Source: Psococerastis gibbosa (lineage: Eukaryota > Arthropoda > Insecta > Psocodea > Psocidae). From it: a stretch of DNA of 64,000 bases. This document shows positions 1 through 64,000 of this stretch, in pieces (positions within the stretch are counted from its first letter, which is position 1; every line of letters starts with the position of its first letter). Where the stretch lies: positions 45,295,039 to 45,359,038 of the forward strand of contig OZ020487.1 in assembly GCA_963971405.1 (NCBI GenBank), read 5' to 3'. A program made the position numbers and the translations under genes. The notes below the pieces were generated by a model. The model had not been told where the DNA came from. It worked only from the letters and a program-made list of their open reading frames with translations, and made no database searches.

Positions 1-1279
1 GCAGTAAAGTGATGAAGCTTCCATTTTTATGAAAAAATGTAAAAAAAAGTATAAAGAAAAAATCCCGCTTCGTTGGACTCCAAATAATAATAGAGTAGGT
101 GGAAATTTTTATTTGTATGCATAAAACTGCTGATATTAAAGAAGTTAAATTTACTTTACATGACAAGTACCGTTCTTAAAATTAAATAAAAGTGCTGCAG
201 TATTCCAACCTGTTGAGGGTTTAGGCTTAAGGGCAGGTGGAGAATCCTTTCTCATGATCAATGTCCTTTTCGGATTGCTGCGTCAGGAACCTACCCAATA
301 GGGCATGGGTAGACCGCGGAAAATTCTCCCCTATTTTTTAGAGTTAAGAACCTTACTAGCTCTTCCGTTTGTGTAACATGCAAGCAGGTATTCTTAACCA
401 TTTCAAATCATAGGTAATAAGGTAGAGATGAAAGTCTAGCACCTGCGTATATACAATAGTTTATAGCCTATTGTACACATATATAAATATGTATATATAC
501 TAGTAGTATATTTTGAATACCATAAATAAAAGTATAAGCTTATGAAATAAATTTCCCCAAAATTTTAACGTTTTGCCTCACATGGATGAGAAGAGTCCTA
601 TTTCTTGTTTGTGTCCTCCATATGTAGACAAAACTCCCGCTATTACTCATTGTTAATGGTTTTAACTGTTGGTTGTTTTTGTTATTTATCATCAAGTTAC
701 TGTAAAGCTCATTTTACTGATCTATCTTCCCTGCTTGGGTATCCATCCGCTGCCGCATTTTGGAAAAAATATTAATAAAAAAAGTACATGTCTAATTTAA
801 TCGGAAGAACAGACCCTACTACTTCTTTTAATTTCAAAATGAGTTGTCCATACTTCAGCTATAGAAAGACAGTTTTTTTTCTTCTTTATTCATCATCTTA
901 GTTATTTAGATATGTAAATATGTATGAATTATGTAGGACAAAATAGACAAAATAGACTTGCAGATATTGCTTATTTTACTGCAGCCTTTCCCGAGCTTGG
1001 TACCTGGCGTTTTCTTTCTTCAGTAAATTAAAATATGTTAGCAGACAGCAGCGGCAGTGTAGTAGCAGTTGAAGTGTTAAATATAAAAAGGACAAAATAC
1101 TTGTTTTTTGTTTGAACATTTTAAGGGGGGGGGGGCATGGGGGGGCATGACTTCTATCTAGGGTCCAATGAAAAAACATAGTATTCTTCATTGGGAGTAG
1201 GTATAATGTAAGTAAGTAACTTGTAACCAATTTAATTCTGACGTTTTTGAATTACAAAAATTCTGCTATATAACATGTA
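1..1279. other. No supportable gene
   Basis: AT-rich, with short frames only and a G run near 1121-1145. If gene 2 continues leftwards its last exon might be here, but I found no acceptor with a convincing frame. Confidence 0.4.
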
Positions 1280-1385
1280 AAACATCTCAAAAGTGGGGAG
1301 GGGCAGGGGGCCGGAGAAAAATTCGGGGGGGGGGCGGGAGGGCAGGCCCCACTGGGCACCCCCATAGCGCCGCCACTGCTTGCCC
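1280..1385. repeat. G-rich repeat J, fragment
   Basis: GGAGAAAAATTCGGGGGGGG with a C-rich close (CACCCCCATAGCGCCGCCAC). This is the usual look of the J elements seen at 22640, 43353 and 50329. Confidence 0.35.
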
Positions 1386-1705
1386 TAACAACGTTCTCAA
1401 AAAGGAGGAGGCCCCCCCTTCGTCAATCCAGACTAACAGTCAACTCTAAACTCCAGTCTATTTGTGCAATATAAAATATACAGTGAGATTCAATATAAAT
1501 TCAGAGCTGTAGAGATGCCGGGAGACGAAGCTGCAGACATGTGAGTAGCGGGATCTCGAAAGTGCGGGGTCTCATATACATACGCAAACATACCCACTAA
1601 TGAGATCGAAGCAAATAAAGTGCGCCGCCATCTTGAAAACGGCAGTGGGTAGTCTCTTTGGCTTCCGCTTTCATTTTGTCTATATAATTTCGAAAATCAA
1701 TCTCA

Positions 1706-2195
1706 TCATGCTGATGTACTCGTAAGCCATCGGCACAGCTCGCTGAAGGACAATGCTTCTTTTCTTACATGTACTATAGACGAATACGGGGGGGCCCCCA
1801 AATGGCCTGTATCCGTCCCTGATCTGTACCTAACCTTACCATTAGTTGCAGCAACTTGCTGTGCGGCCAATATTAATAATGCACCATAACCCATATTGAG
1901 CATGTGGATGTAACAACACGCAGTGCTCTGAAAGTTACTATGAGCATGACTCGTATCTGTACTTAAGTGAAAACCTGTTTCATGCGTCAATGGTAAGCTT
2001 GTCTCAGCTTGTCCGTTATCGCTTGTAGCCGGTGTAGCTTGACATCGAGAACGTATACCAGTTTGCCGATGGCCAAAATGCATACGGAAACAATTCAAAT
2101 AATGTCTGAAATCCATGGGGTCGTTGGCATTGCACAAGGGACCTATAGGCACTATAAGTAGGCCTGGGTCCATAACAAGTCCTTTGAAAAAAATT
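1706..2195 (-). repeat. Repeat F, copy 1 (longest open frame)
   Basis: Leftward frame of 155 codons starting MDPGLLIV. The same stretch (TGGCCxATxGGCAAACTGG, CTACAAGCGATAATGGACAA) recurs five more times in the window with broken frames. The frame is therefore an accident of a dispersed non-coding repeat. The extent left of 1970 is uncertain. Confidence 0.45.
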
Positions 2196-2361
2196 TAAAC
2201 AAAATAATTATAAAACTATATGAGCAATCCAAACCTTTTCGACGCTCTCTACTACCAAATTAACTGAGCCTTGCGCCAGACAGCTATTACTTTAATTCCA
2301 ATAATTCCTTTCTTAATATTGTAAATGTTGTTTTGATTTGATTTGATTTGATTTGATTTTA

Positions 2362-2580
2362 TGTACGACAATACGGTATAGCGCGGAACTACAAAGATTC
2401 GCAACCTGCCGCAATCTTCAGATTCCTAAGCACCATGCGACTTTTTTAATATTCCCATATTTACCATCATGCAATCCATCTCAATTTATATAATAGTCCG
2501 CCGGAAGATATAAAAGGTATTCAATTAGTAAGCTATTTTATAAACAAAGTAACTCTGTTTACTAAAACAAAATCTGCAAG
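2362..2580 (+). mobile_element. Degraded LINE ORF2 C-terminus
   Basis: Three frames in succession give NLQIPKHHATF, FTIMQSISIY and YNSPPEDIKGIQLVSYF. These fit the LRxPxHRTxxF, F..xAxxLYN and LPxDIKxIxSLxxFK blocks of CR1/L2-like C-termini. A (TTGAT)n run at 2334-2357 precedes it. Confidence 0.45.
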
Positions 2581-3190
2581 CTTAGGCCTCTCTATAACTT
2601 ACTTCACAAAGCCGCACTAAATACTGTAGGCCAATATATGTACCTATATATAGGATTCCGTTCTGCATTGTAGTTTTTTATTTCTCATGTTTATTGTGGT
2701 TTTTTTTAAATTAATTTTTCCAGCTATTTTTCATGTGGCTACTATTCTAACCTTTCATCATATTATACTCTAGACACGCCATGTTAGAATTTCCATGGGG
2801 CCAATATAAAATGACGTCACCCAATGGCAAAAGCAGCTGCTTAATTTTAGAGGTGCGAACCTACTATTTTCAAGTTTTGTTTAGTTAATTAATTAATTGG
2901 AGTGAGAGAACATTTTCCAACCTTGGGAAAACTTGTTTTATATTCTATTAGAAACTTTTAACGATCAGTCTGGAAGTCCGTTATTTTTCCAAAAACCAAA
3001 CTAGTCACTCGGGTGACCAGGTTACCTAGCAGCAATGTCTCTGTTGCTAGGCAGCTGGTGAACAAATACCTAAATCTTCTGCCATCATAAATCTGGGCTG
3101 TGACGTCATCCGCTGGCAAAATAAAAACATAATGTTGGTGCCCCAACCTTCTCATGCAGTGCATCTAGAAGGCCGCGTATTATGATGGTC

Positions 3191-3339
3191 TAAGGCGGTA
3201 TTTCCACATACGTCAATCGTCAATGAGAAATGCGAAATTGAAGGTTTAGTAGACATTAAAGACATACTAAAAATTCTGCTACCACGTCAAAACCATATTT
3301 CTCATTGACGATTGACGTATATGTGGAAACACCGCCTTA
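3191..3339. mobile_element. Foldback element FB-B, copy 1
   Basis: 149 bp with arms of about 50 bp (TAAGGCGGTATTTCCACATA and its near complement). The centre contains TGCTACCACGTCAAAACC, a module also found in the outer arm of FB-A, so the families are related. Confidence 0.75.
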
Positions 3340-3355
3340 GATTCTAGCATACCTA

Positions 3356-4110
3356 GATCTAACTGTTATAAATTAATAGCGGGTCCTAGCACAGGTAAAT
3401 CATTAGGGGTGTGAAAATGTGAAGACTGTAGGAAATAAGCAAATAAATAAAATAAATAAAATTAATTTTACAGCATTACAACAGGTCAACAGCATATTAC
3501 AATAATTGTTGGTAGACCTAAATGTTATAAATTAATAGGGGGTCCTAGCACGGGTAAATCCTTTGGGGTGTGAAAATGTGAAGACTGTAGGAAATAAGCA
3601 AATAAGCAAATAAAAAAATACATTTTAAAGCATTAAAACAGGTCAACAGCATATTGCAATAATTGCGCGGTGGTAAGGAGACCCCAAAGGATTAACCAGT
3701 GCTAGGACCCTCTATTAATTTATAACAGTTCGGTCTACCACCAATTATTGTAACATGCTGTTGACCTGTTGTAAATTCAGTCCTGGATTTATAAATAGAC
3801 CGTATAGGCCGCGCCCTAGGTTTGGCTGCGTCCTAGGGGTGGCAGATTTGAGAGGACAGCCACTTGATTTCAGAGGATAAAAGTCAAACACGTCCACTGG
3901 TTTTCTCATGTTTTTTTATACTTTCAATAAATCCTCTTTACTACAAATGGAAAATTATTATTTTCGAAAGGTGCCTATGTAGGTTACATGGGTGGCCTAC
4001 ACTTATAAAAAATATAAATTCGGCACTACTTGTAATGCTGTAAAATGTGTTTTATTTATTTATTTATTTACCTATTTCCTACAGTCTTCACATTTTCGCT
4101 AAATTATGAA
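3356..4110. repeat. Palindromic repeat cluster
   Basis: Two direct copies (3356-3530, 3530-3665) with AGCACxGGTAAATC, GTGAAGACTGTAGGAAATAA and ACAGGTCAACAGCATATT are followed by inverted partial copies at 3670-3775 and 4030-4100. A relative of one end is at 31035-31085. Confidence 0.6.
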
Positions 4111-5030
4111 ATGCCTAAAAACCGGTTAAACCCGTAAATTTCTCTCTCAGCAGTTCTCGCACTGGTTGTCAAAATATGTCAAAGGCTTAATTAGTTTGTA
4201 AGGAATGTGTGAAGTGATCTGTTAAGCAACCATAACAGACTTGGTAAGCAATTAAATGAGCTTTGTATATAGAGTTTCATTTAGATTCTGCAGCTGACAG
4301 CTCATAGAACTAGAACAACTAGAGCGGAAACGATTAACTTCTCCCGACCAAATCCTGACCTAATTCACACTTAACACAATTAAATTAGGAATTAACAGTC
4401 AATTTGTTGGCGTTTAGGGTCAGGAATAGTCCAATTGCTTGAGAAGCAGTAGAGTGAAACGGATGTTCGAAACAAGACATATCGTAAAAGGATAAATTTC
4501 CTAACCCTTCTCCTTGTAATATCTCTTCTATCTAAGAATGGCGAACATCATGGCAATTTGAACATTAGAGACTGCTGCTCTGAAAAGGAAAGTCATGCTC
4601 CTACCAAGCCACTGCCTCTGGCTTTTCAACCAGGATGTTCCTATTCTGCCGGGAGCCCTCAGTCGTTCTATCTTCCCTTGGATTATTACATGCAAAAGGC
4701 GATACTTTCGTTCCTCATCACATGGCCAAAGTATATTAGTTTTCGTTTCTTAACCGGCATTAGGGATACAATCTCGAGTTTACCCAACTCTTATGGGTAC
4801 CTTACCTTCATCGGCAGGGGAAAATTAGGCTGCGGCGTGACATTTTGGTTTGGTATATACTATATACGGAAAAGCTTTGTGCTCGTCAAAGTTTTCGATT
4901 CCGCATTTTCAACAAATTTTCTCCTTTTGAGGAACCAACGAAAGTGCTGGCCTGTCTGACAGTCTGTCTGTCTATGAGTTGATTTATGTGGAAATTACTC
5001 TATGTATTTTGAAGAAATTCAGCAACTATA
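4111..5030. other. No supportable gene
   Basis: A 133-codon plus-strand frame (4558-4959) has no recognisable domain, signal peptide or repeat. Nothing else was seen. Confidence 0.35.
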
Positions 5031-5033
5031 GGC

Positions 5034-5225
5034 CTACATACTTTGCTTAGCTTGACTCAGATTGTCCATTATCGCTTGTAGCCGGTGTAGGTTGACATCG
5101 AGAACGTATACCAGTTTGCCAATGGCCCAAAATTCATCAAAAACAATACAAATAATGTCCGAAATCCGTTGGCATTGAACAAGAGACCTGGCCACTATAA
5201 GTAGGCCTGGGTCCATAAGAAGTCC
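5034..5225 (-). repeat. Repeat F, copy 2
   Basis: Shares TATCGCTTGTAGCCGGTGTA and GGCCTGGGTCCATAAGAAGT with copy 1, again preceded by an MDPGLLIV start. Confidence 0.55.
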
Positions 5226-5814
5226 TAAAAAGAAAAATCGCCTCTAATAACTTCCGATCATGTGCATCTTTTAATGACAAACCAATAGTAGTTCGCCCTC
5301 GCTTCTGAGCCTCATAAAATTAATTACTGCATGTAGAAAGAATATATAATAACATTAATTTAGATCCAATTTATTGTAAATTGTAATTTTAAGTAAAGTA
5401 GTATTATATTTTTCTTACCCCCAATTTCCTCAACTTCTCTCCCCCTCTACCCCCCAATTTCCTCAACCCCTCTCCCCCCCCCTACCCCCCAATTTCCCAC
5501 CCGTGCCCAAAACAGACCTATTTCTCAGATGTTTTCAAAAATATTCGGTCTAATCATGGGAAAGCAAGTCAATAAAGTAAATGAGACAGAAAATCTAGGT
5601 CTCCTACTTTTCGAAAATGAGAAAAACATGTTTGTTGCCCAAATCCAATCTACAAATAATGGGTGGAAGCTCTTCAGAGGCGTAAAATGTCCATAAAATC
5701 TTTCCAATCTTCAAAGGTTTGCCCTTATTAGGCCGTAGAGAATGGTTCTTATTATACCATTGTAATATACAATAGTCGCATTTGGTGGTATTTTCAGGTT
5801 ACTTAAGTGCCAAA
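5226..5814. other. No supportable gene
   Basis: Contains a C-rich low-complexity stretch (5410-5500, repeated CCCCCAATTTCC) and AT-rich spacer. Confidence 0.5.
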
Positions 5815-6205
5815 CAGGTACGCCCACAATTAGTGGCTATAGCCAGTTCATAGTGAATCCACCTGAACAGAATTATGTTCAAAACTGCAGCAAACATGGC
5901 AGTGTGGCAGGGGAACATGGTTGGGCATGATAACGCGCTGAGACTATACCAGTCAGTCTACGTGCGTGTCGAGTCCTGGTCACCTCCGATTTAATCGTGT
6001 GACTTTACCATGTTCCCCAAGTGGTTCAGAATCCACTATAATCAGGAGTTCCATCCTATCAGTCAACTCCCCTTCTCCCCGTGGTGAAGGAGTCTGCACT
6101 TAGGGTGCCTCAAGTTAATAAATAAACTCACTCCCCCCGCCAGGCTGACAGGGTTGCTTAAAGCAGAAATGCTGAAAGCAGGCGTTGGAACGCAAACAAA
6201 ACAAA
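5815..6205 (+). mobile_element. 5S-rRNA-like SINE, copy 3
   Basis: The head is rearranged (GCCAGTTCATAGTGAATCC), but GGCAGGGGAACATGGTTGGG, TCACACGATTA in complement, CAGTCAACTCCCCTTCTCC and the tail GCGTTGGAACGCAAACAAAA are all present. Confidence 0.6.
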
Positions 6206-6331
6206 CGACATACTATAAGTTCGCATCCCCCCCCCCCGAAATAAAAATCCTGATTACATCGATAAATTCAGTGCTTTGGGATAGGGGATTTCAAGGCAAC
6301 CAAATTGAAGCCTAGGGAATAATAATAAAGC

Positions 6332-6590
6332 ATTGCCTTTATGCAATTAAGTAAGCTCATAGACCTGTTCGGTTAGATAGTTGTGTAGTTGTGCTAACCT
6401 GTCTAACAACACGAATCATGTCAATTTGAGCATAAGTAGAGGATTTGGCGATTACTGGACTTGTCGGGGCTTGTGGTCCAGCGGTTAAGACGACGCCCCG
6501 GTTAGGCGTAGAACGTGGGTTCGAATCCCGTCAAGTCCAGTTTTTTCCATATCCTCTAATTTCGGATACTGTGATTATGTACAAAAATCG
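6332..6590 (+). mobile_element. SINE-T1 copy a (tRNA-like cloverleaf)
   Basis: The 5' region (CCTGTTCGGTTAGATAGTTG) leads to a 73-nt cloverleaf at 6467-6539: acceptor GGGCTTG with CAAGTCC, D arm GTC/GAC, anticodon stem ACGCC/GGCGT with loop CCGGTTA, and T arm GTGGG-TTCGAAT-CCCGT. Then comes TTTTTTCCATATCCTCTAAT. A and B boxes are present, so Pol III transcription is plausible. The loop lacks T33, so it is not a functional tRNA. Confidence 0.7.
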
Positions 6591-6798
6591 CTTAGTGGGG
6601 GTATTCTAATTAGAAATGTAAATTAAATTGAAATGACTCTGTAGACATATTAAAAGGCGAAGGAGACTTGCTTTTATACTTGTATGTTTTACATTTTTTA
6701 TTTGCTGACAACATCAAAGGCCAGGTATCGAGCTTCCATGTTTCCACGTGGGTATACCCGTAGCTTCTTCTCCCAATTTCTGGAAAATATAGGCTTAC

Positions 6799-6858
6799 CT
6801 CCATTGTAGGCACGACGAATCCCATTTTCTCTCAACTGCCCATTAATGATGTCTTCGT
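6799..6858 (-). CDS. Gene 2 exon 6: short phase 1-1 exon
   Basis: 60-bp exon bounded by TTGTTTATTTGCAG and GGAG|GTAAGC and open in phase 1 (DEDIINGQLRENGIRRAYNG). It follows exon 5 in the correct phase after a 2.3-kb repeat-filled intron. It is not a copy of exons 2-5. NGIRRAYNG contains a dibasic pair followed by a possible short peptide. The gene must continue: no stop occurs here, and I could not identify the terminal exon between 1 and 6790, so it may lie beyond the left edge. Confidence 0.5.
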
Positions 6859-6956
6859 CTGCAAATAAACAATAACATCAAAAACAAAACGTATTTTATA
6901 TTTTTTATTAACTCTCTTTTAAAATATATACATACTGTATGTACATATTTACATAC

Positions 6957-7020
6957 GTCAGGCGGGGTTTCCATTGACGTCAATATAGTGACAGTAATGG
7001 TGATATTGACGTGATTCTTC
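6957..7020. repeat. Partial FB-B-like arm
   Basis: AGGCGGGGTTTCCATTGACG resembles an FB-B left arm, with GATATTGACGTGATTC as a poor right arm. It is probably a truncated or unrelated palindrome. Confidence 0.3.
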
Positions 7021-7194
7021 ACCACTTATATTTTTCCATTTCCATAATCTAAGGGTAGATACATGGACCGAGGGCTTCCGACTGAAGCCGCTCACCAAAC
7101 TTTGATAGAAGAGGTATTTAAAGCAGAAGAAGAAGAGGCAAGGGACTCACAGTGATCGAATAATAAGGGTGGAGCCCGTTGTAAGGGGTAGAGG

Positions 7195-7240
7195 GCGACG
7201 TTTCGGGAGTGGGTGTTACTCCCCTCATCAGGCTTAAGGT
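7195..7240 (-). other. Hammerhead-ribozyme-like core
   Basis: Leftward sequence has CTGATGAG, a 6-bp stem GGGAGT/ACTCCC with 7-nt loop, then GAAAC and GTC: the conserved core order of hammerhead ribozymes. Flanking bases give only about 2 bp for stem I and no proper stem III, so activity is doubtful. A decayed relative is at 32010-32090. Confidence 0.3.
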
Positions 7241-7300
7241 AAGGACTCATGGTTTCTGGATGGATTAACTTATTGCTTTTCTGAATTATTGATTGAGTCA

Positions 7301-7521
7301 GGACATGTAGAGCAGTGGTGCGGGCTCTGAATTCCACCCGAAAGGTGGTTGGTTCGAGTCTCACACTAGCTACATTTTCTGGCCATGCTTCGGAGGGCAT
7401 GTAAAGCAGGCGGTCCCGGGTCTTCTTAGTTGAGTGTAAGAGAGAGCTTTATAGCCCTAATTCCGCTAGGTTGGCTTAGTAATAGAACAACAAAAGTCGT
7501 TATTTAATTTAATTTAAATCC
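7301..7521 (+). mobile_element. SINE-T2 copy 1
   Basis: tRNA-related head with A box TGTAGAGCAGTGGT and B box GGTTCGAGTCTC. The body has CATGCTTCGGAGGGCATG and CCGCTAGGTTGGCTTAGTAA, and the tail is TTTAATTTAATTTAA. Confidence 0.75.
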
Positions 7522-7764
7522 GATCTCCATGAGGATTCTCTAACCGTTAGCCCCTAGACAGCCCTGCTCCACCCGAATTGATCGATGACTGTGAGGCCCC
7601 TGTCTCTAATGACGATTAATACAACTTACAATGTATGTTAGTCCAACTAACCCTTTGTTGGCTTTGTTAAATAATATTACACCATTATCATTATTATTTA
7701 CCACTAGATTTTAACGCTACTAAGAACCTGGGGGCTGGGACCCAAAGTCAAGTGCACTGCGTTT

Positions 7765-8030
7765 TTCGAAGGACTTTTTCTGGACCCAGGCCTACTTATA
7801 GTGGCCCATAGGTCCCTTGTCCAATGCTAACGAAACCATGGATTTCGGACATTATTTGTATTGTTTACTTATGAATTTTTGGCCATTGGCAAACTGGTAT
7901 ACGTATACGTTTGTCAACTTACCCCGGCTACAAGCGATAATGGACAAGCTGAGACAAGCTTACCATTCACGTAATGAAACAGGAGAAAGCGTGACTAACC
8001 AATTACAGATACGAGTCCCACAGCGTTTAC
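7765..8030 (+). repeat. Repeat F, copy 3
   Basis: Opposite orientation: GGACCCAGGCCTACTTATAG, then CGGCTACAAGCGATAATGGA. Confidence 0.55.
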
Positions 8031-9195
8031 TTAGCTTTCCACAAATTTTATTTGATATTTTAAAAAAACCACATGGGTCCGATCTAGTTGACAAACTCAA
8101 AATCATACAGTTTCATTTAATCTCCGCCAGATGACATTACTTGTTAATGGTGGGAACAAGCCCCTACACCTCCATACGATTTGCTTGCGGAAGTGGGGAC
8201 CAATAGAAGATCCGCCATCTTTTGGCCTCACATTTTCGCGCCAAATGAAACTATAGGCCTAGTTATCTTATGGTACCTAACCCAAAATTTTTAAAACAAA
8301 AAAATGTGTCTTTATTAAATATTTAGGCTGTCTAACTTCATTATTATAATTAATATGCTTTCCCAAAATAGCTGAAAATTATGTGGATTAAAAATAAACA
8401 ATAGCATCAAAAAAGTTCAATCCTCTAAAACAGCAACTGTACTGTACCCTATGAAATTTAAAATGTAGCAAATGCAAAATTAAATTATAGCAATAACAAC
8501 AGGGCAACAAAAAGGTATTTTCTCTTCGTTTTTAAATAAAATACAGAATACCACCTGCTGTGAGCCCAAAAATCAAATGACCATGCGACACTAGCGCCAA
8601 TGGTACTTCTAGTATATTATATTAGAAGTTCTTTGGGTGGGAACTACAGTTCCCACTCCCTCCTCAACGGTGACATGACGTTTAGGCAGTGTTTTAAATG
8701 TTCAGCAAGCATTGGGGGGTTGTGTTTTTTTTTTTTTTTTTTTTTACATAGAAATTAAGGAATTTCTTGAAACACGGCTGCAAAAAGCTTATGCATTATG
8801 AGAATAATAGCTTCAGAAGACTTCATAAAAAATACATGCTGGACAGTGCATACTTTTTCGTGTAACTCATACTACCTACCTATACAAAATATTGTAGACA
8901 CTTAGACTTAATTCTAATATAAATTTGAAATGCGCGCCTTCCTCTAAGTTGCCGATGAAAGCATTGGGAGTTGCGCAGTCGCAGTTACTGTCCAAATTGA
9001 AGAAACTGAGCACTTAACGTGTTTTTCAGAGTATTAATAATGGTTAGGAATAGTCCAGACTACATTTATGCGAAGTAGCAGGGCGAGCTTCGAAACTGGA
9101 CAAAGGTAAAATTTCCCTAATTTTACAGGTAACACATTTTCAAAATGTGAAGCAGGGCATGCTGCTGACCATGACATATGAAATGGAGTAGTTCC
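8031..9195. other. Gene 2 intron 5, mostly unannotated
   Basis: Repeat F ends near 8030. The rest is AT-rich with a poly-T run and no recognisable element or in-phase exon. Confidence 0.4.
8728..8745. repeat. Poly-T run
   Basis: About 18 T. Could be the tail of a minus-strand retroposed sequence, but no body was identified. Confidence 0.5.
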
Positions 9196-9199
9196 TTAC

Positions 9200-9337
9200 C
9201 CTGTTTTGGTGACAATTTGAACGACATTCCCTTTTTCTGGTTCGCCAGCAGTGCTTTATAGAAATCGTCATAGAAAAATTTGAAATCACTCGGATCCACT
9301 CTTTGGATTGGAGAATCTTTTAGACGATTTGGGGAAG
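9200..9337 (-). CDS. Gene 2 exon 5: duplicated exon, 46-codon type
   Basis: 138-bp exon, acceptor TTTATTTTGTAG and donor CAGG|GTAAGG, phase 1-1. The product starts SPNRLKDSPIQRVDPSDF, continues through DDFYKALLANQKKGM and ends FKLSPKQ. It matches exon 2 in the extra LLANQ block, so the array order by type is long-short-short-long. RR is QR here, so a dibasic site present in the other copies is lost. Its upstream intron was enlarged by FB-I carrying a 5S-like SINE. Confidence 0.68.
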
Positions 9338-9394
9338 CTACAAAATAAAAGATAACAACAGTACCTAAATCATTTGACCAGAATAGGTTTCTTG

Positions 9395-10134
9395 TTTAAG
9401 GCTGAGTGTTTTGTAAACAAGAAATTTTGCTGAATTTTTGACGGAAATAATTTATTGCTCATTCCACAGATAAAAAGGTGTTGTTGTTTCTAACGCCTGC
9501 TTTCAGAATTTCTGCTTTTTAAGCAACCCTGTCAGCCTGGCGGGGGGAGTGAGTCTGTTTGTTAACTTGAGGCACCCTATGGGCAGACTCTTTCACCTCG
9601 GGGAAAGGGGAGTTGACTGACAGGGTGAACCTCCTGATTATAGTGGATTCCGAACCACTTGGGGAACATGGTAAAGTCACACGATTAAATCGGAGGTGAC
9701 CAGGACTCTACTTATACTGCCAAAGCGCGTTATCATGTCCCACCAGGTTCCCCTGCCAACGCTGTGCACACTACCTAGTTGCCGCAGTTTGAAACATGCT
9801 CTGCTCTAATGAAATCAACATGGTAAGGCCGTTGGCCCACAGATACAAAGATAACAAAGTGAACAGATAAAAAACTCATAAAAAATCCAAGTTATCGCAG
9901 GAAGTTTATATTTTCTGAACTGAAATATTTTTACCTTAAAAAAAATTGGATAAAGAGCCTTAAACCCATTTTGTAGCACAGTTGTAAATCTGTAAGGGAA
10001 ATAGACAGCTTTCACAGAAAGCTCGTATTTTTTAAGATTTTATCATTGTGGCTGTGGAACGAGCAATTAATTAATTTCGTCCAAAAGTACGATAATTTCT
10101 TGTTTACAAAACATTTTGAACACTCAGGCTTAAG
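9395..10134. mobile_element. FB-I copy interrupted by a 5S-like SINE
   Basis: The same element as 60647-61040 with a 364-bp SINE (9473-9836) inside its left half. Without the SINE the two copies align over nearly their whole length. It is located in gene 2 intron 4 between motif M and exon 5. Confidence 0.8.
9473..9836 (-). mobile_element. 5S-rRNA-like SINE, copy nested in FB-I
   Basis: Read leftwards, the head GCCAACGGCCTTACCATGTTGA resembles the 5' end of 5S rRNA. Further in, GGCAGGGGAACCTGGTGGG resembles the 5S box C region. The tail is A-rich (AAACAACAACACC). The 9-bp duplication CCACAGATA flanks it (9464-9472, 9837-9845), the mark of retroposition. Confidence 0.7.
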
Positions 10135-10225
10135 TTTATAAACATCGATTAAACTCGGTGTTCCACTTATGCAAGTTTTCGAATAAACAAAGTGTTCCAA
10201 GTGCCATGCTATCGTGGTCATAATA
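10133..10225 (-). repeat. Motif M, copy 1 (gene 2 intron 4)
   Basis: Segment of about 90 bp present upstream of gene 2 exons 5 and 3 and upstream of candidate gene 3. On the minus strand it includes GGAACACTTTGTTTATTCG and a 23-codon frame beginning MALGTLC or similar that ends shortly after TTTATTCGA. No copies were seen elsewhere in the window. It probably travelled with the exon duplications rather than being an independent transposon. Confidence 0.5.
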
Positions 10226-10252
10226 CTGCAGTGTATTGCATAATTATGGAAT

Positions 10253-10470
10253 AAAGTAAGCTTACAGGCCTGTTTGGGTAGATAGTTGTGTAGCTGTGCT
10301 AACCTCTCTAGCAATAGGAATCTGATCAAAGAGCATATACAATACATCGAGGATTTAGCAGACACTAGACTTGTCAGGCAGTGGTTAAGACGACGCCCCG
10401 ATTCGGCGTAGATTGTGGGTTCGAATCTCGCAAAGTACAGTTTTTTCTAAATCCCCTAATTTCTAATCTT
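10253..10470 (+). mobile_element. SINE-T1 copy b (gene 2 intron)
   Basis: Degenerate cloverleaf (ACGCCCCGATTCGGCGT, GGGTTCGAATC) with the same 5' and 3' flanks. It lies upstream of exon 4 within the duplicated unit. Confidence 0.65.
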
Positions 10471-10559
10471 AGTCTAATGTCAGTATTATACTAAAAGTAG
10501 CATACCGCAATATATTTATCTTTATGAGACGCATCAAGGAAGCGTCCAAAGTTCCTTAC

Positions 10560-10688
10560 CCGGTTTTGTGGACAATTTGAATGCCATTTCCTTCTTTATT
10601 GCTGCTTTATAGAAATCGTCAGAAACAATTTTTAAATCCCCAGGATCCATTCTTCGGATTGGAGAATCTTTCAGACGATTTGGGGAAG
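10560..10688 (-). CDS. Gene 2 exon 4: duplicated exon, 43-codon type
   Basis: 129-bp exon, acceptor TTTATTTTATAG and donor CCGG|GTAAGG, phase 1-1. The product starts SPNRLKDSPIRRMDPGDL, continues through DDFYKAAIKKEMA and ends FKLSTKP. The flanking intron (GCGTCCAAAGTTCCTTACC on the plus strand) is also conserved between copies. The duplication therefore covered exon plus intron, including the tRNA-like SINE just upstream. Confidence 0.7.
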
Positions 10689-10744
10689 CTATAAAATAAA
10701 AGATAACAGCAGCACTAAATTATTTGTGAATGTTGTTTTATTTG

Positions 10745-10905
10745 ATTTGAATCTGGTCAATGAGCATATACCTAGGTAAGTAGACGATTTAGCAGACACT
10801 CCACTTGTTACGCAGTGGTTAAGACGACGTCCCGATTAGACGTAGATCGTTGGTTGTAATCTCGCAAAGTACAGTTTTTCTCAATCCACTAATTTCTAAT
10901 CTTAG
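10745..10905 (+). mobile_element. SINE-T1 copy c (gene 2 intron)
   Basis: GCAGTGGTTAAGACGACG, TTAGACGTAGATCGTTGG and CTAATTTCTAATCTTAG occur in the same relation to exon 3 as copy b to exon 4. Confidence 0.65.
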
Positions 10906-10997
10906 TGTAATGTCAGTACTATACAGTGCTATAAGTAGCATACCGTAATATATTTATCTTTATCAGAAGCATCACGAAAGCGTCCAATGTTCCTTAC

Positions 10998-11126
10998 CCG
11001 GTTCTGTGGACAATTTGAATGGCATTTCCTTCTTTAATGCTGCTTTATAGAAATCCTTAGAAACAAATTTTAAATCCCCCGGATCCATTCTTCGGATTGG
11101 AGAATCTTTTAGACGATGTGGGAAAG
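10998..11126 (-). CDS. Gene 2 exon 3: duplicated exon, 43-codon type
   Basis: 129-bp exon, acceptor TTTATTTTATAG and donor CCGG|GTAAGG, phase 1-1. The product starts FPHRLKDSPIRRMDPGDL, continues through KDFYKAALKKEMP and ends FKLSTEP. It is nearly identical in layout to exon 4, and their 3' ends are 438 bp apart. The intron upstream holds motif M, a SINE-T1 copy and FB-H. Confidence 0.7.
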
Positions 11127-11184
11127 CTATAAAATAAAAGATAGACAGAAATTATTTGTCCCAGAATCTTGGTTTTTGGTTTAT

Positions 11185-11275
11185 GTTTATAAAAATCGAA
11201 TAAAGTCGGTGTTCCGCTTATGCAAATTTTCCAATAAACAAAGGGTTAAAAGTGCCATCCTATCGTGGTGACGTG
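11185..11275 (-). repeat. Motif M, copy 2 (gene 2 intron 2)
   Basis: Second copy, about 60 bp upstream of the exon 3 acceptor, with a few substitutions relative to copy 1. The position relative to the exon matches copy 1 once the FB-I insertion there is subtracted. Confidence 0.5.
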
Positions 11276-11489
11276 GTTGGGTAATTCAAACTATATAGAA
11301 TAATACCATTTACGATATCGTATTACTGCTGTATAAAGTACTATAATTCAATGGTTCCACGGAATAACGTTTTCAGGAGAGTTTTTTTTTTGGTTTCTGT
11401 CTTAACAAGTTACAACGTTCCTCCACGCTAAATGAAATGAAAATAGGTATTGAGTCGACATCTATCGGAATTTCATCAAATTAAAAACA

Positions 11490-11740
11490 CAGATCGGTAA
11501 GTAAGCTCGCAGACCTGTTTGGTTAGAAAGATGTGTAGCTGTGCTAACCTGCCTAGCAATACGAATCTGGTCAAATCTGGTCGTACTTATATATATAAGT
11601 AGACGATTTAGCAGACACTACACACTAGACTTGTCAGGTAGTGACGACCCCCGGTTAGGCGTAGATCGTGGGTTCGAATCTTGCAAAGTGCAGTTTTTTC
11701 TAAATCCCCCAATTTCTAATCTTAGTTTAAATGCCAGTAT
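11490..11740 (+). mobile_element. SINE-T1 copy d (gene 2 intron)
   Basis: The 5' part is complete (GACCTGTTTGGTTAG). The D arm is deleted, the anticodon stem region CCCCGGTTAGGCGTAGATC is present, and the B box is GGGTTCGAATC. It belongs to the unit of exon 2. Confidence 0.65.
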
Positions 11741-11770
11741 TACACTATAAGTAGTATAGCCTATACCATA

Positions 11771-11966
11771 TGAAGACGTCAGGGGAAAAACCGGAAAGGT
11801 GCACTTTTGGTTGAAATTTAGATAATGGTGGCATTCAGTTTTTAACGTAGTTTTAAATGACCTAACAAAACCAAAGAAAAACAAGTAAGCTACTTTAAAC
11901 TTTAAAATTCAATTTCTGAAAAATCAACTTTTGATCACCTTTCCGATTTTTCCCCGGACGTTTTCA
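11771..11966. mobile_element. Foldback element FB-H, copy 1
   Basis: Ends TGAAGACGTCAGGGGAAAAA and its near complement near 11945-11966. It is preceded by TA and followed by TG, so the TA duplication seen at copy 2 is mutated here. It was inserted into the duplicated SINE-exon unit of gene 2 intron 1-2 after that duplication. Confidence 0.7.
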
Positions 11967-12040
11967 TGTATACTAACTAGTAATACTGCCATGCATGTCT
12001 CTTTGTCAGACGCATCACGGAAGCGTCCAAAGTTCCTTAC

Positions 12041-12178
12041 CATGTTTCGGGGACAATTTGAATGGCATTTCCTTGTTCTGGTTCGCCAGCAGTGCTTTAT
12101 AGAAATCCTCAGAGAAAAATGTGAAATCACCCGGATCCATTCTTCGGATTGGAGAATCTTTTAAAAGATTTGGGGAAG
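12041..12178 (-). CDS. Gene 2 exon 2: duplicated exon, 46-codon type
   Basis: 138-bp exon bounded by TTTATTTTATAG and CATG|GTAAGG, open only when read phase 1 to phase 1. The product starts SPNLLKDSPIRRMDPGDF, continues through EDFYKALLANQNKEM and ends FKLSPKH. It belongs to a set of four tandem exons sharing LKDSPIxRxDPxD, DFYKA and FKLS. This longer type carries LLANQ, absent from the 43-codon type. The symmetric phase lets copies be gained or lost without frameshift. I recognise no domain. The RR pair inside the repeat could be a processing site. Confidence 0.7.
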
Positions 12179-12194
12179 CTATAAAATAAACTAT

Positions 12195-12965
12195 ATATAG
12201 TATGTATATACTGTATATTTATTTATATGTATAGTTAAGAATTACACCGAAAAAATATGGGTTTTAATAAGCAACTTTAATTTGCGACTGTCGATACAAG
12301 ACTGACTACGTTACAATATGAGATGCAAAACCAACGTTCCTATGTTGCTAATTCATTAGCACGTGCCAGGTCCTTGTAAACTTGGAGAAGAGGCCACGTA
12401 ACTATACATGTAATAAATGAATAGGTACTTATAATTTACATATAGGCCTATGTAAATATACTAATAACTCCGTGATAATTTAGAAACCATTGAGATTTGG
12501 GAAGCTATATGATTAAAAACAAAACGTTATTTAATGACATAACCTTTTTAAGTAGTTCTCCCTTGCTAGCGTTACCATTGGTTAATGTTAATGTTAATGT
12601 TAATTAATGTAATTGTTAATGTTCAATATAAAATTGTTTACTTTATGCGATGCTGTGTGTATCTTGCATACCGTTTTGTTTTGTCTGTTTTTCAAGTGCA
12701 CTTGACGATGGCGTGAGCCGAAACCGGTTGTGTGTTTTTTTTTAAACGTAAAACTGTACGAAGTAATTTTTAACAGTGAGTGACAGTATATTTTACAAAG
12801 TTATTAAGGAGACTATTATGTTTATTAGATGTACTATATTATGTGTATATATATGTTTAATTTAATTTGTTACTAAGGTGTGTTGATGTGTGTTACGTAC
12901 GTACAATATATGTATATTTTAGAAGAAAGTTAATCAAAATTAATTTTGTTCTTTATGTTATTGGC
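12195..12965. other. Gene 2 intron 1, non-repetitive part
   Basis: AT-rich. Near 12702-12730 is GACGATGGCGTGAGCCGAAA, a small stem-loop followed by GAAAC that recalls the hammerhead-like relics. No exon was seen. Confidence 0.35.
12579..12625. repeat. (GTTAAT)n microsatellite
   Basis: Imperfect GTTAATGTTAATGTTAATG run. Confidence 0.6.
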
Positions 12966-12970
12966 CCTTA

Positions 12971-13355
12971 GGCGCTCATTCCACCGACCGGCTAGGGCTA
13001 TTTACAAAAACAGTGACCTGACAGACATTCAAGACTTAGGCGGGGTTTCCACCGACCTCGCATTGCAGAATTGACGGAAATGTTTATTTTCCTCTATGCC
13101 CATAGTTAAAATTGATCAATGATCATACAGTAAAATCACAAACAAACAAACTAAAATTAAAAAATGGCGTCATGGGATATGTTAAGTACAAACATTTTAA
13201 TAGATTTCTATAAAAAGAAAAATTCTAATTTCCGTCAATGTCATTTGCATTCTGTAATGCGAGGTCGGTGGAAACGCCACCTAATAAGTCTTGAATGTCT
13301 GCTACCACGTCACCGTTTTTGTAAATAGCCCTAGCCGGTCGGTGGAATGGGCGCC
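12971..13355. mobile_element. Foldback element FB-A, copy 1
   Basis: 385-bp palindromic element with very long inverted arms (over 100 bp) starting GGCGCTCATTCCACCGACCG and ending in its complement. It is flanked by TTA on both sides (12968-12970, 13356-13358), fitting the 3-bp TWA duplication of PIF/Harbinger MITEs. It lies in gene 2 intron 1, with 10 intron bases between its flanking TTA and the exon. Confidence 0.85.
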
Positions 13356-13368
13356 TTAATCAACTTAC

Positions 13369-13453
13369 CGTGTCTGGCATCTGCAGTTGTGATGGCAAGC
13401 AACATGATCAGCATAAAATTATAGAAAACCGTTTTCTCCAAACTTGAAGTCAT
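13369..13453 (-). CDS. Gene 2 exon 1: signal-peptide exon
   Basis: Encodes 28 residues plus one base, starting MTSSLEK, with hydrophobic core VFYNFMLIMLLAITTA and a likely cleavage near ADA-RH. It ends G|GTAAGT (donor at 13367-13368), phase 1. An upstream in-frame ATG at 13528 would put 25 charged residues before the signal, so the inner ATG is preferred. The same length and phase as gene 1 exon 1 argues for common descent, although the residues are diverged. The intron begins with only 10 bases before a foldback element (FB-A, target duplication 13356-13358). The next in-phase exon leftwards is 12041-12178, where the junction codon becomes Ala. Confidence 0.7.
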
Positions 13454-14024
13454 TGCGCTCCAAAACACCTTATCGTGGCTACGTTTTAGAAACAGAGAAT
13501 ATGTAGGCAATGTATTGTACCTACGCACAATTTAATACGTTACGTTAAAGTCTATAAAAATGGTAATAAACTGCATAACGATATTGATATAGCCAGGTAG
13601 GCCTAATAGGCTATTTGGTATTGAGCAGATAATAAGAAAACTATTATGCTTCTTATGTATAAGGTAAGTACATGCCGTATTTTTTTCATATATGACCTTT
13701 TAAGATTCATATAAAACCATGCAGTACATTATCGATGTAATGAAATGCGGTTTGACCGATTGCACAATAAATCGATACAAATACAATGCATGTAACTTAT
13801 GGTACGTTATACAATCGTACATATTGCACTACGAGTATATTGTATTTCCAAGGCTTATACTTTAATGCCTTGCTAGATTCTTATCAGGCCCTTATGCTTA
13901 AAAGCGCGCGTTATTGATAAGTCAATATACTGCTATCTGTAAGTCTCCAAAGGGTACCTAGGGACAAAAGTATACATGGAGCTCATGAGCCAAGTTCTTT
14001 AACATCCCCGAACATCACCCCAAG

Positions 14025-14190
14025 CATAAGACTCGTATCTGTACTTGGTTCAGCCATGCTTTTGCCTGTTACATTGCGTCAATGGTAAGCTGGTCTCAGC
14101 TTGTCTATTTTCGCTTTAAGCCGGTGTAGATTGACATCGAGGACGTATACTAGTTTGCGAATTGCCAAAAATGCATACGGAAAAAATATA
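14025..14190 (-). repeat. Repeat F, copy 4
   Basis: GCCGGTGTAGATTGACATCG and GACTCGTATCTGTACTTGG. It is upstream of gene 2. Confidence 0.5.
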
Positions 14191-14637
14191 AAGGACTCGT
14201 ACTACAGTAGTTTATGTATGGGTTCCCTATAGTGAATCCATACATACTTTCCTATTTATCAATTAGGTGCTTTAATAGTTCTTGGTAAATAATTGGCCAG
14301 GGGCTAAATGATACCTCGAGTTTCCCTATCGCAAAGCACTAAATTGATCGTTGAGAGGATTGCATAGTCATGAATGGGTAGACCAATACAATACTACACA
14401 GTACAATAGTGGCACTATGTATTGGTAATAGCTTACATAATTTTCTTCAAAAAAAATTTTTTATTGAGGACCAAAATGTTACTTGGGTAAGTAGCCTGTT
14501 CAGTTTTGTAGCTCTATTTAACACCCAAAACACACTGAAGTTAGAATGCATTGATAGAAAGGTTCTCCCTACAGAAAAATTACATTTTCGTAATTTTTCA
14601 TGAAAAATTAGTGAATTTTAATTTTTTGTTTTGCACG

Positions 14638-14745
14638 TTTTCGATGTCAATCTACACTGGCTGCAAGCGATGGTGACAAGCTTACCATTGACACAACGTG
14701 GCATGAAATCACTAGGTTTGGGTACGAGTCTAACACGTACCATAA
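14638..14745 (+). repeat. Repeat F, copy 5, fragment
   Basis: GATGTCAATCTACACTGGCT, CAAGCGATGGTGACAAGC and GGTACGAGTCTAACACG. Confidence 0.5.
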
Positions 14746-14749
14746 GGTA

Positions 14750-16149
14750 AAAAAACAATACGCAAAGCATTGAAGTAAGCATTGTAATGGAATGGTTGTT
14801 TTATCACAATTCAGTAAAATGTAACGGAAATGGCATTTCGTATTTCTAGGCCAAATATAACGTGCTCTACCTATATATGTATGACGCTATTGTTATTATA
14901 CAATAAAGTGACTGTGGTGTTCTGCGATAGCTCAGGAAAATAAAATAAGTACCTAACTCACAACAGGGGCGTATCCTATTAAGCTAATAACTAGGAACTC
15001 CAAATTACGCTCCTGAAGGTTTAGGTACCTATGAAAATAGAGTGGACTGTATGAAAATAATATGATTTGGTAAGAATAAGAAATAAAAGAATAAGCCTAC
15101 CGTACTCTGCTTACTCGGTGAAGGTGTAGTACAGTAGGTAGACCTATTATAATATGTAATGTATAGTGTGGTGCTGTAAGGTGTCTGGGTGTATGTGTTT
15201 TGAGTGAATAGGCTACGCTACTTATCTACTGCCGGAGTCCGTGGCTTGCAAAGTATCCGCAGGAATCACAGCAGGGGCGAGCACAATAAACACTGTTTAA
15301 TATAAAGAATAATAACACAAACAAGAAAACACTACAACCACAACTAATAAAATTATTGTAAATAACAATAGGTATATAATTAAATAAATATAGAACCTAT
15401 CGGAGCCGATACAATATTAAGACTGAATGCAGGGTGCGGGGTAGAGTACCTAGCAGATTTTAGGGGTAGGTAGGTACCTCTGCGACAACAACCCGCAACT
15501 ATGTTTAGCTTGTGCAATGCGAGGCATTCACGGACAGTGACAGTACAACCTAGAACGCCGTGATAAAAATTAAGCAATTTAGTGGTGAGTGACACATGCA
15601 CTAGTTTTACAATATTTTATAATCGTATTTAAATTTCAATGCTTTCGGGTTACGTTCGATTGCGTTATCTCCAATATCGACATGGTTAGATGCGGCGGAG
15701 GCTTGATAATAAAATTGATAGTTCCAAAAAAATGTATACATTTTTTAACAGGTTTTATTAGGAGTCCTGCTGGTAATATAGCATTAATTGTTACTTTTGC
15801 GTTCTTTTTAACTAAGTTACAACTTGTGGCAACCATTTTGTGGAACTACAATAGATCAGATTATTTTTTAGAATTAGTAACTGTTAGTAAGTCTGTTTTT
15901 TCTTAACACTTCGACACTACAGCGTCTCAAAGCCGTTTTATTGCCAGTGGTAATAATTTGTGGCGACATAACCTGCTATTTAAGAATTAACGGCTTCTTG
16001 TAGTTGTTGCCCCAGTCCGTGGATTATTAACAGTTTTGTAAGCAAACCCTCATTAATTGTCATCGTTAATAACTTGTAACATTAGCGAGTTCTTTATTAA
16101 TATCCCAGCCAGTAGGTTTTGTGAATTTCATGGATTATTAATTATTGCC
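14750..16149. other. Region between genes 1 and 2, nothing certain
   Basis: Frames at 15380-15601 (-) and 15589-15906 (+) show no domain. A GC-richer island near 15220-15290 and 15410-15550 is unexplained. Gene 2 promoter elements should lie upstream of 13453, but I could not recognise any. Confidence 0.35.
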
Positions 16150-16527
16150 TGAAAACAACAGCTGAAACAACGCTAAAACAACGCTGCATTTTGCGGTATC
16201 GACGCATTTTCTCACATTAGTTTCCTCAACAGTGCTTTGAAAGTTGTTTCAATAACACGCGGCAGTTCGGCTGTTCGGCTGTTCATAGGCACGTTTACTA
16301 GTTGTTGCTTACCAACCTTGATAAAATTAGATGGTGTTAACGGACAGTTTGTCTTTGCCAGTCGCACAGGCTTAAGTACCAAATGCTGGGGGGGATTTAA
16401 CATATTTTGTGGTATTTACGGAATATAAGTTAATGCCTGAGACAACGCTGCGTTTTGTGGCATCAGTTTACTCAACAAAGCGTTTATTAGCTGTTGCTTC
16501 CCGGCATTAATTACGAGAGGCACCATA
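16150..16527 (-). pseudogene. Decayed continuation of the gene 1 repeat array
   Basis: Beyond the gene 1 stop codon the same repeat continues in shifted frames. One frame reads MVPLVINAGKQQLINALL and on to QNAALSQALT, then hits TAA. Another frame reads CPLTPSNFIKVGKQQL, then LLRKLM and a stop. More worn remnants (PQNAAL-like) reach about 16150. A short deletion relative to the intact unit, next to 16530-16560, causes the frameshift that ends the protein at LVI. Either the array lost its 3' units by mutation, or the present C-terminus is an assembly or sequencing artefact. Confidence 0.6.
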
Positions 16528-17573
16528 TTATATGACCAGTTTCATATGAAAGTTTGCTTGATGTTTCTTACCAGCCTTGATCAAATTAGATGGCGTTAAC
16601 GGACTGTTTCCCATTTCCCGTCGCACAGGCATAGGCGCCAAATGCTTGCGTTTTAACAGGTTTTGTGTTATTGACGGAATAGAAGTTAACGCCTGAGACA
16701 ACGCTGCGTTTTGTGGCATCAATTGCTCCAACAAAGCCTTTATTAGACGTTGCTTCCCGGCATTAATCAGGTTTGGCACCATATTATGTGGCATCAGCGG
16801 GCTTTCGATCAGTTTGTTATGAAATTCGCTTAGATGTTTCTTACCCGCCTTGATCAAATTAGACGGCGTTAACGGACTGTTTCCCATTTCCCGTCGCACA
16901 GGCATAGGCGCCAAATGCTTGCGTTTTAACAGGTTTTGTGTTATTGACGGAATAGAAGTTAACGCCTGAGACAACGCTGCGTTTTGTGGCATCAATTGCC
17001 CCAACAAAGTCTTTATTAGCCGTTGCTTCCCGGCATTAATCAGGTTTGGCACCATATTATGTGGCATCAGCGGGTTTTCGATCAGTTTGTTATAAAATTC
17101 GGTCAGATGTTTCTTACCCGTCTTGATCAAATTAGATGGCGTTAACGGACTTTCTACCTTTCTCTTATGCACAACACCCGTTAGGCGTTGCTTACCAGCT
17201 TTAATCAAATCAGACGGTGATAACGGGCTCTTTGTTATTCTCCGACGCATACGGTGATGCGATGACTGATAGGCTTTTAACACTTTCATCAACGCAGCAT
17301 CGTTTAGACGGCCAGCTCTAACAATGGGTATCATGACGTTATGTGACATTAATAACGGATGCTCCAAAATCTCTGTTAATTCTGATAGATCCTGCTGTTT
17401 TGCTTCGGGATGATGTTTGGGCTTTTGAATATCTGTTAACAGTGACCCCGGGAGCTCTTTCACCTCAATATTGTCTGGTTGGTATGATAGTGGATCTTTG
17501 GGGTTCCCCTCAATGCTGGTCAGTTGTTCTCCAGGTTTACTGTCCTCGTTCATTTCTTCTGTGCCTTTACTTA
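16528..17573 (-). CDS. Gene 1 exon 2: tandem-repeat peptide precursor body
   Basis: Acceptor TTTTTATTTCAG (17574 upward) opens a phase-1 exon of 347 further codons ending in TAA at 16528-16530, giving a 376-residue secreted precursor with exon 1. Residues about 30-140 are a mixed spacer. Residues about 104-142 hold a diverged repeat (HPLLMSHNVMIPIVRAGR) followed by RMRRR. Two 91-residue repeats follow (about 170-260 and 261-351, six differences by eye) and a truncated third. Each unit contains SPLTPSNLIKxGKKH, SPLMPHNMVPNLINAGKQR, LLKRK and PVRRE. KR and RR pairs and Gly-Lys-Lys are typical prohormone-convertase and amidation contexts, so several short peptides per molecule are plausible. The repeated cationic helices also resemble multi-peptide antimicrobial precursors. 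I recognise no named family. The DNA repeat period is 273 bp. Confidence 0.72.
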
Positions 17574-17612
17574 CTGAAATAAAAATAATAATAAATAACC
17601 TTATGGTATGAT

Positions 17613-17760
17613 GAATTAGTAGAATCCGGGAGTATAGGCCGTGGTCAATCTGAAAGCGTAGGTACTTCCTAACGTTTTGCCGATATCAGCTGTCAACATC
17701 TTCAGTGGTATATACTGCGTGTACTTCAAAGATTGTATCATGGAGGTGCCGCAGCAACTT
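17613..17760. mobile_element. FB-D, partial copy
   Basis: Only the left arm is clear: TAGTAGAATCCGGGAGTATA, then CATCTTCAGTGG. It lies in the gene 1 intron, about 40 bp upstream of the exon 2 acceptor in transcript direction. Confidence 0.6.
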
Positions 17761-17943
17761 CATCATATAACTCTAAGTGTATTTGTAAGTATAATAAGCT
17801 TAGGGTAGTTCCCAGCGAGTGCAGTAATGTACCATCAGTTAAGATAAGTTAACAATGGCTCGCTAATGAACCTCCCGGTTTTGAAACTTAACAATATATA
17901 ATATAAGAAGAAGAAAATATAAAGAAAAAGTCAAAAATGTAAT

Positions 17944-18085
17944 GTATGGCCTGGAGTCATCTGCTTTACATGCCCTCCGAAGCATGGTCAGAAAATGTAG
18001 ACAGTGTGGGAATCGAACTAACAAACACGGATGAATGTCCGACTCCGTACCACTATTCTACATGTCCTGACACTAATCAAACCGG
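17944..18085 (-). mobile_element. SINE-T2 copy 2
   Basis: Complement of CATGCCCTCCGAAGCATGG, then GGGAATCGAACTAACAAACA and TACCACTATTCTACATGTCC. The head is complete, the tail lost. It lies in the gene 1 intron. Confidence 0.68.
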
Positions 18086-18294
18086 TTACAAATCCAGATA
18101 ACTCTCCGAAATTCCAGCTTATACGCGTCCTCTTTCACAGCTTGGGGAGTAGATGTTAGTTCGCAATTTTACCGTTAGATGGGGAAACGTGCCTAATATT
18201 GCTTACCCATAAAAGAGCGCGCCAATTCCAGCAGTTGAACAGAACTGTAGCTTTCTCAGGTTTAATAATGTCCTAATGCCTTTTTGTGGGACTG

Positions 18295-18470
18295 CAGTAG
18301 CTGATTGGTTCCTTGTCTAATGCCAACAACCCCATGGATTTGTATGCCATAAACTTTGGCCATTGGCAAACTGGTATACCTATAACCTTGACGTCAATCT
18401 ACACGGCTACCAGTTGTAATAGCAAAGATGAGACAAGCTTACCATTGACGCAATGTAATAAGCGAATGCA
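18295..18470 (+). repeat. Repeat F, copy 6
   Basis: TTGGTTCCTTGTCTAATGCC, GGCCATTGGCAAACTGGTAT and GACAAGCTTACCATTGACGC. It lies in the gene 1 intron. Confidence 0.5.
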
Positions 18471-18489
18471 TGACTTAAGTCAGGAGACA

Positions 18490-18715
18490 GGACATCAGCT
18501 AGAGTAGTGGTACAGACTCCGACTTTCGCCCAAAAAGCCCAGCAAAAGGTTGTAGGTTCGAGTCCTATACTTGCTACATTTTCTGGCTATGCTTCGGAGA
18601 GCATGCAAAACAGGCGGTCCCGGGCCCTCCTAGTTGAGTGTAATACAGGGTTACATTTAATAGCTCTAACTCCGCTTGGATGACTTAGTAATAAAACAAA
18701 AAATCAATATTTCTT
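18490..18715 (+). mobile_element. SINE-T2 copy 3
   Basis: Full length: CTAGAGTAGTGGTACAGACT, GGTTCGAGTCC, GCGGTCCCGGGCCCTCCTAG and the tail CAATATTTCTTTATG. It lies directly left of FB-A copy 2 in the gene 1 intron. Confidence 0.72.
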
Positions 18716-18766
18716 TATGTATGTACATAACCAAACACATATACGAATCCTTTTGCAGTTACCTTA

Positions 18767-19150
18767 GGCGCCCATTCCACCCACCGGCTTGGGCTATTTA
18801 CAAAAACAGTGACATGGCAGCAGACATTCAAGACTTAGGGGGGGCTTCCACCGACCTCGCATTGCAGAATTGACGGAAATGTTTATTTTCCTCTATGCCA
18901 TAGTTAAAATTGATCAATGATCATACAGTAAAATCACAAACAAACAAACTAAAATTAAAAAATGGCGTCATGGGATATGTTAAGTACAAACATTTTAATA
19001 GATTTCTATAAAAAGAAAAAATCTAATTTCCGTCAATGTCATTTGCATTCTGCAATGCGAGGTCGGTGGAAACGCCACCTAAGTCTTGAATGTCTGCTAC
19101 CACGTCACCGTTTTTGTAAATAGCCCTAGCCGGTCGGTGGAATGGGCGCC
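18767..19150. mobile_element. Foldback element FB-A, copy 2
   Basis: 384 bp, nearly identical to copy 1, flanked by TTA on both sides (18764-18766 and 19151-19153). It lies in the gene 1 intron. No coding capacity. Confidence 0.85.
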
Positions 19151-19494
19151 TTAAGAGACAATCACATGAAGTCAAATTTCACAAGAAATCATCAATTAGG
19201 TTGCATACAATAGAAGAAATGTTCACCTACATTTCGATAGATTGTATATCGTTATTAATAGCGTCTGCTGCTAAAGATCTGAAGCCCCACCTTCCATAGC
19301 TATTGTTAATAACGGCCCCAAACTATCTGCAAAAACGTTGAGGAGGTTTTCCTCTAAGTTATTCATTATTTCGGAAAACGCTGAAAATGAAAATCAGGTT
19401 TAATGTCTGGTCGTCTCTAATAAGACCTGTTCCGACCATCGCAATCGCTTGATAAGAATCGTTAGGGAATGCTGGACGGCACCCCTATCTCCCA

Positions 19495-20012
19495 ATGCAT
19501 ATTGGTGCCGGGTGGAATGTCCACCTGCAGTGGATTCCGAGCCACGTCAACATAGCCGGTAACGAACTAGCTGACCAGTTGGCAAATCAAGGCGCAGAAG
19601 CGGTCCAACCGGACGTCCCGCAATCACTTCAAGCGGCAAAAAACTGTATCGACGGAAAGATATCAAAAGCTACACACGATCAACTAAAACTTTCGAGCGT
19701 CGGCAAACAGTGGGAGCCTTTATCTAAGCCCGGATTGATTCCACATAACATGGAACGGAGGGACGCCGTAGCACGGTTCAGGCTCATAACCGGCCACGAC
19801 TACCTGCAGGCGCATCTACACCGCATAGGCCTGGCTGACAACGACACCTGTCCACTCTGCTCACAGGCCGCTCAGACAGCTGCCCATCTACATAGCATAG
19901 ATGTCCAGCTCTCGATTCCCTTCCTCAAAATCTTACAACGCGATATTGGGAGACTCGACGTCGAATGGCTCACCTGCCACAGACGGGCGTTGGCTAAAGT
20001 AAAGTAAGTAAG
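19495..20012 (+). mobile_element. 3' fragment of an RNase H-bearing LINE
   Basis: An open frame of 170 codons begins inside an RNase H domain: WIPSHVNIAGNELADQLANQ is the last catalytic block. It continues to a C-terminal zinc-binding-like region (NDTCPLCSQ, AAHLH) with an apparent internal deletion after HLHSI. The tail is TAAAGTAAGTAAG at about 19998-20012. RNase H plus a CPLC finger points to the I/R1-like group of non-LTR elements, a different clade from LINE-A and LINE-B. It is 5' truncated. Confidence 0.75.
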
Positions 20013-20224
20013 TATATTGGTGCCGTGCTGTATTCCTTACTGTATTTCTTACTGTTAAAAGAACACACCTTCTTATAATTCTGTAGACGCAAATTAAAGA
20101 AAGTTTCGCTCTAAATTGGGACTTGGTTCTTCAATAATTTACTATATTATAGTAAATATTTAACCGAAATTTACTATTTTGTATTAAAATTTAATATATT
20201 TTCATTTTTATTTTATTTTGTCTT

Positions 20225-20400
20225 TATAAAAGATTAATCGCATACAAACAATTTAATGAATGTATCCGATTGATCTCTTCAGTCGCCTCTGCAGGTACCC
20301 GTGTTGAGCTACGACACGTCTCCGATCGCATGGCGTGTAAAGACTCGTACAAGTGCAAGCACGTTACCACCTGGCCATCGAAGTCAATATAATAAATAAA
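20225..20400 (-). mobile_element. SINE-T3 copy 1
   Basis: Leftward: GGCCAGGTGGTAACGTGCTT as A-box-like head, GCGATCGGAGACGTGTCG in the B-box position, and GCGACTGAAGAGATCAATCG in the body. It recurs at three other sites. Confidence 0.6.
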
Positions 20401-20430
20401 TAAATAATAATAATGAGGACTTTCTATTGT

Positions 20431-20535
20431 TTCTATTACTAAGCCAACCTAGTGGATTTAGGGCTATAAAGCCCTCTCTTACACTCAACTAGGATGGCCC
20501 GGGACCGCCTGCTTTACATGCCCTTCGAAGCATAT
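20431..20535 (-). mobile_element. SINE-T2 copy 4, 5' truncated
   Basis: Complement body only: TTACTAAGCCAACCTAGTGG, AGGATGGCCCGGGACCGCC and GCCCTTCGAAGCAT. It abuts a SINE-T3 copy and a TATATA run. Confidence 0.65.
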
Positions 20536-20960
20536 ATATATATGTAAGCAATATAATACATTACTGAAAAACCAAGTCCGAATTCAGAGTGAAATAGACA
20601 TTCTTTAACTTTAACTATAAACCTCATAGAATAAATATTTTAATAATATTATAATATTAATATTAATATTTTAATAATATTTGGTAAACCTAGGTTTATC
20701 AGCAAGCATATTGTATTTGTTGAAACATAGGCTGGCATTTTCACCCTGTCTTTTCATATGGGGGTAATCTTCTTATTAGGAAACGAAACTACTCTATGGA
20801 ATTTATATTATTTATTTATATTATTTATTTATTTCAGATCAAGTATTGTCTGAATTTTACACTGTTTTTTATCGAATAGGTAACATTAAAATTTATTATG
20901 AATGCAAAGTAAATGAAATCGAAGAACTTATTCAATCCATTTCACTCGCTAGGTACTTAC

Positions 20961-21045
20961 CCTTGGCATTTTCAGTGCTGGGGTTAGCAGATACTTCTAA
21001 GAGTAAAAAACCTAGCACAGAATATATTAACATTTTGAAGGCCAT
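20961..21045 (-). CDS. Gene 1 exon 1: signal-peptide exon of secreted repeat precursor
   Basis: First coding exon of a two-exon gene read leftwards. It encodes 28 residues plus one base: MAFK start, a hydrophobic core (LIYSVLGFLLLEV) and a probable signal-peptidase site after VSA, so the product should be secreted. The exon ends G|GTAAGT (donor at 20959-20960), a phase-1 junction that fits the acceptor of the exon at 16528-17573; the junction codon becomes Val. An in-frame TAG lies 12 codons upstream and this is the first in-frame ATG after it. The exon length (28 codons + 1 base) is identical to that of gene 2 exon 1. A 78-codon plus-strand reading frame overlaps it but lacks a signal or any recognisable domain, so I treat it as antisense shadow. 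Splicing is inferred, not observed. Confidence 0.72.
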
Positions 21046-21082
21046 TATCGATTTATCAACTGCCGCTATAAAGTTATACTAA

Positions 21083-21954
21083 GGAATGTGATCAGGTAAT
21101 CGTGGTTATTCGCTTAAATAACGTCAGAATTGTTATTATAGGTAAAGCGATATCAGTGGAACAAATTTTAATGTCGCCATTATAGTTCATGTTACTTAAT
21201 ACAGCCATGTTCATTATTTTTAATTACTATTTCCTGTGTACACAGTACGTTATATATATTAACGGTATAATTATTTAATTTTTATTAGGCAGTAAAGGAA
21301 TGTTACGGAAATATTTTGTTATTTACACTATTAATATTTAATTTTTATTGTAAAGCTAATACGTCGCATGCATGCAAAAAGCGATTTGTCACAAAAAAAA
21401 ATTTTTAGTTGGTCGTATCATTGGAATCGTCGAATTGACTGCTACCAGAAATGTAAGGAAAAGTCTAATGTGATTCTTATATTACCAAATGAAGTGCCTA
21501 GAAGCAAAGGGGTGCAAGTGACATTTTTTACGGTTTGAAGTTAAATGCACCATGCTGTTACTTTAGCTGGTTTTTATCCTATAAACCAAAACAGGAACAT
21601 CGGGATCTGTCATTTTGGCAATTCTAGAATTCATGGAAAAGGGTTATACCTATACATTTTCATTTGAGTTACAAACTTTAGCGTCAATTATTTCGAATGT
21701 TTATTTCTGTCACTTACAACCCTTGGGCTCTAATCGCTTCAAATAATATTAATAAAAATATATTGTAAATATACAGAATATACATAGTAATTATATTATG
21801 TATAATGCTGAAGCATTTAGATTTTAGGAGTTTTTTTGTCTCTCCTGCATTTACGGTTTCAAGTGACAAATTGCCTTTTGCATACATGCCCTTCAATTAC
21901 TGTTTGCTGAATTTGGTCACTTGCTGACCCTATCTGCCACTTTTTATTTTTCAT
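21083..21954. other. Gene 1 upstream region
   Basis: AT-rich. A promoter would be expected here, but I see no convincing TATA-initiator arrangement. Confidence 0.35.
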
Positions 21955-22552
21955 TTCAGTTAATACCGCGCAGTTATAAATACATACTCCTCAATTATGG
22001 AAATGTGAAAAGAATAGAAAAAGCTCAAATCAAATTAGCAAAATTCTTGGAAAAAAGGTTTTTGAATAATGCTACTGTAAATTTTTCGAATCTTAATCCA
22101 GATTTTTATATATCCTTATTGAAAAAAATTGATTTAGTATCACTCGAGAAGAGAAGGAAATATTGCTATATTTCATACCTTTGGAAAGTTTTAAATTTCA
22201 AAGAAGATAATATTTACTTTTTGGAGAAAACTAGTTTTAATGCTAGAATTAGAGTAAACCGCTCAACTGCCATTTTTGTTATTTCAGGTGGTAGAGTAAA
22301 TATTTCGTTATTTTCGACCATTAACAGGGTGTGCAGAGAAGCCAATAGCTGCCCAAGCATTGACTTCTTTGGACACTCTGAAATACATGTAAGGAAAAAC
22401 GTTTTTGATTAATTTTTTTTCTCTGTACCTACATTTCTGATCAAGTAATCACTGTATCTATATAATCAATTCACACTTTTATTTTGTACTTTGTAATTGG
22501 GGGCAACCCTGTATTTGTACAATATATATATTTCTATTTCTATTTCTATAGA
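21955..22552 (+). mobile_element. 5'-truncated LINE, ORF2 C-terminus and tail
   Basis: About 150 open codons match the end of a Jockey/CR1-like ORF2: the RIEKAQIKLAKFLEKR and LEKRRKYCYISYLWKVLNF motifs are the usual segment after the reverse transcriptase. The element ends in (TTTCTA)n at about 22528-22552. It lies between candidate gene 3 and gene 1 and is not a host gene. Confidence 0.65.
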
Positions 22553-22637
22553 TTTTATTGTTTTCATTCAGAAAGCCTGCAAGATTACAATAAACGTTAC
22601 CAAAAATAACCCTTTATATATATTATACATAGGCCAG

Positions 22638-22806
22638 AAATTTTTTTTCGGGAGGGGTCTATCTGACGCCACCAGAGGTAAGGTAGCCTCAATATATTTA
22701 AAACTCCATTCTATCTAGTGTACGTTTATATATATTATATATATTTATATAGTGTATATTTCGGGAGGGGTCCGGACCCCCAGCCCCCCCCCCTCTGGCT
22801 ACGGTC
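22638..22806. repeat. Repeat J, copy
   Basis: AGAAATTTTTTTTCGGGAGG start, TCCATTCTATCTAGTGTA in the middle, and CCCCCCCCCTCTGGCTACGG end. Confidence 0.45.
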
Positions 22807-22989
22807 TTGAGAACATGAGTGTGCTTGGCGTTCTACTGGTATTCATAGGGAAGTGTAGGTCTAGATGTGTTCCAAGGGGCATGCAGGAGACTATTTCTTG
22901 TACAAAACCGCCCGTATTATATTATATATAATAATATGTGGGATGACGTTCATTAAATAAATAAATATATAAATATATATATATTGACT

Positions 22990-23175
22990 ATTTAGTTTTA
23001 TTAATAAGCCAACCTAGATGAGATAGGACGATAAATTATTACACTCAGCTAGGAAGACCCGGGATTGCCTGCTTTACATGCCCTCCCAAGCATTGCCAGA
23101 AAATGTAGCAAATGTGGGTCTCGAACCAACAACCTTTCGGGTGAAAGTCGGAGTCTGTACCACTAATTTACATGA
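22990..23175 (-). mobile_element. SINE-T2 copy 5
   Basis: Full complement: AATAAGCCAACCTAG, GGGTCTCGAACCAACAACCT and GTACCACTAATTTACATG. Confidence 0.7.
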
Positions 23176-23179
23176 CATA

Positions 23180-23599
23180 GGTAAAAGTTGATCAAAACGA
23201 TTCCAGCTATGTAAACAGCTCATTTGATGGAAAAAGGCAAGTTACCCTGGTTGACCTGTGTACGCCAGTATAGAATACGGTACGTGTAACTGATTCGAGA
23301 AAGGTCAACAAATCGGAGGTATAACTGCATGTAATTATCCAACATTCGCTGACTTTTGACATTTATTCTGAACTGCAGTAAATTTTTCACCTGCTAGTGT
23401 CCAACTTTAATTGCTATCCCATATGAATAACACTATATACTGTACGTGTATGTTGGCACCTACATCTCTCAATTTGTCAGTAGTCAATGCATTTGTTCAT
23501 ATCGTTCACCGGGCACATTAAGTAAGTAAGTACATCGTTCACTTTTTTCCCCTTGAGTATGCCAATTATATTGTAGTATGAATTAACAAAAATAACAAA
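23180..23599. other. No supportable gene
   Basis: AT-rich, with a (TAAG)n run at 23518-23531 that may be a LINE tail. Confidence 0.4.
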
Positions 23600-23836
23600 T
23601 GTGGCACTCATATTGTCATGAAGTGTACGCCAATGGCAGCGGTATGGATGGCTTGACCTACTTTGGGCCTGGTGTGTTGAACCTGCTGACAATGCCGACA
23701 ATAAGTACCTAGTGTGTAAGCATTGTACAGCCGACGTCCAAGAAGGGAGGCACGAGCCAGGCCCGGGGTTGCCCAAGAAGTCCAGGGGTGAACATGGAGA
23801 CCTGCGATTTCCATCAATACATCTGAGATCAATCAA
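23600..23836 (-). mobile_element. Possible LTR-retrotransposon integrase fragment
   Basis: The leftward frame contains ARASLLGRRLYNAYTLGTYC followed by RHCQQVQHTRPK. The histidine pair upstream and the YCRHCxxxQ arrangement resemble the H2C2 zinc-binding start of gypsy-type integrases. No reverse transcriptase, protease or LTR was seen nearby, so this is a short relic at best. Confidence 0.3.
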
Positions 23837-24006
23837 TCCGGCCTTCTCTTATTTAGGGTAAGTTCCTTCTAGATGTTATATGGTACCTCAGATTCACCCT
23901 GACCTCTGAATCTGAGGGATCATACGACAATATAAGCCTTGGCTTGAGGTTATTTCCCCATTGGATTAAAGACCTGGATTAAAGATGATCGTGCGTTGTT
24001 GTTTCT

Positions 24007-24320
24007 AACCGAAATTAGAGGATTTAACAAAAAAATTGACTTGGTGGGATTTGAACCCACGGTCGTCACCTATCCGAGGCATCATCTTAACCGCTGGACA
24101 ACAAGTACAGTGCCTTCTAATTCATCTTCTTACTGTATATGTTATTTTATTGACAAGACTCGTGTTAGGCATTATAGGCGTAGATTGAGGGTTCAAATTC
24201 TGCCAAATTTAGTTTTTTCTAAATCTTCTAACTTAATAAAAATATATTTAATATATTTTATGTAACGAGGAGTTTACCTCTACAACCTATGTTTGTTTAA
24301 TGTCAGTGTTACATACCATT
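24007..24320 (-). mobile_element. SINE-T1 copy e
   Basis: ATTAGAGGATTTAACAAAAA followed by TGGGATTTGAACCCACGGTC and TCTTAACCGCTGGACAACAA. Fragments of a second, plus-strand copy (GGCGTAGATTGAGGGTTC) continue to about 24320. It lies just downstream of candidate gene 3. Confidence 0.6.
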
Positions 24321-24512
24321 TAATATTGCAATATACAGTATATTGAGCTGTTGCTTCTTATGAAAAAATGACCTCAAAATTTAGGGACTTGAACCAGCAG
24401 CCTTTTGATCGTAAAGTCCTCAGCCCTTACCACTAAACTAAACTAATTAAGCTGACATAAGCAACTTACCAATTTACAGGTAAGTAACCGTGTATTATAT
24501 GAAGGTGATTTC

Positions 24513-24700
24513 TCACATTTGACTAACGACTGAAGAACTGTCTTTTGACATTTTTTTTGCAATTCCCCTAATTTTCCGTCTTTTTTTAACGAGGGACTTA
24601 GCGATGAAGTTGGGGGGCAATCCATCAGCCCTGTCCTTATCATAATCTATCATTTCAACTTCCCCCATCATATAATTCCTGTATAACAATGTTTTCTCTC
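24513..24700 (-). CDS. Candidate gene 3: terminal exon of a related secreted precursor
   Basis: Acceptor TTTTCTTATAATACAG opens a phase-1 exon of 61 codons ending TGA at 24513-24515. The product runs GEVEMIDYDKDRADG then LPPNFIAKSLVKKRRKIRGI, ending SSSVVSQM. The acidic segment before LPPNFI and a KKRRK cluster recall the spacer-plus-LTPSNLI-plus-basic layout of gene 1, and the acceptor phase is the same. A copy of the intronic motif M of gene 2 lies about 350 bp upstream. The matching signal exon was not found. It could have been displaced by LINE-A or be out of view. Homology to genes 1 and 2 is inference from weak similarity, phase and context. Confidence 0.42.
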
Positions 24701-24835
24701 CTGTATTATAAGAAAATTTGTTTAGTGTTTTCCTGTTTAAGAGAGAGCCTTCATTTTATGAACGCGAAATTCTTTAACTGACCGTCTGTGTTTAGTAGAC
24801 TATGTAGACTCATTCCGCTGCATTGGCGTTGAGGT

Positions 24836-24945
24836 AGAAATCTGAACTACGACACGGGAAGGAATGGCCTACCAGCCAAGGACGGGCGTTGGCTGAAGAA
24901 GAAGAAGAAGAAGAAGAATAAAAAGGAGAAGAAGAAGAAGTAGAC
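24836..24945 (+). mobile_element. LINE 3' terminus with (GAA)n tail
   Basis: GACGGGCGTTGGCTGAAG followed by (AAG)n matches the last codons of the RNase H LINE at 19495 (GACGGGCGTTGGCTAAAG). Only the extreme end remains, so this is a heavily truncated insertion. Confidence 0.5.
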
Positions 24946-25051
24946 TATGTAAACAAGTTTAACAGTGAGCTAGTTAGAACTATACGATCCTCGTGTGGAT
25001 TGTAATTATAATATCCTTCTTCCTTACCACGATGGGAACCACGATGGAACA

Positions 25052-25142
25052 CATATAAAAATCGAATAAACTTGGTTGTCCGCTTATGCAAGTTTTCGAA
25101 TGAACAAAGTGTTCCAATTGTCATCCTGTCGTGATCGGGTAG
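25052..25142 (-). repeat. Motif M, copy 3 (upstream of candidate gene 3)
   Basis: Third copy, with the same orientation relative to the nearby exon 24513-24700. It links that exon with the gene 2 duplication history. Confidence 0.5.
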
Positions 25143-25224
25143 TCCTACCAATAGATATAAAAAACAGCCTTACCAGTAAAATATTGATGAATAAGCAATA
25201 AAGACACCTAGATACCTAAATTAA

Positions 25225-25385
25225 GGTATTTTCCCCCGAAAGGTTGTTGGTTCGAGTCCCACACTTGCATGTAAAACAGGCGGTCCCGGGTCTCCCGAGT
25301 TGAGTGTAAGAGAGGGCTTTATAGCCATAACTCCGCTAGGTGGGCTTAGCAATATAAAAAGTCAATATTTATTTATTTAATATCC
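25225..25385 (+). mobile_element. SINE-T2 copy 6, 5' truncated
   Basis: Begins in the T arm (CGAAAGGTTGTTGGTTCGAG) and runs to the TATTTATTTA tail. A short internal deletion is present. Confidence 0.65.
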
Positions 25386-25864
25386 TTAAAATATTCATCT
25401 TAAAAGACATACCTAAATTAAAATATGTATACTCCCTAACCCATGACACATACGTATAACTAACCTAACTACTAACAGAACCTAACCTAACTAACATTAA
25501 CTACCCATAACTACTAGTACCTATCTCATAAACTAACAATATAGATTCATTTATACTAATGAAACTCCCTGTAATTAAGTGACTCGCGGCGAATGACCGT
25601 GGCTGTACCTTTAGAAGAAAAGATTTTCTTTTTCGTAAACGATTGGGAAATATATTGTACAATACTAGTATTATATTACACCTTATCATGTTTCATGTTT
25701 TATTGGTACAACTGTCAAGTAGCCTATTGGAATAACAATTTAACTTTGAGCATCAACAGGCAAGGGGATTTGGATTATAGGTACTTGTTTTCATGGATAG
25801 CTCTTAATTGCTAGTCAGACCATACATCCGCCCCCCCCCCCCGAAACAGACATAAACGGCCATT
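25386..25864. other. No supportable gene
   Basis: Includes repeated AACCTAACTAAC motifs (25450-25500) and a C run at 25830. The missing first exon of candidate gene 3 was sought here without success. Confidence 0.35.
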
Positions 25865-26084
25865 ATTAGCAGGCAAATCACGTGACGATATGGTAGCTCA
25901 AACTTATGAGAAGTTTGGGGGAAGCTGTCTGGAATTTACATGAAGGCCTCCAGTGCCAGTGTAAAAATGGCGGCGTAAACAGTGTTTCAATTTCTGTGCC
26001 AACTATTTAATTTAATTTCAGTAAATAAACCGTTTAAAATTAATAAAAACGTACCTAATTTGTAAAAAAAAAAAAGGTATAGTG

Positions 26085-26816
26085 ATGAATAACGAAATAA
26101 AGAAACTACTGGCTGAAATGGGAAAATTTAGGACCGACTTAGCTAACGCACTAACTGCCAATGATAAACCTGAGGTAAGAAACGTTGAACAGCAGTTTAT
26201 TGCATTTAGCGAGAAAGTTGAAAAGTGCTTGAGCAGTGTAAATAGTTCTATCATGAAAATTGAAGATAAATTGGACGAAATCGATCAATATGGAAGGAGA
26301 AATTGCGTACTTTTGCATGGATTACCAGAGCTGCGAGGAGAGGACCCACAAGAAATCGCAGTCAAAACAATAAAAGATAAGTTGGGAATTGATTTGGCTA
26401 AAGAAGCAATAGGCCGGGCACACCGTATTGGAAAATCGAGAACTTTGGGAATTGGTGCGAACGTTATGCAAACCAGGCCAGTGATAGTCCAATTTTTATC
26501 GTATGATTTTAAGCACATGGTTTTCACAAGTAAGAAAAAACTTAAAGGTACAGGAGTGACCATAACCGAGTCCCTGACGAAACGAAGATTGGAGATATTA
26601 AACGACCTGAAAAATAAATGTGGGAAGGAAAAGGTTTGGACACTGGACGGGGTCATGCATGTATTGGAAGGAAGTACTATTCACAAAATTCGCAGTATAT
26701 CACAAGCCGAACTCTTTCTTATGAAGAAAGGACCAGCACTACCACAATTGTCAAAAACACAGGATGAGCTACAGACCACTCAAAAAAACACCTACGAGAT
26801 GAGAAAAAGAAAATAG
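26085..26816 (+). CDS. LINE-A ORF1: nucleic-acid-binding protein, coiled coil + L1-type RRM
   Basis: 243 residues from the first ATG. Residues 1-70 are charged and heptad-like (coiled coil), leading into YGRRNCVLLHGLPE, the usual entry to the L1-ORF1-type RRM. This is followed by a core with GRAHRIGK and RPVIVQFLSYDFK, and a C-terminal domain with TITESLTKRRLEIL and KVWTLDGVMHVL. Such proteins trimerise and coat the LINE RNA as a chaperone in the cytoplasmic RNP. The frame is intact, which suggests a young insertion. It partners with ORF2, 748 bp downstream in another frame. Confidence 0.85.
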   Translation: MNNEIKKLLAEMGKFRTDLANALTANDKPEVRNVEQQFIAFSEKVEKCLSSVNSSIMKIEDKLDEIDQYGRRNCVLLHGLPELRGEDPQEIAVKTIKDKLGIDLAKEAIGRAHRIGKSRTLGIGANVMQTRPVIVQFLSYDFKHMVFTSKKKLKGTGVTITESLTKRRLEILNDLKNKCGKEKVWTLDGVMHVLEGSTIHKIRSISQAELFLMKKGPALPQLSKTQDELQTTQKNTYEMRKRK

Positions 26817-27564
26817 TTATTAGTATATCACATCACGCCTTTGGCCTACTAAGCACGGTGTGTCGGGTTGTCCAGTATAATGTAGTTCGTTCATTAATAT
26901 AAAATGACAGTTCATTGGATAAGTACGGTGTGGAGCCCCAGTCATGCTTACAGGTCCAGCTGGGAACTTTGTTTTTACTTGCTGTGGTTAAGGCATGGCC
27001 GGCTCCAGGCTATGTACTGTAGGCAGATGATAAAATTACTCTGATCTCAACCTAACATTATATAGTGGATTTTTTACTGAACATCTATACTACTACTACC
27101 TCGATGGAGTATTATAGCATATGCAACTAAACCGTGTAAATGTACAGTTGAATAACTTAAGACTTTACTGCTTTACTGCATACTTATTTATTTACTATGG
27201 TATTTTCGAACTATGTACAGTATGAAGGTAATGCAATCCACTGTATATTATTAGGAATCATATTGGTATTATACAGTATAAACGGTCATAATATTTTAAA
27301 ATGCACGGAAACGCTTAATGGAGGAATTTATGCGAAGTATTTATTTTAATTTATTTATTTTATTTTTGTTGCTTTGCTTTGCGATGAATGAATTTATAGG
27401 GATTTTAGACGTTTTGGAAACGTGGAAAATTTTATTAAATTTTTATTGTTCTTATTCGAGTGAATGTGAGCGTGAGTGGGCACCAGAAGTTGTGGGGGGT
27501 TCTCTTCTTGAATTTCTAGATTGTTCATTATTCATTGCAGGACTAATGTTTATCCTTTTTGATA

Positions 27565-30519
27565 ATGGATAGTAAAAATATATTGAATATCGACATGTCA
27601 GGGGATGAAGAAGATGAAGGGGTGAATTCCTATCCTAGCCTTACTGCTGTTCCTTCGGTAGCAGTGCTGCTGGATTCTGAGCTAAGCAAACATGCGAGGG
27701 GATTTCATGTGAGTCACTTAAATGCAGAGTCGGTACTTGGTCACTTAGATGACATAACTAGCCTCTTCCAAAGTAGAAAATGTCATGCAATCTGTATCAG
27801 TGAGTCTTTTTTAAAACCGACCCTCCCAGACGCTATAGCTGCGATGCCTGGTTACAATATTTTCAGGAACGATCGAGTAGATAAGAAAAGGGGTGGAGTC
27901 TGCATTTTTGTCAGAGATGACCTAAAAGCTAAATTTTTATACTGTTCTGATCCGAAATACTCACCTAAACCTGAGATACTCTTCCTGAGTGTACGGGTAA
28001 ATAATACTGATTTCCTTTTGGGGGTGGTTTACAGACCACCACAAGTTGGTAATTTGGTAAACATAGAAGAGGCCTTGGCTAGGTTTATGCCATACTACGC
28101 GGATATAATTCTTGTCGGAGATTTTAATGCGAACCAACAGACCAACACCCCTGATGTGAGACAGATAGCAAATATCATTGACACCTTCAATTTAGATATA
28201 TTGGCCACTGATCCGACTTGTCATACGGTAAATAACTCAGTAAATGCCCACACTACTATAGATCTGATGATAACTAATAAAGATAAGGTGGCTAACTACG
28301 GGACATTTTCAGTACCTTTCATATCAAAACACGACCTTATATATTTAACTTATAAGTTAGACACACGGAAATACAGGCCGAAAATAATTGCTTATAGGGA
28401 CTGGAAAAAATTGGACAGGTTGGCACTTACAATAGCGGCGGAGGCAACTGACTGGAGTGAAATACTTCACTGCAACGACCTGGAGAAAAAGCTGTACATT
28501 TTTAACGAACATGTACAAAGGCTTTACGACAGCGCTATACCACTTAAAACTGCCAGGATGACGCGACCAGCGGCTCCTTGGATGACAGATTCAATTAAAC
28601 ATTTACGAAAACAAAGAGATGCGTACCTTCGCCAGTATAGGAAATACAGCAAGGATGGGGACAGACAGGCATATAAAGTCATTAGAAACAAATTAACGAA
28701 AGAAATAAGAAACGCGAAGAAATGTTTTATTAGATCCAAAACACAAAATATGAGTATGAAGGAGGGCTGGGATTTCGTAAGAAGCTTGGGCATTGGGAAA
28801 ACAGCGGTTGTAATAAAACATGATAGTGAATTAGATGTCAACCAGCTTAATTCTTTTTTTGTAAATTTAGGGGGAGTCATTGCAAATGAACAAAGGCAAA
28901 AGACTATAAATGACATAAAACAGTATGATAGGCATAATTTTGAACAATTTAAATTTAAACCAATAACAATTGAGGAAACAGAGAAAGCCATTTTAGACGT
29001 AAAATCCAGGGCTACTGGAATGGATAACATTAATATAAGATTTCTACATATTATTTTACCCCACATTTTAACTGCGCTGCAAGATATTTTTAATACAGCT
29101 TTTAGAGTGTCCGAATTCCCTACCATTTGGAAGCTGTCAAAAGTTATTCCTATTCCAAAAATAAAAAACCCCACGTGTAATGCCCATTGGAGACCCATCA
29201 ACATATTATCGCCCACATCTAAGGCTCTTGAAAAATTAGCTGCGAAGCAAGTTACAGAGTATATGACAAATCACTCATTACTTGACCCATTGCAATCAGG
29301 TTTTAAAAAAATGCATAGTACAACAACTGCATTGTTGAAGATAACCAATGATATTCAACAAGCTATGGACGACACAATGCTGACTATCCTTGTCCTGATT
29401 GATTACAGTGCAGCATTCAATTCAGTAGATTTCGAAATAATTCTGACAATTTTAAAACATCAGTTTAATTTTTCGGTGGAGGCTTGCGCTTGGTTTGAAT
29501 CTTACTTACGAGGCAGAAAGCAAAGGGTGCAAATAGGCAGGGAATACTCAGACTGGGAAAGCTTAGAGCGGGCAGTACCAGCAGGTTCCGTATTGGGGCC
29601 ATTAATTTTTACAATGTATATTCAGTCTTTGTCAAAAATAATAAAGGGCAGATTCAAATATCACTGCTTTGCAGACGATGTGCAAATATACATACATTGT
29701 AAGCCCGATGATCTCGCCAAAACAGTTAATGATGTGTCTCAGCAATTGCAAGAATTAGCTAAATGGGCCCAATCACACGCATTAATAATAAATCCCCAAA
29801 AAACTCAAGTCATTGTATTAGGATCTAAACGATTACTTAACGGGGTTGACATTTTAACAGCACCATTAGTGCAATTAAATGGAGTCCCGATACCGTATAG
29901 CTCCCAAGTAAAGAATCTAGGAGTGATATTCGATCAATACATGAGTTGGGAAGCTCAAATAAAGAATACATGTAAAAAAGTTAATGGTACTATTCATGCA
30001 ATGTATAGGTTAAAAAATATGCTAGATGTTAGAGTTAGACAGACCCTAATACAGACTATCATACTGCCTATTTTTGATTACGCGGATGTTTTGTATGGGG
30101 GTTTAAATGAAACACTCAATTACAAGCTACAGCTAAGAATGAATGCATGTATCCGCTACATATTCTCATTAAAAAAAGACTGCCATATCACCCCTTACTA
30201 TAATAAAATAGGCTGGCTGAAGGCTAGAGAGCGAAGAGAAAAGCATGCACTGCTATACCTCTTTAAGATTTTACATACTAAAAACCCATCCTACCTATCA
30301 TCCTTATTTTCATATTTATCAGACTACCATAATTTCAATACAAGAGCTTCAAACAAACTTTCCATCCCTAATCACCGAACTAACAACTACAACCATTCCT
30401 TTGTAGTGAATACCTCTAAACTTTGGAATTCCCTGACTGACGAAACAAGGACCGAGAGCAGCTTGGGGAGATTTAAGGCAGCCTGCCATCAATTTCTGGG
30501 GAATGTTGTGTGCGAGTAA
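27565..30519 (+). CDS. LINE-A ORF2: endonuclease-reverse transcriptase
   Basis: 984 residues, uninterrupted. Residues about 50-260 form an apurinic-type (EEP) endonuclease with HLNAES, ISESF, VVYRPPQ, LVGDFNAN, TIDLMIT and the closing SKHD, so its catalytic residues appear present. Residues about 450-780 form the reverse transcriptase: LIDYSAAFNSVD, AGSVLGPLIF and the active-site CFADD near residue 704. The C-terminal part (KNLGVIFDQYMSW, LWNSL) is typical of CR1/L2/Jockey-like elements. The enzyme nicks target DNA and primes reverse transcription of its own RNA. A long antisense frame at 28524-29216 is only a shadow. Confidence 0.93.
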   Translation: MDSKNILNIDMSGDEEDEGVNSYPSLTAVPSVAVLLDSELSKHARGFHVSHLNAESVLGHLDDITSLFQSRKCHAICISESFLKPTLPDAIAAMPGYNIFRNDRVDKKRGGVCIFVRDDLKAKFLYCSDPKYSPKPEILFLSVRVNNTDFLLGVVYRPPQVGNLVNIEEALARFMPYYADIILVGDFNANQQTNTPDVRQIANIIDTFNLDILATDPTCHTVNNSVNAHTTIDLMITNKDKVANYGTFSVPFISKHDLIYLTYKLDTRKYRPKIIAYRDWKKLDRLALTIAAEATDWSEILHCNDLEKKLYIFNEHVQRLYDSAIPLKTARMTRPAAPWMTDSIKHLRKQRDAYLRQYRKYSKDGDRQAYKVIRNKLTKEIRNAKKCFIRSKTQNMSMKEGWDFVRSLGIGKTAVVIKHDSELDVNQLNSFFVNLGGVIANEQRQKTINDIKQYDRHNFEQFKFKPITIEETEKAILDVKSRATGMDNINIRFLHIILPHILTALQDIFNTAFRVSEFPTIWKLSKVIPIPKIKNPTCNAHWRPINILSPTSKALEKLAAKQVTEYMTNHSLLDPLQSGFKKMHSTTTALLKITNDIQQAMDDTMLTILVLIDYSAAFNSVDFEIILTILKHQFNFSVEACAWFESYLRGRKQRVQIGREYSDWESLERAVPAGSVLGPLIFTMYIQSLSKIIKGRFKYHCFADDVQIYIHCKPDDLAKTVNDVSQQLQELAKWAQSHALIINPQKTQVIVLGSKRLLNGVDILTAPLVQLNGVPIPYSSQVKNLGVIFDQYMSWEAQIKNTCKKVNGTIHAMYRLKNMLDVRVRQTLIQTIILPIFDYADVLYGGLNETLNYKLQLRMNACIRYIFSLKKDCHITPYYNKIGWLKARERREKHALLYLFKILHTKNPSYLSSLFSYLSDYHNFNTRASNKLSIPNHRTNNYNHSFVVNTSKLWNSLTDETRTESSLGRFKAACHQFLGNVVCE

Positions 30520-30717
30520 ATGAGTGAGTGCATGAATTTTTCTTTTCTTATGTTTAGGCTATCTTTTTTTACAGGAAAACGATCTTTGTTCAAAAAAATT
30601 TAATGTAAACAAAAAAAATTGTGAAGGTTAGCTGGAAGAGTAGCCCTTCGGGGCTAAAGCTCGCCTGAAAATAAAGACGATATTTCATTTCATTTCATTT
30701 CATTTCATTTCATTTCC

Positions 30718-32409
30718 AGTGTATGATACTTGATACTAGCCGACGGGAGGGGGAGAGGGGGAGGGGGTGCGGCTATGGAGGGGATTTGATTGGCTCGAAT
30801 AATGAATATCTAATTAGCTCTCAAACCAACTTAGAGTGGCCTTATCATAGTCTATTTTATTGACAGGCCCATCAATTTACATCAAATCTGCATAACTAGG
30901 TTAGGAATATTACTCCGCAGGGGTGGCAGCAGATACATTTTCCAGGGGGTAGTCTAACTTAAAAACTTTCCATTTATATTTTTATTTTTATATTTTTTTA
31001 TGTATCATATTATTTAATAATCCAAATTGTTTTAAGTTAATAGGTGGCCCCAGCATGGGTTACTCCTTTGGGGTCCCCCTACCACCAATTAATGTATTTT
31101 TTGATATTTTTGATACATTATTATATTTTTATAATTTACTATATTATATTATATTATACATCCGTGGCTTACTTACTTACGGTTGCTTCATGTAGAGCCC
31201 AATTAACCTTCTCTACGCCTCTAGGCAACCCCCTCCCCCCTCTATAGGCGCTCTGTCTATAGTCTTACTAGGTAAGGGGACTAACATTGCAACTGAGAAT
31301 TAATAATACTAAATACAAAGTGCATCATACTTTTGGTTATAGTATATTTTTAGTATACAGTTGTATTTAGTTTTGGCGGGAAAACTTTCTGTTTAAAATT
31401 AGAGTTTTGCATTGAAAAGCACATTTTTCAAGGTATTATGAAAAGTTTTGAAAAATTACATAATAAATTAACTATTTTTAAAAATTTGTGGGCCTTCAGG
31501 CAGCTCTGGGCCCTTAGACAGATGCCTACTATGCCTAGTTGGTAATCCGGCACTGGCTCCAGGTTGCACAGTTTAAATATTTCCGAATTTTTAAACTCCG
31601 CAGGGTGACAACCAATATATTGATTTCTACCTTCGGAAATACCTCGTTATTCGCATCAGTTGTTTGAGAGATGTTAACTGAAAATGCGCCCTTTCATTTG
31701 AAATTCAACGGAAATTCAATGGGTAACCCTTTTCTCTCAAGCATTTTGTAAGAATTCAATTCAACTTCAACCTTCATTAAGTAGGTTTAAAAGCATTAAA
31801 CGTGTGCTACACGTTGTACTGTATTAAATTTGCACTGTAATAAATTCGTAAGGTTTTATTTACTGTATGCTATTGTTCTCATATGACCTGTATAAGAAAG
31901 CATGTACGTGATTTAACAAAGGGTTAGTTGGACTTACATTGCGCGTTGTATTAACAGTCATTAGACATCGAACAATTTTTGTTTTCCTTTTCTTTCTTTG
32001 TTTTTAAAATATTAGGGACAACGTTTCAGGACTGGGTGCTACTCCGGTCTTAGACCTGAGATGGATGGACGGCTTAGTCCTGAGAAGGAATTGATGGTTT
32101 TTGGGCAATTGACTCATTGCTCTTGTATTCTACTCTGAATCACTGAGTAAATCCGATTCCCTTGAAAATTCGAACTACAGTTCTCCCGATTGAAATGCAA
32201 GCGTTCGAACCACATGTCCACGGCCCTCGCCAGAGTATACTAGTGTGAAGCTTCCACTTGAATTTCCCTTTTTCCCTAACTAATGGCAATCATACCGTGT
32301 CTAATATCTAATCATGGAGGGCTGGATTATGGGATCAGTATTCGGGAACATGACTATTGCTTCACATGTCTACCTTTAAGATAGGATAACAGTATCGGAG
32401 GAATCACAA
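30718..32409. other. No supportable gene
   Basis: GAGGGGGAGAGGGGGAGG low complexity near 30745. A short relative of the 3356 palindrome lies at 31035-31085. Near 32010-32240 is a decayed repeat with CAACGTTTCAGGACTGGGTG and TCGAACCACATGTCC, resembling the region 7190-7310. Confidence 0.4.
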
Positions 32410-32625
32410 ATGCGCTCTTTTTCCTCTTTCGGCCCTGCGCCTTTCTCTTCAGCTCTAGGTACGTTCGAGCTCCTGCGTTCTCCTTCACTTGATCCATATA
32501 TTCCTTCTTCGGCCTTCTTCTTTTAACCTTCCAATGTTCTCTCAATGATGGTATACACCAGATTTTCGTGTCTTAATAAATGTCCTACTGCTGTAGGTAT
32601 ATTCCAGTGCGTTGTTCTGAGACCA
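32410..32625 (-). mobile_element. LINE ORF2 C-terminal fragment with frameshift
   Basis: Leftward, WNIPTAVGHLLRHENLVYTI continues after a frameshift near 32525 into RRRPKKEYMDQVKENAGA and YLELKRKAQGRKR. These are the usual IGHVLRHE, GRPR and LAQNRE blocks at the end of an ORF2. It is 5' truncated. Confidence 0.7.
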
Positions 32626-33069
32626 TAGGGTCTGGGATAGATATACGGGCGAATTAATGGATTTTTTTTTGTAATTATACGTAAAGGATTAATGAGAGGG
32701 AAAGCCCTATCCAACTTGCCAACTATGAGGATTTCCCGAAAATTACACAAAATGGCGAACTATTTAATCGGTCCCGCGAGAGGCACTCCACCACATCTTG
32801 AAAATTGAAAAGGGCCAGAGCTAGAAGTGATTGGACGCGGGCCAAATATTCCTGAATCATTTTTCATTGGGGGAGGGGTGAGGGGTGACATGCCCTGCTA
32901 CTTATACCCCCATTGTTCTATGGCCCCCCATCTATATTTCCGCCCTCCATGTTGACAGCCTGTCAATATCAGCATTTTTTTTAATGCTTTTTCATTATGA
33001 AAGTTTAAAACTAGGCTATAATTGATTTTCTCTCATTATGGTTATGCTGAGGGGAATAGGAAGATTGAT

Positions 33070-33475
33070 TAAGCAGCAGTAGAATCCTGGATGATAGGCC
33101 ATGGTCTTTCTGAAATCAAACTTCCAAACGGTTCGTCAACATCTGCGGACAATATCTTCAGTGGAACTGCGTAGACGTCTAAGATAGTATCTAGGAGGCG
33201 TCATCCGGAAATCAGGTTGAGACAGCAGGGAGCCAATCAGGTACGAGGAAGACTCAGCTTCGAATACGTGCACATCCCCTTGCCAAAACAGTTACTGCTG
33301 AGTTCCTGAGATACAATCTTAGATATCTACACAGTTCCACTGAAGACGTCGACCGCAGATGCTGACAAAACGTTTGGAAGTATACGCTTCCAGAGCGACC
33401 ACACCTATCATCCCGGATTCTACTGCTTCATTACGTAACTCCGTCCGGCCGTGTAACCCTTTGTAATTATATATT
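33070..33475. mobile_element. Foldback element FB-D, full copy
   Basis: Inverted arms of about 130 bp: GCAGTAGAATCCTGGATGAT at the left, and the mirror ending ATCCCGGATTCTACTGC near 33426. A further 45 bp beyond the right arm (ACGTAACT, CCTTTGTAATTA) is shared with the copy at 39955, so the repeat extends past the palindrome. Both arms hold a CTGAAGA...AACGTTTGGAAG segment. Confidence 0.7.
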
Positions 33476-34620
33476 AAAATAGGAATTTTGTGCCATACGA
33501 AGGTTTTACTTGTGTACATTATGAGCAGAAATTAAGGGTGAGATTTAAAAATGTTTTCTGAACAACTTGAACCAAAGCCAGGGGCTAGTAAGAATTGACT
33601 AATTGTTCCATTCATTTTAGGCCTACATATTTCAATGGAGTTATCCCTTACTTACCTTCGCCAGGAAAAAAAATTCAGCCCCGTAAATTCTATTCTATGG
33701 CTTTGAATTGATTTAATTTTTATAAATGCTTGATTTTTTTCTAGCCAAAAGTTGAAGTAGCCTATAGTTCCTACGGACCATCATTCTGATGTCATTGTGG
33801 GTTTCAAAATTGTTATGCATTGATGCAGAAGCGTATAAAGCCCCCCCCCCCCTAGAAATGAGGAAGAAAATTGTCATGCAAAATTTGCCTAATCTAATAA
33901 TGTTTGGGTCACTATACCTATGGGTACTATAGTATAGTAGACTGTAAGCGGTTTAGAAATTGATAGTGAACATGAAATTGGGCGTGTCCCACCCCCTACT
34001 GAAAAAATGATATAAATAAGTATATAGCCTATAAATATATACAGTCCTGGCATAAGCTATTTTGATTTTTAAAAAAATTAATTCATCATTTTATGGATAC
34101 AAAAAAATTGTCTTAAAAATGCGATGCCCTTTTTGAAAAAACTAGCCTGCTCAAATCCAAAATATTTTCTATACTAGCCTACAAAATCTATATAATTCTC
34201 TTTATCGCGTTTTTTAAGGAATAATAATGTCAGGGTGAGAAAATGTAAATTTTCCGAGAGCTTGCATATTTTATGGAATTTTTATAAAAACATTTTCTTT
34301 TCTATGGGGTTGTAGAATATGGAATTAATTATGTCCCTCAAAACGGCTGTTTACCAAACATTTACATTGAAAACAATGTCGTAAAATCCGTTAGAACTAT
34401 TGCGTTGAACGGTTTGGGGGTTTTCAGCGGTAACTTGTGGCAGTAAATAGGCAATCGGACATTTTCTCAGTCCGTTGATTTTTAATTATAATCAAATTTT
34501 GCAAGTATCGTAGAGCCGTAAATAATGGTCTTTAAGTGGTAAACTTTTTTCCTCTAAATCTCTAAATTTTGATATATGGTAAGTGGCAGCAAAACTCGCC
34601 CTTATTGAAAGAAAGACAAT
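33476..34620. other. No supportable gene
   Basis: AT-rich single-copy-looking DNA. A C run is at 33841-33852. Confidence 0.4.
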
Positions 34621-34623
34621 ATA

Positions 34624-34875
34624 TGAAGACGACAGGGGAAAAATCGGTAAAGGTGATCAAAAGTTGATTTTTCAGAAATCGAATTTTAAAGTTGAAAGTA
34701 GCCGTTTCTTCCCATGAATACTGTTTTTTCCCCACGCCATTTGTGCATAACCTTATTTGTTTTTCTTCGGTTTTGTTAGGTATTCTAAAACTACATTAAA
34801 AACTGAACACGTTGCCACCATTATCTCACTTTGGACAAAAAGTGCACCTTTCCGGTTTTTCCCCCGACGTCTTCA
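34624..34875. mobile_element. Foldback element FB-H, copy 2
   Basis: 252 bp, TGAAGACGACAGGGGAAAAA to its near complement, flanked by TA on both sides as in Tc1/mariner-type MITEs. The centre shares TTTTTCTTCGGTTTTGTTAGG with copy 1 in inverted orientation. Confidence 0.75.
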
Positions 34876-34939
34876 TATTCTTTCTTTCTTCTTTCAAAAA
34901 TAGCCAGTTTTACACAATGTTGAGGAGTATTCCCATGAT

Positions 34940-35700
34940 CTCTAGCAAATCTACCTTCTTAAAAATGACATTGCGAAACAAGCAATCAAAACAAAAACAA
35001 GGCCCCTTCGTCAAAACAGGCATTAGGGACAACTGCTGGTGGATTGTTGATTGTTGATGAGTATTCCCACGCTCTAGCAAATCTACCTCTTTGCAAATAA
35101 TACTGCCAAACAAGCAATCAAAATAAAAACAAAGCCCCGCCATGAACACAGACATAAGGCGGCAATTCCACCGGCGAATTTACTTCATTAGTAATTTGAG
35201 ATTTTTTGTTTGTTTTGTTTTAAGAAGACTATTATGTAGATACTTAACTTATCTATTATAAACTAAGTTGTAATATGGTAGAGACTTATTAATGATGTCT
35301 GCTTAATTTATAATAGATAAGTTTAGTATTTACTTAAAACAAAACAAACAAAAAATCTCAAATCATAAATGAAGTAAATTCGCCGGTGGAATTGCCACCT
35401 TATTAGGGACAACTGGTGGCGGATTGTACCGTCAATCGGGGAACTTACGAATAACATTAACTCAATCGTCATTTGTCCGTATTTTTGTTTTCCATCACAA
35501 TGATTTTCAGCCAAATAGCCAACTTCACGCATTGTTGTTGACTTTCCCACGCTCTAGCATATCTACCTCTTTGCAAATAATACTGCGAAACAAGCAATCA
35601 AAACAAAAACAAGGCCCCGCCATGAAAACAGACATTAGGGACAACTGGTGGCGGATTGTACCGTCAATCGGGGAACTTGCGGCCAAACTTAACTCATCTG
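34940..35700. repeat. Local tandem repeat interrupted by FB-C
   Basis: Three units share TCTAGCAAATCTACCT, AACAAGCAATCAAAAC, AAGGCCCC and AGGGACAACTG (starting near 34945, 35060 and 35550). The second and third are closest. Antisense frames (FCFDCLF) recur in each unit, but no gene model is convincing. Confidence 0.6.
35156..35401. mobile_element. Foldback element FB-C with resolvable empty site
   Basis: 246-bp element with arms of about 40 bp (AAGGCGGCAATTCCACCGGC) and an AT-rich centre, flanked by AT on both sides (35154-35155, 35402-35403). It interrupts one unit of a local tandem repeat. The sister unit at 35630-35640 has the uninterrupted sequence GACATTAGGGACAACTGG, so the insertion point is read directly. 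Confidence 0.82.
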
Positions 35701-35925
35701 CCGCCTTCATCCATCACTCAGCCTCCCAGCTCAACCGACCTGTCTCTCTTGCTTGCCTGCTTCCTGATTACTTTCTTGTCCAAGACGTCGGCTTGAAACA
35801 ACGTCTTGTTACTTTATTCATGGGCGGCTTCGCCTTCAGAGTGGGAGTCAGGCAGGACATGACCCCTTTAAAAATGAAATGCCTATAAAGGTATAATAGA
35901 GCCAAGAAATTAGATCCATCACTGG
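35701..35925. other. Unexplained segment with open frame
   Basis: The plus-strand frame running from 35424 ends at 35888 (SLACLLPDYFLVQDVGLKQR). No match was recognised. It probably belongs to the tandem repeat to its left. Confidence 0.3.
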
Positions 35926-36165
35926 GAGCCGGCCGCCATACCGAATTGAATCCAGCGGAGCAGAGCAGTTTCAAAGATGCAGATAACTTGGTCTTGTGCA
36001 CAGTGCCGGTAGGGAAACATGGTAGGACTTGTCCTGGTCACCTCTGAACTAATCGTGTGACTTCACTGTGTTTCCCAAGTGGTTCGGAATCCACTATAAT
36101 CAGGAGGTCCACTGTCCTATGGGACCACACCGTGGCCTGGGACTATGTCCAACCATTCTACTAGA
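35926..36165 (+). mobile_element. 5S-rRNA-like SINE, short subfamily
   Basis: Head GCCGGCCGCCATACCGAATT, then GGTAGGGAAACATGGTAGGA. The body ends early after CAGGAGGTCCACTGTCCTAT and GTGGCCTGGGACT. Its partner is at 52788. Confidence 0.6.
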
Positions 36166-36169
36166 TCCA

Positions 36170-36750
36170 TCACTAGATATGTCCGTTAAAACATTCGCAC
36201 ACCAAAAAGCGCGAAAAAAACGTCTTATTCTGACCTAATGCTCGATTTAGAATAGAATACAATAGAAAATTACTTAATTGAACAAAAACATAAACAGCAT
36301 ACAGTATACTCCAATGCATTGCACTTGCACAATGATCCAAACAAGATTTCTTTTGACAGTAGAATTTAAACAATAATAAACAATAAATTCTATGTATTCT
36401 ATTCTAAATAATATGAGTGTTTATTTAGCAGCGTCGTCATTCTTAGTAGGCTAGTAGTAGTGGAGTGTAGAGTAATATCAACTCGACTAGGTGGTTGGTA
36501 GAATAGGGCCCGAAATTAAGTTACAACAGTTGAAGCATAGAAGTATAACATGTTCACAAAATAATATAGGATTATTTTCAATGCTATTAATTACATTATC
36601 TACGTAGATGTATTGTACATTACCATTGTTTCGGAATCGATTACGGCACAAAAATGCATGGGCGTATCCGATACTCAAGTCGAATCGATTCAATATACTC
36701 GATTATATTATTAACCCATGGCCTTGACCAATATATTGTCCTGGGGACTC
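36170..36750. other. No supportable gene
   Basis: AT-rich spacer between the 5S-like SINE and the (GAA)n-tailed element. Nothing was recognised. Confidence 0.4.
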
Positions 36751-36752
36751 TC

Positions 36753-37560
36753 GACCTTCTTCTTCTTCTTCTTCGAAGGCCCCTTCTATCGAAGATTCTA
36801 TCTATCATGGCCAATGTAAACACGTAGATACCGTAGTTTGGACTCCCCAAGGAAGTATGTAGAGTATCGAATGTACTTCGTCATGATGACTGTACTAGGG
36901 AATTGTAATGGAGTGGTTGCCTTCTGCATTCTTATGCCTTTGACTCTTCATTGAGTTCCTCCGCCATCTGCGCCCAACCCCAGGACAAAAGAGTGCCCTA
37001 GTAGTAATTGCTTATTTAGTGGCGGTAACTATTCGTCCCGTCACATAGTCATCCTCGGGCTACTAGACAAGCCTGCACCACCAGACTTGCTACCATACCC
37101 TCTGGTTGTGGCACTGCTTGGTCGGGGACTTATTCGTTATATTCGGAGCTAGCCACCTCATCTGGTGGCCTTTTCACTGCACGGCACCGGCGACCCCACT
37201 AGTAGCCTGCAGCTCAGCCCTAGTACACTCATGTTCTTCTTCTACCGCGGCTCTACAGCTCTTGATGAGACTTGGTCTGCTCAACAACACTCCTCCAGTC
37301 AACTCGGCTTTGTACAACGCTCCACCATCTACGGACTCCCAACTCGCGAAGGTCAGTTTCCAACTCATCCTTCCAGCGTTTTCGAGAACATCCCGACAGT
37401 CGTCTTCCTGTCATGCTTGCTTTGTACATCTTTTTTTGGAATGCTGTCGTCTGGCATTCTTACGACGCGTCCCAAGTTTCTTATGCGTTGCTCTTTTATG
37501 AACCGGACTATGTCTTCTCCGACTCTCCGTTGAGTATTGCGTCTATTTCGGCGATGTTTC
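36753..37560 (-). mobile_element. Probable 3' part of a non-LTR element with (GAA)n tail
   Basis: A GC-rich block (about 36920-37560) with open frames on both strands leads leftwards to GATAGAAGGGGCCTTC and a (GAA)n tail at about 36753-36772. The segment next to the tail recurs at 42455-42590 and about 7058-7140. I could not match the coding part to a precise block, so clade is unknown. Confidence 0.4.
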
Positions 37561-37974
37561 TTATATATAGATCCAACTTACATAATATATGCACTCAAGT
37601 TAAGTCACTGCTTAAGTCAATGCTTAAAAATGGATCCTAGAATATGAAGAGTTCAGAATGTCAGCAGAAAGATAAAACTCACCTGAAGTTAAAAATCCCA
37701 TTCTTCAACAAGAAAACTTAAATAACCCATATTACTCCCTCCCCCCTCCGTAATTAGATATCAATATAATGGGCGATGTCCGATAGAGAAGCGATTTCGG
37801 CATAGGGGAATGCTGATAAGGGGTGAGATGTTTTACAACCGCTGTGGCTCAGTCTCCCGCTGATTTTCCCACGGTGAGGAGCAACCCGCGGCAGAGCGCT
37901 CTGTCGGCGAAATCACGAACCGGTGAGTAATTACCCACAACACTATATTTTTTCCTCTATCGCTTGTTTGTTTC
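37561..37974. other. No supportable gene
   Basis: Contains ACAACCGCTGTGGCTCAGTC and CGAAATCACGAACCGG near 37840-37925, a tRNA-like look without a foldable cloverleaf. Confidence 0.35.
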
Positions 37975-38340
37975 TTTACCAACGCCTGCTTTCAGCATTT
38001 CAGCTTTAAGCAACCTTGTCAGCTTGGCGGGGGGAGTGAGTTTGCTTATTAACTTGAGGCACCCTAAGGGCAGGCTTTTTCATATCAGGGAGAAGGGGAG
38101 TTGACTGTCAGGGTGGATCTCCTGGTTATAGTGGATTCCGAACTACTTGGGGAATATAGAAAAGTCACACGATTAATTTGGAGGTGCTCAGGACTCGACA
38201 AGCACTCAGACTGACTGGTAGTCTCAGCGCGTTATCATGTCCCACCATGTCCCCCTTCCAACGCAATGCATACTACCAAGTTTTCTGCAGTTTTGCTCTG
38301 TTCAGGTGGATTCAACTTGGTATGGCCGTTGGCATTTTCT
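37975..38340 (-). mobile_element. 5S-rRNA-like SINE, copy 2
   Basis: Head GCCAACGGCCATACCAAGTT, then GAAGGGGGACATGGTGGGAC where 5S rRNA has its box C. The body has GGAATCCACTATAA and CAGTCAACTCCCC. The A-rich tail AGAAACAAACAAGCG lies near 37975. The best preserved head in the window. Confidence 0.68.
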
Positions 38341-38377
38341 ATTTAGTCTATCGTAATACTGTCATATTGTATACTCA

Positions 38378-39112
38378 GGACCTGTAGAGTAGTGGTACCG
38401 ACATTGACTTTTACTCGATAGGTATTTGGTTTGCCTCCCGCAGCTTGTTAAATTTTCCTGCTACGCATCGGAGGGCGTGTAAAGCAGATGCTCCCGGGTC
38501 TTTCTAGTAGTTATTTGAGTGCAAGAGGGGGCGGCATAGCAATAATAAGAAACCTATACGCAGAGGATAGTTCTACCGGTACCGACTCTAACTTTTACCC
38601 GAAAGGTTGATGGTTCGAGTCCCACACTTGCTACATTTTCAGGCCATACTTCGGAGAGCATATAAACAGGTTGCCCTGGCCTGCATAGTTGAGTGGAGAG
38701 AGGCTTTGTAATAATCCAAAACCTCTCTTATGACATGTAGGGTAGTGGTGCAGACGCCGACTTTCACCCGAAGGGTTGTTGGTTCGAGTACCTAACACAT
38801 TTGCTACATTTCCATGCCATGCTTTGAAGAGCATGTAAAACGGGTGGCCCGAGCCTACCTAGTTGAGTAGAAGAGAAGGCTTGGTAATAATACAAGAGCT
38901 CTCTCATGTAGGGGATAGTGGTACCAGTACAGACGCTGACTTTTATCCGAAAGGTTATTAGTTTGCATTTGCTACATTTTCTATCCATTTTTTGGAAAGC
39001 ACGTAAAACAGGTGGTACTAGAGACTTTCAAGGTGAGCTTAAGAGAGAGCTAGCTTTACAGTCCTAACTCTGCTAGGGTGGCTTAGTAATAGGACAATAA
39101 GTCATTGATTTG
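38378..39112 (+). mobile_element. Cluster of four SINE-T2 copies in tandem
   Basis: Four heads in a row on the plus strand: about 38380, 38560, 38740 and 38915. Each has a GTGGTACxGAC-like A-box region, TTGxTTCGAGT-like B box and GGxxxGCATxTAAA segment. Only the last has the full body and tail. This is either serial insertion or local duplication. Confidence 0.65.
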
Positions 39113-39289
39113 TATATTGTGTCTCGCGTGCGGGGGACCATACACATAGAATTCATAGATAGAAACCAATTTTTTTTTAATTATTTACAAATGGGTAAGC
39201 GGTAGGCTAGGGAAAAAAATGTATAGGTCTCTAAGCTATAGTATGTTGACCTAGTGCACCTAATTAACATTAATTGTGTATAATTTAAT

Positions 39290-39435
39290 AAGGCGGGGTT
39301 TCCACATACGTCAATGGTCAATGAGAAATATGAAATTGACGTTTTAGCATACATGAAAGACATACTAAAAATGTCTGCTACCACGTCAAAACCATATTTC
39401 TCATTGACCATTGACGTATGTGGAATCCCCGTCTT
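39290..39435. mobile_element. Foldback element FB-B, copy 2
   Basis: 146 bp. Arms are AAGGCGGGGTTTCCACATAC and its near complement, and the element is flanked by AT on both sides (39288-39289 and 39436-39437). It has the same centre as copy 1. Confidence 0.75.
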
Positions 39436-39840
39436 ATCTCTGAATCTAGGTGGTCAACTGCACTTCCCTTGATGTGAAATTTCATGAAGAAAAAAAAACA
39501 CAATTTTGGAACGTAAAGACTATAATGGCCATAAAGTAAAGATTGGACACCAATTGAATCGATCCAAATGTCAAAATCCTCCTGAACAGAAAATTCACAC
39601 CCCCTCCCCTTAGCGAACAACCTTCAAAATATCGATTTTTAGCCGGCGTCCCAGAATATAAACAATTTGCAAGTGCGGAAAGTAATCAAGACGGCTAAAG
39701 GAAACTTGTATAAGAAATGCTATAAAGTAACAAGCCTTCTCACAAGGAGCAACAAGTTTGCAAATTAAAACAATGCTAATAATTTTCCTCAAGAATTGTT
39801 TCAGTCTCATTCAAGTTGTTCAAGTAAAACTTTACAACTT
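39436..39840. other. No supportable gene
   Basis: Short antisense frames only. No element was recognised. Confidence 0.4.
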
Positions 39841-40330
39841 TTAGCACTTTTGTTGTGGCATTCTGAATTAATATGAACAATTTTTATGATTCTGTTGTGT
39901 TTAAATGGGCGTTTATAATGGAACTTGCTTCGATTGGATCTGACGTCATTGTTGAAGCAGTAGAATCCGGTATGATAGGCCGTGGTCGTTCTGAAAGCGT
40001 ACTTCCAAACGTTATGTCAACATCTGCGGTCGACATCTTCAGTGGAACTGCGTAGATCTCTAAGATTTTATCTCTGAGTCTCAGCAGTAACTGTTTGGGC
40101 AGGGGGATGTGCTCTGATATTTATTCCAAGCTGCGGGGGGGGGGGGGGGGGATTCTACTGATTCATCACGTAACTATGGCCGTAAAAGCCTTTGTAATTA
40201 CATTTTAGCACTTTTGTTGAGGCATTGGGATTTAATATGAACAATTGTTATGATTCTGTTTTGTTTAAATGGGCGTTTATAATAGAACTTGCTTGGATTG
40301 GATCTGACGTCATTGATTAAGTAGTAGAAT
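39841..40330. repeat. Segmental direct duplication containing FB-D
   Basis: TTAGCACTTTTGTTG to GGATCTGACGTCATTG occurs at 39841-39950 and again at 40203-40312, each time running into an FB-D copy. A unit of about 361 bp (flank plus FB-D) was therefore duplicated in tandem. Confidence 0.65.
39955..40200. mobile_element. FB-D, rearranged copy
   Basis: Left arm AGCAGTAGAATCCGGTATGA, deleted centre, a run of about 18 G, and the right end GATTCTACTGATTCATCACG. It is part of a larger segmental duplication with 40203-40440. Confidence 0.6.
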
Positions 40331-40436
40331 CCGGGATGATAGGCCGTGGTCGTTCTGAAAACGTGAGTTGCTACTGAGCCTCCGAGATACAATCTTAGAT
40401 GTCTACGCAGTTCCACTGAAGATGTCGATGAGGAGG
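40316..40436. mobile_element. FB-D, internally deleted copy
   Basis: Left arm TAGTAGAATCCGGGATGATA followed directly by the central CAATCTTAGATGTCTACGCA and CTGAAGATGTCGATGAGG. The right arm is lost. Confidence 0.55.
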
Positions 40437-40703
40437 AAACTCTTACAATATTTCATGATAAAAATTCTCCTTAATCCTCCATGTGTCTGCAACATGGGCA
40501 TTTCGGAGAATAAGATTTATTTATTTATTCAATGTTCATTAGAAGCAGACGTAAGTTTATTCAATCTCATTGTATTGTGCAGTCTTAATAAATAACTAAT
40601 ATCCACGCCCAGAACACTGGAGAAAAAAAACTTACCCTTTCCAATCCACGCATCAGAAGCTTTGTCTTCTTACTTTTCGGTGCAGACGGTAAGGCTCTGG
40701 AAC

Positions 40704-40922
40704 CGAAATTAGAGGATATGGAAAAAACTGGGATTGGCGGGATTCGAACCCACGATCTACTCCTAACCGGGGCGTCGTCTTAACCGCTGGACCACAAGCC
40801 CCGACCAATCCTCTACTTATGCTCAAATTGACATGATTCGTGTTGCTAGACAGGTTAGTACAACTACACAACTATCTAACCGAACAGGTCTGGAAGCTTA
40901 CTAACTTGCATAAAGGCAATGC
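40704..40922 (-). mobile_element. SINE-T1 copy f
   Basis: Complete 73-nt cloverleaf in complement at 40729-40801, with the 5' region to GGCAATGC at 40922. It is directly joined to the 3' end of copy g. Confidence 0.7.
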
Positions 40923-40929
40923 TTTATTC

Positions 40930-41098
40930 AATACATTGTAGTATTATATGGTATATATAACACTGACATTAAATTAACTTTGGTTCAAGAGGTAACCTCG
41001 TTATAACCGAAATTAGAGGATATGGAAAAACTGGGCTTGGCGGGATTCGAACCCACGATCTACGCCTAACCGGGGCGTCGTCTTAACCGCTGCACCAG
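40930..41098 (-). mobile_element. SINE-T1 copy g
   Basis: The 3' flank (ACCTCGTTATAACCGAAATT) and cloverleaf in complement are cut at the D arm (CGCTGCACCAGGA), where the plus-strand copy h begins. Confidence 0.7.
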
Positions 41099-41290
41099 GA
41101 TTTGGCGATTACTGGACTTGTCGGGGCTTGTGGACCAGCGGTTAAGACGACGCCCCAGTTAGGCGTAGATCGTGGGTTCGAATCCCGCCAAGCCCAGTTT
41201 TTTTTCCCATATCCTCTAATTTCGGTTATATCTAGGAGGTTACCTCTTGAAACAATGTTAATTTAATGTCAGTGTTATATACATATTAAC
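41099..41290 (+). mobile_element. SINE-T1 copy h
   Basis: 73-nt cloverleaf at 41124-41196 with acceptor GGGCTTG/CAAGCCC fully paired and anticodon loop CCAGTTA (AGT, Thr-like). With copy g it forms a palindrome of about 220 bp. Confidence 0.7.
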
Positions 41291-42233
41291 CATATACAAT
41301 GTATTTAATAAAGCTTTGGAACCAATCAGAAATATACAAAATTTAAATGAATTTAAGGGTGCTTGTGCGGATGGATGGTGAGTGAATGTAAATAGCTTTT
41401 TAGCTTTATAATTTATTTAATTTTTAAGTTAAATTTGTAATATTATACTGTACTTAACATTTATTATTTATTATGGGTTAATTGCAAGAGTGGGACAAAA
41501 TGCTCAAAATTCATATAAGTGGAAATTAAAGACAATTTTCCTTCTTTCTTTCTTCTTTCTATATCCCCTTTATTCTCCATGCAACACGGGCATTTACACA
41601 ATCGGAAATGATCACAGATTACGTTAAGCGACAGTACGTACACACCCATATTGTAAAACCCTGCGTCTCCAAATTGGCCAGTATTACGTGTCTTCTGATT
41701 GAAAGCTCACAGGAATCAGTTCGTCATTCGTTTGTGTAATACAAAGCAGAGCGAGGCGTTAATTTACTACAAATTGCATAGTTATACCTATAGTATGTAC
41801 ATACAGTATAGTAAATACAACAGCTATTACATGGTCAAATGCATTAAACCCCCTCTTTGTGATACTGACGGAAAGGAAATTATAGTCGCAGTTACATGAT
41901 GGTTTAAACGCCACTGGCAGTTGACGTTTACGATGTCTGCAATGCATTTTGAACAGTGGCGTCGCTAGTTAAGAGCAGGGCATTCCATACCCCCCCCCCC
42001 CCGCCCTTCTAAAGGTGGAAAATAAGCAAAATTTATTTTGGAAAGTTATACATCTCAATGAGGGGCTAGGCCACATGTGAGTGAAGACTCATAGATGACC
42101 CTCTCCCGTGACAACTACTCAATTTGGGATCTTGTGGTCAGCAACACCCCCAACAGCCGCGTTTTCCTCAATCGCTGAAAGTCAGGTACCTACCCATATG
42201 AGTAGGGTGGAATTTTTTCCTTTTATATCGAGC
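41291..42233. other. No supportable gene
   Basis: AT-rich, with a C run at 41991-42003 beside CAGTGGCGTCGCTAG (possibly a J-type edge). Confidence 0.4.
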
Positions 42234-42335
42234 CCTGAAATGAAATGAAATACGACTTTATTGCAAATAAACAAAAGACTATAAATAAGACTATAAAGTC
42301 TTGTTTTCATGCTAACTCTCAGCTTATTTTTTTTA
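42234..42335 (-). mobile_element. LINE 3' UTR remnant
   Basis: Shares ACGACTTTATT, AAACAAAAGACTATAAA and ATGCTAACTCTCAG with the 3' end of the CR1-like fragment at 56490, including a (TGAAA)n start on the plus strand. Only the UTR is present. Confidence 0.55.
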
Positions 42336-42454
42336 TTTATTTACGCTTTACGCTCAATTTAATGTGTATTTTTTTTAATTTCGCTTTTTAACGTGAGTTT
42401 ACAGGAGGCAAAGGGAAAGCACTACATTATAATTTTCTTGTTTAGTCATCAAGA

Positions 42455-42590
42455 CTAAGTACATTCGATACTCTACAGTCTACCTGTACATTCTTGACTT
42501 ACTTTTGGGGAGTCCTAAGTACGGTATCTACGTGTTTACAATTGCCATGATGATCACCAATCTTTGATAGAAGAGGCATTCGAAGAAGAT
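42455..42590 (+). repeat. Repeat shared with the element end at 36773-36900
   Basis: Inverted relative to 36773-36900. It shares ACATTCGATACTCTAC, GGTATCTACGTGTTTAC and CTTTGATAGAAGAGGC before GAAGAAG. It appears to be the 3' UTR of the same non-LTR family. A shorter relative lies at 7058-7140. Confidence 0.5.
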
Positions 42591-43271
42591 ATATATTTGC
42601 GGTATTCGCGGGCAACTTTCTTATTGCATGAAAAAAACAAGCAATGCTATAGAAAACTTTTAGGAAATTTTTTTTTCATTTTTCTACCACATACCACAAT
42701 TATTGTACAACAAGCAACAATACATGCAATTGTTCATTCATTAGTAACCTTTTCCGGGGAAAACTCGCCTGTATAAAGTTGCCCTGAACAAGTTGAACTT
42801 TACAAATAAGTTGTAAAGCTCTGCTTTGTGCGGGTTCCCCAGTAAAAGTGCATGCAAAGTTTAATATTATAGCCTGCGTCACTGTGTCGAGAACTAAAAA
42901 AGGGAATAAAACAATGTTTAATATACCGTATACCGTTTCTCGGTATATATGTACTCCGCATATGTATTTGTCCTTTATTCAGCGATAAAGTTTTCTCATT
43001 CTTGTTTGCAGCAATCAAAATGTAAAATACTGTACTGTTTGCTTTAGGGTTCTTTTTTTCATAAATAATTTTGAATAAATGCTGAGATTTTGGTTCGGCT
43101 ACGAATATGGAAATAATTAATACAAATTGTATTTTATTGTATTATACAATAAAATACTTGAATAACTGTCGCTGTTTTCACTGTTGGAGTTCTATTGCAT
43201 ATAGGAGAGATGAGAAATTCGACTTTTTTAAATGTTTCTAGTAAATAAATAATTCAATCAATAAATATATA
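42591..43271. other. No supportable gene
   Basis: AT-rich with small frames on both strands and no recognised repeat. A short palindrome ATTGTATTATACAATAAAAT lies near 43135. Confidence 0.4.
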
Positions 43272-43335
43272 ATTTTTTTCTATTACTAAGCCAACCTAGC
43301 GAAGTTGGGGCTATAAAGCCCTCTCGTATGGAGCA
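43272..43335 (-). mobile_element. SINE-T2 copy, body fragment
   Basis: CTATTACTAAGCCAACCTAG and GGGGCTATAAAGCCCTCTC only. Confidence 0.55.
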
Positions 43336-43352
43336 TATTATATACTTCAAGC

Positions 43353-44035
43353 CCGTAGCCAGGATTTTTTTTCGGGGGTGGCTGCGGCAACTGTAATCCT
43401 ATCCAGTGTAAAAAAAAATTTCTTGAATTCAATTGTATCTAGTGTATTCTTTTGAGGTTATGGTGTTACTGAGTATACGAGTCGACTTTAGTTACGGCGG
43501 GAGTTTACTTATCTCGTATATGATAGCATAGGCACACCAAACGTCAATTTCTAGGCGGACTTAGTTTTGGTGCGAACACTGACACACAATATTTTGCGGA
43601 AATGCGGACTAAATCCTAATGTTATCATTACGACGGTTTAGATTGAATAGAAATAATATTGCATTTCAACCCAAATGGGGGGTTCGGGGGTCTCCCCCGG
43701 GGGAAAATTTGAAAATATTAGTGCAAAATAGTGGGGTTTTACGCATTTTAACAGCAGCAAAAGATAGATTTTACAAAGCTTACAACGGAATACTTACTCA
43801 TAGAAATAATATTGCATTTAAACCAGAGGGGGGCCTCCCCCGGGGAAAAAAATCCACATATAAGTGCAAAACAGTGGGGTTTTACAGCAGCAAAGCTTAC
43901 AAAGGCATGCATATTCATATATCTGCAAACAGGGGGGCCCGAGGGTCTCCCCCGGCGGAAATGTTTTTCAGAAGTTTTCATTTCGGGGGGGGGGGCTGCT
44001 GCCCAATAAGCCCCCCCCCCCTTGCCTACGGCCTT
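43353..44035. repeat. Repeat J, composite copy
   Basis: Starts CCGTAGCCAGGATTTTTTTT-CGGGGG and ends CCCCCCCTTGCCTACGG. Inside are three imperfect units of about 120 bp, each with GTCTCCCCCGG-like and AGTGGGGTTTTAC segments. The long frame at 43619-44215 is a by-product. Confidence 0.5.
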
Positions 44036-44503
44036 GATATACTTAATATTTCCTCGCTTTTATCCCAAAGAGGGGTCAGCGATACGGTCAGCAGGTTCTC
44101 TTCCACTCCTTCCGATTCTGGACTTTGGCTGCAGTTACAATACAATACAATACAATATTTATTTATTTCCTTCAATACAACACATTTTTACAATTATTAC
44201 ATTTTTTCATGGTAAGGTCTCTAAGGGATAAACCCGCGCTGAACCCTTAATTTATTGAAATTTAAAATAGAAATTATTGAATTAAGAATAAAAACTAACA
44301 CTACGTGATCTACTAACTACTTCTAACTAAACTAAACTAAACTGACCTTATAGTAAAATTAAATATAATTAACTAAGTATGCTTATGTTAAACTAATTTA
44401 TTATAAACGATGATTGATGGCAATGTAATAATTAAGGAAAGTATTTTATGAATTTAAGGGAATATGTTTAACTTTAAAAGAAAGTTTTACGGTAGGTATA
44501 TTA

Positions 44504-47503
44504 TTAGGTTTTTATTATTGTTAATATTGTACTATAATTTTCCTTCAGAAATTTAGTAATGGCTGACTTGAATTGGTTGAGTACGGTTATTGATTTTATA
44601 TGTTCAGGAAGAAAGTTGTAAAGGGCAATAGAAATATAGATATGGGAATGCTTATAATGTTCTAAGTTGGGTTTAATGGCTTTGAGGTTGCAACCGGCAC
44701 CAAGTCTGGTATTAACACCATGTTGTACCAATTCTAAACGCCCATCTATAGTTCCAAGGCGTTTTAATCTATACAGAAGGAGTTGTTGAGCGTAGAGAAG
44801 CGTTAAGGGGTAAACATTGAACTCTCTGTAAAGTGACGCAGCATGGTAACGGTAGGGTTTGCGAAGAGCAACCCGAATGGCTGTTCTCATTGCTACTCGT
44901 ATTTCTAACGGGTACAAGTGGATCTCATATGTACCGCCCCATGCCAGAATACTGTATTGAGCTACTGATTGAACAATGGCATAATACACTTGTCTTAGTG
45001 TTGATACATCTAGAACGTGTCGAAGGCTACGGAATTTATAAAGAGTTTTTCTAACGCGCTTAGATGCAACAACTATGTGTTCATGCCATCTCAGATGGTT
45101 GTCAATAATCACTCCTAGATAACAATAGGTATTTGTTTTCGATATTACGTGACAAGTGCAAGTATCCCTATTACAATTATCGTTGGAGTGTAATTTCAGT
45201 GACAGGTAATCCGGCGGCTGACCAGTAACTGTTGGTGAGAAGGACATGTACTTGGACTTTGCAACATTCAGGGTTAATCGGTTCACTCCAAGCCACGTCT
45301 GAACTGAGGACAATAGTTTTTCAGCTTTGCGATACGTTTCTTCCCATGTTCTTCCATTACAGTATAGAACAGTATCATCGGCAAACCCTAAAATTGTGGA
45401 ATTGTTATCTATTTGAAGCAAATCATTAATAAATATGAGGAATAGTAATGGCCCAGCTACAGTACCTTGTGGGATTCCAATAGTTACTTTCTTACATGAG
45501 CTCATTACTTCATGACATTCACTTATAAGTCGGACTTTTTGCTGTCTGTCTGCTAAAAAGGATTTCAAAAGTGTTAATATATGGCCTCTAAGTCCCGCTT
45601 GGCCTAATTTCTTAAGAAGGATGTCATGAGGGACCGTATCAAAGGCTTTCTGCAGGTCCAAAAAAATACATAAAGGATGAAGATCGTTGTCCATATCACT
45701 ATAAAGAAGAGAAGTTAGTTTAGTAATAGCATCTTGAGTGCTTCTACCTGATCGAAATCCATATTGGTTATCCGCAAAAAAGTTGCTTTGCTCAAGAAAC
45801 TCAATCATTCTTGCCTTGATAGCTTTTTCAATAATTTTACCTACAATAGGTGTTAATGATATTGGCCGATAATTTTCCATGTTAGTTTTATCACCCTTTT
45901 TGAAAAGTGGAATTACAGTTGCTACCTTACAGCAATCAGGAAAGGTTGCTGTAGTGAAACATACGTTAATGATGTGTTGGATTGGTGTTGATAGATAATG
46001 CCGAAATTGTCTTAAAATACGCGATGATAGCCCGTCCGGCCCCGGTGACGCTTTGTTCTTAAGTTGTGCTATATATTTTTCAGTTTCGTATAGACTGACA
46101 GGAGCTAAGAACATGGAATGTGGGTTATGGTTCGAATGAAAATGATCAAGTTCCCTACCTTTATATACCAAATTGGAAGCCAAAACCTCACCGATTTTCA
46201 CAAAGTATTGGTTAAAAGTTTCAGCCATCTTTCTTGAGTTTTTACTTGTGATGAGGTCACCATTAAAATCCGTTATTTCTTTAACTTCTTGATGATTACA
46301 TTTACTATCCGTTATTTGATTTATTACTTCCCATGTTTTCCTGGGGTTATTCATATTAAGAGCTAATTTTTCTTTATAATAATCATTTTTTGTCATATTT
46401 AAGAGGTTTTTAAGAACATTACGGTAGTTATTAAACCTTAACCTTAGCATATTGTTATTAGGTTGCTTTTTTAGTTTCTGGTAAAATTTATCTCTTTGTC
46501 TAATAGAATTTAAGAGGCCATTGGTAATCCAAGGTTTGATTTTAGTTTTCTTATTACTGGTTATGGTGATATTAGTACAAGTAGCAATATGACTTAAAAG
46601 CAAACTTATAAAGTTGTTTGTGCATTCATTGGCATCGTTGTGGTTAATAACCGAGTCCCATGACTCTAATTCAAGTATATGACTCAATAAGGGTTCATTT
46701 ACAGTCTTTTTGTATTTTTTCAAATTCTTATTACTATTATGCACATTTTCATGAAACAATGTCAAAGCAGTTGCGTAGTGATCTGTAATAGAAGTAATGA
46801 GCACATGACCTGCAGTTATTTCAGTACCGCCACTGGTATATATATGGTCTATGCATGTTGATGAGGAACCCATAACCCGCGTGTGTTTGTTTATTGCTGA
46901 ATGAAGACCACAGGAAGATAGAATGCTCAGGTAATCAATAATATCGTTAGAGGGAAGTGCTGCCTGTGTGTCTAGGTTAATATCGCCAACTAATGTTATA
47001 CAGTCGAATTGGTTCAATATATTTGTGAGATAACGAGCAAGTGAGTCATTGAAAGTAGTGGGAATCTGTGAAGGAGGTCGATATATAGCTAAAATATTAT
47101 GGGACTTATTACCAAATTTCATAGAAATTGAGGACGCATTGCAGCCATCAATAGTAGCTAGTGAAATTTGGGCGTCGAAGACAGACCTAGTAAAGATTGC
47201 CACCCCATCGCACTTGTTAATCTTATTGTGGCTGAAATATGAGTCATAATCTTGAATGGAAAATACATTACCGCTTTCTTCGGCATGCCAAGTTTCACTC
47301 AATATTATAACGTCAAACAAGCAATTCAGACTGTTTAAAAAAACCAAAAATTCATCAAAGTGTTTGTTGATTGATCTAATGTTCATGTGGAAGATTTTTA
47401 AATGGTTTTGGGTAAAATAACTCAAATTTAACTTATTACAATTTTCTGTAGTTAAAATTTCATTGTCATCATCAATGTCGCCGAAAAAAATTCCATCTGT
47501 CAT
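44504..47503 (-). CDS. LINE-B ORF2: endonuclease-reverse transcriptase
   Basis: 999 residues, intact. The endonuclease spans about 35-250: FHMNIRSINKHFDEF, VIILSETWH, AIYRPPSQ, LVGDINLDTQ, STCIDHIY and SITDHYA, with the expected acidic and histidine residues. The reverse transcriptase spans about 470-770: VIPLFKKGDK, YRPISLTP, QYGFRSGRSTQ, LQKAFDTVPHD, IPQGTVAGPLLF and GFADD near residue 705. The C-terminal HLRWHEHI and ILAWGG segments are usual for L2/CR1-like elements. It acts in target-primed reverse transcription with ORF1. Confidence 0.93.
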   Translation of the reverse strand: MTDGIFFGDIDDDNEILTTENCNKLNLSYFTQNHLKIFHMNIRSINKHFDEFLVFLNSLNCLFDVIILSETWHAEESGNVFSIQDYDSYFSHNKINKCDGVAIFTRSVFDAQISLATIDGCNASSISMKFGNKSHNILAIYRPPSQIPTTFNDSLARYLTNILNQFDCITLVGDINLDTQAALPSNDIIDYLSILSSCGLHSAINKHTRVMGSSSTCIDHIYTSGGTEITAGHVLITSITDHYATALTLFHENVHNSNKNLKKYKKTVNEPLLSHILELESWDSVINHNDANECTNNFISLLLSHIATCTNITITSNKKTKIKPWITNGLLNSIRQRDKFYQKLKKQPNNNMLRLRFNNYRNVLKNLLNMTKNDYYKEKLALNMNNPRKTWEVINQITDSKCNHQEVKEITDFNGDLITSKNSRKMAETFNQYFVKIGEVLASNLVYKGRELDHFHSNHNPHSMFLAPVSLYETEKYIAQLKNKASPGPDGLSSRILRQFRHYLSTPIQHIINVCFTTATFPDCCKVATVIPLFKKGDKTNMENYRPISLTPIVGKIIEKAIKARMIEFLEQSNFFADNQYGFRSGRSTQDAITKLTSLLYSDMDNDLHPLCIFLDLQKAFDTVPHDILLKKLGQAGLRGHILTLLKSFLADRQQKVRLISECHEVMSSCKKVTIGIPQGTVAGPLLFLIFINDLLQIDNNSTILGFADDTVLYCNGRTWEETYRKAEKLLSSVQTWLGVNRLTLNVAKSKYMSFSPTVTGQPPDYLSLKLHSNDNCNRDTCTCHVISKTNTYCYLGVIIDNHLRWHEHIVVASKRVRKTLYKFRSLRHVLDVSTLRQVYYAIVQSVAQYSILAWGGTYEIHLYPLEIRVAMRTAIRVALRKPYRYHAASLYREFNVYPLTLLYAQQLLLYRLKRLGTIDGRLELVQHGVNTRLGAGCNLKAIKPNLEHYKHSHIYISIALYNFLPEHIKSITVLNQFKSAITKFLKENYSTILTIIKT

Positions 47504-47572
47504 TTTTTGATCAATGACTATTCACCGATCTCATTAAAAAAAAAAAAAAAAGGTCACTTAATATCGCAGAAA

Positions 47573-47945
47573 AGAAGTCAATAGAATTTACAAACAAAAT
47601 ATAAGTAGCCTACAAGCTTCATGTATAAACAATAGCCTCAAATCTGCAAAAAATAAAGAATTTTTTTTTTATTTTTTTTATGAAAGCATAGGCTGCATCA
47701 TGGATTCTTATTAATTACATAATATAAATTGCTATTGTAATGCTTACCTACAGAATATTGCTGAAATGAAATCAATAGAATTAATGAAAAAAATATAAGT
47801 AGCCTACAAGCTTTATGCATAAATCATAGTCTTAAATCTACAAAAATAAAGAAATTAAAAAATTAAGAAAGTATAGGCTGGATCATGGATTCATATTCAT
47901 TACATACTATAAATTGGTATTGTAGTACCTACCTACAGAATTAAG
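47573..47945. repeat. Tandem duplication inside the LINE-B inter-ORF spacer
   Basis: Two copies of about 185 bp (47573-47756 and 47757-47945). They share AAAATATAAGTAGCCTACAA, a CATGGATTC segment and the closing CTACAGAAT, with scattered differences. This accounts for part of the unusually long gap between the two frames. Confidence 0.7.
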
Positions 47946-48596
47946 AAATAGAAAGAAAACAAAAAAAAAAAAAATAGTTAATAGTAGGTATAAATAAAGA
48001 GTGACTGTAAATGACTTAACTTATTTATTTTACGATAGCCATGAACAGTAATAAGTAATCGAATGTAATGTAGGCCTGGTATATCAATAGTTAAATGAAA
48101 AAATGTCCAGTTTGAACCTTGAACTCACACCTTAAAGGTTGTGAATGCAGGACTTTGCCACAGTCTCATGTTTTTATAGGTCATGGTACGCAACCATAAC
48201 TCAGTTTCCTTGAAATTATGGCTGTAGCTCTATGCTCTTAACGTAAATAAATAATTACTGTTCGTTAATCATTATTATTTAGCTATAATTTTGGTTTGTT
48301 GAGTAGCAGTGCTAAGGAAGCTCTGCAGGCAGGATAGGACAACTCTGACCAGGCTAGAGTAAGATCGACAATGACTAATCAATGAACCAGCCGGTTTTCT
48401 AACTTATACTAACTGTACAATATATTGCAGTATTTTACTTAATGTTTCTGACAATATTTCTGAGCTTGACTAGATTTAGGCCTATGGTCCGTCTTGAACA
48501 GAACCAGTCACTTGAGGTTTCGGTTGTGTTTGTGTGTGACTTCGCATACTTCGGCTATTAGTGGGCACGGATGCCTTTGCGTATTCTTCCTTAAGC

Positions 48597-49259
48597 TTAG
48601 TGAATTGTTTCAATGTCGTAATCACTGTTTTTTTTATTGTTGAGGAAGACGTTCACTTTTCCGTCCATTGTCCACACGCTGTCTTTGCCAAAGGTAACTT
48701 TACAAGTATTGTATAGAGCCATTCTTTTCGGGCAGAGAGATTCGGTGATTCCTAGTTTTGTCCCTTTTAGCATCTTCTTCTTATTAAACACCATACACCT
48801 GTCCTGATATCTGAGGAATTTTACAATAATAGCCCGATGCCCTGTCGTTTTTTTTCTGCCGATTCTATGAGTTCTGTCTAGGTCTTCACATGCTAAATTC
48901 ACACCCAGAGTGCGGTTAAGGATTTCGGGTATGAGGTGCAATAGTTGTTCATTGTTGATTTCCTCTACACCATGTACCAACAGACAATTGCGGCGACTGT
49001 AAGCCTCAAGATCTGTCAAGCGCTCTTCCTGCCTGCCTATATGCTCGTGGATTTTGTCGAAGTACAAATTAACTTTGTCAGTAAATCCTAAAAATGATTT
49101 TTCAAGCAGTGAAATGCGATTAACGGTGTCACTTTTTGAAGAACTAACCTTGTCTTTGCCCCTGTTTATGTTATCTTTGATTGTAGACAGTTCCATATAA
49201 TAACATTTCATGTCGTCCTTGATTTTATTCAGTTCTTCAATAACTTTTAGGGACTCCAT
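48597..49259 (-). CDS. LINE-B ORF1: coiled coil + L1-type RRM protein
   Basis: 220 residues. The N-terminal third is charged and heptad-like. YSRRNCLLVHGVEE marks entry to the RRM, followed by LDRTHRIGRKK, RAIIVKFLRYQDR and LGITESLCPKRMALYN with KDSVWTMDGKVNVFL at the end. It is the homologue of the LINE-A ORF1 with the same domain order. Its role is RNA binding and chaperoning in the retrotransposition particle. The frame is intact from ATG to stop. Confidence 0.85.
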   Translation of the reverse strand: MESLKVIEELNKIKDDMKCYYMELSTIKDNINRGKDKVSSSKSDTVNRISLLEKSFLGFTDKVNLYFDKIHEHIGRQEERLTDLEAYSRRNCLLVHGVEEINNEQLLHLIPEILNRTLGVNLACEDLDRTHRIGRKKTTGHRAIIVKFLRYQDRCMVFNKKKMLKGTKLGITESLCPKRMALYNTCKVTFGKDSVWTMDGKVNVFLNNKKNSDYDIETIH

Positions 49260-49584
49260 AATAATTAGTATTAATGTGTTCTTTACTTATTTATCAATTA
49301 AAAATGCGATATAAATGCCAATTATAATAAAAATATAATCGGTGAAACAAAAATAAACCTTAAGCGGCCATCTTGCCTCTCGTGTTTTTGTTGCTCCAAC
49401 ACTTCTGAATTCTCATAGAACACAACAGATTCTTATAGAACATAATATATCAATCAATTTCGTATGTTATTTGCTTTATTTCTTGTGGCAGTTGGTTGTA
49501 GTGTCTAATTCCTATACATCGGTACTGTCTAGGCTCCTAAACTGTTGTCCATGGACCATCGGTGGTCCACAGACATATATCAGG

Positions 49585-50000
49585 TAAGTAACTTACTTTA
49601 ACGGCGCCTTATCCCTCCCACGGGGTCGGCGGCACGGATCTTAATCTTCCAGGTGTTTCGGATTTGGGAATCATCCGGTGAGAGACCGAGGGTCCTGAGG
49701 TCCTGAGGTCTTCCCTGACTTTCGTTTCAAGGGACATCCTCGGTCGTCCTATAGGTCTTGGGTCCTCCACCGTATAGTCCCTCACAGGACATTTTCCCTA
49801 CTTAGCGTATGGCCCCACCACGCCAGTCTTCGTTCCCTGACTTTATCGGTGATAGGTGCTACTTGCATCTCCGCCCGGATGTCCTCGTTTCTCCTCCTGT
49901 CTGTCATTTTGTAACCCAGACAGTAACGCAACATTCGCATCTCAGCCACATGCAGCAGTTGCTCTTCGTCCCTCCGCAATGGCCAGCACTCCGTAAAGTA
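49585..50000 (-). mobile_element. LINE ORF2 C-terminal fragment
   Basis: Leftward frame RRDEEQLLHVAEMRMLRYCL, then GYKMTDRRRNEDIRAE and RLAWWGHTLSREN. These are diagnostic of the C-terminus of endonuclease-reverse transcriptase elements (EMRMLRW and WFGHVLR blocks). The 3' part is broken by stops, and the end shows TAAAGTAAGTTAC near 49590. Confidence 0.75.
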
Positions 50001-50328
50001 AGAAATAAGAAAATAAGGCAGCTGAGATATTGGAAATTTGAAGTAAAATGCAGTAAGTCTTGGTACTTAATTATAAAATCCAACCGATACCCGTTGTAAA
50101 CATTTAGTCAAATATTTGCATGTATGCTATAGTAATTTTATTGTAGGCACAAATCATCCTAGAATTTGCCAATTTTCCTGTCGCTACTATGGTGTTCCAC
50201 GAAAAATCATAAAATAATCGATTGATGGTCAATGAACAAAAAAGTTTGGGAACCCCTGGTCTAGATGTTAATTGCAATCGATTTCGTGGTATTATATAAG
50301 TTGTTTATTTTTTAGATATACTGTCAGG

Positions 50329-50515
50329 GGCGGTTTCAGAAAAAGTTTTCGGGGGGGGCGGTGGCCGGAAAATTATCACTTTTCTTTTACTTAAGTAATA
50401 ATTTTTCTTAATTTCCTTCAAAAGTCCATTCTATCTAGTATAAAACTTTTTCTCTTGGGGGGGAGGGTGAACGCCCGCACCACCCCCCCCCCCCCAAGGA
50501 TCCATCCCTGTATAC
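50329..50515. repeat. Repeat J, copy
   Basis: AAAGTTTTCGGGGGGGGCGG, then AAAAGTCCATTCTATCTAGT and a run of about 15 C. Confidence 0.45.
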
Positions 50516-51344
50516 TGTATATAAGTTACATACCTACATAATATGACCGAACAATGGGGTTTATTTGTGACGTCATTTTGTAGATGGCAGCACCAGTTGC
50601 AATGATATCAAAGCGTTGATTTTTCCATAAGCCTCAATACTATTTTAAAATCATTTTTAATTACGTATTATTTTAAAGTGATATTTTTCTATAAATCATG
50701 GAGAATATATATATTAAATTATATGCAGTGAAATAAGGTCCAGGCATGGTAAAAATATTATAAAAAATATTAAAAGAATTAATTAGATGCTAAGAGCTTA
50801 GTTTTCGTATGCAAACGGCGGCCATTTTGAATAATATGGATATCGGTTTGTCGTCAGCGAACCTAGTGACCAAAACTGTCCCTACAGATCCTCATTGAAG
50901 TGGCAAAACGGTAGTTCTTATCAAAAGGAAATTTCACGCCGTGTATGCCAGCATACTGTAATACTTCTATGATAAGGTGGAGGGGGAAGTTATCTCCAAA
51001 TAGGCGAAAGGCTCATCATTTTAGAAGGAAATGGAGTTTAAAATGGAAGTTTTATGGATAATTAAATAACATAAGTTCACACGTTTCGCGCCATGAGATC
51101 CAACTGTACCCGTTTAATTTACATTCCGCCGGCGGGTTTACCATCCACTTTATCTTTCCTTTTGTCTGAAGGTTATATCCTTTTATTGTTCTTGGTCTGA
51201 GTCGAGATGGAATTATGTGAACGAATCTACAAGATAAAACGCAGCTCAGCCTGCGGCCTCGAGTAGGGTTATCCGTTATTGTTACCGATATGTCATCCTG
51301 ATGTTCTAGACTCAGTCTACATGTTAAATATAAAATATTATTTA
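50516..51344. other. No supportable gene
   Basis: Single-copy-looking, moderately AT-rich. Nothing was recognised. Confidence 0.4.
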
Positions 51345-51450
51345 TATATATTAATTACTAAGCCAACCTAGCGGAGTTAGGGCTAATAAAGCCCTCTCAT
51401 ATACTCAACTAGGAAGACCCAGGACCACCTGCTCTACATGCCATGCCATG
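51345..51450 (-). mobile_element. SINE-T2 copy, body fragment
   Basis: ACTAAGCCAACCTAGCGGAG, AGGAAGACCCAGGACCACC and CTACATGCCATGCC. It is joined to a SINE-T3 copy. Confidence 0.6.
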
Positions 51451-51451
51451 C

Positions 51452-51570
51452 CTCGCCATGCGATCGGAGACGTGTCATAACTCAGCACTCAAGTATTAAT
51501 TTACTCATTGAGGCGACTGAGGAGGTAAACCTGATACATTCATAAAAATAAATAATAAATACTACAGCCA
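51452..51570 (+). mobile_element. SINE-T3 copy 2, truncated
   Basis: GCGATCGGAGACGTGTCATA, GAGGCGACTGAGGAGGTAAA and CATTCATAAAAATAAATAAT. The head is missing. Confidence 0.6.
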
Positions 51571-52118
51571 CCCCTATCCCCGTGCTTCGCAAGCGGCACT
51601 AAGGAGGAAGAAGAAAAAGACATTCAGTGACTGTTAATTTAGGTGGTATGAAGTCCGCCGGACCCCCTAGTAATTAGTAAGGAAAATAATAGAATAAAAC
51701 TATGCTATAAGCAATACAACATCAAGGATCCCCTGATCAACAACCCTCATTTAACTGCATTGTCGATTAAATAGGGGAGTGGGGAGGGTGTACCACACGG
51801 AAAGGGTTGCTATAAAATTCATTAGTTCACGTATAGGCACCTAGTAAACATTTATTGAAACCACCACACTTAGTAAAGGCTCTTTGTGCACTTAGCAAGA
51901 ATAGCAAAGCTTGAAATTTATGGGGAACTCAGTAAAGTTATTCCCTTGGCTGGGGCAAGTTTTGTGGGTTTCTTTGGCCTGGTTACGAAGACAAGGCTAT
52001 CGAAGGGTAGCTACGGCTAACTTTACTGCTGTAGTTAAGTAAATAATAATGTCTGGAGGTAAAGGCAACTTTCTATTGTATGCTTTGGGATCGGGAACGA
52101 TCTTGGCGGATCTTATGA
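51571..52118. other. No supportable gene
   Basis: No repeat shared with the rest of the window. GGAAGAAGAAAAAG near 51608 may be a minor (GAA)n relic. Confidence 0.4.
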
Positions 52119-52275
52119 AGCAGTTGAATCCGGGTTGATGATCTGAGAGTGTATTTTCACAGGATCTGCGCTGATGTCTGTGGTCGAGATCTTCAGTGAC
52201 CCTGCCTGGACTTCCAGAACAGTTGGAGGTTCAGCAGCGATTGCTACTGACTGGATTCTACTGTTCCATCTCATA
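52119..52275. mobile_element. FB-D-like short element
   Basis: Ends AAGCAGTTGAATCCGGGTTG and TGGATTCTACTGTTCC. The centre has GTCTGTGGTCGAGATCTTCAGTG. It is a diverged subfamily. Confidence 0.5.
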
Positions 52276-52787
52276 ACTCGAGTCTTGAAAGCATAATAAT
52301 ATCTAGTAATTATAGTACCTAACAGGAACCATCGGATTTTCCCACTTTAAAAAAAAATATACTTCTTCCCTATTAGTGCTGCGTGAGGGGTCACCCCAGA
52401 AAATCTTATCACCACTTTTATGACACCTAGACATAGCCCATACTTAGTTGAATACATTAGCACGAATGAAAAATTCCTGGGATTATTTTCATTTTTGCGT
52501 AAGTTTGTAAGTATTTTGTCTCATTCATGAGAGAGTTTCTTCAGTGACTTCGTGGAAGTGATATAAGACAAATAAGTACTAGTATTTCACTTATAAATAT
52601 ACTTATTTGTTATTTTGTCTCTCCTGAATATTCACCATTTTGGAGTTATGCGGTTTGCTAATTAGGTTATCAATATGCATAAACTCATAATTGTCTATTA
52701 CAGTAGTAGTAGTAGTAGTGTTCGTCGGGTTAATAACGACTTAGGCCTCATATTTGAGCCCACATAGAGCGACCCCGACTTGACTGT

Positions 52788-52993
52788 CCTATGCCAGCTC
52801 ATAGGACAGTGGACCTCCTGATTATACTGGATTCCGAACCACTTGGGAAACACAGTGAAGTCACACGATTAGTTCGGAGGTGACTGGACAAGTCCTACCA
52901 TGTTTCCCTACCGGCACTGTGCACACGACCAAGTTATCTGCAGCTTTGAACCTGCTCTGGTCCGCTGGATTCAACTTGGTATGGCGGCCGGCT
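52788..52993 (-). mobile_element. 5S-rRNA-like SINE, short subfamily, copy 2
   Basis: Leftward head GCCGGCCGCCATACCAAGTT, then GGTAGGGAAACATGGTAGGA and the same short 3' end. The region to its left contains an inverted CCTATGxxAGCTCATAGG. Confidence 0.6.
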
Positions 52994-53881
52994 TATCGAT
53001 ATGCAAGGCGTTCATTTACATAATCTCATTGATGGCTACAAAATGCTATACATTTTATTGATAAAAGAAGATATTGCGATTTTCTATTAACCTTGTTATA
53101 CAGAGGCAGTGGCTCCAAAGTTTGCTTTACACAAGTAAAATCTCAAATTCAATGAATAAAATAACCCAGAAAAAGCTCTTCCTAATGAACTTGTTATTCA
53201 CCAAGGTTTGCGGGATTCGTCTGACACCTATAGACATCATTGTTATGTAAATACTTTGATAAATAAAACATCATGCAAAACTTTCATTTGCTAATGTTTA
53301 GCATACAGGAGGCGTTAGGGGTGATAGAGTGGAAGGGGGGGGGGGGTGAAAATTCCGAAAAGTTGTCCGACATGTCTCCGCATATCCCAACTAACCTTTA
53401 CAACCTAGAATTTGCCAGCAATCGTGACGGCAAGTTTTGAAACTGCGATATTTTTGTCTCTCTCTCATTCATGAGAAAAATAAAAGTAATAAGTAATACC
53501 TCTACAGCAGGCTGGACATGGCGATTTTAATCCCGGGGGTAATATAATACCAACCACGTGATGGTGTTAATTCCATTGTTTAAAATAAATGAACTGCAAA
53601 TTTCAGAATTTTTTAATTTTTGATGTTGGTAATCGTCGCAAGAGTGCGGAAAATTCAAATTGTGTCTATTTCATCAATTGAATGATCTTCAGCTATTTTT
53701 TCTGCCTTAGATTTAGACAAATTATTTATAATCCTTAATATATTAATTCAAAATTGAAACTTGTTTATTTCTAGGGCGATATGTGTTTATATTTGCTACA
53801 ATAGCGTCGCGTCAGTTCAATCTTCAGTATTGCCAACATCACAATTTAAAATTTTTTAAAATTTGTTGTTCATTTATTTAA
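52994..53881. other. No supportable gene
   Basis: AT-rich, with a G run at 53335-53346. Nothing was recognised. Confidence 0.4.
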
Positions 53882-54261
53882 GGCGCCCATTCCATTGACC
53901 GGCTAGGGCTATTTCCAAAAACAGTGACGTGGTAGCAGACATTCAAGACTTAGGTGGTGTTTCCACCGACCTCGCATTGCAGAATGCAAATGACATTGAC
54001 GGAAATTAGAATTTTTCTTTTTATAGAAATCTATTAAAATGTTTGTACTTAACATATCCCATGACGCCATTTTTTAATTTTAGTTTGTTTGTGATTTTAC
54101 TGTATGATCATTGATCAATTTTAACTATGAAATAGAGGAAAATAAACATTTCCGTCAATTCTGCAATGCGAGGTCTGTGGAAACGCCACCTTAGTCTTGA
54201 ATGTCTGCTACCACGTCACCGTTTTTGTAAATAGCCCTAGCCGGTCAATGGAATGGGCACC
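53882..54261. mobile_element. Foldback element FB-A, copy 3
   Basis: 380 bp; its unpaired centre is inverted relative to copies 1, 2 and 4. Flanks are TAA and TTA, so the target duplication is imperfect or mutated. Confidence 0.82.
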
Positions 54262-54264
54262 TTA

Positions 54265-55121
54265 AACAATTGAATTAACCATCACGTGTCATCGTATTAT
54301 ATTACTCCCGGTATTATAATAATACCACATCGCCATGATCAGGCGGCTGTTTTAAGATCCGGCAGGTAGGCAAATCTATATACCGTCGTGTTTTATTTGA
54401 ACAGGTTTTGAGGGGAGTAGAGAACAATACCTACGGTCGGCATCGTCATATATTGAAGTAGGAACACTGATGGGGTAGTAGTAGTAGATTTTTGGCAGAG
54501 TCCCAGGCCACGGTGAGGGCCCATAGGACACACTGATGGGGTACCATCTATTTTAAATTTAAATTTTAAAATTTAAAGTATAAATTCATGGCTGCCCAGT
54601 ACCTGTTATTACATTTAATTGTCTTTCAAAATCATTCTCTTGGCAAAATAAAACCTTTTTCACGCAAAATTAATAAGGTTTTCTCAATGGGCTGAATTTT
54701 TTTTCTTCGAGTCGGAAGTCCTTAAAAGATGGATTTTGCAAAATGATTTTTGATTTTATAGTGGGGGTGGGGGGAGAGGCGTCTCAAAAGGGTCTGATAA
54801 GGGGTTTAAGATGGCTTAAATTAAGCCATTCAGACCTGCCTTTCAGTATTGGACTTGGAATCACTGATTCAGCTTTTGTCCTTCCAACTTTTTAATAACG
54901 GATTAGTCTTATAGGATTCAGGGTGGGGGGAGGGGGGTATCTTTTGAATGCCTTAATTCGATATTATATTCAGTAGAATTGGAGGCTTGCTTGAAAGATT
55001 CTATGAATTCGTATTTTATGAAGATACTGGTATAGCTGAACTATGAAGATATATTTGAACTTTCTAGTTTTCTTGCGCTGGGTATCGCCCGTTCTACTGG
55101 TAGAGAACTGGACGGAACGGA

Positions 55122-55122
<1 letters not shown>
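54265..55122. other. No supportable gene
   Basis: CCAGGCCACGGTGAGGGCCC at 54500 echoes the 3' end of the short 5S-like SINE at 36120. The rest is unassigned. Confidence 0.4.
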
Positions 55123-55152
<30 letters not shown>

Positions 55153-55187
55153 CTTCTTCTTCTTCTTCTTCTTCTTCTTCTTCTTCG
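55123..55187. repeat. (TTC)n microsatellite, about 22 units
   Basis: Uninterrupted TTC run. As (GAA)n on the minus strand it resembles the tails of the non-LTR family ending at 36753 and 24886, so it may be an expanded tail of a dead-on-arrival insertion. Confidence 0.85.
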
Positions 55188-56489
55188 AGTGAAATGTATC
55201 TGTCCCTTACCTCTTCTGCGTAGCAAGTACAAACTATGACTTAACTTAACTTACCCCTATTTCTATCTAATTTCACAGTTAATCCTAGATATGTTAAAGC
55301 ACCCTAGCCTAATTTTCGGGTTATCGGACTTTACTCGAACGGCCCCTTAAGATATCAAAGCTTTGCGGGATGCGATGGTTTAACGGGGGGGGGGGGGGGG
55401 GCGTACTGTGTCACGTAAATGACGTCACGTTGTAAGTTGATAGGACCATTATCAGTTACCACGTACTATATGTGACTGTTACTTCAGAAATTTAAGTAAG
55501 AGTTGAACTCTATCTGATTCTCCCTATAACCTAAAAGAACACTTAATTACTATAGACATCAGCAGATATGTGCTTTATGCCAAATTCCAGAAACAAGAAA
55601 CTGTAGATAGAATATTACACTGTAAGCTATGCAAAAAAAAAATGGAAACACAAAGCTGCTTCTTGGAATCTCTAACTCTAACTTTCAGTAATGGGCAACT
55701 TGTCAATTTTTGAAAACCATGCATTAAAATGCATTAGTATATTCATACTACACCACTTAAAATTATTTTTTTTTTTATAAAAAAAAAATCTTCATTTAGT
55801 AGGGGAAACAATATTTTTCTCCAGAAATTTAAGTTTGTGGTTAAAAGGGGTGCATGTGACTTCAAAATGGTACGTCATTTATGATGTGTGGAGTAGGGAC
55901 CAATAGCAGAATTAGTCTCAATTGAAATGGCAGTGACGTCCATTCCTTCTCAGCAATGTGTACCAGCGGTTTGCCTTATATAGTATAATCTACAGTTAAA
56001 AACACCAACATTATTTATTTATTTATTTTTGAATATTTAAAATTTATTTTTTCATGCAAAAAAAACCATACCTGCTATCTGAAATAAAAGGGAGGTGTAA
56101 CCAATGGAACACAATTTGTAACTGCAGGTTACAAGAAAAGGTGAACCGGGTTACAATAAAGTCGTAGGCTACAGTAGTATAGGAAAGAAACTCAGGGAAG
56201 AAATTCATTTTTTTTTTTTTAAAGTAAAATCTAGCCTACATTTTATTTTCTTGTAAAGTTCTTCCCCCCCCCCCCCGGCCTCCCGCCTTCTCCCTATACT
56301 TCTTGACTTTGTTCTAAATGGTTTCGTCTGTCATATGTCACATATTTCTTCCGCGGCATACAAATTTTCCTGTTTCCTTCGACGCAGTGCAAAAATGTAT
56401 TTCCTGTTTACTATGCAATACAGGTACGTTCGAAAAATAATGAAAAATAAGGTCAATTTTGTACGTTAATAAAGCAAGAGATGTTAATC
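55188..56489. other. No supportable gene
   Basis: Includes a G run at 55384-55402 and a C run at 56263-56277. No element or exon was recognised. Confidence 0.4.
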
Positions 56490-57245
56490 TTGTTAATCTT
56501 TTGAATTGAAAACGACTTTATTGAATAAAAACAAACCAAAAAGGCGAACAATAAGACTATAAAGTCTTCTTTTTATGCTAACCTTATAAAAACAAACATA
56601 TCGTATTAATAGATAGATGCTTAAAATTAAATAGAGAAGAAACAAGAGAAGAAGAGGGGGGAAGAAGGTTATGGGGGGAAGGGGATCCATTGTCGTCACC
56701 ATTATAAGACCGGAGAGAGTCTCAAGCGTTATCTAAGATATATTGTTTAATCATTTTCTTAAAGCTACTGAGTGAACTAGCTACCCTAGCCTCCAATGGT
56801 AGGCGGTTCCAGTGGCGAATAGCGTATATTACTGTAGATTGCCCGTGTCTTGTGGTCTTATGTAATAGTATTTTGTACGTTGTGCCATTGCGCTGTGACT
56901 GTAATTTTGTATATTTTTGTATGATGTAGGAAGGTGCGCTTGAGTGGGTTACTTTATACATTAGCATCAGTGCGTGGTATTGTGTTTTTTGGTCGGTGGT
57001 TAGGAAATATTAGTACTTTGTACTGTGAGCTGATACGGTCGCGGCGCTTTGTATTAGAAATAAATCGTATGCAACAGTTCATTGCCCGGTGCAAACGACG
57101 AGACAGATAATCCGTGTGACTGGATGACAGTACAATACAATAATCAAGTAGTGGGGTAATAAGCGTAGAAACAATATTTTTCTTTATATTAATTGGTAAA
57201 AAGTTTCAAATTCTGCTCAAGGGATATAAACATTTATAAATTTTG
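56490..57245 (-). mobile_element. 5'-truncated CR1-like LINE with frameshift
   Basis: Read leftwards, one frame gives LITPLLDYCIVLSSSHTDYL and NCCIRFISNTKRRDRISSQY. After a shift near 56967, another gives MLMYKVTHSSAPSYI and AIRHWNRLPLEAR. Both are standard ORF2 C-terminal blocks. The 3' UTR (GACTTTATAGTCTTATTG) near 56530-56570 is shared with the end at 42234-42330. Confidence 0.75.
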
Positions 57246-57304
57246 CTACAGGTTTTATTTACCGCTATTATACCTATATATAGTAATATTTATTTATTTT
57301 TATT

Positions 57305-57485
57305 TTTAATAAAAAGTTTAAATAGCGTACAAACAATTTAATGAACGTATCCGATTAACCTCTTCAATCGCCTCTTTAAGTAACCTCATAGGTACTTGTG
57401 TTGAGTTACGACACGTCTCCGACCGCAATGTGTGTAGAGACTCGCACAAGTACAAGCATGCTACCACCTTGCCACCGAAGTCGCT
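57305..57485 (-). mobile_element. SINE-T3 copy 3
   Basis: Complement of AACAATTTAATGAACGTATC, GAGTTACGACACGTCTCCGA and CATGCTACCACCTTGCCACC. It lies just left of FB-A copy 4. Confidence 0.6.
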
Positions 57486-57575
57486 TATAAATAGGTCGCT
57501 ATAGCTTTCCTTACACTGCCATATAAATAGCAAAGCAAAAGTTAAGGTATGTAGTACAAGTCGCTGCACTCTTAA

Positions 57576-57959
57576 GGTGCCCATTCCATTGACCGGCTAG
57601 GGCTATTTCCAAAAACGGTGACGTGGTAGCAGACATTCAAGACTTAGGTGGCGTTTCCACCGACCTCGCATTGCAGAATTGACGGAAATGTTTATTTTCC
57701 TCTATGCCATAGTTAAAATTGATCAATGATCATACAGTAAAATCACAAAAAAACGAACTAAAATTAAAAAATGGCGTCATGGGATATGTTAAGTACAAAC
57801 ATTTTAATAGATTTCTATAAAAAGACAAATTCTAATTTCCGTCAATGTCATTTGCATTCTGCAATGCAAGGTCGATGGAAACACCACCTAAGTCTTGAAT
57901 GTCTGCTACCACGTCACCGTGTTTGGAAATAGCCCTAGCCGGTCGATGGAATGGGCGCC
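57576..57959. mobile_element. Foldback element FB-A, copy 4
   Basis: 384 bp, flanked by TAA on both sides (57573-57575 and 57960-57962). It supports a TWA target duplication. It is inserted beside a SINE-T3 copy. Confidence 0.85.
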
Positions 57960-57962
57960 TAA

Positions 57963-58684
57963 TTGTGGGGTGTTGCACGGATAATACTCAAATTTGAGTT
58001 GGCTCTAGCACAGACAAAGTACTTCATACTCTTTCTCTATAGTTTTATCCAATATTGCTGATCTCACATTTATTAAAAAAAAAAAACTTTTTTTTCTCAA
58101 ATCCTTGTCACGCTTCAGGGTGTAGGGCCTAACCATGTTTACGATATACCGATAAGGGCTTTGACGGATTTACAAAAATGCTTTCGAAAAATCTATCCTT
58201 CAGGCTAATGCTGAATACATTGTATTGAAGCATTATGGGGGAAAGCGAAGATAAGGTTATAAAAGGGTAACCTTTTTTAAATATAGAGTGAGGCTAAAAT
58301 AAATTATTGCATCTCAGCCTCAGGGCGTTATATAGATTTTCCTTTTTAGTGTATTGAATGATTTAGTTCTTACAAACTACAAAGTAGGCGCGATTCTTTG
58401 TTACAGTTATAGGACATTTTGCACTTACTTTACAATAGAATATTATGGTATGCATTGTATATGGTAATATACAATAGTGGTTAAGAGAAAATGGTAGTAA
58501 CCAACTACGCATTTTTTTCAATCACTTTCGCGTTTAAAAAATCACTTATTTTTAAATTTAAAATAATTTTAACAACACTAGCTATTCTATGTAGTACATT
58601 CTACGTTCTAACGTTCTACGTTCTAAAATTTACATTTTTAACCCCTCAGTAATTAATTTTTTTAACGCCATAGAATAGTTACGT
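57963..58684. other. No supportable gene
   Basis: AT-rich with a triplicated TACGTTCTAACGTTCTACGT run near 58610. Nothing else was seen. Confidence 0.4.
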
Positions 58685-58872
58685 TTACCGATACATTGTA
58701 GTATTATATGGTAGATATAACACTGGCATTAAATTAACTTTGGTTGAAGAGGTAACCTCCTCGTTATAACCGAAATTAGAGGATATGGAAAAAACTGGGC
58801 TTGGCGGGATTCGAACCCACAATCTACGCCTAACCGGGGCGTCGTTTTAACCGCTGGACCACAAGCCCCGGT
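58685..58872 (-). mobile_element. SINE-T1 copy i
   Basis: 3' flank with ACATTGTAGTATTATATGG and GGTAACCTCC, then a complete complement cloverleaf at 58796-58868. It is 5' truncated. Confidence 0.7.
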
Positions 58873-58919
58873 GGGACATGTTATAAATAATAAATAATAA
58901 ATAACTAATAATAAAACTT

Positions 58920-59550
58920 AGTTCAAAGTAAAATGTTGCTTTTCTCACAATCAGCAAAAATGGGAACCCAACAAAGTTTGACAGGAACTATTAGGATTAT
59001 TTAGGATTATATAAGTTCTTTGTTAGGAACACAATAATTCTCCCAGCTCTTCCGAGACATCTTATTATAAACAAAGTTTCAAGTTAATAAAATGTTTGAA
59101 AAATATTAAAACTGACTGCCATATTGGAAAGTCATTTATTAATGTTGCTTTCCTCAAAATCAGCCAAATTGTGAGGACAACACAATTGTACACTGCGGTA
59201 ACATACTATTTAGAACACAACAATTTTCCCAGCTCTTAATAGTTAACAGTGTTTGAAAAATAGTAAAACTGACTGCCATATTGGAAAGTAATTTACCAAT
59301 GTTGGTTTTCTTACAATCAGCCAAAATGTGAGTCAAAGAAAATTCGACACTGCGGTAACAGAAACTACTCAGAACACAATAATTTTCCCAGCTCTTCTGA
59401 AACATCTAACAATAAACAAAGTTTCAAGTTAATAAAATGTTTGAAAAATAGTAAAACTGCCCGCCATATTGGAAAGTAATTTACCAATGTTGGTTTTCAC
59501 ACAATCAGCCAAATTGTGAGCACAACAAAATTCGAAAATGTGGTAACAGT
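58920..59550. repeat. Satellite-like tandem repeat, period about 157-188 bp
   Basis: Four units share ACTGCCATATTGGAAAGT, CAATGTTGGTTTTC, ACAATCAGCCAAA, CTGCGGTAACA and TTTTCCCAGCTCTT. Period varies because of internal deletions. No frame is conserved. Confidence 0.65.
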
Positions 59551-59865
59551 GACGGCACCTGCTGCAGTTTTGTCTCCCTATTTAGAAACTCAATTATTTT
59601 CTCTCTCGATGTGTTGGGAAACATTTTATTTCTTTTCACAGTTTCTCTTACTTTTCCAACTGCTAATAGATGTATTGTAATTTCCGATAATTTGAAAACG
59701 TGATTTTACGATTTTACTTTTTCTACTAAGGAACTTGTGTAAGTAAAAGTAAAATACCTGTAGTTATTTGTTGTCAGAGAAATGAGTCTTGGCAGCGGTC
59801 GACATTCATTCTAAGGGATGGCCAGAAGCGAAAAACCTTGTAAGTATTGAGAATCAATCAGTATC

Positions 59866-60110
59866 AAAGCATTGCCTTTATGGCATTAAGTAAGCTCACC
59901 GACCTGTTCGGTTAGTTAGTTGTGTAGCTGTACTAACCTGTCTAGCAATACGAATCATGTCAATAATAGCACAGAGGATATTCATCAACTGTTCTTGTCG
60001 GGGCTGTAGTCCAGCGGTTAAGGTTAAGACGACGCCTCGGTAAGGCGTAGATCGTGGGTTCGAATCTCACCAAGCCCAGTTTTTTTATATCTTCTAATTT
60101 TTGGGAGAAT
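59866..60110 (+). mobile_element. SINE-T1 copy j
   Basis: Full 5' region, with the cloverleaf at about 60001-60077 carrying a 6-bp duplication (GGTTAAGGTTAAGAC) in the D arm, then TATATCTTCTAATTTTTGG. Confidence 0.68.
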
Positions 60111-60194
60111 CAGATATCCAGGGGTATGTCGATAGCACCTGATAAAGCGGGTAAGTCATATCGAAGCCGTGGGGAAGACGAAGTCGGCTCAGGC

Positions 60195-60320
60195 TAACAG
60201 TGGAAGCGAAAGTCCCCAGTCCACATTCCACAGTCCATAGTCCACAATCCGCAGTCCTCAGTCCTCATTCTGCGGTCCACAACCCATAGTCCGCAGTCCA
60301 CAGTTTGTCCACTTAAGGTC
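60195..60320. repeat. Degenerate 7-8 bp minisatellite
   Basis: Variations on AGTCCACA, AGTCCATA, AGTCCTCA and CGCAGTCC repeat about 14 times. Antisense frames read CGLW/MDCG, which is chance. Confidence 0.65.
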
Positions 60321-60424
60321 TCACGTCTTCCATTTAACTCTGTCAAAAGGGTTGCCACATACTGTACTATTGCGTATATCAAAATATAAGTATATTAATA
60401 TATTAATCAAGTATTATTACTTAT

Positions 60425-60602
60425 TACTATTACTTAAGTCCACTCAACTAAGATGGCCCGTCACCGCCTGCTTTACGTGCCGTCCAAAGCATCGTAAATA
60501 AATATAGTGCGTGTGATCCTCGAAAAAACAACCTTTTGTTTGAAAATCATGGTCCATACCTGTACCCCAACTGGTAGGTTGGCATAGTAATAACACAAAA
60601 AA
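60425..60602 (-). mobile_element. SINE-T2 copy, degraded
   Basis: Complement GATGGCCCGTCACCGCCTGC, then an eroded head with CATACCTGTACC. A detached fragment TAGGTTGGCATAGTAATAAC follows at 60572-60592. Confidence 0.5.
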
Positions 60603-60646
60603 GTCAAAATTTGTTTATTTGTTTATTTTAATTTATGACACCTGTT

Positions 60647-61040
60647 TTAAGGCTGAGTGCTCAAAATGTTTTGTAAACAAGAAATTTTGCTGATTTTTTG
60701 ACGAAAATAATTTATTGCTCATTCCACAGACACAAAGATAATAAAGTGAACAGATAAAAAACTCATTAAAAGTCCAAGTTATCGCAGGAAGTTAATATTT
60801 TCTGAACTGAAATATTATTACCTTAAAAAAATTGGATAAAGAGCCTTAAACCCATTTTGTAGCACAGTTGTAAATCTGTAAGGGAAATAGACAGCTTTCA
60901 TATAAAGCTCGTAGTTTTTAAGATTTTTTTCACCTGTTCCCTTTTATATATTTGTGGCTGTGGAACGAACAATTAATTAATTTCGTCCAAAAAGTACGAT
61001 AATTTTTTGTTTACAAAACATTTTAAACACTCAGCCTTAA
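60647..61040. mobile_element. Foldback element FB-I, intact copy
   Basis: 394 bp. Arms start TTAAGGCTGAGTG, contain TTTTGTAAACAAGAAATTTT and GCTCATTCCACAG, and are mirrored at the right end (CTGTGGAACGAACAATTAAT and on to CAGCCTTAA). No coding capacity. Confidence 0.8.
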
Positions 61041-62079
61041 GGCTCACTTATCAATACTTTCAGGGAAATTTAGCGTGCAAAAAACAGATTTAGTCGTGTC
61101 ATATCCCTCTTAATTGTATACGGAAGGTATGCATTCAAAATCCAAGAGAAATAAATTGATACCGGCAGAGTCTGCGGTGGAAGTGAAATAAAATTCATAA
61201 AACGTCACAGGGAATCAAATGAATAATTCAGAAAGGAAAATGAAAAAAAAATTGCAGAGAAATTATAAATATTTACAAGGGTACCATACTGTATGTACTG
61301 TATGACACTTGAAAGCCCTCTAACTACTGTATACCAATATCATATATAACAATTATAATGAACACATTCTCGATTGGATTTCGCCACAAAGGGAATAAAT
61401 CCTTGTGCACAATTTTAATCAAACATGTCCAGTACTGTATGTAGCCTATTCAGTAGGGAAAGTGATAAAATTAGGGTTATTCAGAAACTTTGGCTATATA
61501 TTTTTTCGATTTTACAGTGCAATGGCAAGCTAATAACGTACCACCATATAGCTTGAAAAGTTTATTCAATTCTTTTAAAGAAATTCGCGGGAAAGTCAAA
61601 TTAATGAATTAATCCTTGGCTATAATTTTGGTGAGTTTTCAATTTTTCCTCCATTAGATTTATTAAAATTCTTATTCTATTTTAATATTATACCTGTACA
61701 TTTTTATGTTTATTAGTATTGTATTTCCTACAATTATTGTAGGAAATACAATACTAATTATTATAAAAATATACAACCAGCATTCCTTTGTTATTCAAAT
61801 AATTTGTTAAATTTCCGGCGCATATTTTAACTACGTGACACCTTACTTAGATGACCTTAGTAATGAGGTATTAAAAAATTAACCCCTGTATTATATAAAC
61901 CCGGTGTTACGTTAATCTCAAATCGCCGTAATAGGGCTGCAAATCAGTAGGTACTGTGTTTTCCCAAATTATGCCAATGGCTGGTCATAAAGGATAATAA
62001 ACGTAACACTTTTTTATTTACTTGTGCATACACGTACATGTATATTGATATCACATCGTTAAAAGATGATTTTGCACAA
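61041..62079. other. No supportable gene
   Basis: AT-rich. Apart from the hairpin at 61711-61759 I see nothing. If candidate gene 4 is real, its 3' part would lie leftwards of 62181. Confidence 0.4.
61711..61759. repeat. Short perfect hairpin
   Basis: TTAGTATTGTATTTCCTACA and its complement are separated by only a few bases, giving arms of about 23 bp. It is AT-rich with no element structure. Confidence 0.6.
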
Positions 62080-62830
62080 TTTGAAGTAGGAGGAATACAC
62101 CCCATTCAAGGTGAAATGGCGCACTTTGTAAGTAATCTGGTTGCCCAGCAGCTGTTGATTTCGTATGTAATTATATTTTTTTAGGGGAGCACCCCATTCA
62201 CCGTAGAACAGAGCACTTTTCGCGACCTAAGAAAGAGTCCGATTGAAAAATAAGGAATCCATAAACGGTTACGGGTAGTCTGGTTGCACATACTGTTGAT
62301 TTGGTATGTAATCATATTTTTTTGGTAGAAAGCCCCCCATTCATGGGGAACAGTGCACTTTTCACGACCTAAGAAAGAGTTCAGTTGGATATCTAGGAAT
62401 CCATAATAAGGGTAATCTGGTAACACAACTTGTTGATTTGGTATGTAATTATATTCAGGGAAGCACTCCATCCACGGTGTAACACACCACTTTCGGCGAC
62501 CAATGAAAGAGTCCAGTTGGATATCTAGGAATCCATAATAAGGGTAATCTGGTTACACAACTTGTTGATTTGGTATGTAATTATATTCAGGGAAGCACTC
62601 CATCCACGGTGTAACACACCACTTTCGGCGACAAATGAAAAAGTCCAGTTGGATATCTAGGAATCAATAATAATTGGAATCTGGTTACACAGCTTGCTGA
62701 TTTGGTATTTGTGTTATTATAATTTTTTGGAAGGGAGCACCCCATCCACGTAGTAACGGTGCACTTTTCACCACCAAAGAGATGATCTTGCATCCCGTAG
62801 GCTATCCGGGCTTGTTGATATCCTCGATAC
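62080..62830. repeat. Tandem repeat, period 132-141 bp
   Basis: Landmark TGTTGATTTGGTATGTAATTA starts at 62153, 62294, 62431, 62563 and 62695 (spacings 141, 137, 132, 132), with a sixth eroded unit to 62830. Units also share AGGAATCCATAATAAGGGTA and CATCCACGGTGTAACACACC. Two adjacent units are almost identical, so turnover is recent. Confidence 0.75.
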
Positions 62831-62831
62831 C
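62587..62831 (-). CDS. Candidate gene 4: exon on a 132-bp tandem repeat
   Basis: Acceptor GATTATCAATTTTTCAG opens a phase-1 exon of 80 codons ending TGA at 62587. The product begins YRGYQQARIAYGMQDHLF, continues GGEKCTVTTWMGC and ends YTVDGVLP. The exon covers the first units of a tandem array whose later units also stay partly open in one frame (GREKCTVPHEWG, RRKWCVTPWMEC). A phase-1 donor with a hydrophobic codon run at the right edge (63978-64000) could be its first exon. Alternatively this is a non-coding minisatellite with chance open frames. Confidence 0.25.
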
Positions 62832-63021
62832 CTGAAAAATTGATAATCAAAAACGGATGAAAACAAAAATCTAAGTAAACCTACACCTAAACGTGATCGG
62901 CAGAAAATAAATCTAAAGTTTTATTCTGAAAAGTTTTTTTTTGTGTTTTAAAGCGCGGGTCCCTGTTGGGAATTTGCGCTAGGAAATTGGGAATGTTTAC
63001 CGATTATTCAGTGGTAGAGAG

Positions 63022-63260
63022 TCATCCGTTCTGTTGTGTAAGTAGTGGGGAGGGAGGGGGGGGGGCGGTTAAACGTTGAAGAAGAGGCCGGTGGCTCTTA
63101 GTTAGGAATTGTATGATATTATTTGTGGCTGTTGTTTTGTTTCCAAGTGCATCGGAGAGGGAGGAGGGTGCTCGTACGACGGAGGCTCGTTGGACCGAGT
63201 AGTTTGGGCAATCGAGAAGAAGGTGAGCTATTGTGAGGGCCACTCCGCACCTTGTGCGTG
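63022..63260 (-). mobile_element. LINE ORF2 C-terminal fragment
   Basis: The leftward frame opens in a CGVALTIAHLLLDCPNYSVQ-like block, then a SLSDALGN segment and IIQFLTKSHRP. CG-VxLTIxHxLxxCP followed by an IxxFL helix is the C-terminal zinc-like signature of RNase H/Jockey-type LINEs. G and C homopolymer runs flank it. Confidence 0.6.
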
Positions 63261-63429
63261 GGGGGGGGGGGGCTCAATCCTCATTAGGTGTTACATTGAT
63301 TTCCAGACATATTGTAGTTTATCGCTTTCTCTATTTATTTTTCTTTCATTTTTATTTTATTTTAGGGCAGGCAACCTGTTAATTATTGTGTATTTTTTTT
63401 AATGTACGGTACCAATACAAGTTTACATT

Positions 63430-63535
63430 TTTTTTTTCAAATACAAGCAATTTAATTAATTTATCCGATTGACCTCTTCAGTCGCCTCTGCAGGTTATTA
63501 GCCGTTGTGAGTTGCAATACGTCTCCGGGGAAGGA
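63430..63535 (-). mobile_element. SINE-T3 copy 4, truncated
   Basis: Complement of CAAGCAATTTAATTAATTTA, GACCTCTTCAGTCGCCTCTG and AATACGTCTCCG. The head is lost. Confidence 0.55.
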
Positions 63536-63588
63536 CTTTGGACACAAGCTATGCAGAAAGGAATCAGTACATTTGAAATATAGGTATA

Positions 63589-63932
63589 AAGACGAATGCT
63601 GTACATATCCTGGAGAGGTCGTGTCCCTAATGCTGAGGTCCTGCGGCGAATGGAGACAAAAGCCGAGTTACAGTTGACAGTTCAGAAACGGATACTAACA
63701 TACTTTGGCAATGTGAGGATGAACGAAAAGTATCGCCGTCTGCATATGATGATGATCTTACAAGGGAAGATAGAAGGAGAAGAGGGCTTCCGGCATTATG
63801 AAAAACATCCTGGTTGAGAAACCTGAGGCAGTGGTTTGGAAAGGGCAAGACTTCCCTTTTCAGATCAGCAGTCTCCAAACACCAAAATGCTATGATGGCC
63901 GCTATTCTACGATAGAATGGGCATTATAAGAA
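63589..63932 (+). mobile_element. LINE ORF2 C-terminal fragment with frameshift
   Basis: Plus-strand WRGRVPNAEVLRRMETKAEL, then RILTYFGNVRMNEKYRRL and LQGKIEGE. After a shift it continues WLRNLRQWFGKGKTSLFRSA and AMMAAIL. It matches the C-terminus of endonuclease-reverse transcriptase LINEs (NEEVLRR, YFGH, QGKIEG, WLKNLR). It is degraded and 5' truncated. Confidence 0.8.
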
Positions 63933-63977
63933 GTACATACGACCAATTATGCAATTAGATAAAGACTGGCAACTTAC

Positions 63978-64000
63978 CAATGATAGCGCCTAAAGCGCAC
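63978..64000 (-). CDS. Possible 3' end of a signal exon cut by the window edge
   Basis: Only 23 bases are visible: codons for CALGAII plus one base, then GTAAGTTGCC. Small and hydrophobic residues before a phase-1 donor match the ends of the signal exons of genes 1 and 2. The fragment is far too short for certainty. Confidence 0.15.

Follow-up and report, generated by a model that had tools for sequence, protein, structure and literature searches.

The window, a 64,000-nucleotide stretch of DNA from the barkfly Psococerastis gibbosa that matches chromosome 4 (PMC12559846), carries two minus-strand genes, which look real from their sequences and are predicted to encode secreted repeat proteins. 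An initial annotation had described three loci; two of them, referred to here as gene 1 and gene 2, hold up, and the third, at 24.7 kb, does not. The support consists of frame-consistent exon models, repeats, matches confined to a single locus and, for gene 1, conservation limited to the exons. The secretion, transcription and function of both genes are inferred. Barkflies are relatives of lice, and orphan, rapidly changing secreted proteins are frequent in insects. Genes 1 and 2 are probably secreted orphans of an ordinary sort, in which the record of duplication is unusually clear. Among the titles listed by narrow literature searches, none concerned barkfly secreted proteins.

Gene 1 and its duplicated exons

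The predicted exons of gene 1 are as follows.

13369..13453, minus strand: signal exon (MTSSLEKTVFYNFMLIMLLAITTADARH) with a phase-1 donor, from a hydropathy scan
12041..12178, minus strand: module exon A, 138 nt, phase 1-1
10998..11126, minus strand: module exon B, 129 nt, phase 1-1
10560..10688, minus strand: module exon C, 129 nt, phase 1-1
9200..9337, minus strand: module exon D, 138 nt, phase 1-1, with QR in place of the RR of modules A–C
6698..6858, minus strand: probable terminal exon E, with a phase-1 acceptor and a TAA overlapping AATAAA (6702-6697)

The predicted product has 259 residues and no Cys, and the internal exons are in phase 1. The whole duplicated exons noted earlier correspond to the four tandem modules A–D of this gene, which encode 43–46 residues each and are all open; a length difference of 9 nt is the only one among them. 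The predicted junction 13369|12178 proved exact. The donor proposed at 6799 was not retained: the frame reads past it to the TAA at 6700-6698 that overlaps AATAAA, and exon E is therefore probably terminal.

The module exons are 82–92% identical in pairwise comparison and their flanks 60–77%, with one exception at 90%. Exon identity exceeds flank identity in all six module pairs (Fisher p from 5.6e-8 to 0.008), and the splice motifs are kept in all four module exons. A comparison of synonymous and nonsynonymous change was significant in none of the six pairs (p = 0.083–1.0), and four stop-free copies arose in 21% of the runs of a neutral simulation at 8% divergence per copy. Because neither the codon test nor the stop-free copies reach significance, the argument for selection on gene 1 rests on the exon-limited conservation, a pattern that gene conversion could also have produced.

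The gene had been read as a peptide precursor with dibasic motifs, and this reading fails. It has 8 basic pairs against 9.3 expected from composition, and module D carries QR, so that not every copy of the repeated peptide has basic pairs at its borders. No Gly precedes a basic pair as an amidation site in gene 1, and module A is near neutral and lacks amphipathicity. A dibasic peptide logic was rejected for this gene, since its basic pairs do not exceed what composition provides.

Gene 2 and its in-exon repeat

The features of gene 2 are the following.

20961..21045, minus strand: signal exon (MAFKMLIYSVLGFLLLEVSANPSTENAK) with a phase-1 donor
16528..17576, minus strand: body exon, with an acidic first part followed by cationic repeats; stop at 16530-16528
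16534..17161, minus strand: 273-bp tandem repeat in the body exon, two full copies and part of a third
16110..16532, minus strand: decayed repeats 3' of the stop, with the frame shifted at a 17-nt gap and internal stops
15937..15942, minus strand: AATAAA, a possible poly(A) signal read from the sequence

The predicted product has 377 residues, again without Cys. Its body frame runs for 348 codons with no internal stop, which by our estimate far exceeds chance length. The second exon starts at 17576 and not at the 17573 of the proposed junction 20961|17573, as it needs to follow an AG and keep the frame. The 273-bp in-exon repeat was confirmed, with 95% identity between its two full copies and partial copies on either side. 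The unit corresponds to 91 residues with sub-repeats of their own and no clean mature domain. In the alignment with the repeat unit before it, gene 2 ends early at a gap of 17 nt, and the decayed repeats extend to about 16110. The gene 2 repeats display no clear synonymous excess (dS/dN of 0.05/0.03, 0.22/0.21 and 0.19/0.20).

The net charge of the body is −7 over its first 97 residues and +31 over the other 251. Basic pairs number 13 in gene 2 against 7.0 expected, a count reached in 52 of 5000 shuffles and inflated by the repeats, and 4 in one unit against 1.4 expected (161 of 5000 shuffles). The amphipathicity of the unit is 0.304 against 0.212 (reached in 10 of 1000 shuffles, for one of five stretches tested). 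Gene 2 also contains three frames that open with KRK or RR and end with GKK; all three GKK belong to copies of a single motif. One or more frames between a basic pair and GKK arise by chance in 353 of 5000 shuffles. In the part of gene 2 comprising a single count of the repeat and one additional peptide, the observed number is reached in 4 of 5000 shuffles, a figure that double-counts one site and includes a repeat. Owing to the excess of basic pairs and the three KRK/RR...GKK frames, a processed precursor is plausible on sequence grounds for gene 2 only, and the earlier dibasic precursor claim survives as a possibility for this gene. The acidic pro-part followed by cationic amphipathic repeats, a feature of insect antimicrobial multipeptide precursors, is found in gene 2 only. 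No match to a known antimicrobial family was obtained in Pfam at the cut-off or in the PDB below E 1.

Comparison of the loci and their surroundings

As had been noted, the two signal exons are of identical size, each with 85 coding nt and a phase-1 end (13453-13369; 21045-20961). A hydropathy scan, used in place of a dedicated signal-peptide predictor, was positive for both genes, and the description of their products as secreted stands as a sequence-based prediction. A scan of the window for a hydrophobic start followed by a phase-1 donor returned four distinct minus-strand donors and no plus-strand ones; the control, 20 first-order Markov sequences, gave 5 candidates (0.25 per strand). The thresholds were loosened after a stricter scan had picked up nothing, not even the two exons that had already been recognised, and again after the exons of the F4 family (below) were found, so these signal-exon enrichments are descriptive.

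Phase-1 junctions are indeed shared by the loci, despite the lack of significant sequence similarity. The assignment of all three to one family is not supported by shuffle alignment tests (500 shuffles each), with a borderline result for genes 1 and 2, whose best score was reached in 31 of 500 shuffles. The score between the two signal exons was reached in 49 of 500. For the 24.7-kb frame, the best score was reached in 397 of 500 shuffles against gene 2 and in 445 of 500 against gene 1. This third locus consists of a single element.

24516..24700, minus strand: 61-codon frame with a phase-1 acceptor, a candidate only

Its standing as a gene was not upheld. A relaxed scan of 24.7–45 kb gave one weak signal candidate, and the next one upstream, at 47820-47748, adjoins a LINE. 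By our estimate, many 61-codon frames at an acceptor are expected by chance in 64 kb.

Searched against the whole P. gibbosa genome, the gene 1 module gave three matches at E ≤ 0.001, none of them outside this locus, a single-locus result bounded by a sensitivity at which the known module C was missed. The last exon of gene 1 has one match in the genome, and gene 2 has two, the gene itself and its decayed tail. A transposon origin of the two genes was rejected because of these single-locus matches. The impression that no named family is involved was borne out, with no match at the cut-off in Pfam or NCBIfam and none below E 1 in the PDB; the NCBIfam search covered the gene 2 body and module A and carries little weight, as that library is made for prokaryotes. 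Two Pfam candidates were rejected: DUF3658 for gene 1 (E 0.00017; 22.0 bits, below the cut-off of 23.3; a 29-residue stretch of a repetitive query) and PaaX_C for gene 2 (E 0.0067; 17.2 against a cut-off of 22). Pattern hits in viral contigs (2 for gene 2, 28 for the gene 1 modules) and in prokaryote genomes (8 for gene 2) yielded no confirmed match, an absence expected of insect genes.

A further orphan family (F4), the third in this region, occupies 62–82 kb and comprises two intact genes as well as broken copies. One broken copy, F4c, reaches into the window.

62590..62831, minus strand: F4c body exon, with a broken frame and 132-bp repeats continuing to about 62150
63978..64000, minus strand: the part of the F4c signal exon inside the window (whole exon 64026-63978)

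The tandem gene family that had been proposed exists nearby, in different genes from those originally grouped. The F4 family carries Q/Y/N-containing repeats with two Cys. A resemblance of its Cys loop to plant trypsin-inhibitor loops was considered and dropped, as the prolines are positioned elsewhere. The interval also contains LINE frames, and further frames resemble transposon-derived ones by eye.

Possible origins and products

We propose, at about even odds, that genes 1 and 2 are two barkfly genes without detected relatives or significant mutual similarity, each with a phase-1 signal exon and a repeat body. Gene 1 would have grown by tandem duplication of a whole exon; as this exon is symmetric, the frame is preserved with every added copy. 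In gene 2, growth would have come from duplication of the 273-bp unit within a single exon, with unequal exchange as the likeliest cause, and its end would later have been lost through a frameshifting deletion. The earlier statements that the bodies are built from repeats and reflect two duplication modes are borne out in this form, whole exon and in-exon unit. The gene 2 product would be a multipeptide precursor from which the acidic pro-part is removed, with cleavage of the cationic repeats at basic pairs. This would release short (x)SPLTPSNLIK(A/T)-amide peptides and/or longer amphipathic cationic pieces, which may act on membranes or receptors. The gene 1 product would more likely be a secreted repeat protein without regular cutting. 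A glandular role (salivary, silk or reproductive) is our guess for both. If expressed, the two genes are adjacent examples of two routes by which precursors gain repeats, at a locus where broken states of repeat expansion are still legible.

Alternatively, both products could be uncut structural secretions (silk, glue, egg cover or seminal coagulum) in which repeats provide bulk and are free to vary in number. Psocids spin silk from labial glands, the gene 2 repeats appear to be under little constraint, the basic pairs of gene 1 are at chance level, and the neighbouring F4 family encodes Q/Y/N-containing two-Cys repeats. However, the composition is by eye not silk-like, with no Gly/Ala/Ser-rich runs, and gene 2 is cationic with an amphipathic unit rather than bland. 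We regard this alternative as possible but doubtful.

It is unlikely that gene 2 is an amidated neuropeptide precursor, from which VESPLTPSNLIKT-amide (one copy) and EMGNSPLTPSNLIKA-amide (two copies) would be freed between basic pairs to act on a receptor, the remainder being spacer. The signal exon, the flanking of all three copies by an upstream KRK or RR and a downstream GKK, and the rarity of the observed frame count in shuffles (4 of 5000, with the double-counted site and a repeat included) are consistent with such a precursor. However, at least one such frame appears in 353 of 5000 shuffles, the related segment SPLSPSDLIKAGKQR has no basic pair after its Gly, and the greater part of the unit falls outside the putative peptide and is repeated as well. 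We know of no named insect neuropeptide with this type of ending, which also counts against it.

Even less probable is that one or both genes are decaying or never-functional frames, chance survivors in a repeat-rich interval. The truncation of gene 2 with dead repeats behind it, the broken F4c, the lack of significant codon-level constraint in both genes and the LINE and transposon-like frames would fit such decay, but the exon-limited conservation and conserved splice sites of gene 1, the 348-codon open frame of gene 2 and the excess of phase-1 signal exons over the Markov control (at loosened thresholds) argue against it. A broader proposal, which we also consider improbable, is that a transposon-rich interval of about 75 kb is the source of three unrelated orphan secreted-repeat families (gene 1, gene 2 and F4), nearly all on one strand, each with a separate phase-1 signal exon and expanding by exon, in-exon unit or whole gene, a nursery of new secreted proteins beside ready-made signal exons.

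The favoured precursor reading of gene 2 can be compared with the hymenoptaecin of the ant Camponotus floridanus, described as a multipeptide precursor with a signal and pro-part, one intron within the propeptide region, direct repeats of a domain and basic-pair cutting sites (PMC3415428). Gene 2 has the same general layout, with predicted signal and pro-part, single intron, repeated domains and basic pairs. Set against that description, it differs in yielding no family match, in lacking an EAEP spacer and in its 91-residue unit with sub-repeats but no clean mature domain. Gene 1 was set beside the caerulein and magainin precursors of pipid frogs, which are vertebrate; it differs in its 43–46-residue modules, the near-neutral, non-amphipathic module A and basic pairs at chance level (PMC3731216). 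The pea aphid KQY effectors resemble the barkfly genes as small secreted insect proteins encoded by a signal cassette and small exons; KQY members have a conserved signal region in common and are mostly scattered, whereas genes 1 and 2 have signal exons without significant similarity (PMC7495047). The internal exons of the aphid bicycle genes are of phase 2 with CYC motifs, unlike the phase-1 exons and Cys-free predicted products of genes 1 and 2 (PMC9168663). The bicycle genes nevertheless resemble the barkfly set as a fast-evolving secreted family with many same-phase exons, and their multimerised Cys motif can be compared with that of F4.

Predicted exon architecture of the two genes

Gene 1 and gene 2, two predicted minus-strand loci with repeat-built products, are probably real orphan genes for secreted proteins. 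The exons of gene 1 are as follows.

13453-13369, minus: signal exon, a 28-residue hydrophobic start with a phase-1 end at a GTAAGT donor
12178-12041, minus: module exon A, 138 nt, phase 1 at both junctions
11126-10998, minus: module exon B, 129 nt, phase 1 at both junctions
10688-10560, minus: module exon C, 129 nt, phase 1 at both junctions
9337-9200, minus: module exon D, 138 nt, phase 1 at both junctions

The module acceptors are near-identical (TTTATTTTATAG in three exons, TTTATTTTGTAG in D), the donor GTAAGGAAC is common to all four, and 22 of 45 columns are common to the aligned translations of the four modules. The donor at 6799 proposed in the initial annotation is not needed. Because the last frame continues for 33 codons past 6799 to a TAA at 6700-6698 that overlaps AATAAA, we take 6858-6698 to be the terminal exon, which gives a predicted product of 259 aa. 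Gene 2 has two exons.

21045-20961, minus: signal exon, 85 nt, phase 1
17576-16528, minus: body exon, joined to the signal exon for a product of 377 aa in all

The gene 2 body carries a charge of -7 over its first 97 residues and +31 over the other 251. Its 273-bp unit is present in two full copies, 95% identical and flanked by partial ones. A shorter motif recurs inside the unit: the segment starting SPLTPSNLIKTGKKHL resembles those starting SPLSPSDLIKAGKQRL (0 of 1000 shuffles) and NPLMPHNMVPNLINAGKQRL (5 of 1000), while a third candidate, HPLLMSHNVMIPIVRAGR..., has no likeness (523 of 1000 shuffles score as high). Aligned to its predecessor, the last unit shows a 17-nt gap, and beyond this gap the frame meets TAA at 16530-16528. 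Decayed repeats with stops extend as far as ~16110, and an AATAAA lies downstream at 15942-15937. The proposal of two modes of repeat gain is supported as a prediction from sequence, with whole-exon copies in gene 1 and an in-exon unit in gene 2.

Comparable secreted precursors built from repeats are already known: ant hymenoptaecin (PMC3415428), frog caerulein and magainin (PMC3731216), which are the parallel for repeated exons, and aphid cassette effectors (PMC7495047).

The first intron of gene 1 (~13353-12970) and that of gene 2 (~19149-18765) each contain a copy of a short inverted-repeat element. The copies match at 97-99% across the two aligned stretches (D9, D20), and the element, whose ends were placed by eye, is probably a young MITE.

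Conservation and duplication of the gene 1 modules

The module exon copies share 82-92% identity, and their 98-nt flanks 60-77%. The one exception, at 90%, is the downstream flank of B and C, the two modules that resemble each other most. Between random 98-mers the figure is 59% (30 pairs, maximum 70%). Exon identity exceeds flank identity in all six pairs (p 5.6e-8 to 0.008, with sites treated as independent). Nei-Gojobori dS/dN values are 0.36/0.15 (A-B), 0.38/0.16 (A-C), 0.16/0.11 (A-D), 0.08/0.09 (B-C), 0.36/0.20 (B-D) and 0.39/0.17 (C-D), and dS differs significantly from dN in none of the six pairs taken singly (p 0.083-1.0). In 20,000 simulations of neutral change by substitution alone, all four copies stayed open in 21% of runs, so their openness is not rare by itself. 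The gene 1 exon is thus a conserved island with weak codon-level constraint.

Exons A, B and C are each followed by an intron with a related tRNA-like repeat (family D5). Therefore, these exons may have spread together with their downstream intron. tRNA-Thr-like (SINE-like) repeats are found at 6449-6562, which scored as a tRNA gene, 10349-10462, 10783-10896 and 11602-11715; the copies in the introns behind A, B and C may record the exon duplications.

Possible peptide release, and relatives

Gene 1 contains 8 basic pairs vs 9.3 expected (a count reached by 3874 of 5000 shuffles), and one module plus the last exon contains 3 vs 3.0. Modules A-C carry RR where D has QR, and no basic pair in gene 1 is preceded by Gly. 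Module A shows no amphipathicity (732 of 1000 shuffles); the last exon is weakly amphipathic (71 of 1000). Gene 2 has 13 basic pairs vs 7.0 expected (52 of 5000 shuffles, a figure inflated by the repeats), and a single unit has 4 vs 1.4 (161 of 5000). Its amphipathicity was equalled in 10 of 1000 shuffles for the unit, 53 for the part before it and 261 for the acidic part. Three KRK/RR...GKK frames predict one copy of VESPLTPSNLIKT-amide and two of EMGNSPLTPSNLIKA-amide. In the part where the repeat is counted a single time, 4 of 5000 shuffles reach the amidation-frame count, in which one site is counted twice and one repeat is included; at least one basic-pair...GKK frame arises in 353 of 5000 shuffles. 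Amidated peptides from gene 2 are a lead only.

On the basic-pair, amphipathicity and GKK results, gene 2 would most likely act as a multipeptide precursor, with possible antimicrobial-like or receptor action, and gene 1 would be a secreted repeat protein left uncut. The earlier description of dibasic peptide precursors thus fails for gene 1 and applies at most to gene 2. Tissue and target of both products are guesses.

The species' own genome (409,210,807 bases, 68 contigs) was searched, with match counts as lower bounds. The module query gave at least three matches at E <= 0.001, namely modules A, B and D; since C was missed, this search is not exhaustive. The gene 1 last exon gave at least one match (itself), and gene 2 at least two, the gene itself and its tail. 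Many nuclear pieces of mitochondrial COX1 were also seen outside the window, e.g. at C14:11085363-11086704 (at least 43 genome matches at E <= 0.001, of which one falls on C68, the mitochondrial contig). Translated with code 5, C68 (17,084 bp) shows frames identifiable by eye as ND2, COX1, COX2 and ATP6, arranged as is normal for insects.

Pfam returned nothing for either gene at curated cut-offs. DUF3658, the best Pfam lead for gene 1, was rejected at 22.0 bits vs a cut-off of 23.3, with a repetitive query. NCBIfam, a library made for prokaryotes, gave nothing at cut-off for the gene 2 body, module A and F4a (a member of the neighbouring family F4), and PDB no match below E 1.

The third locus and the neighbouring F4 family

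The initial annotation added a locus at 24.7 kb as a third gene and joined all three in one family. This locus (24700-24516) consists of an acceptor and a 61-codon frame. By our own estimate, random codons are stops at a rate of ~7% at the window's base composition, so that such a frame has a ~1% chance per acceptor, and hundreds of acceptors occur in 64 kb. A relaxed scan of 24.7-45 kb picked out a single phase-1 signal candidate, at 34053-33993, which is weak (donor 2.8), and the next upstream, 47820-47748, sits just ahead of a LINE frame. The query has one genome match, itself, and shuffles equal its best local alignment in 397 of 500 cases (gene 2) and 445 of 500 (gene 1). We did not accept the locus as a gene: a frame of its length is expected by chance at many acceptors, its signal candidate is weak and it shows no likeness to gene 1 or gene 2.

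The best alignment between gene 1 and gene 2 is borderline (31 of 500 shuffles), and 49 of 500 shuffles score as high as their signal exons. Many secreted proteins have a phase-1 junction behind their signal exon, so its presence at these loci is no sign of kinship. A single family is thus not upheld by significant likeness.

A tandem orphan family of the kind predicted for the three loci does lie close by, in a different set of genes, F4. It spans 62150-64000 in the window and 64000-81600 beyond it.

77972-77924 + 76596-76316, minus: F4a, intact, 109 aa
68381-68333 + 67505-67111, minus: F4b, intact, 147 aa
64026-63978 + 62831 onward, minus: F4c, frame broken
65757-65598: body fragment
79345-79393, plus: lone signal exon, inverted
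near 81500: decayed signal exon

The 132-bp repeat at 62153-62708 is part of a broken F4 copy. The F4 signal exon (MAHISFILLCALAAII and similar) comprises 16 codons and one base; the phase-1 body exon has two-Cys repeats with Cys-x7-Cys loops (one shorter). All genome-wide matches lie at this locus (body 8 of 8, E <= 1; signal exon 5 of 5, E <= 0.01). F4a has no likeness to gene 1 (480 of 500 shuffles) or gene 2 (82 of 500), and no Pfam match at cut-off.

With thresholds set once F4 was already known, 264 kb around the window contains 8 minus-strand and 2 plus-strand phase-1 signal exons, whereas 10 Markov sequences gave 0.2 per strand. Phase-0 and phase-2 counts are 2 and 2 (minus) and 2 and 0 (plus), vs 1.2 and 1.0. 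Five of the eight belong to gene 1, gene 2 and F4; the others lie at 47820, 14782 and -56637.

At 14782-14686, between gene 2 and gene 1, a further hydrophobic start is followed by a phase-1 donor (MLTSMLCVLFFYLMVRVRLVPKPSDFMPRCVN), and a weak start of this type (MLNMGYGALLILAAQQVAATN) stands at 1903-1840, within a longer frame. Two LINE-type elements, 27547-30519 and 47521-44504, carry long reverse transcriptase and endonuclease frames (Pfam); the frames upstream of them, 26025-26816 and 49286-48597, are ORF1-like by eye, and many other long frames are transposon-like by eye.
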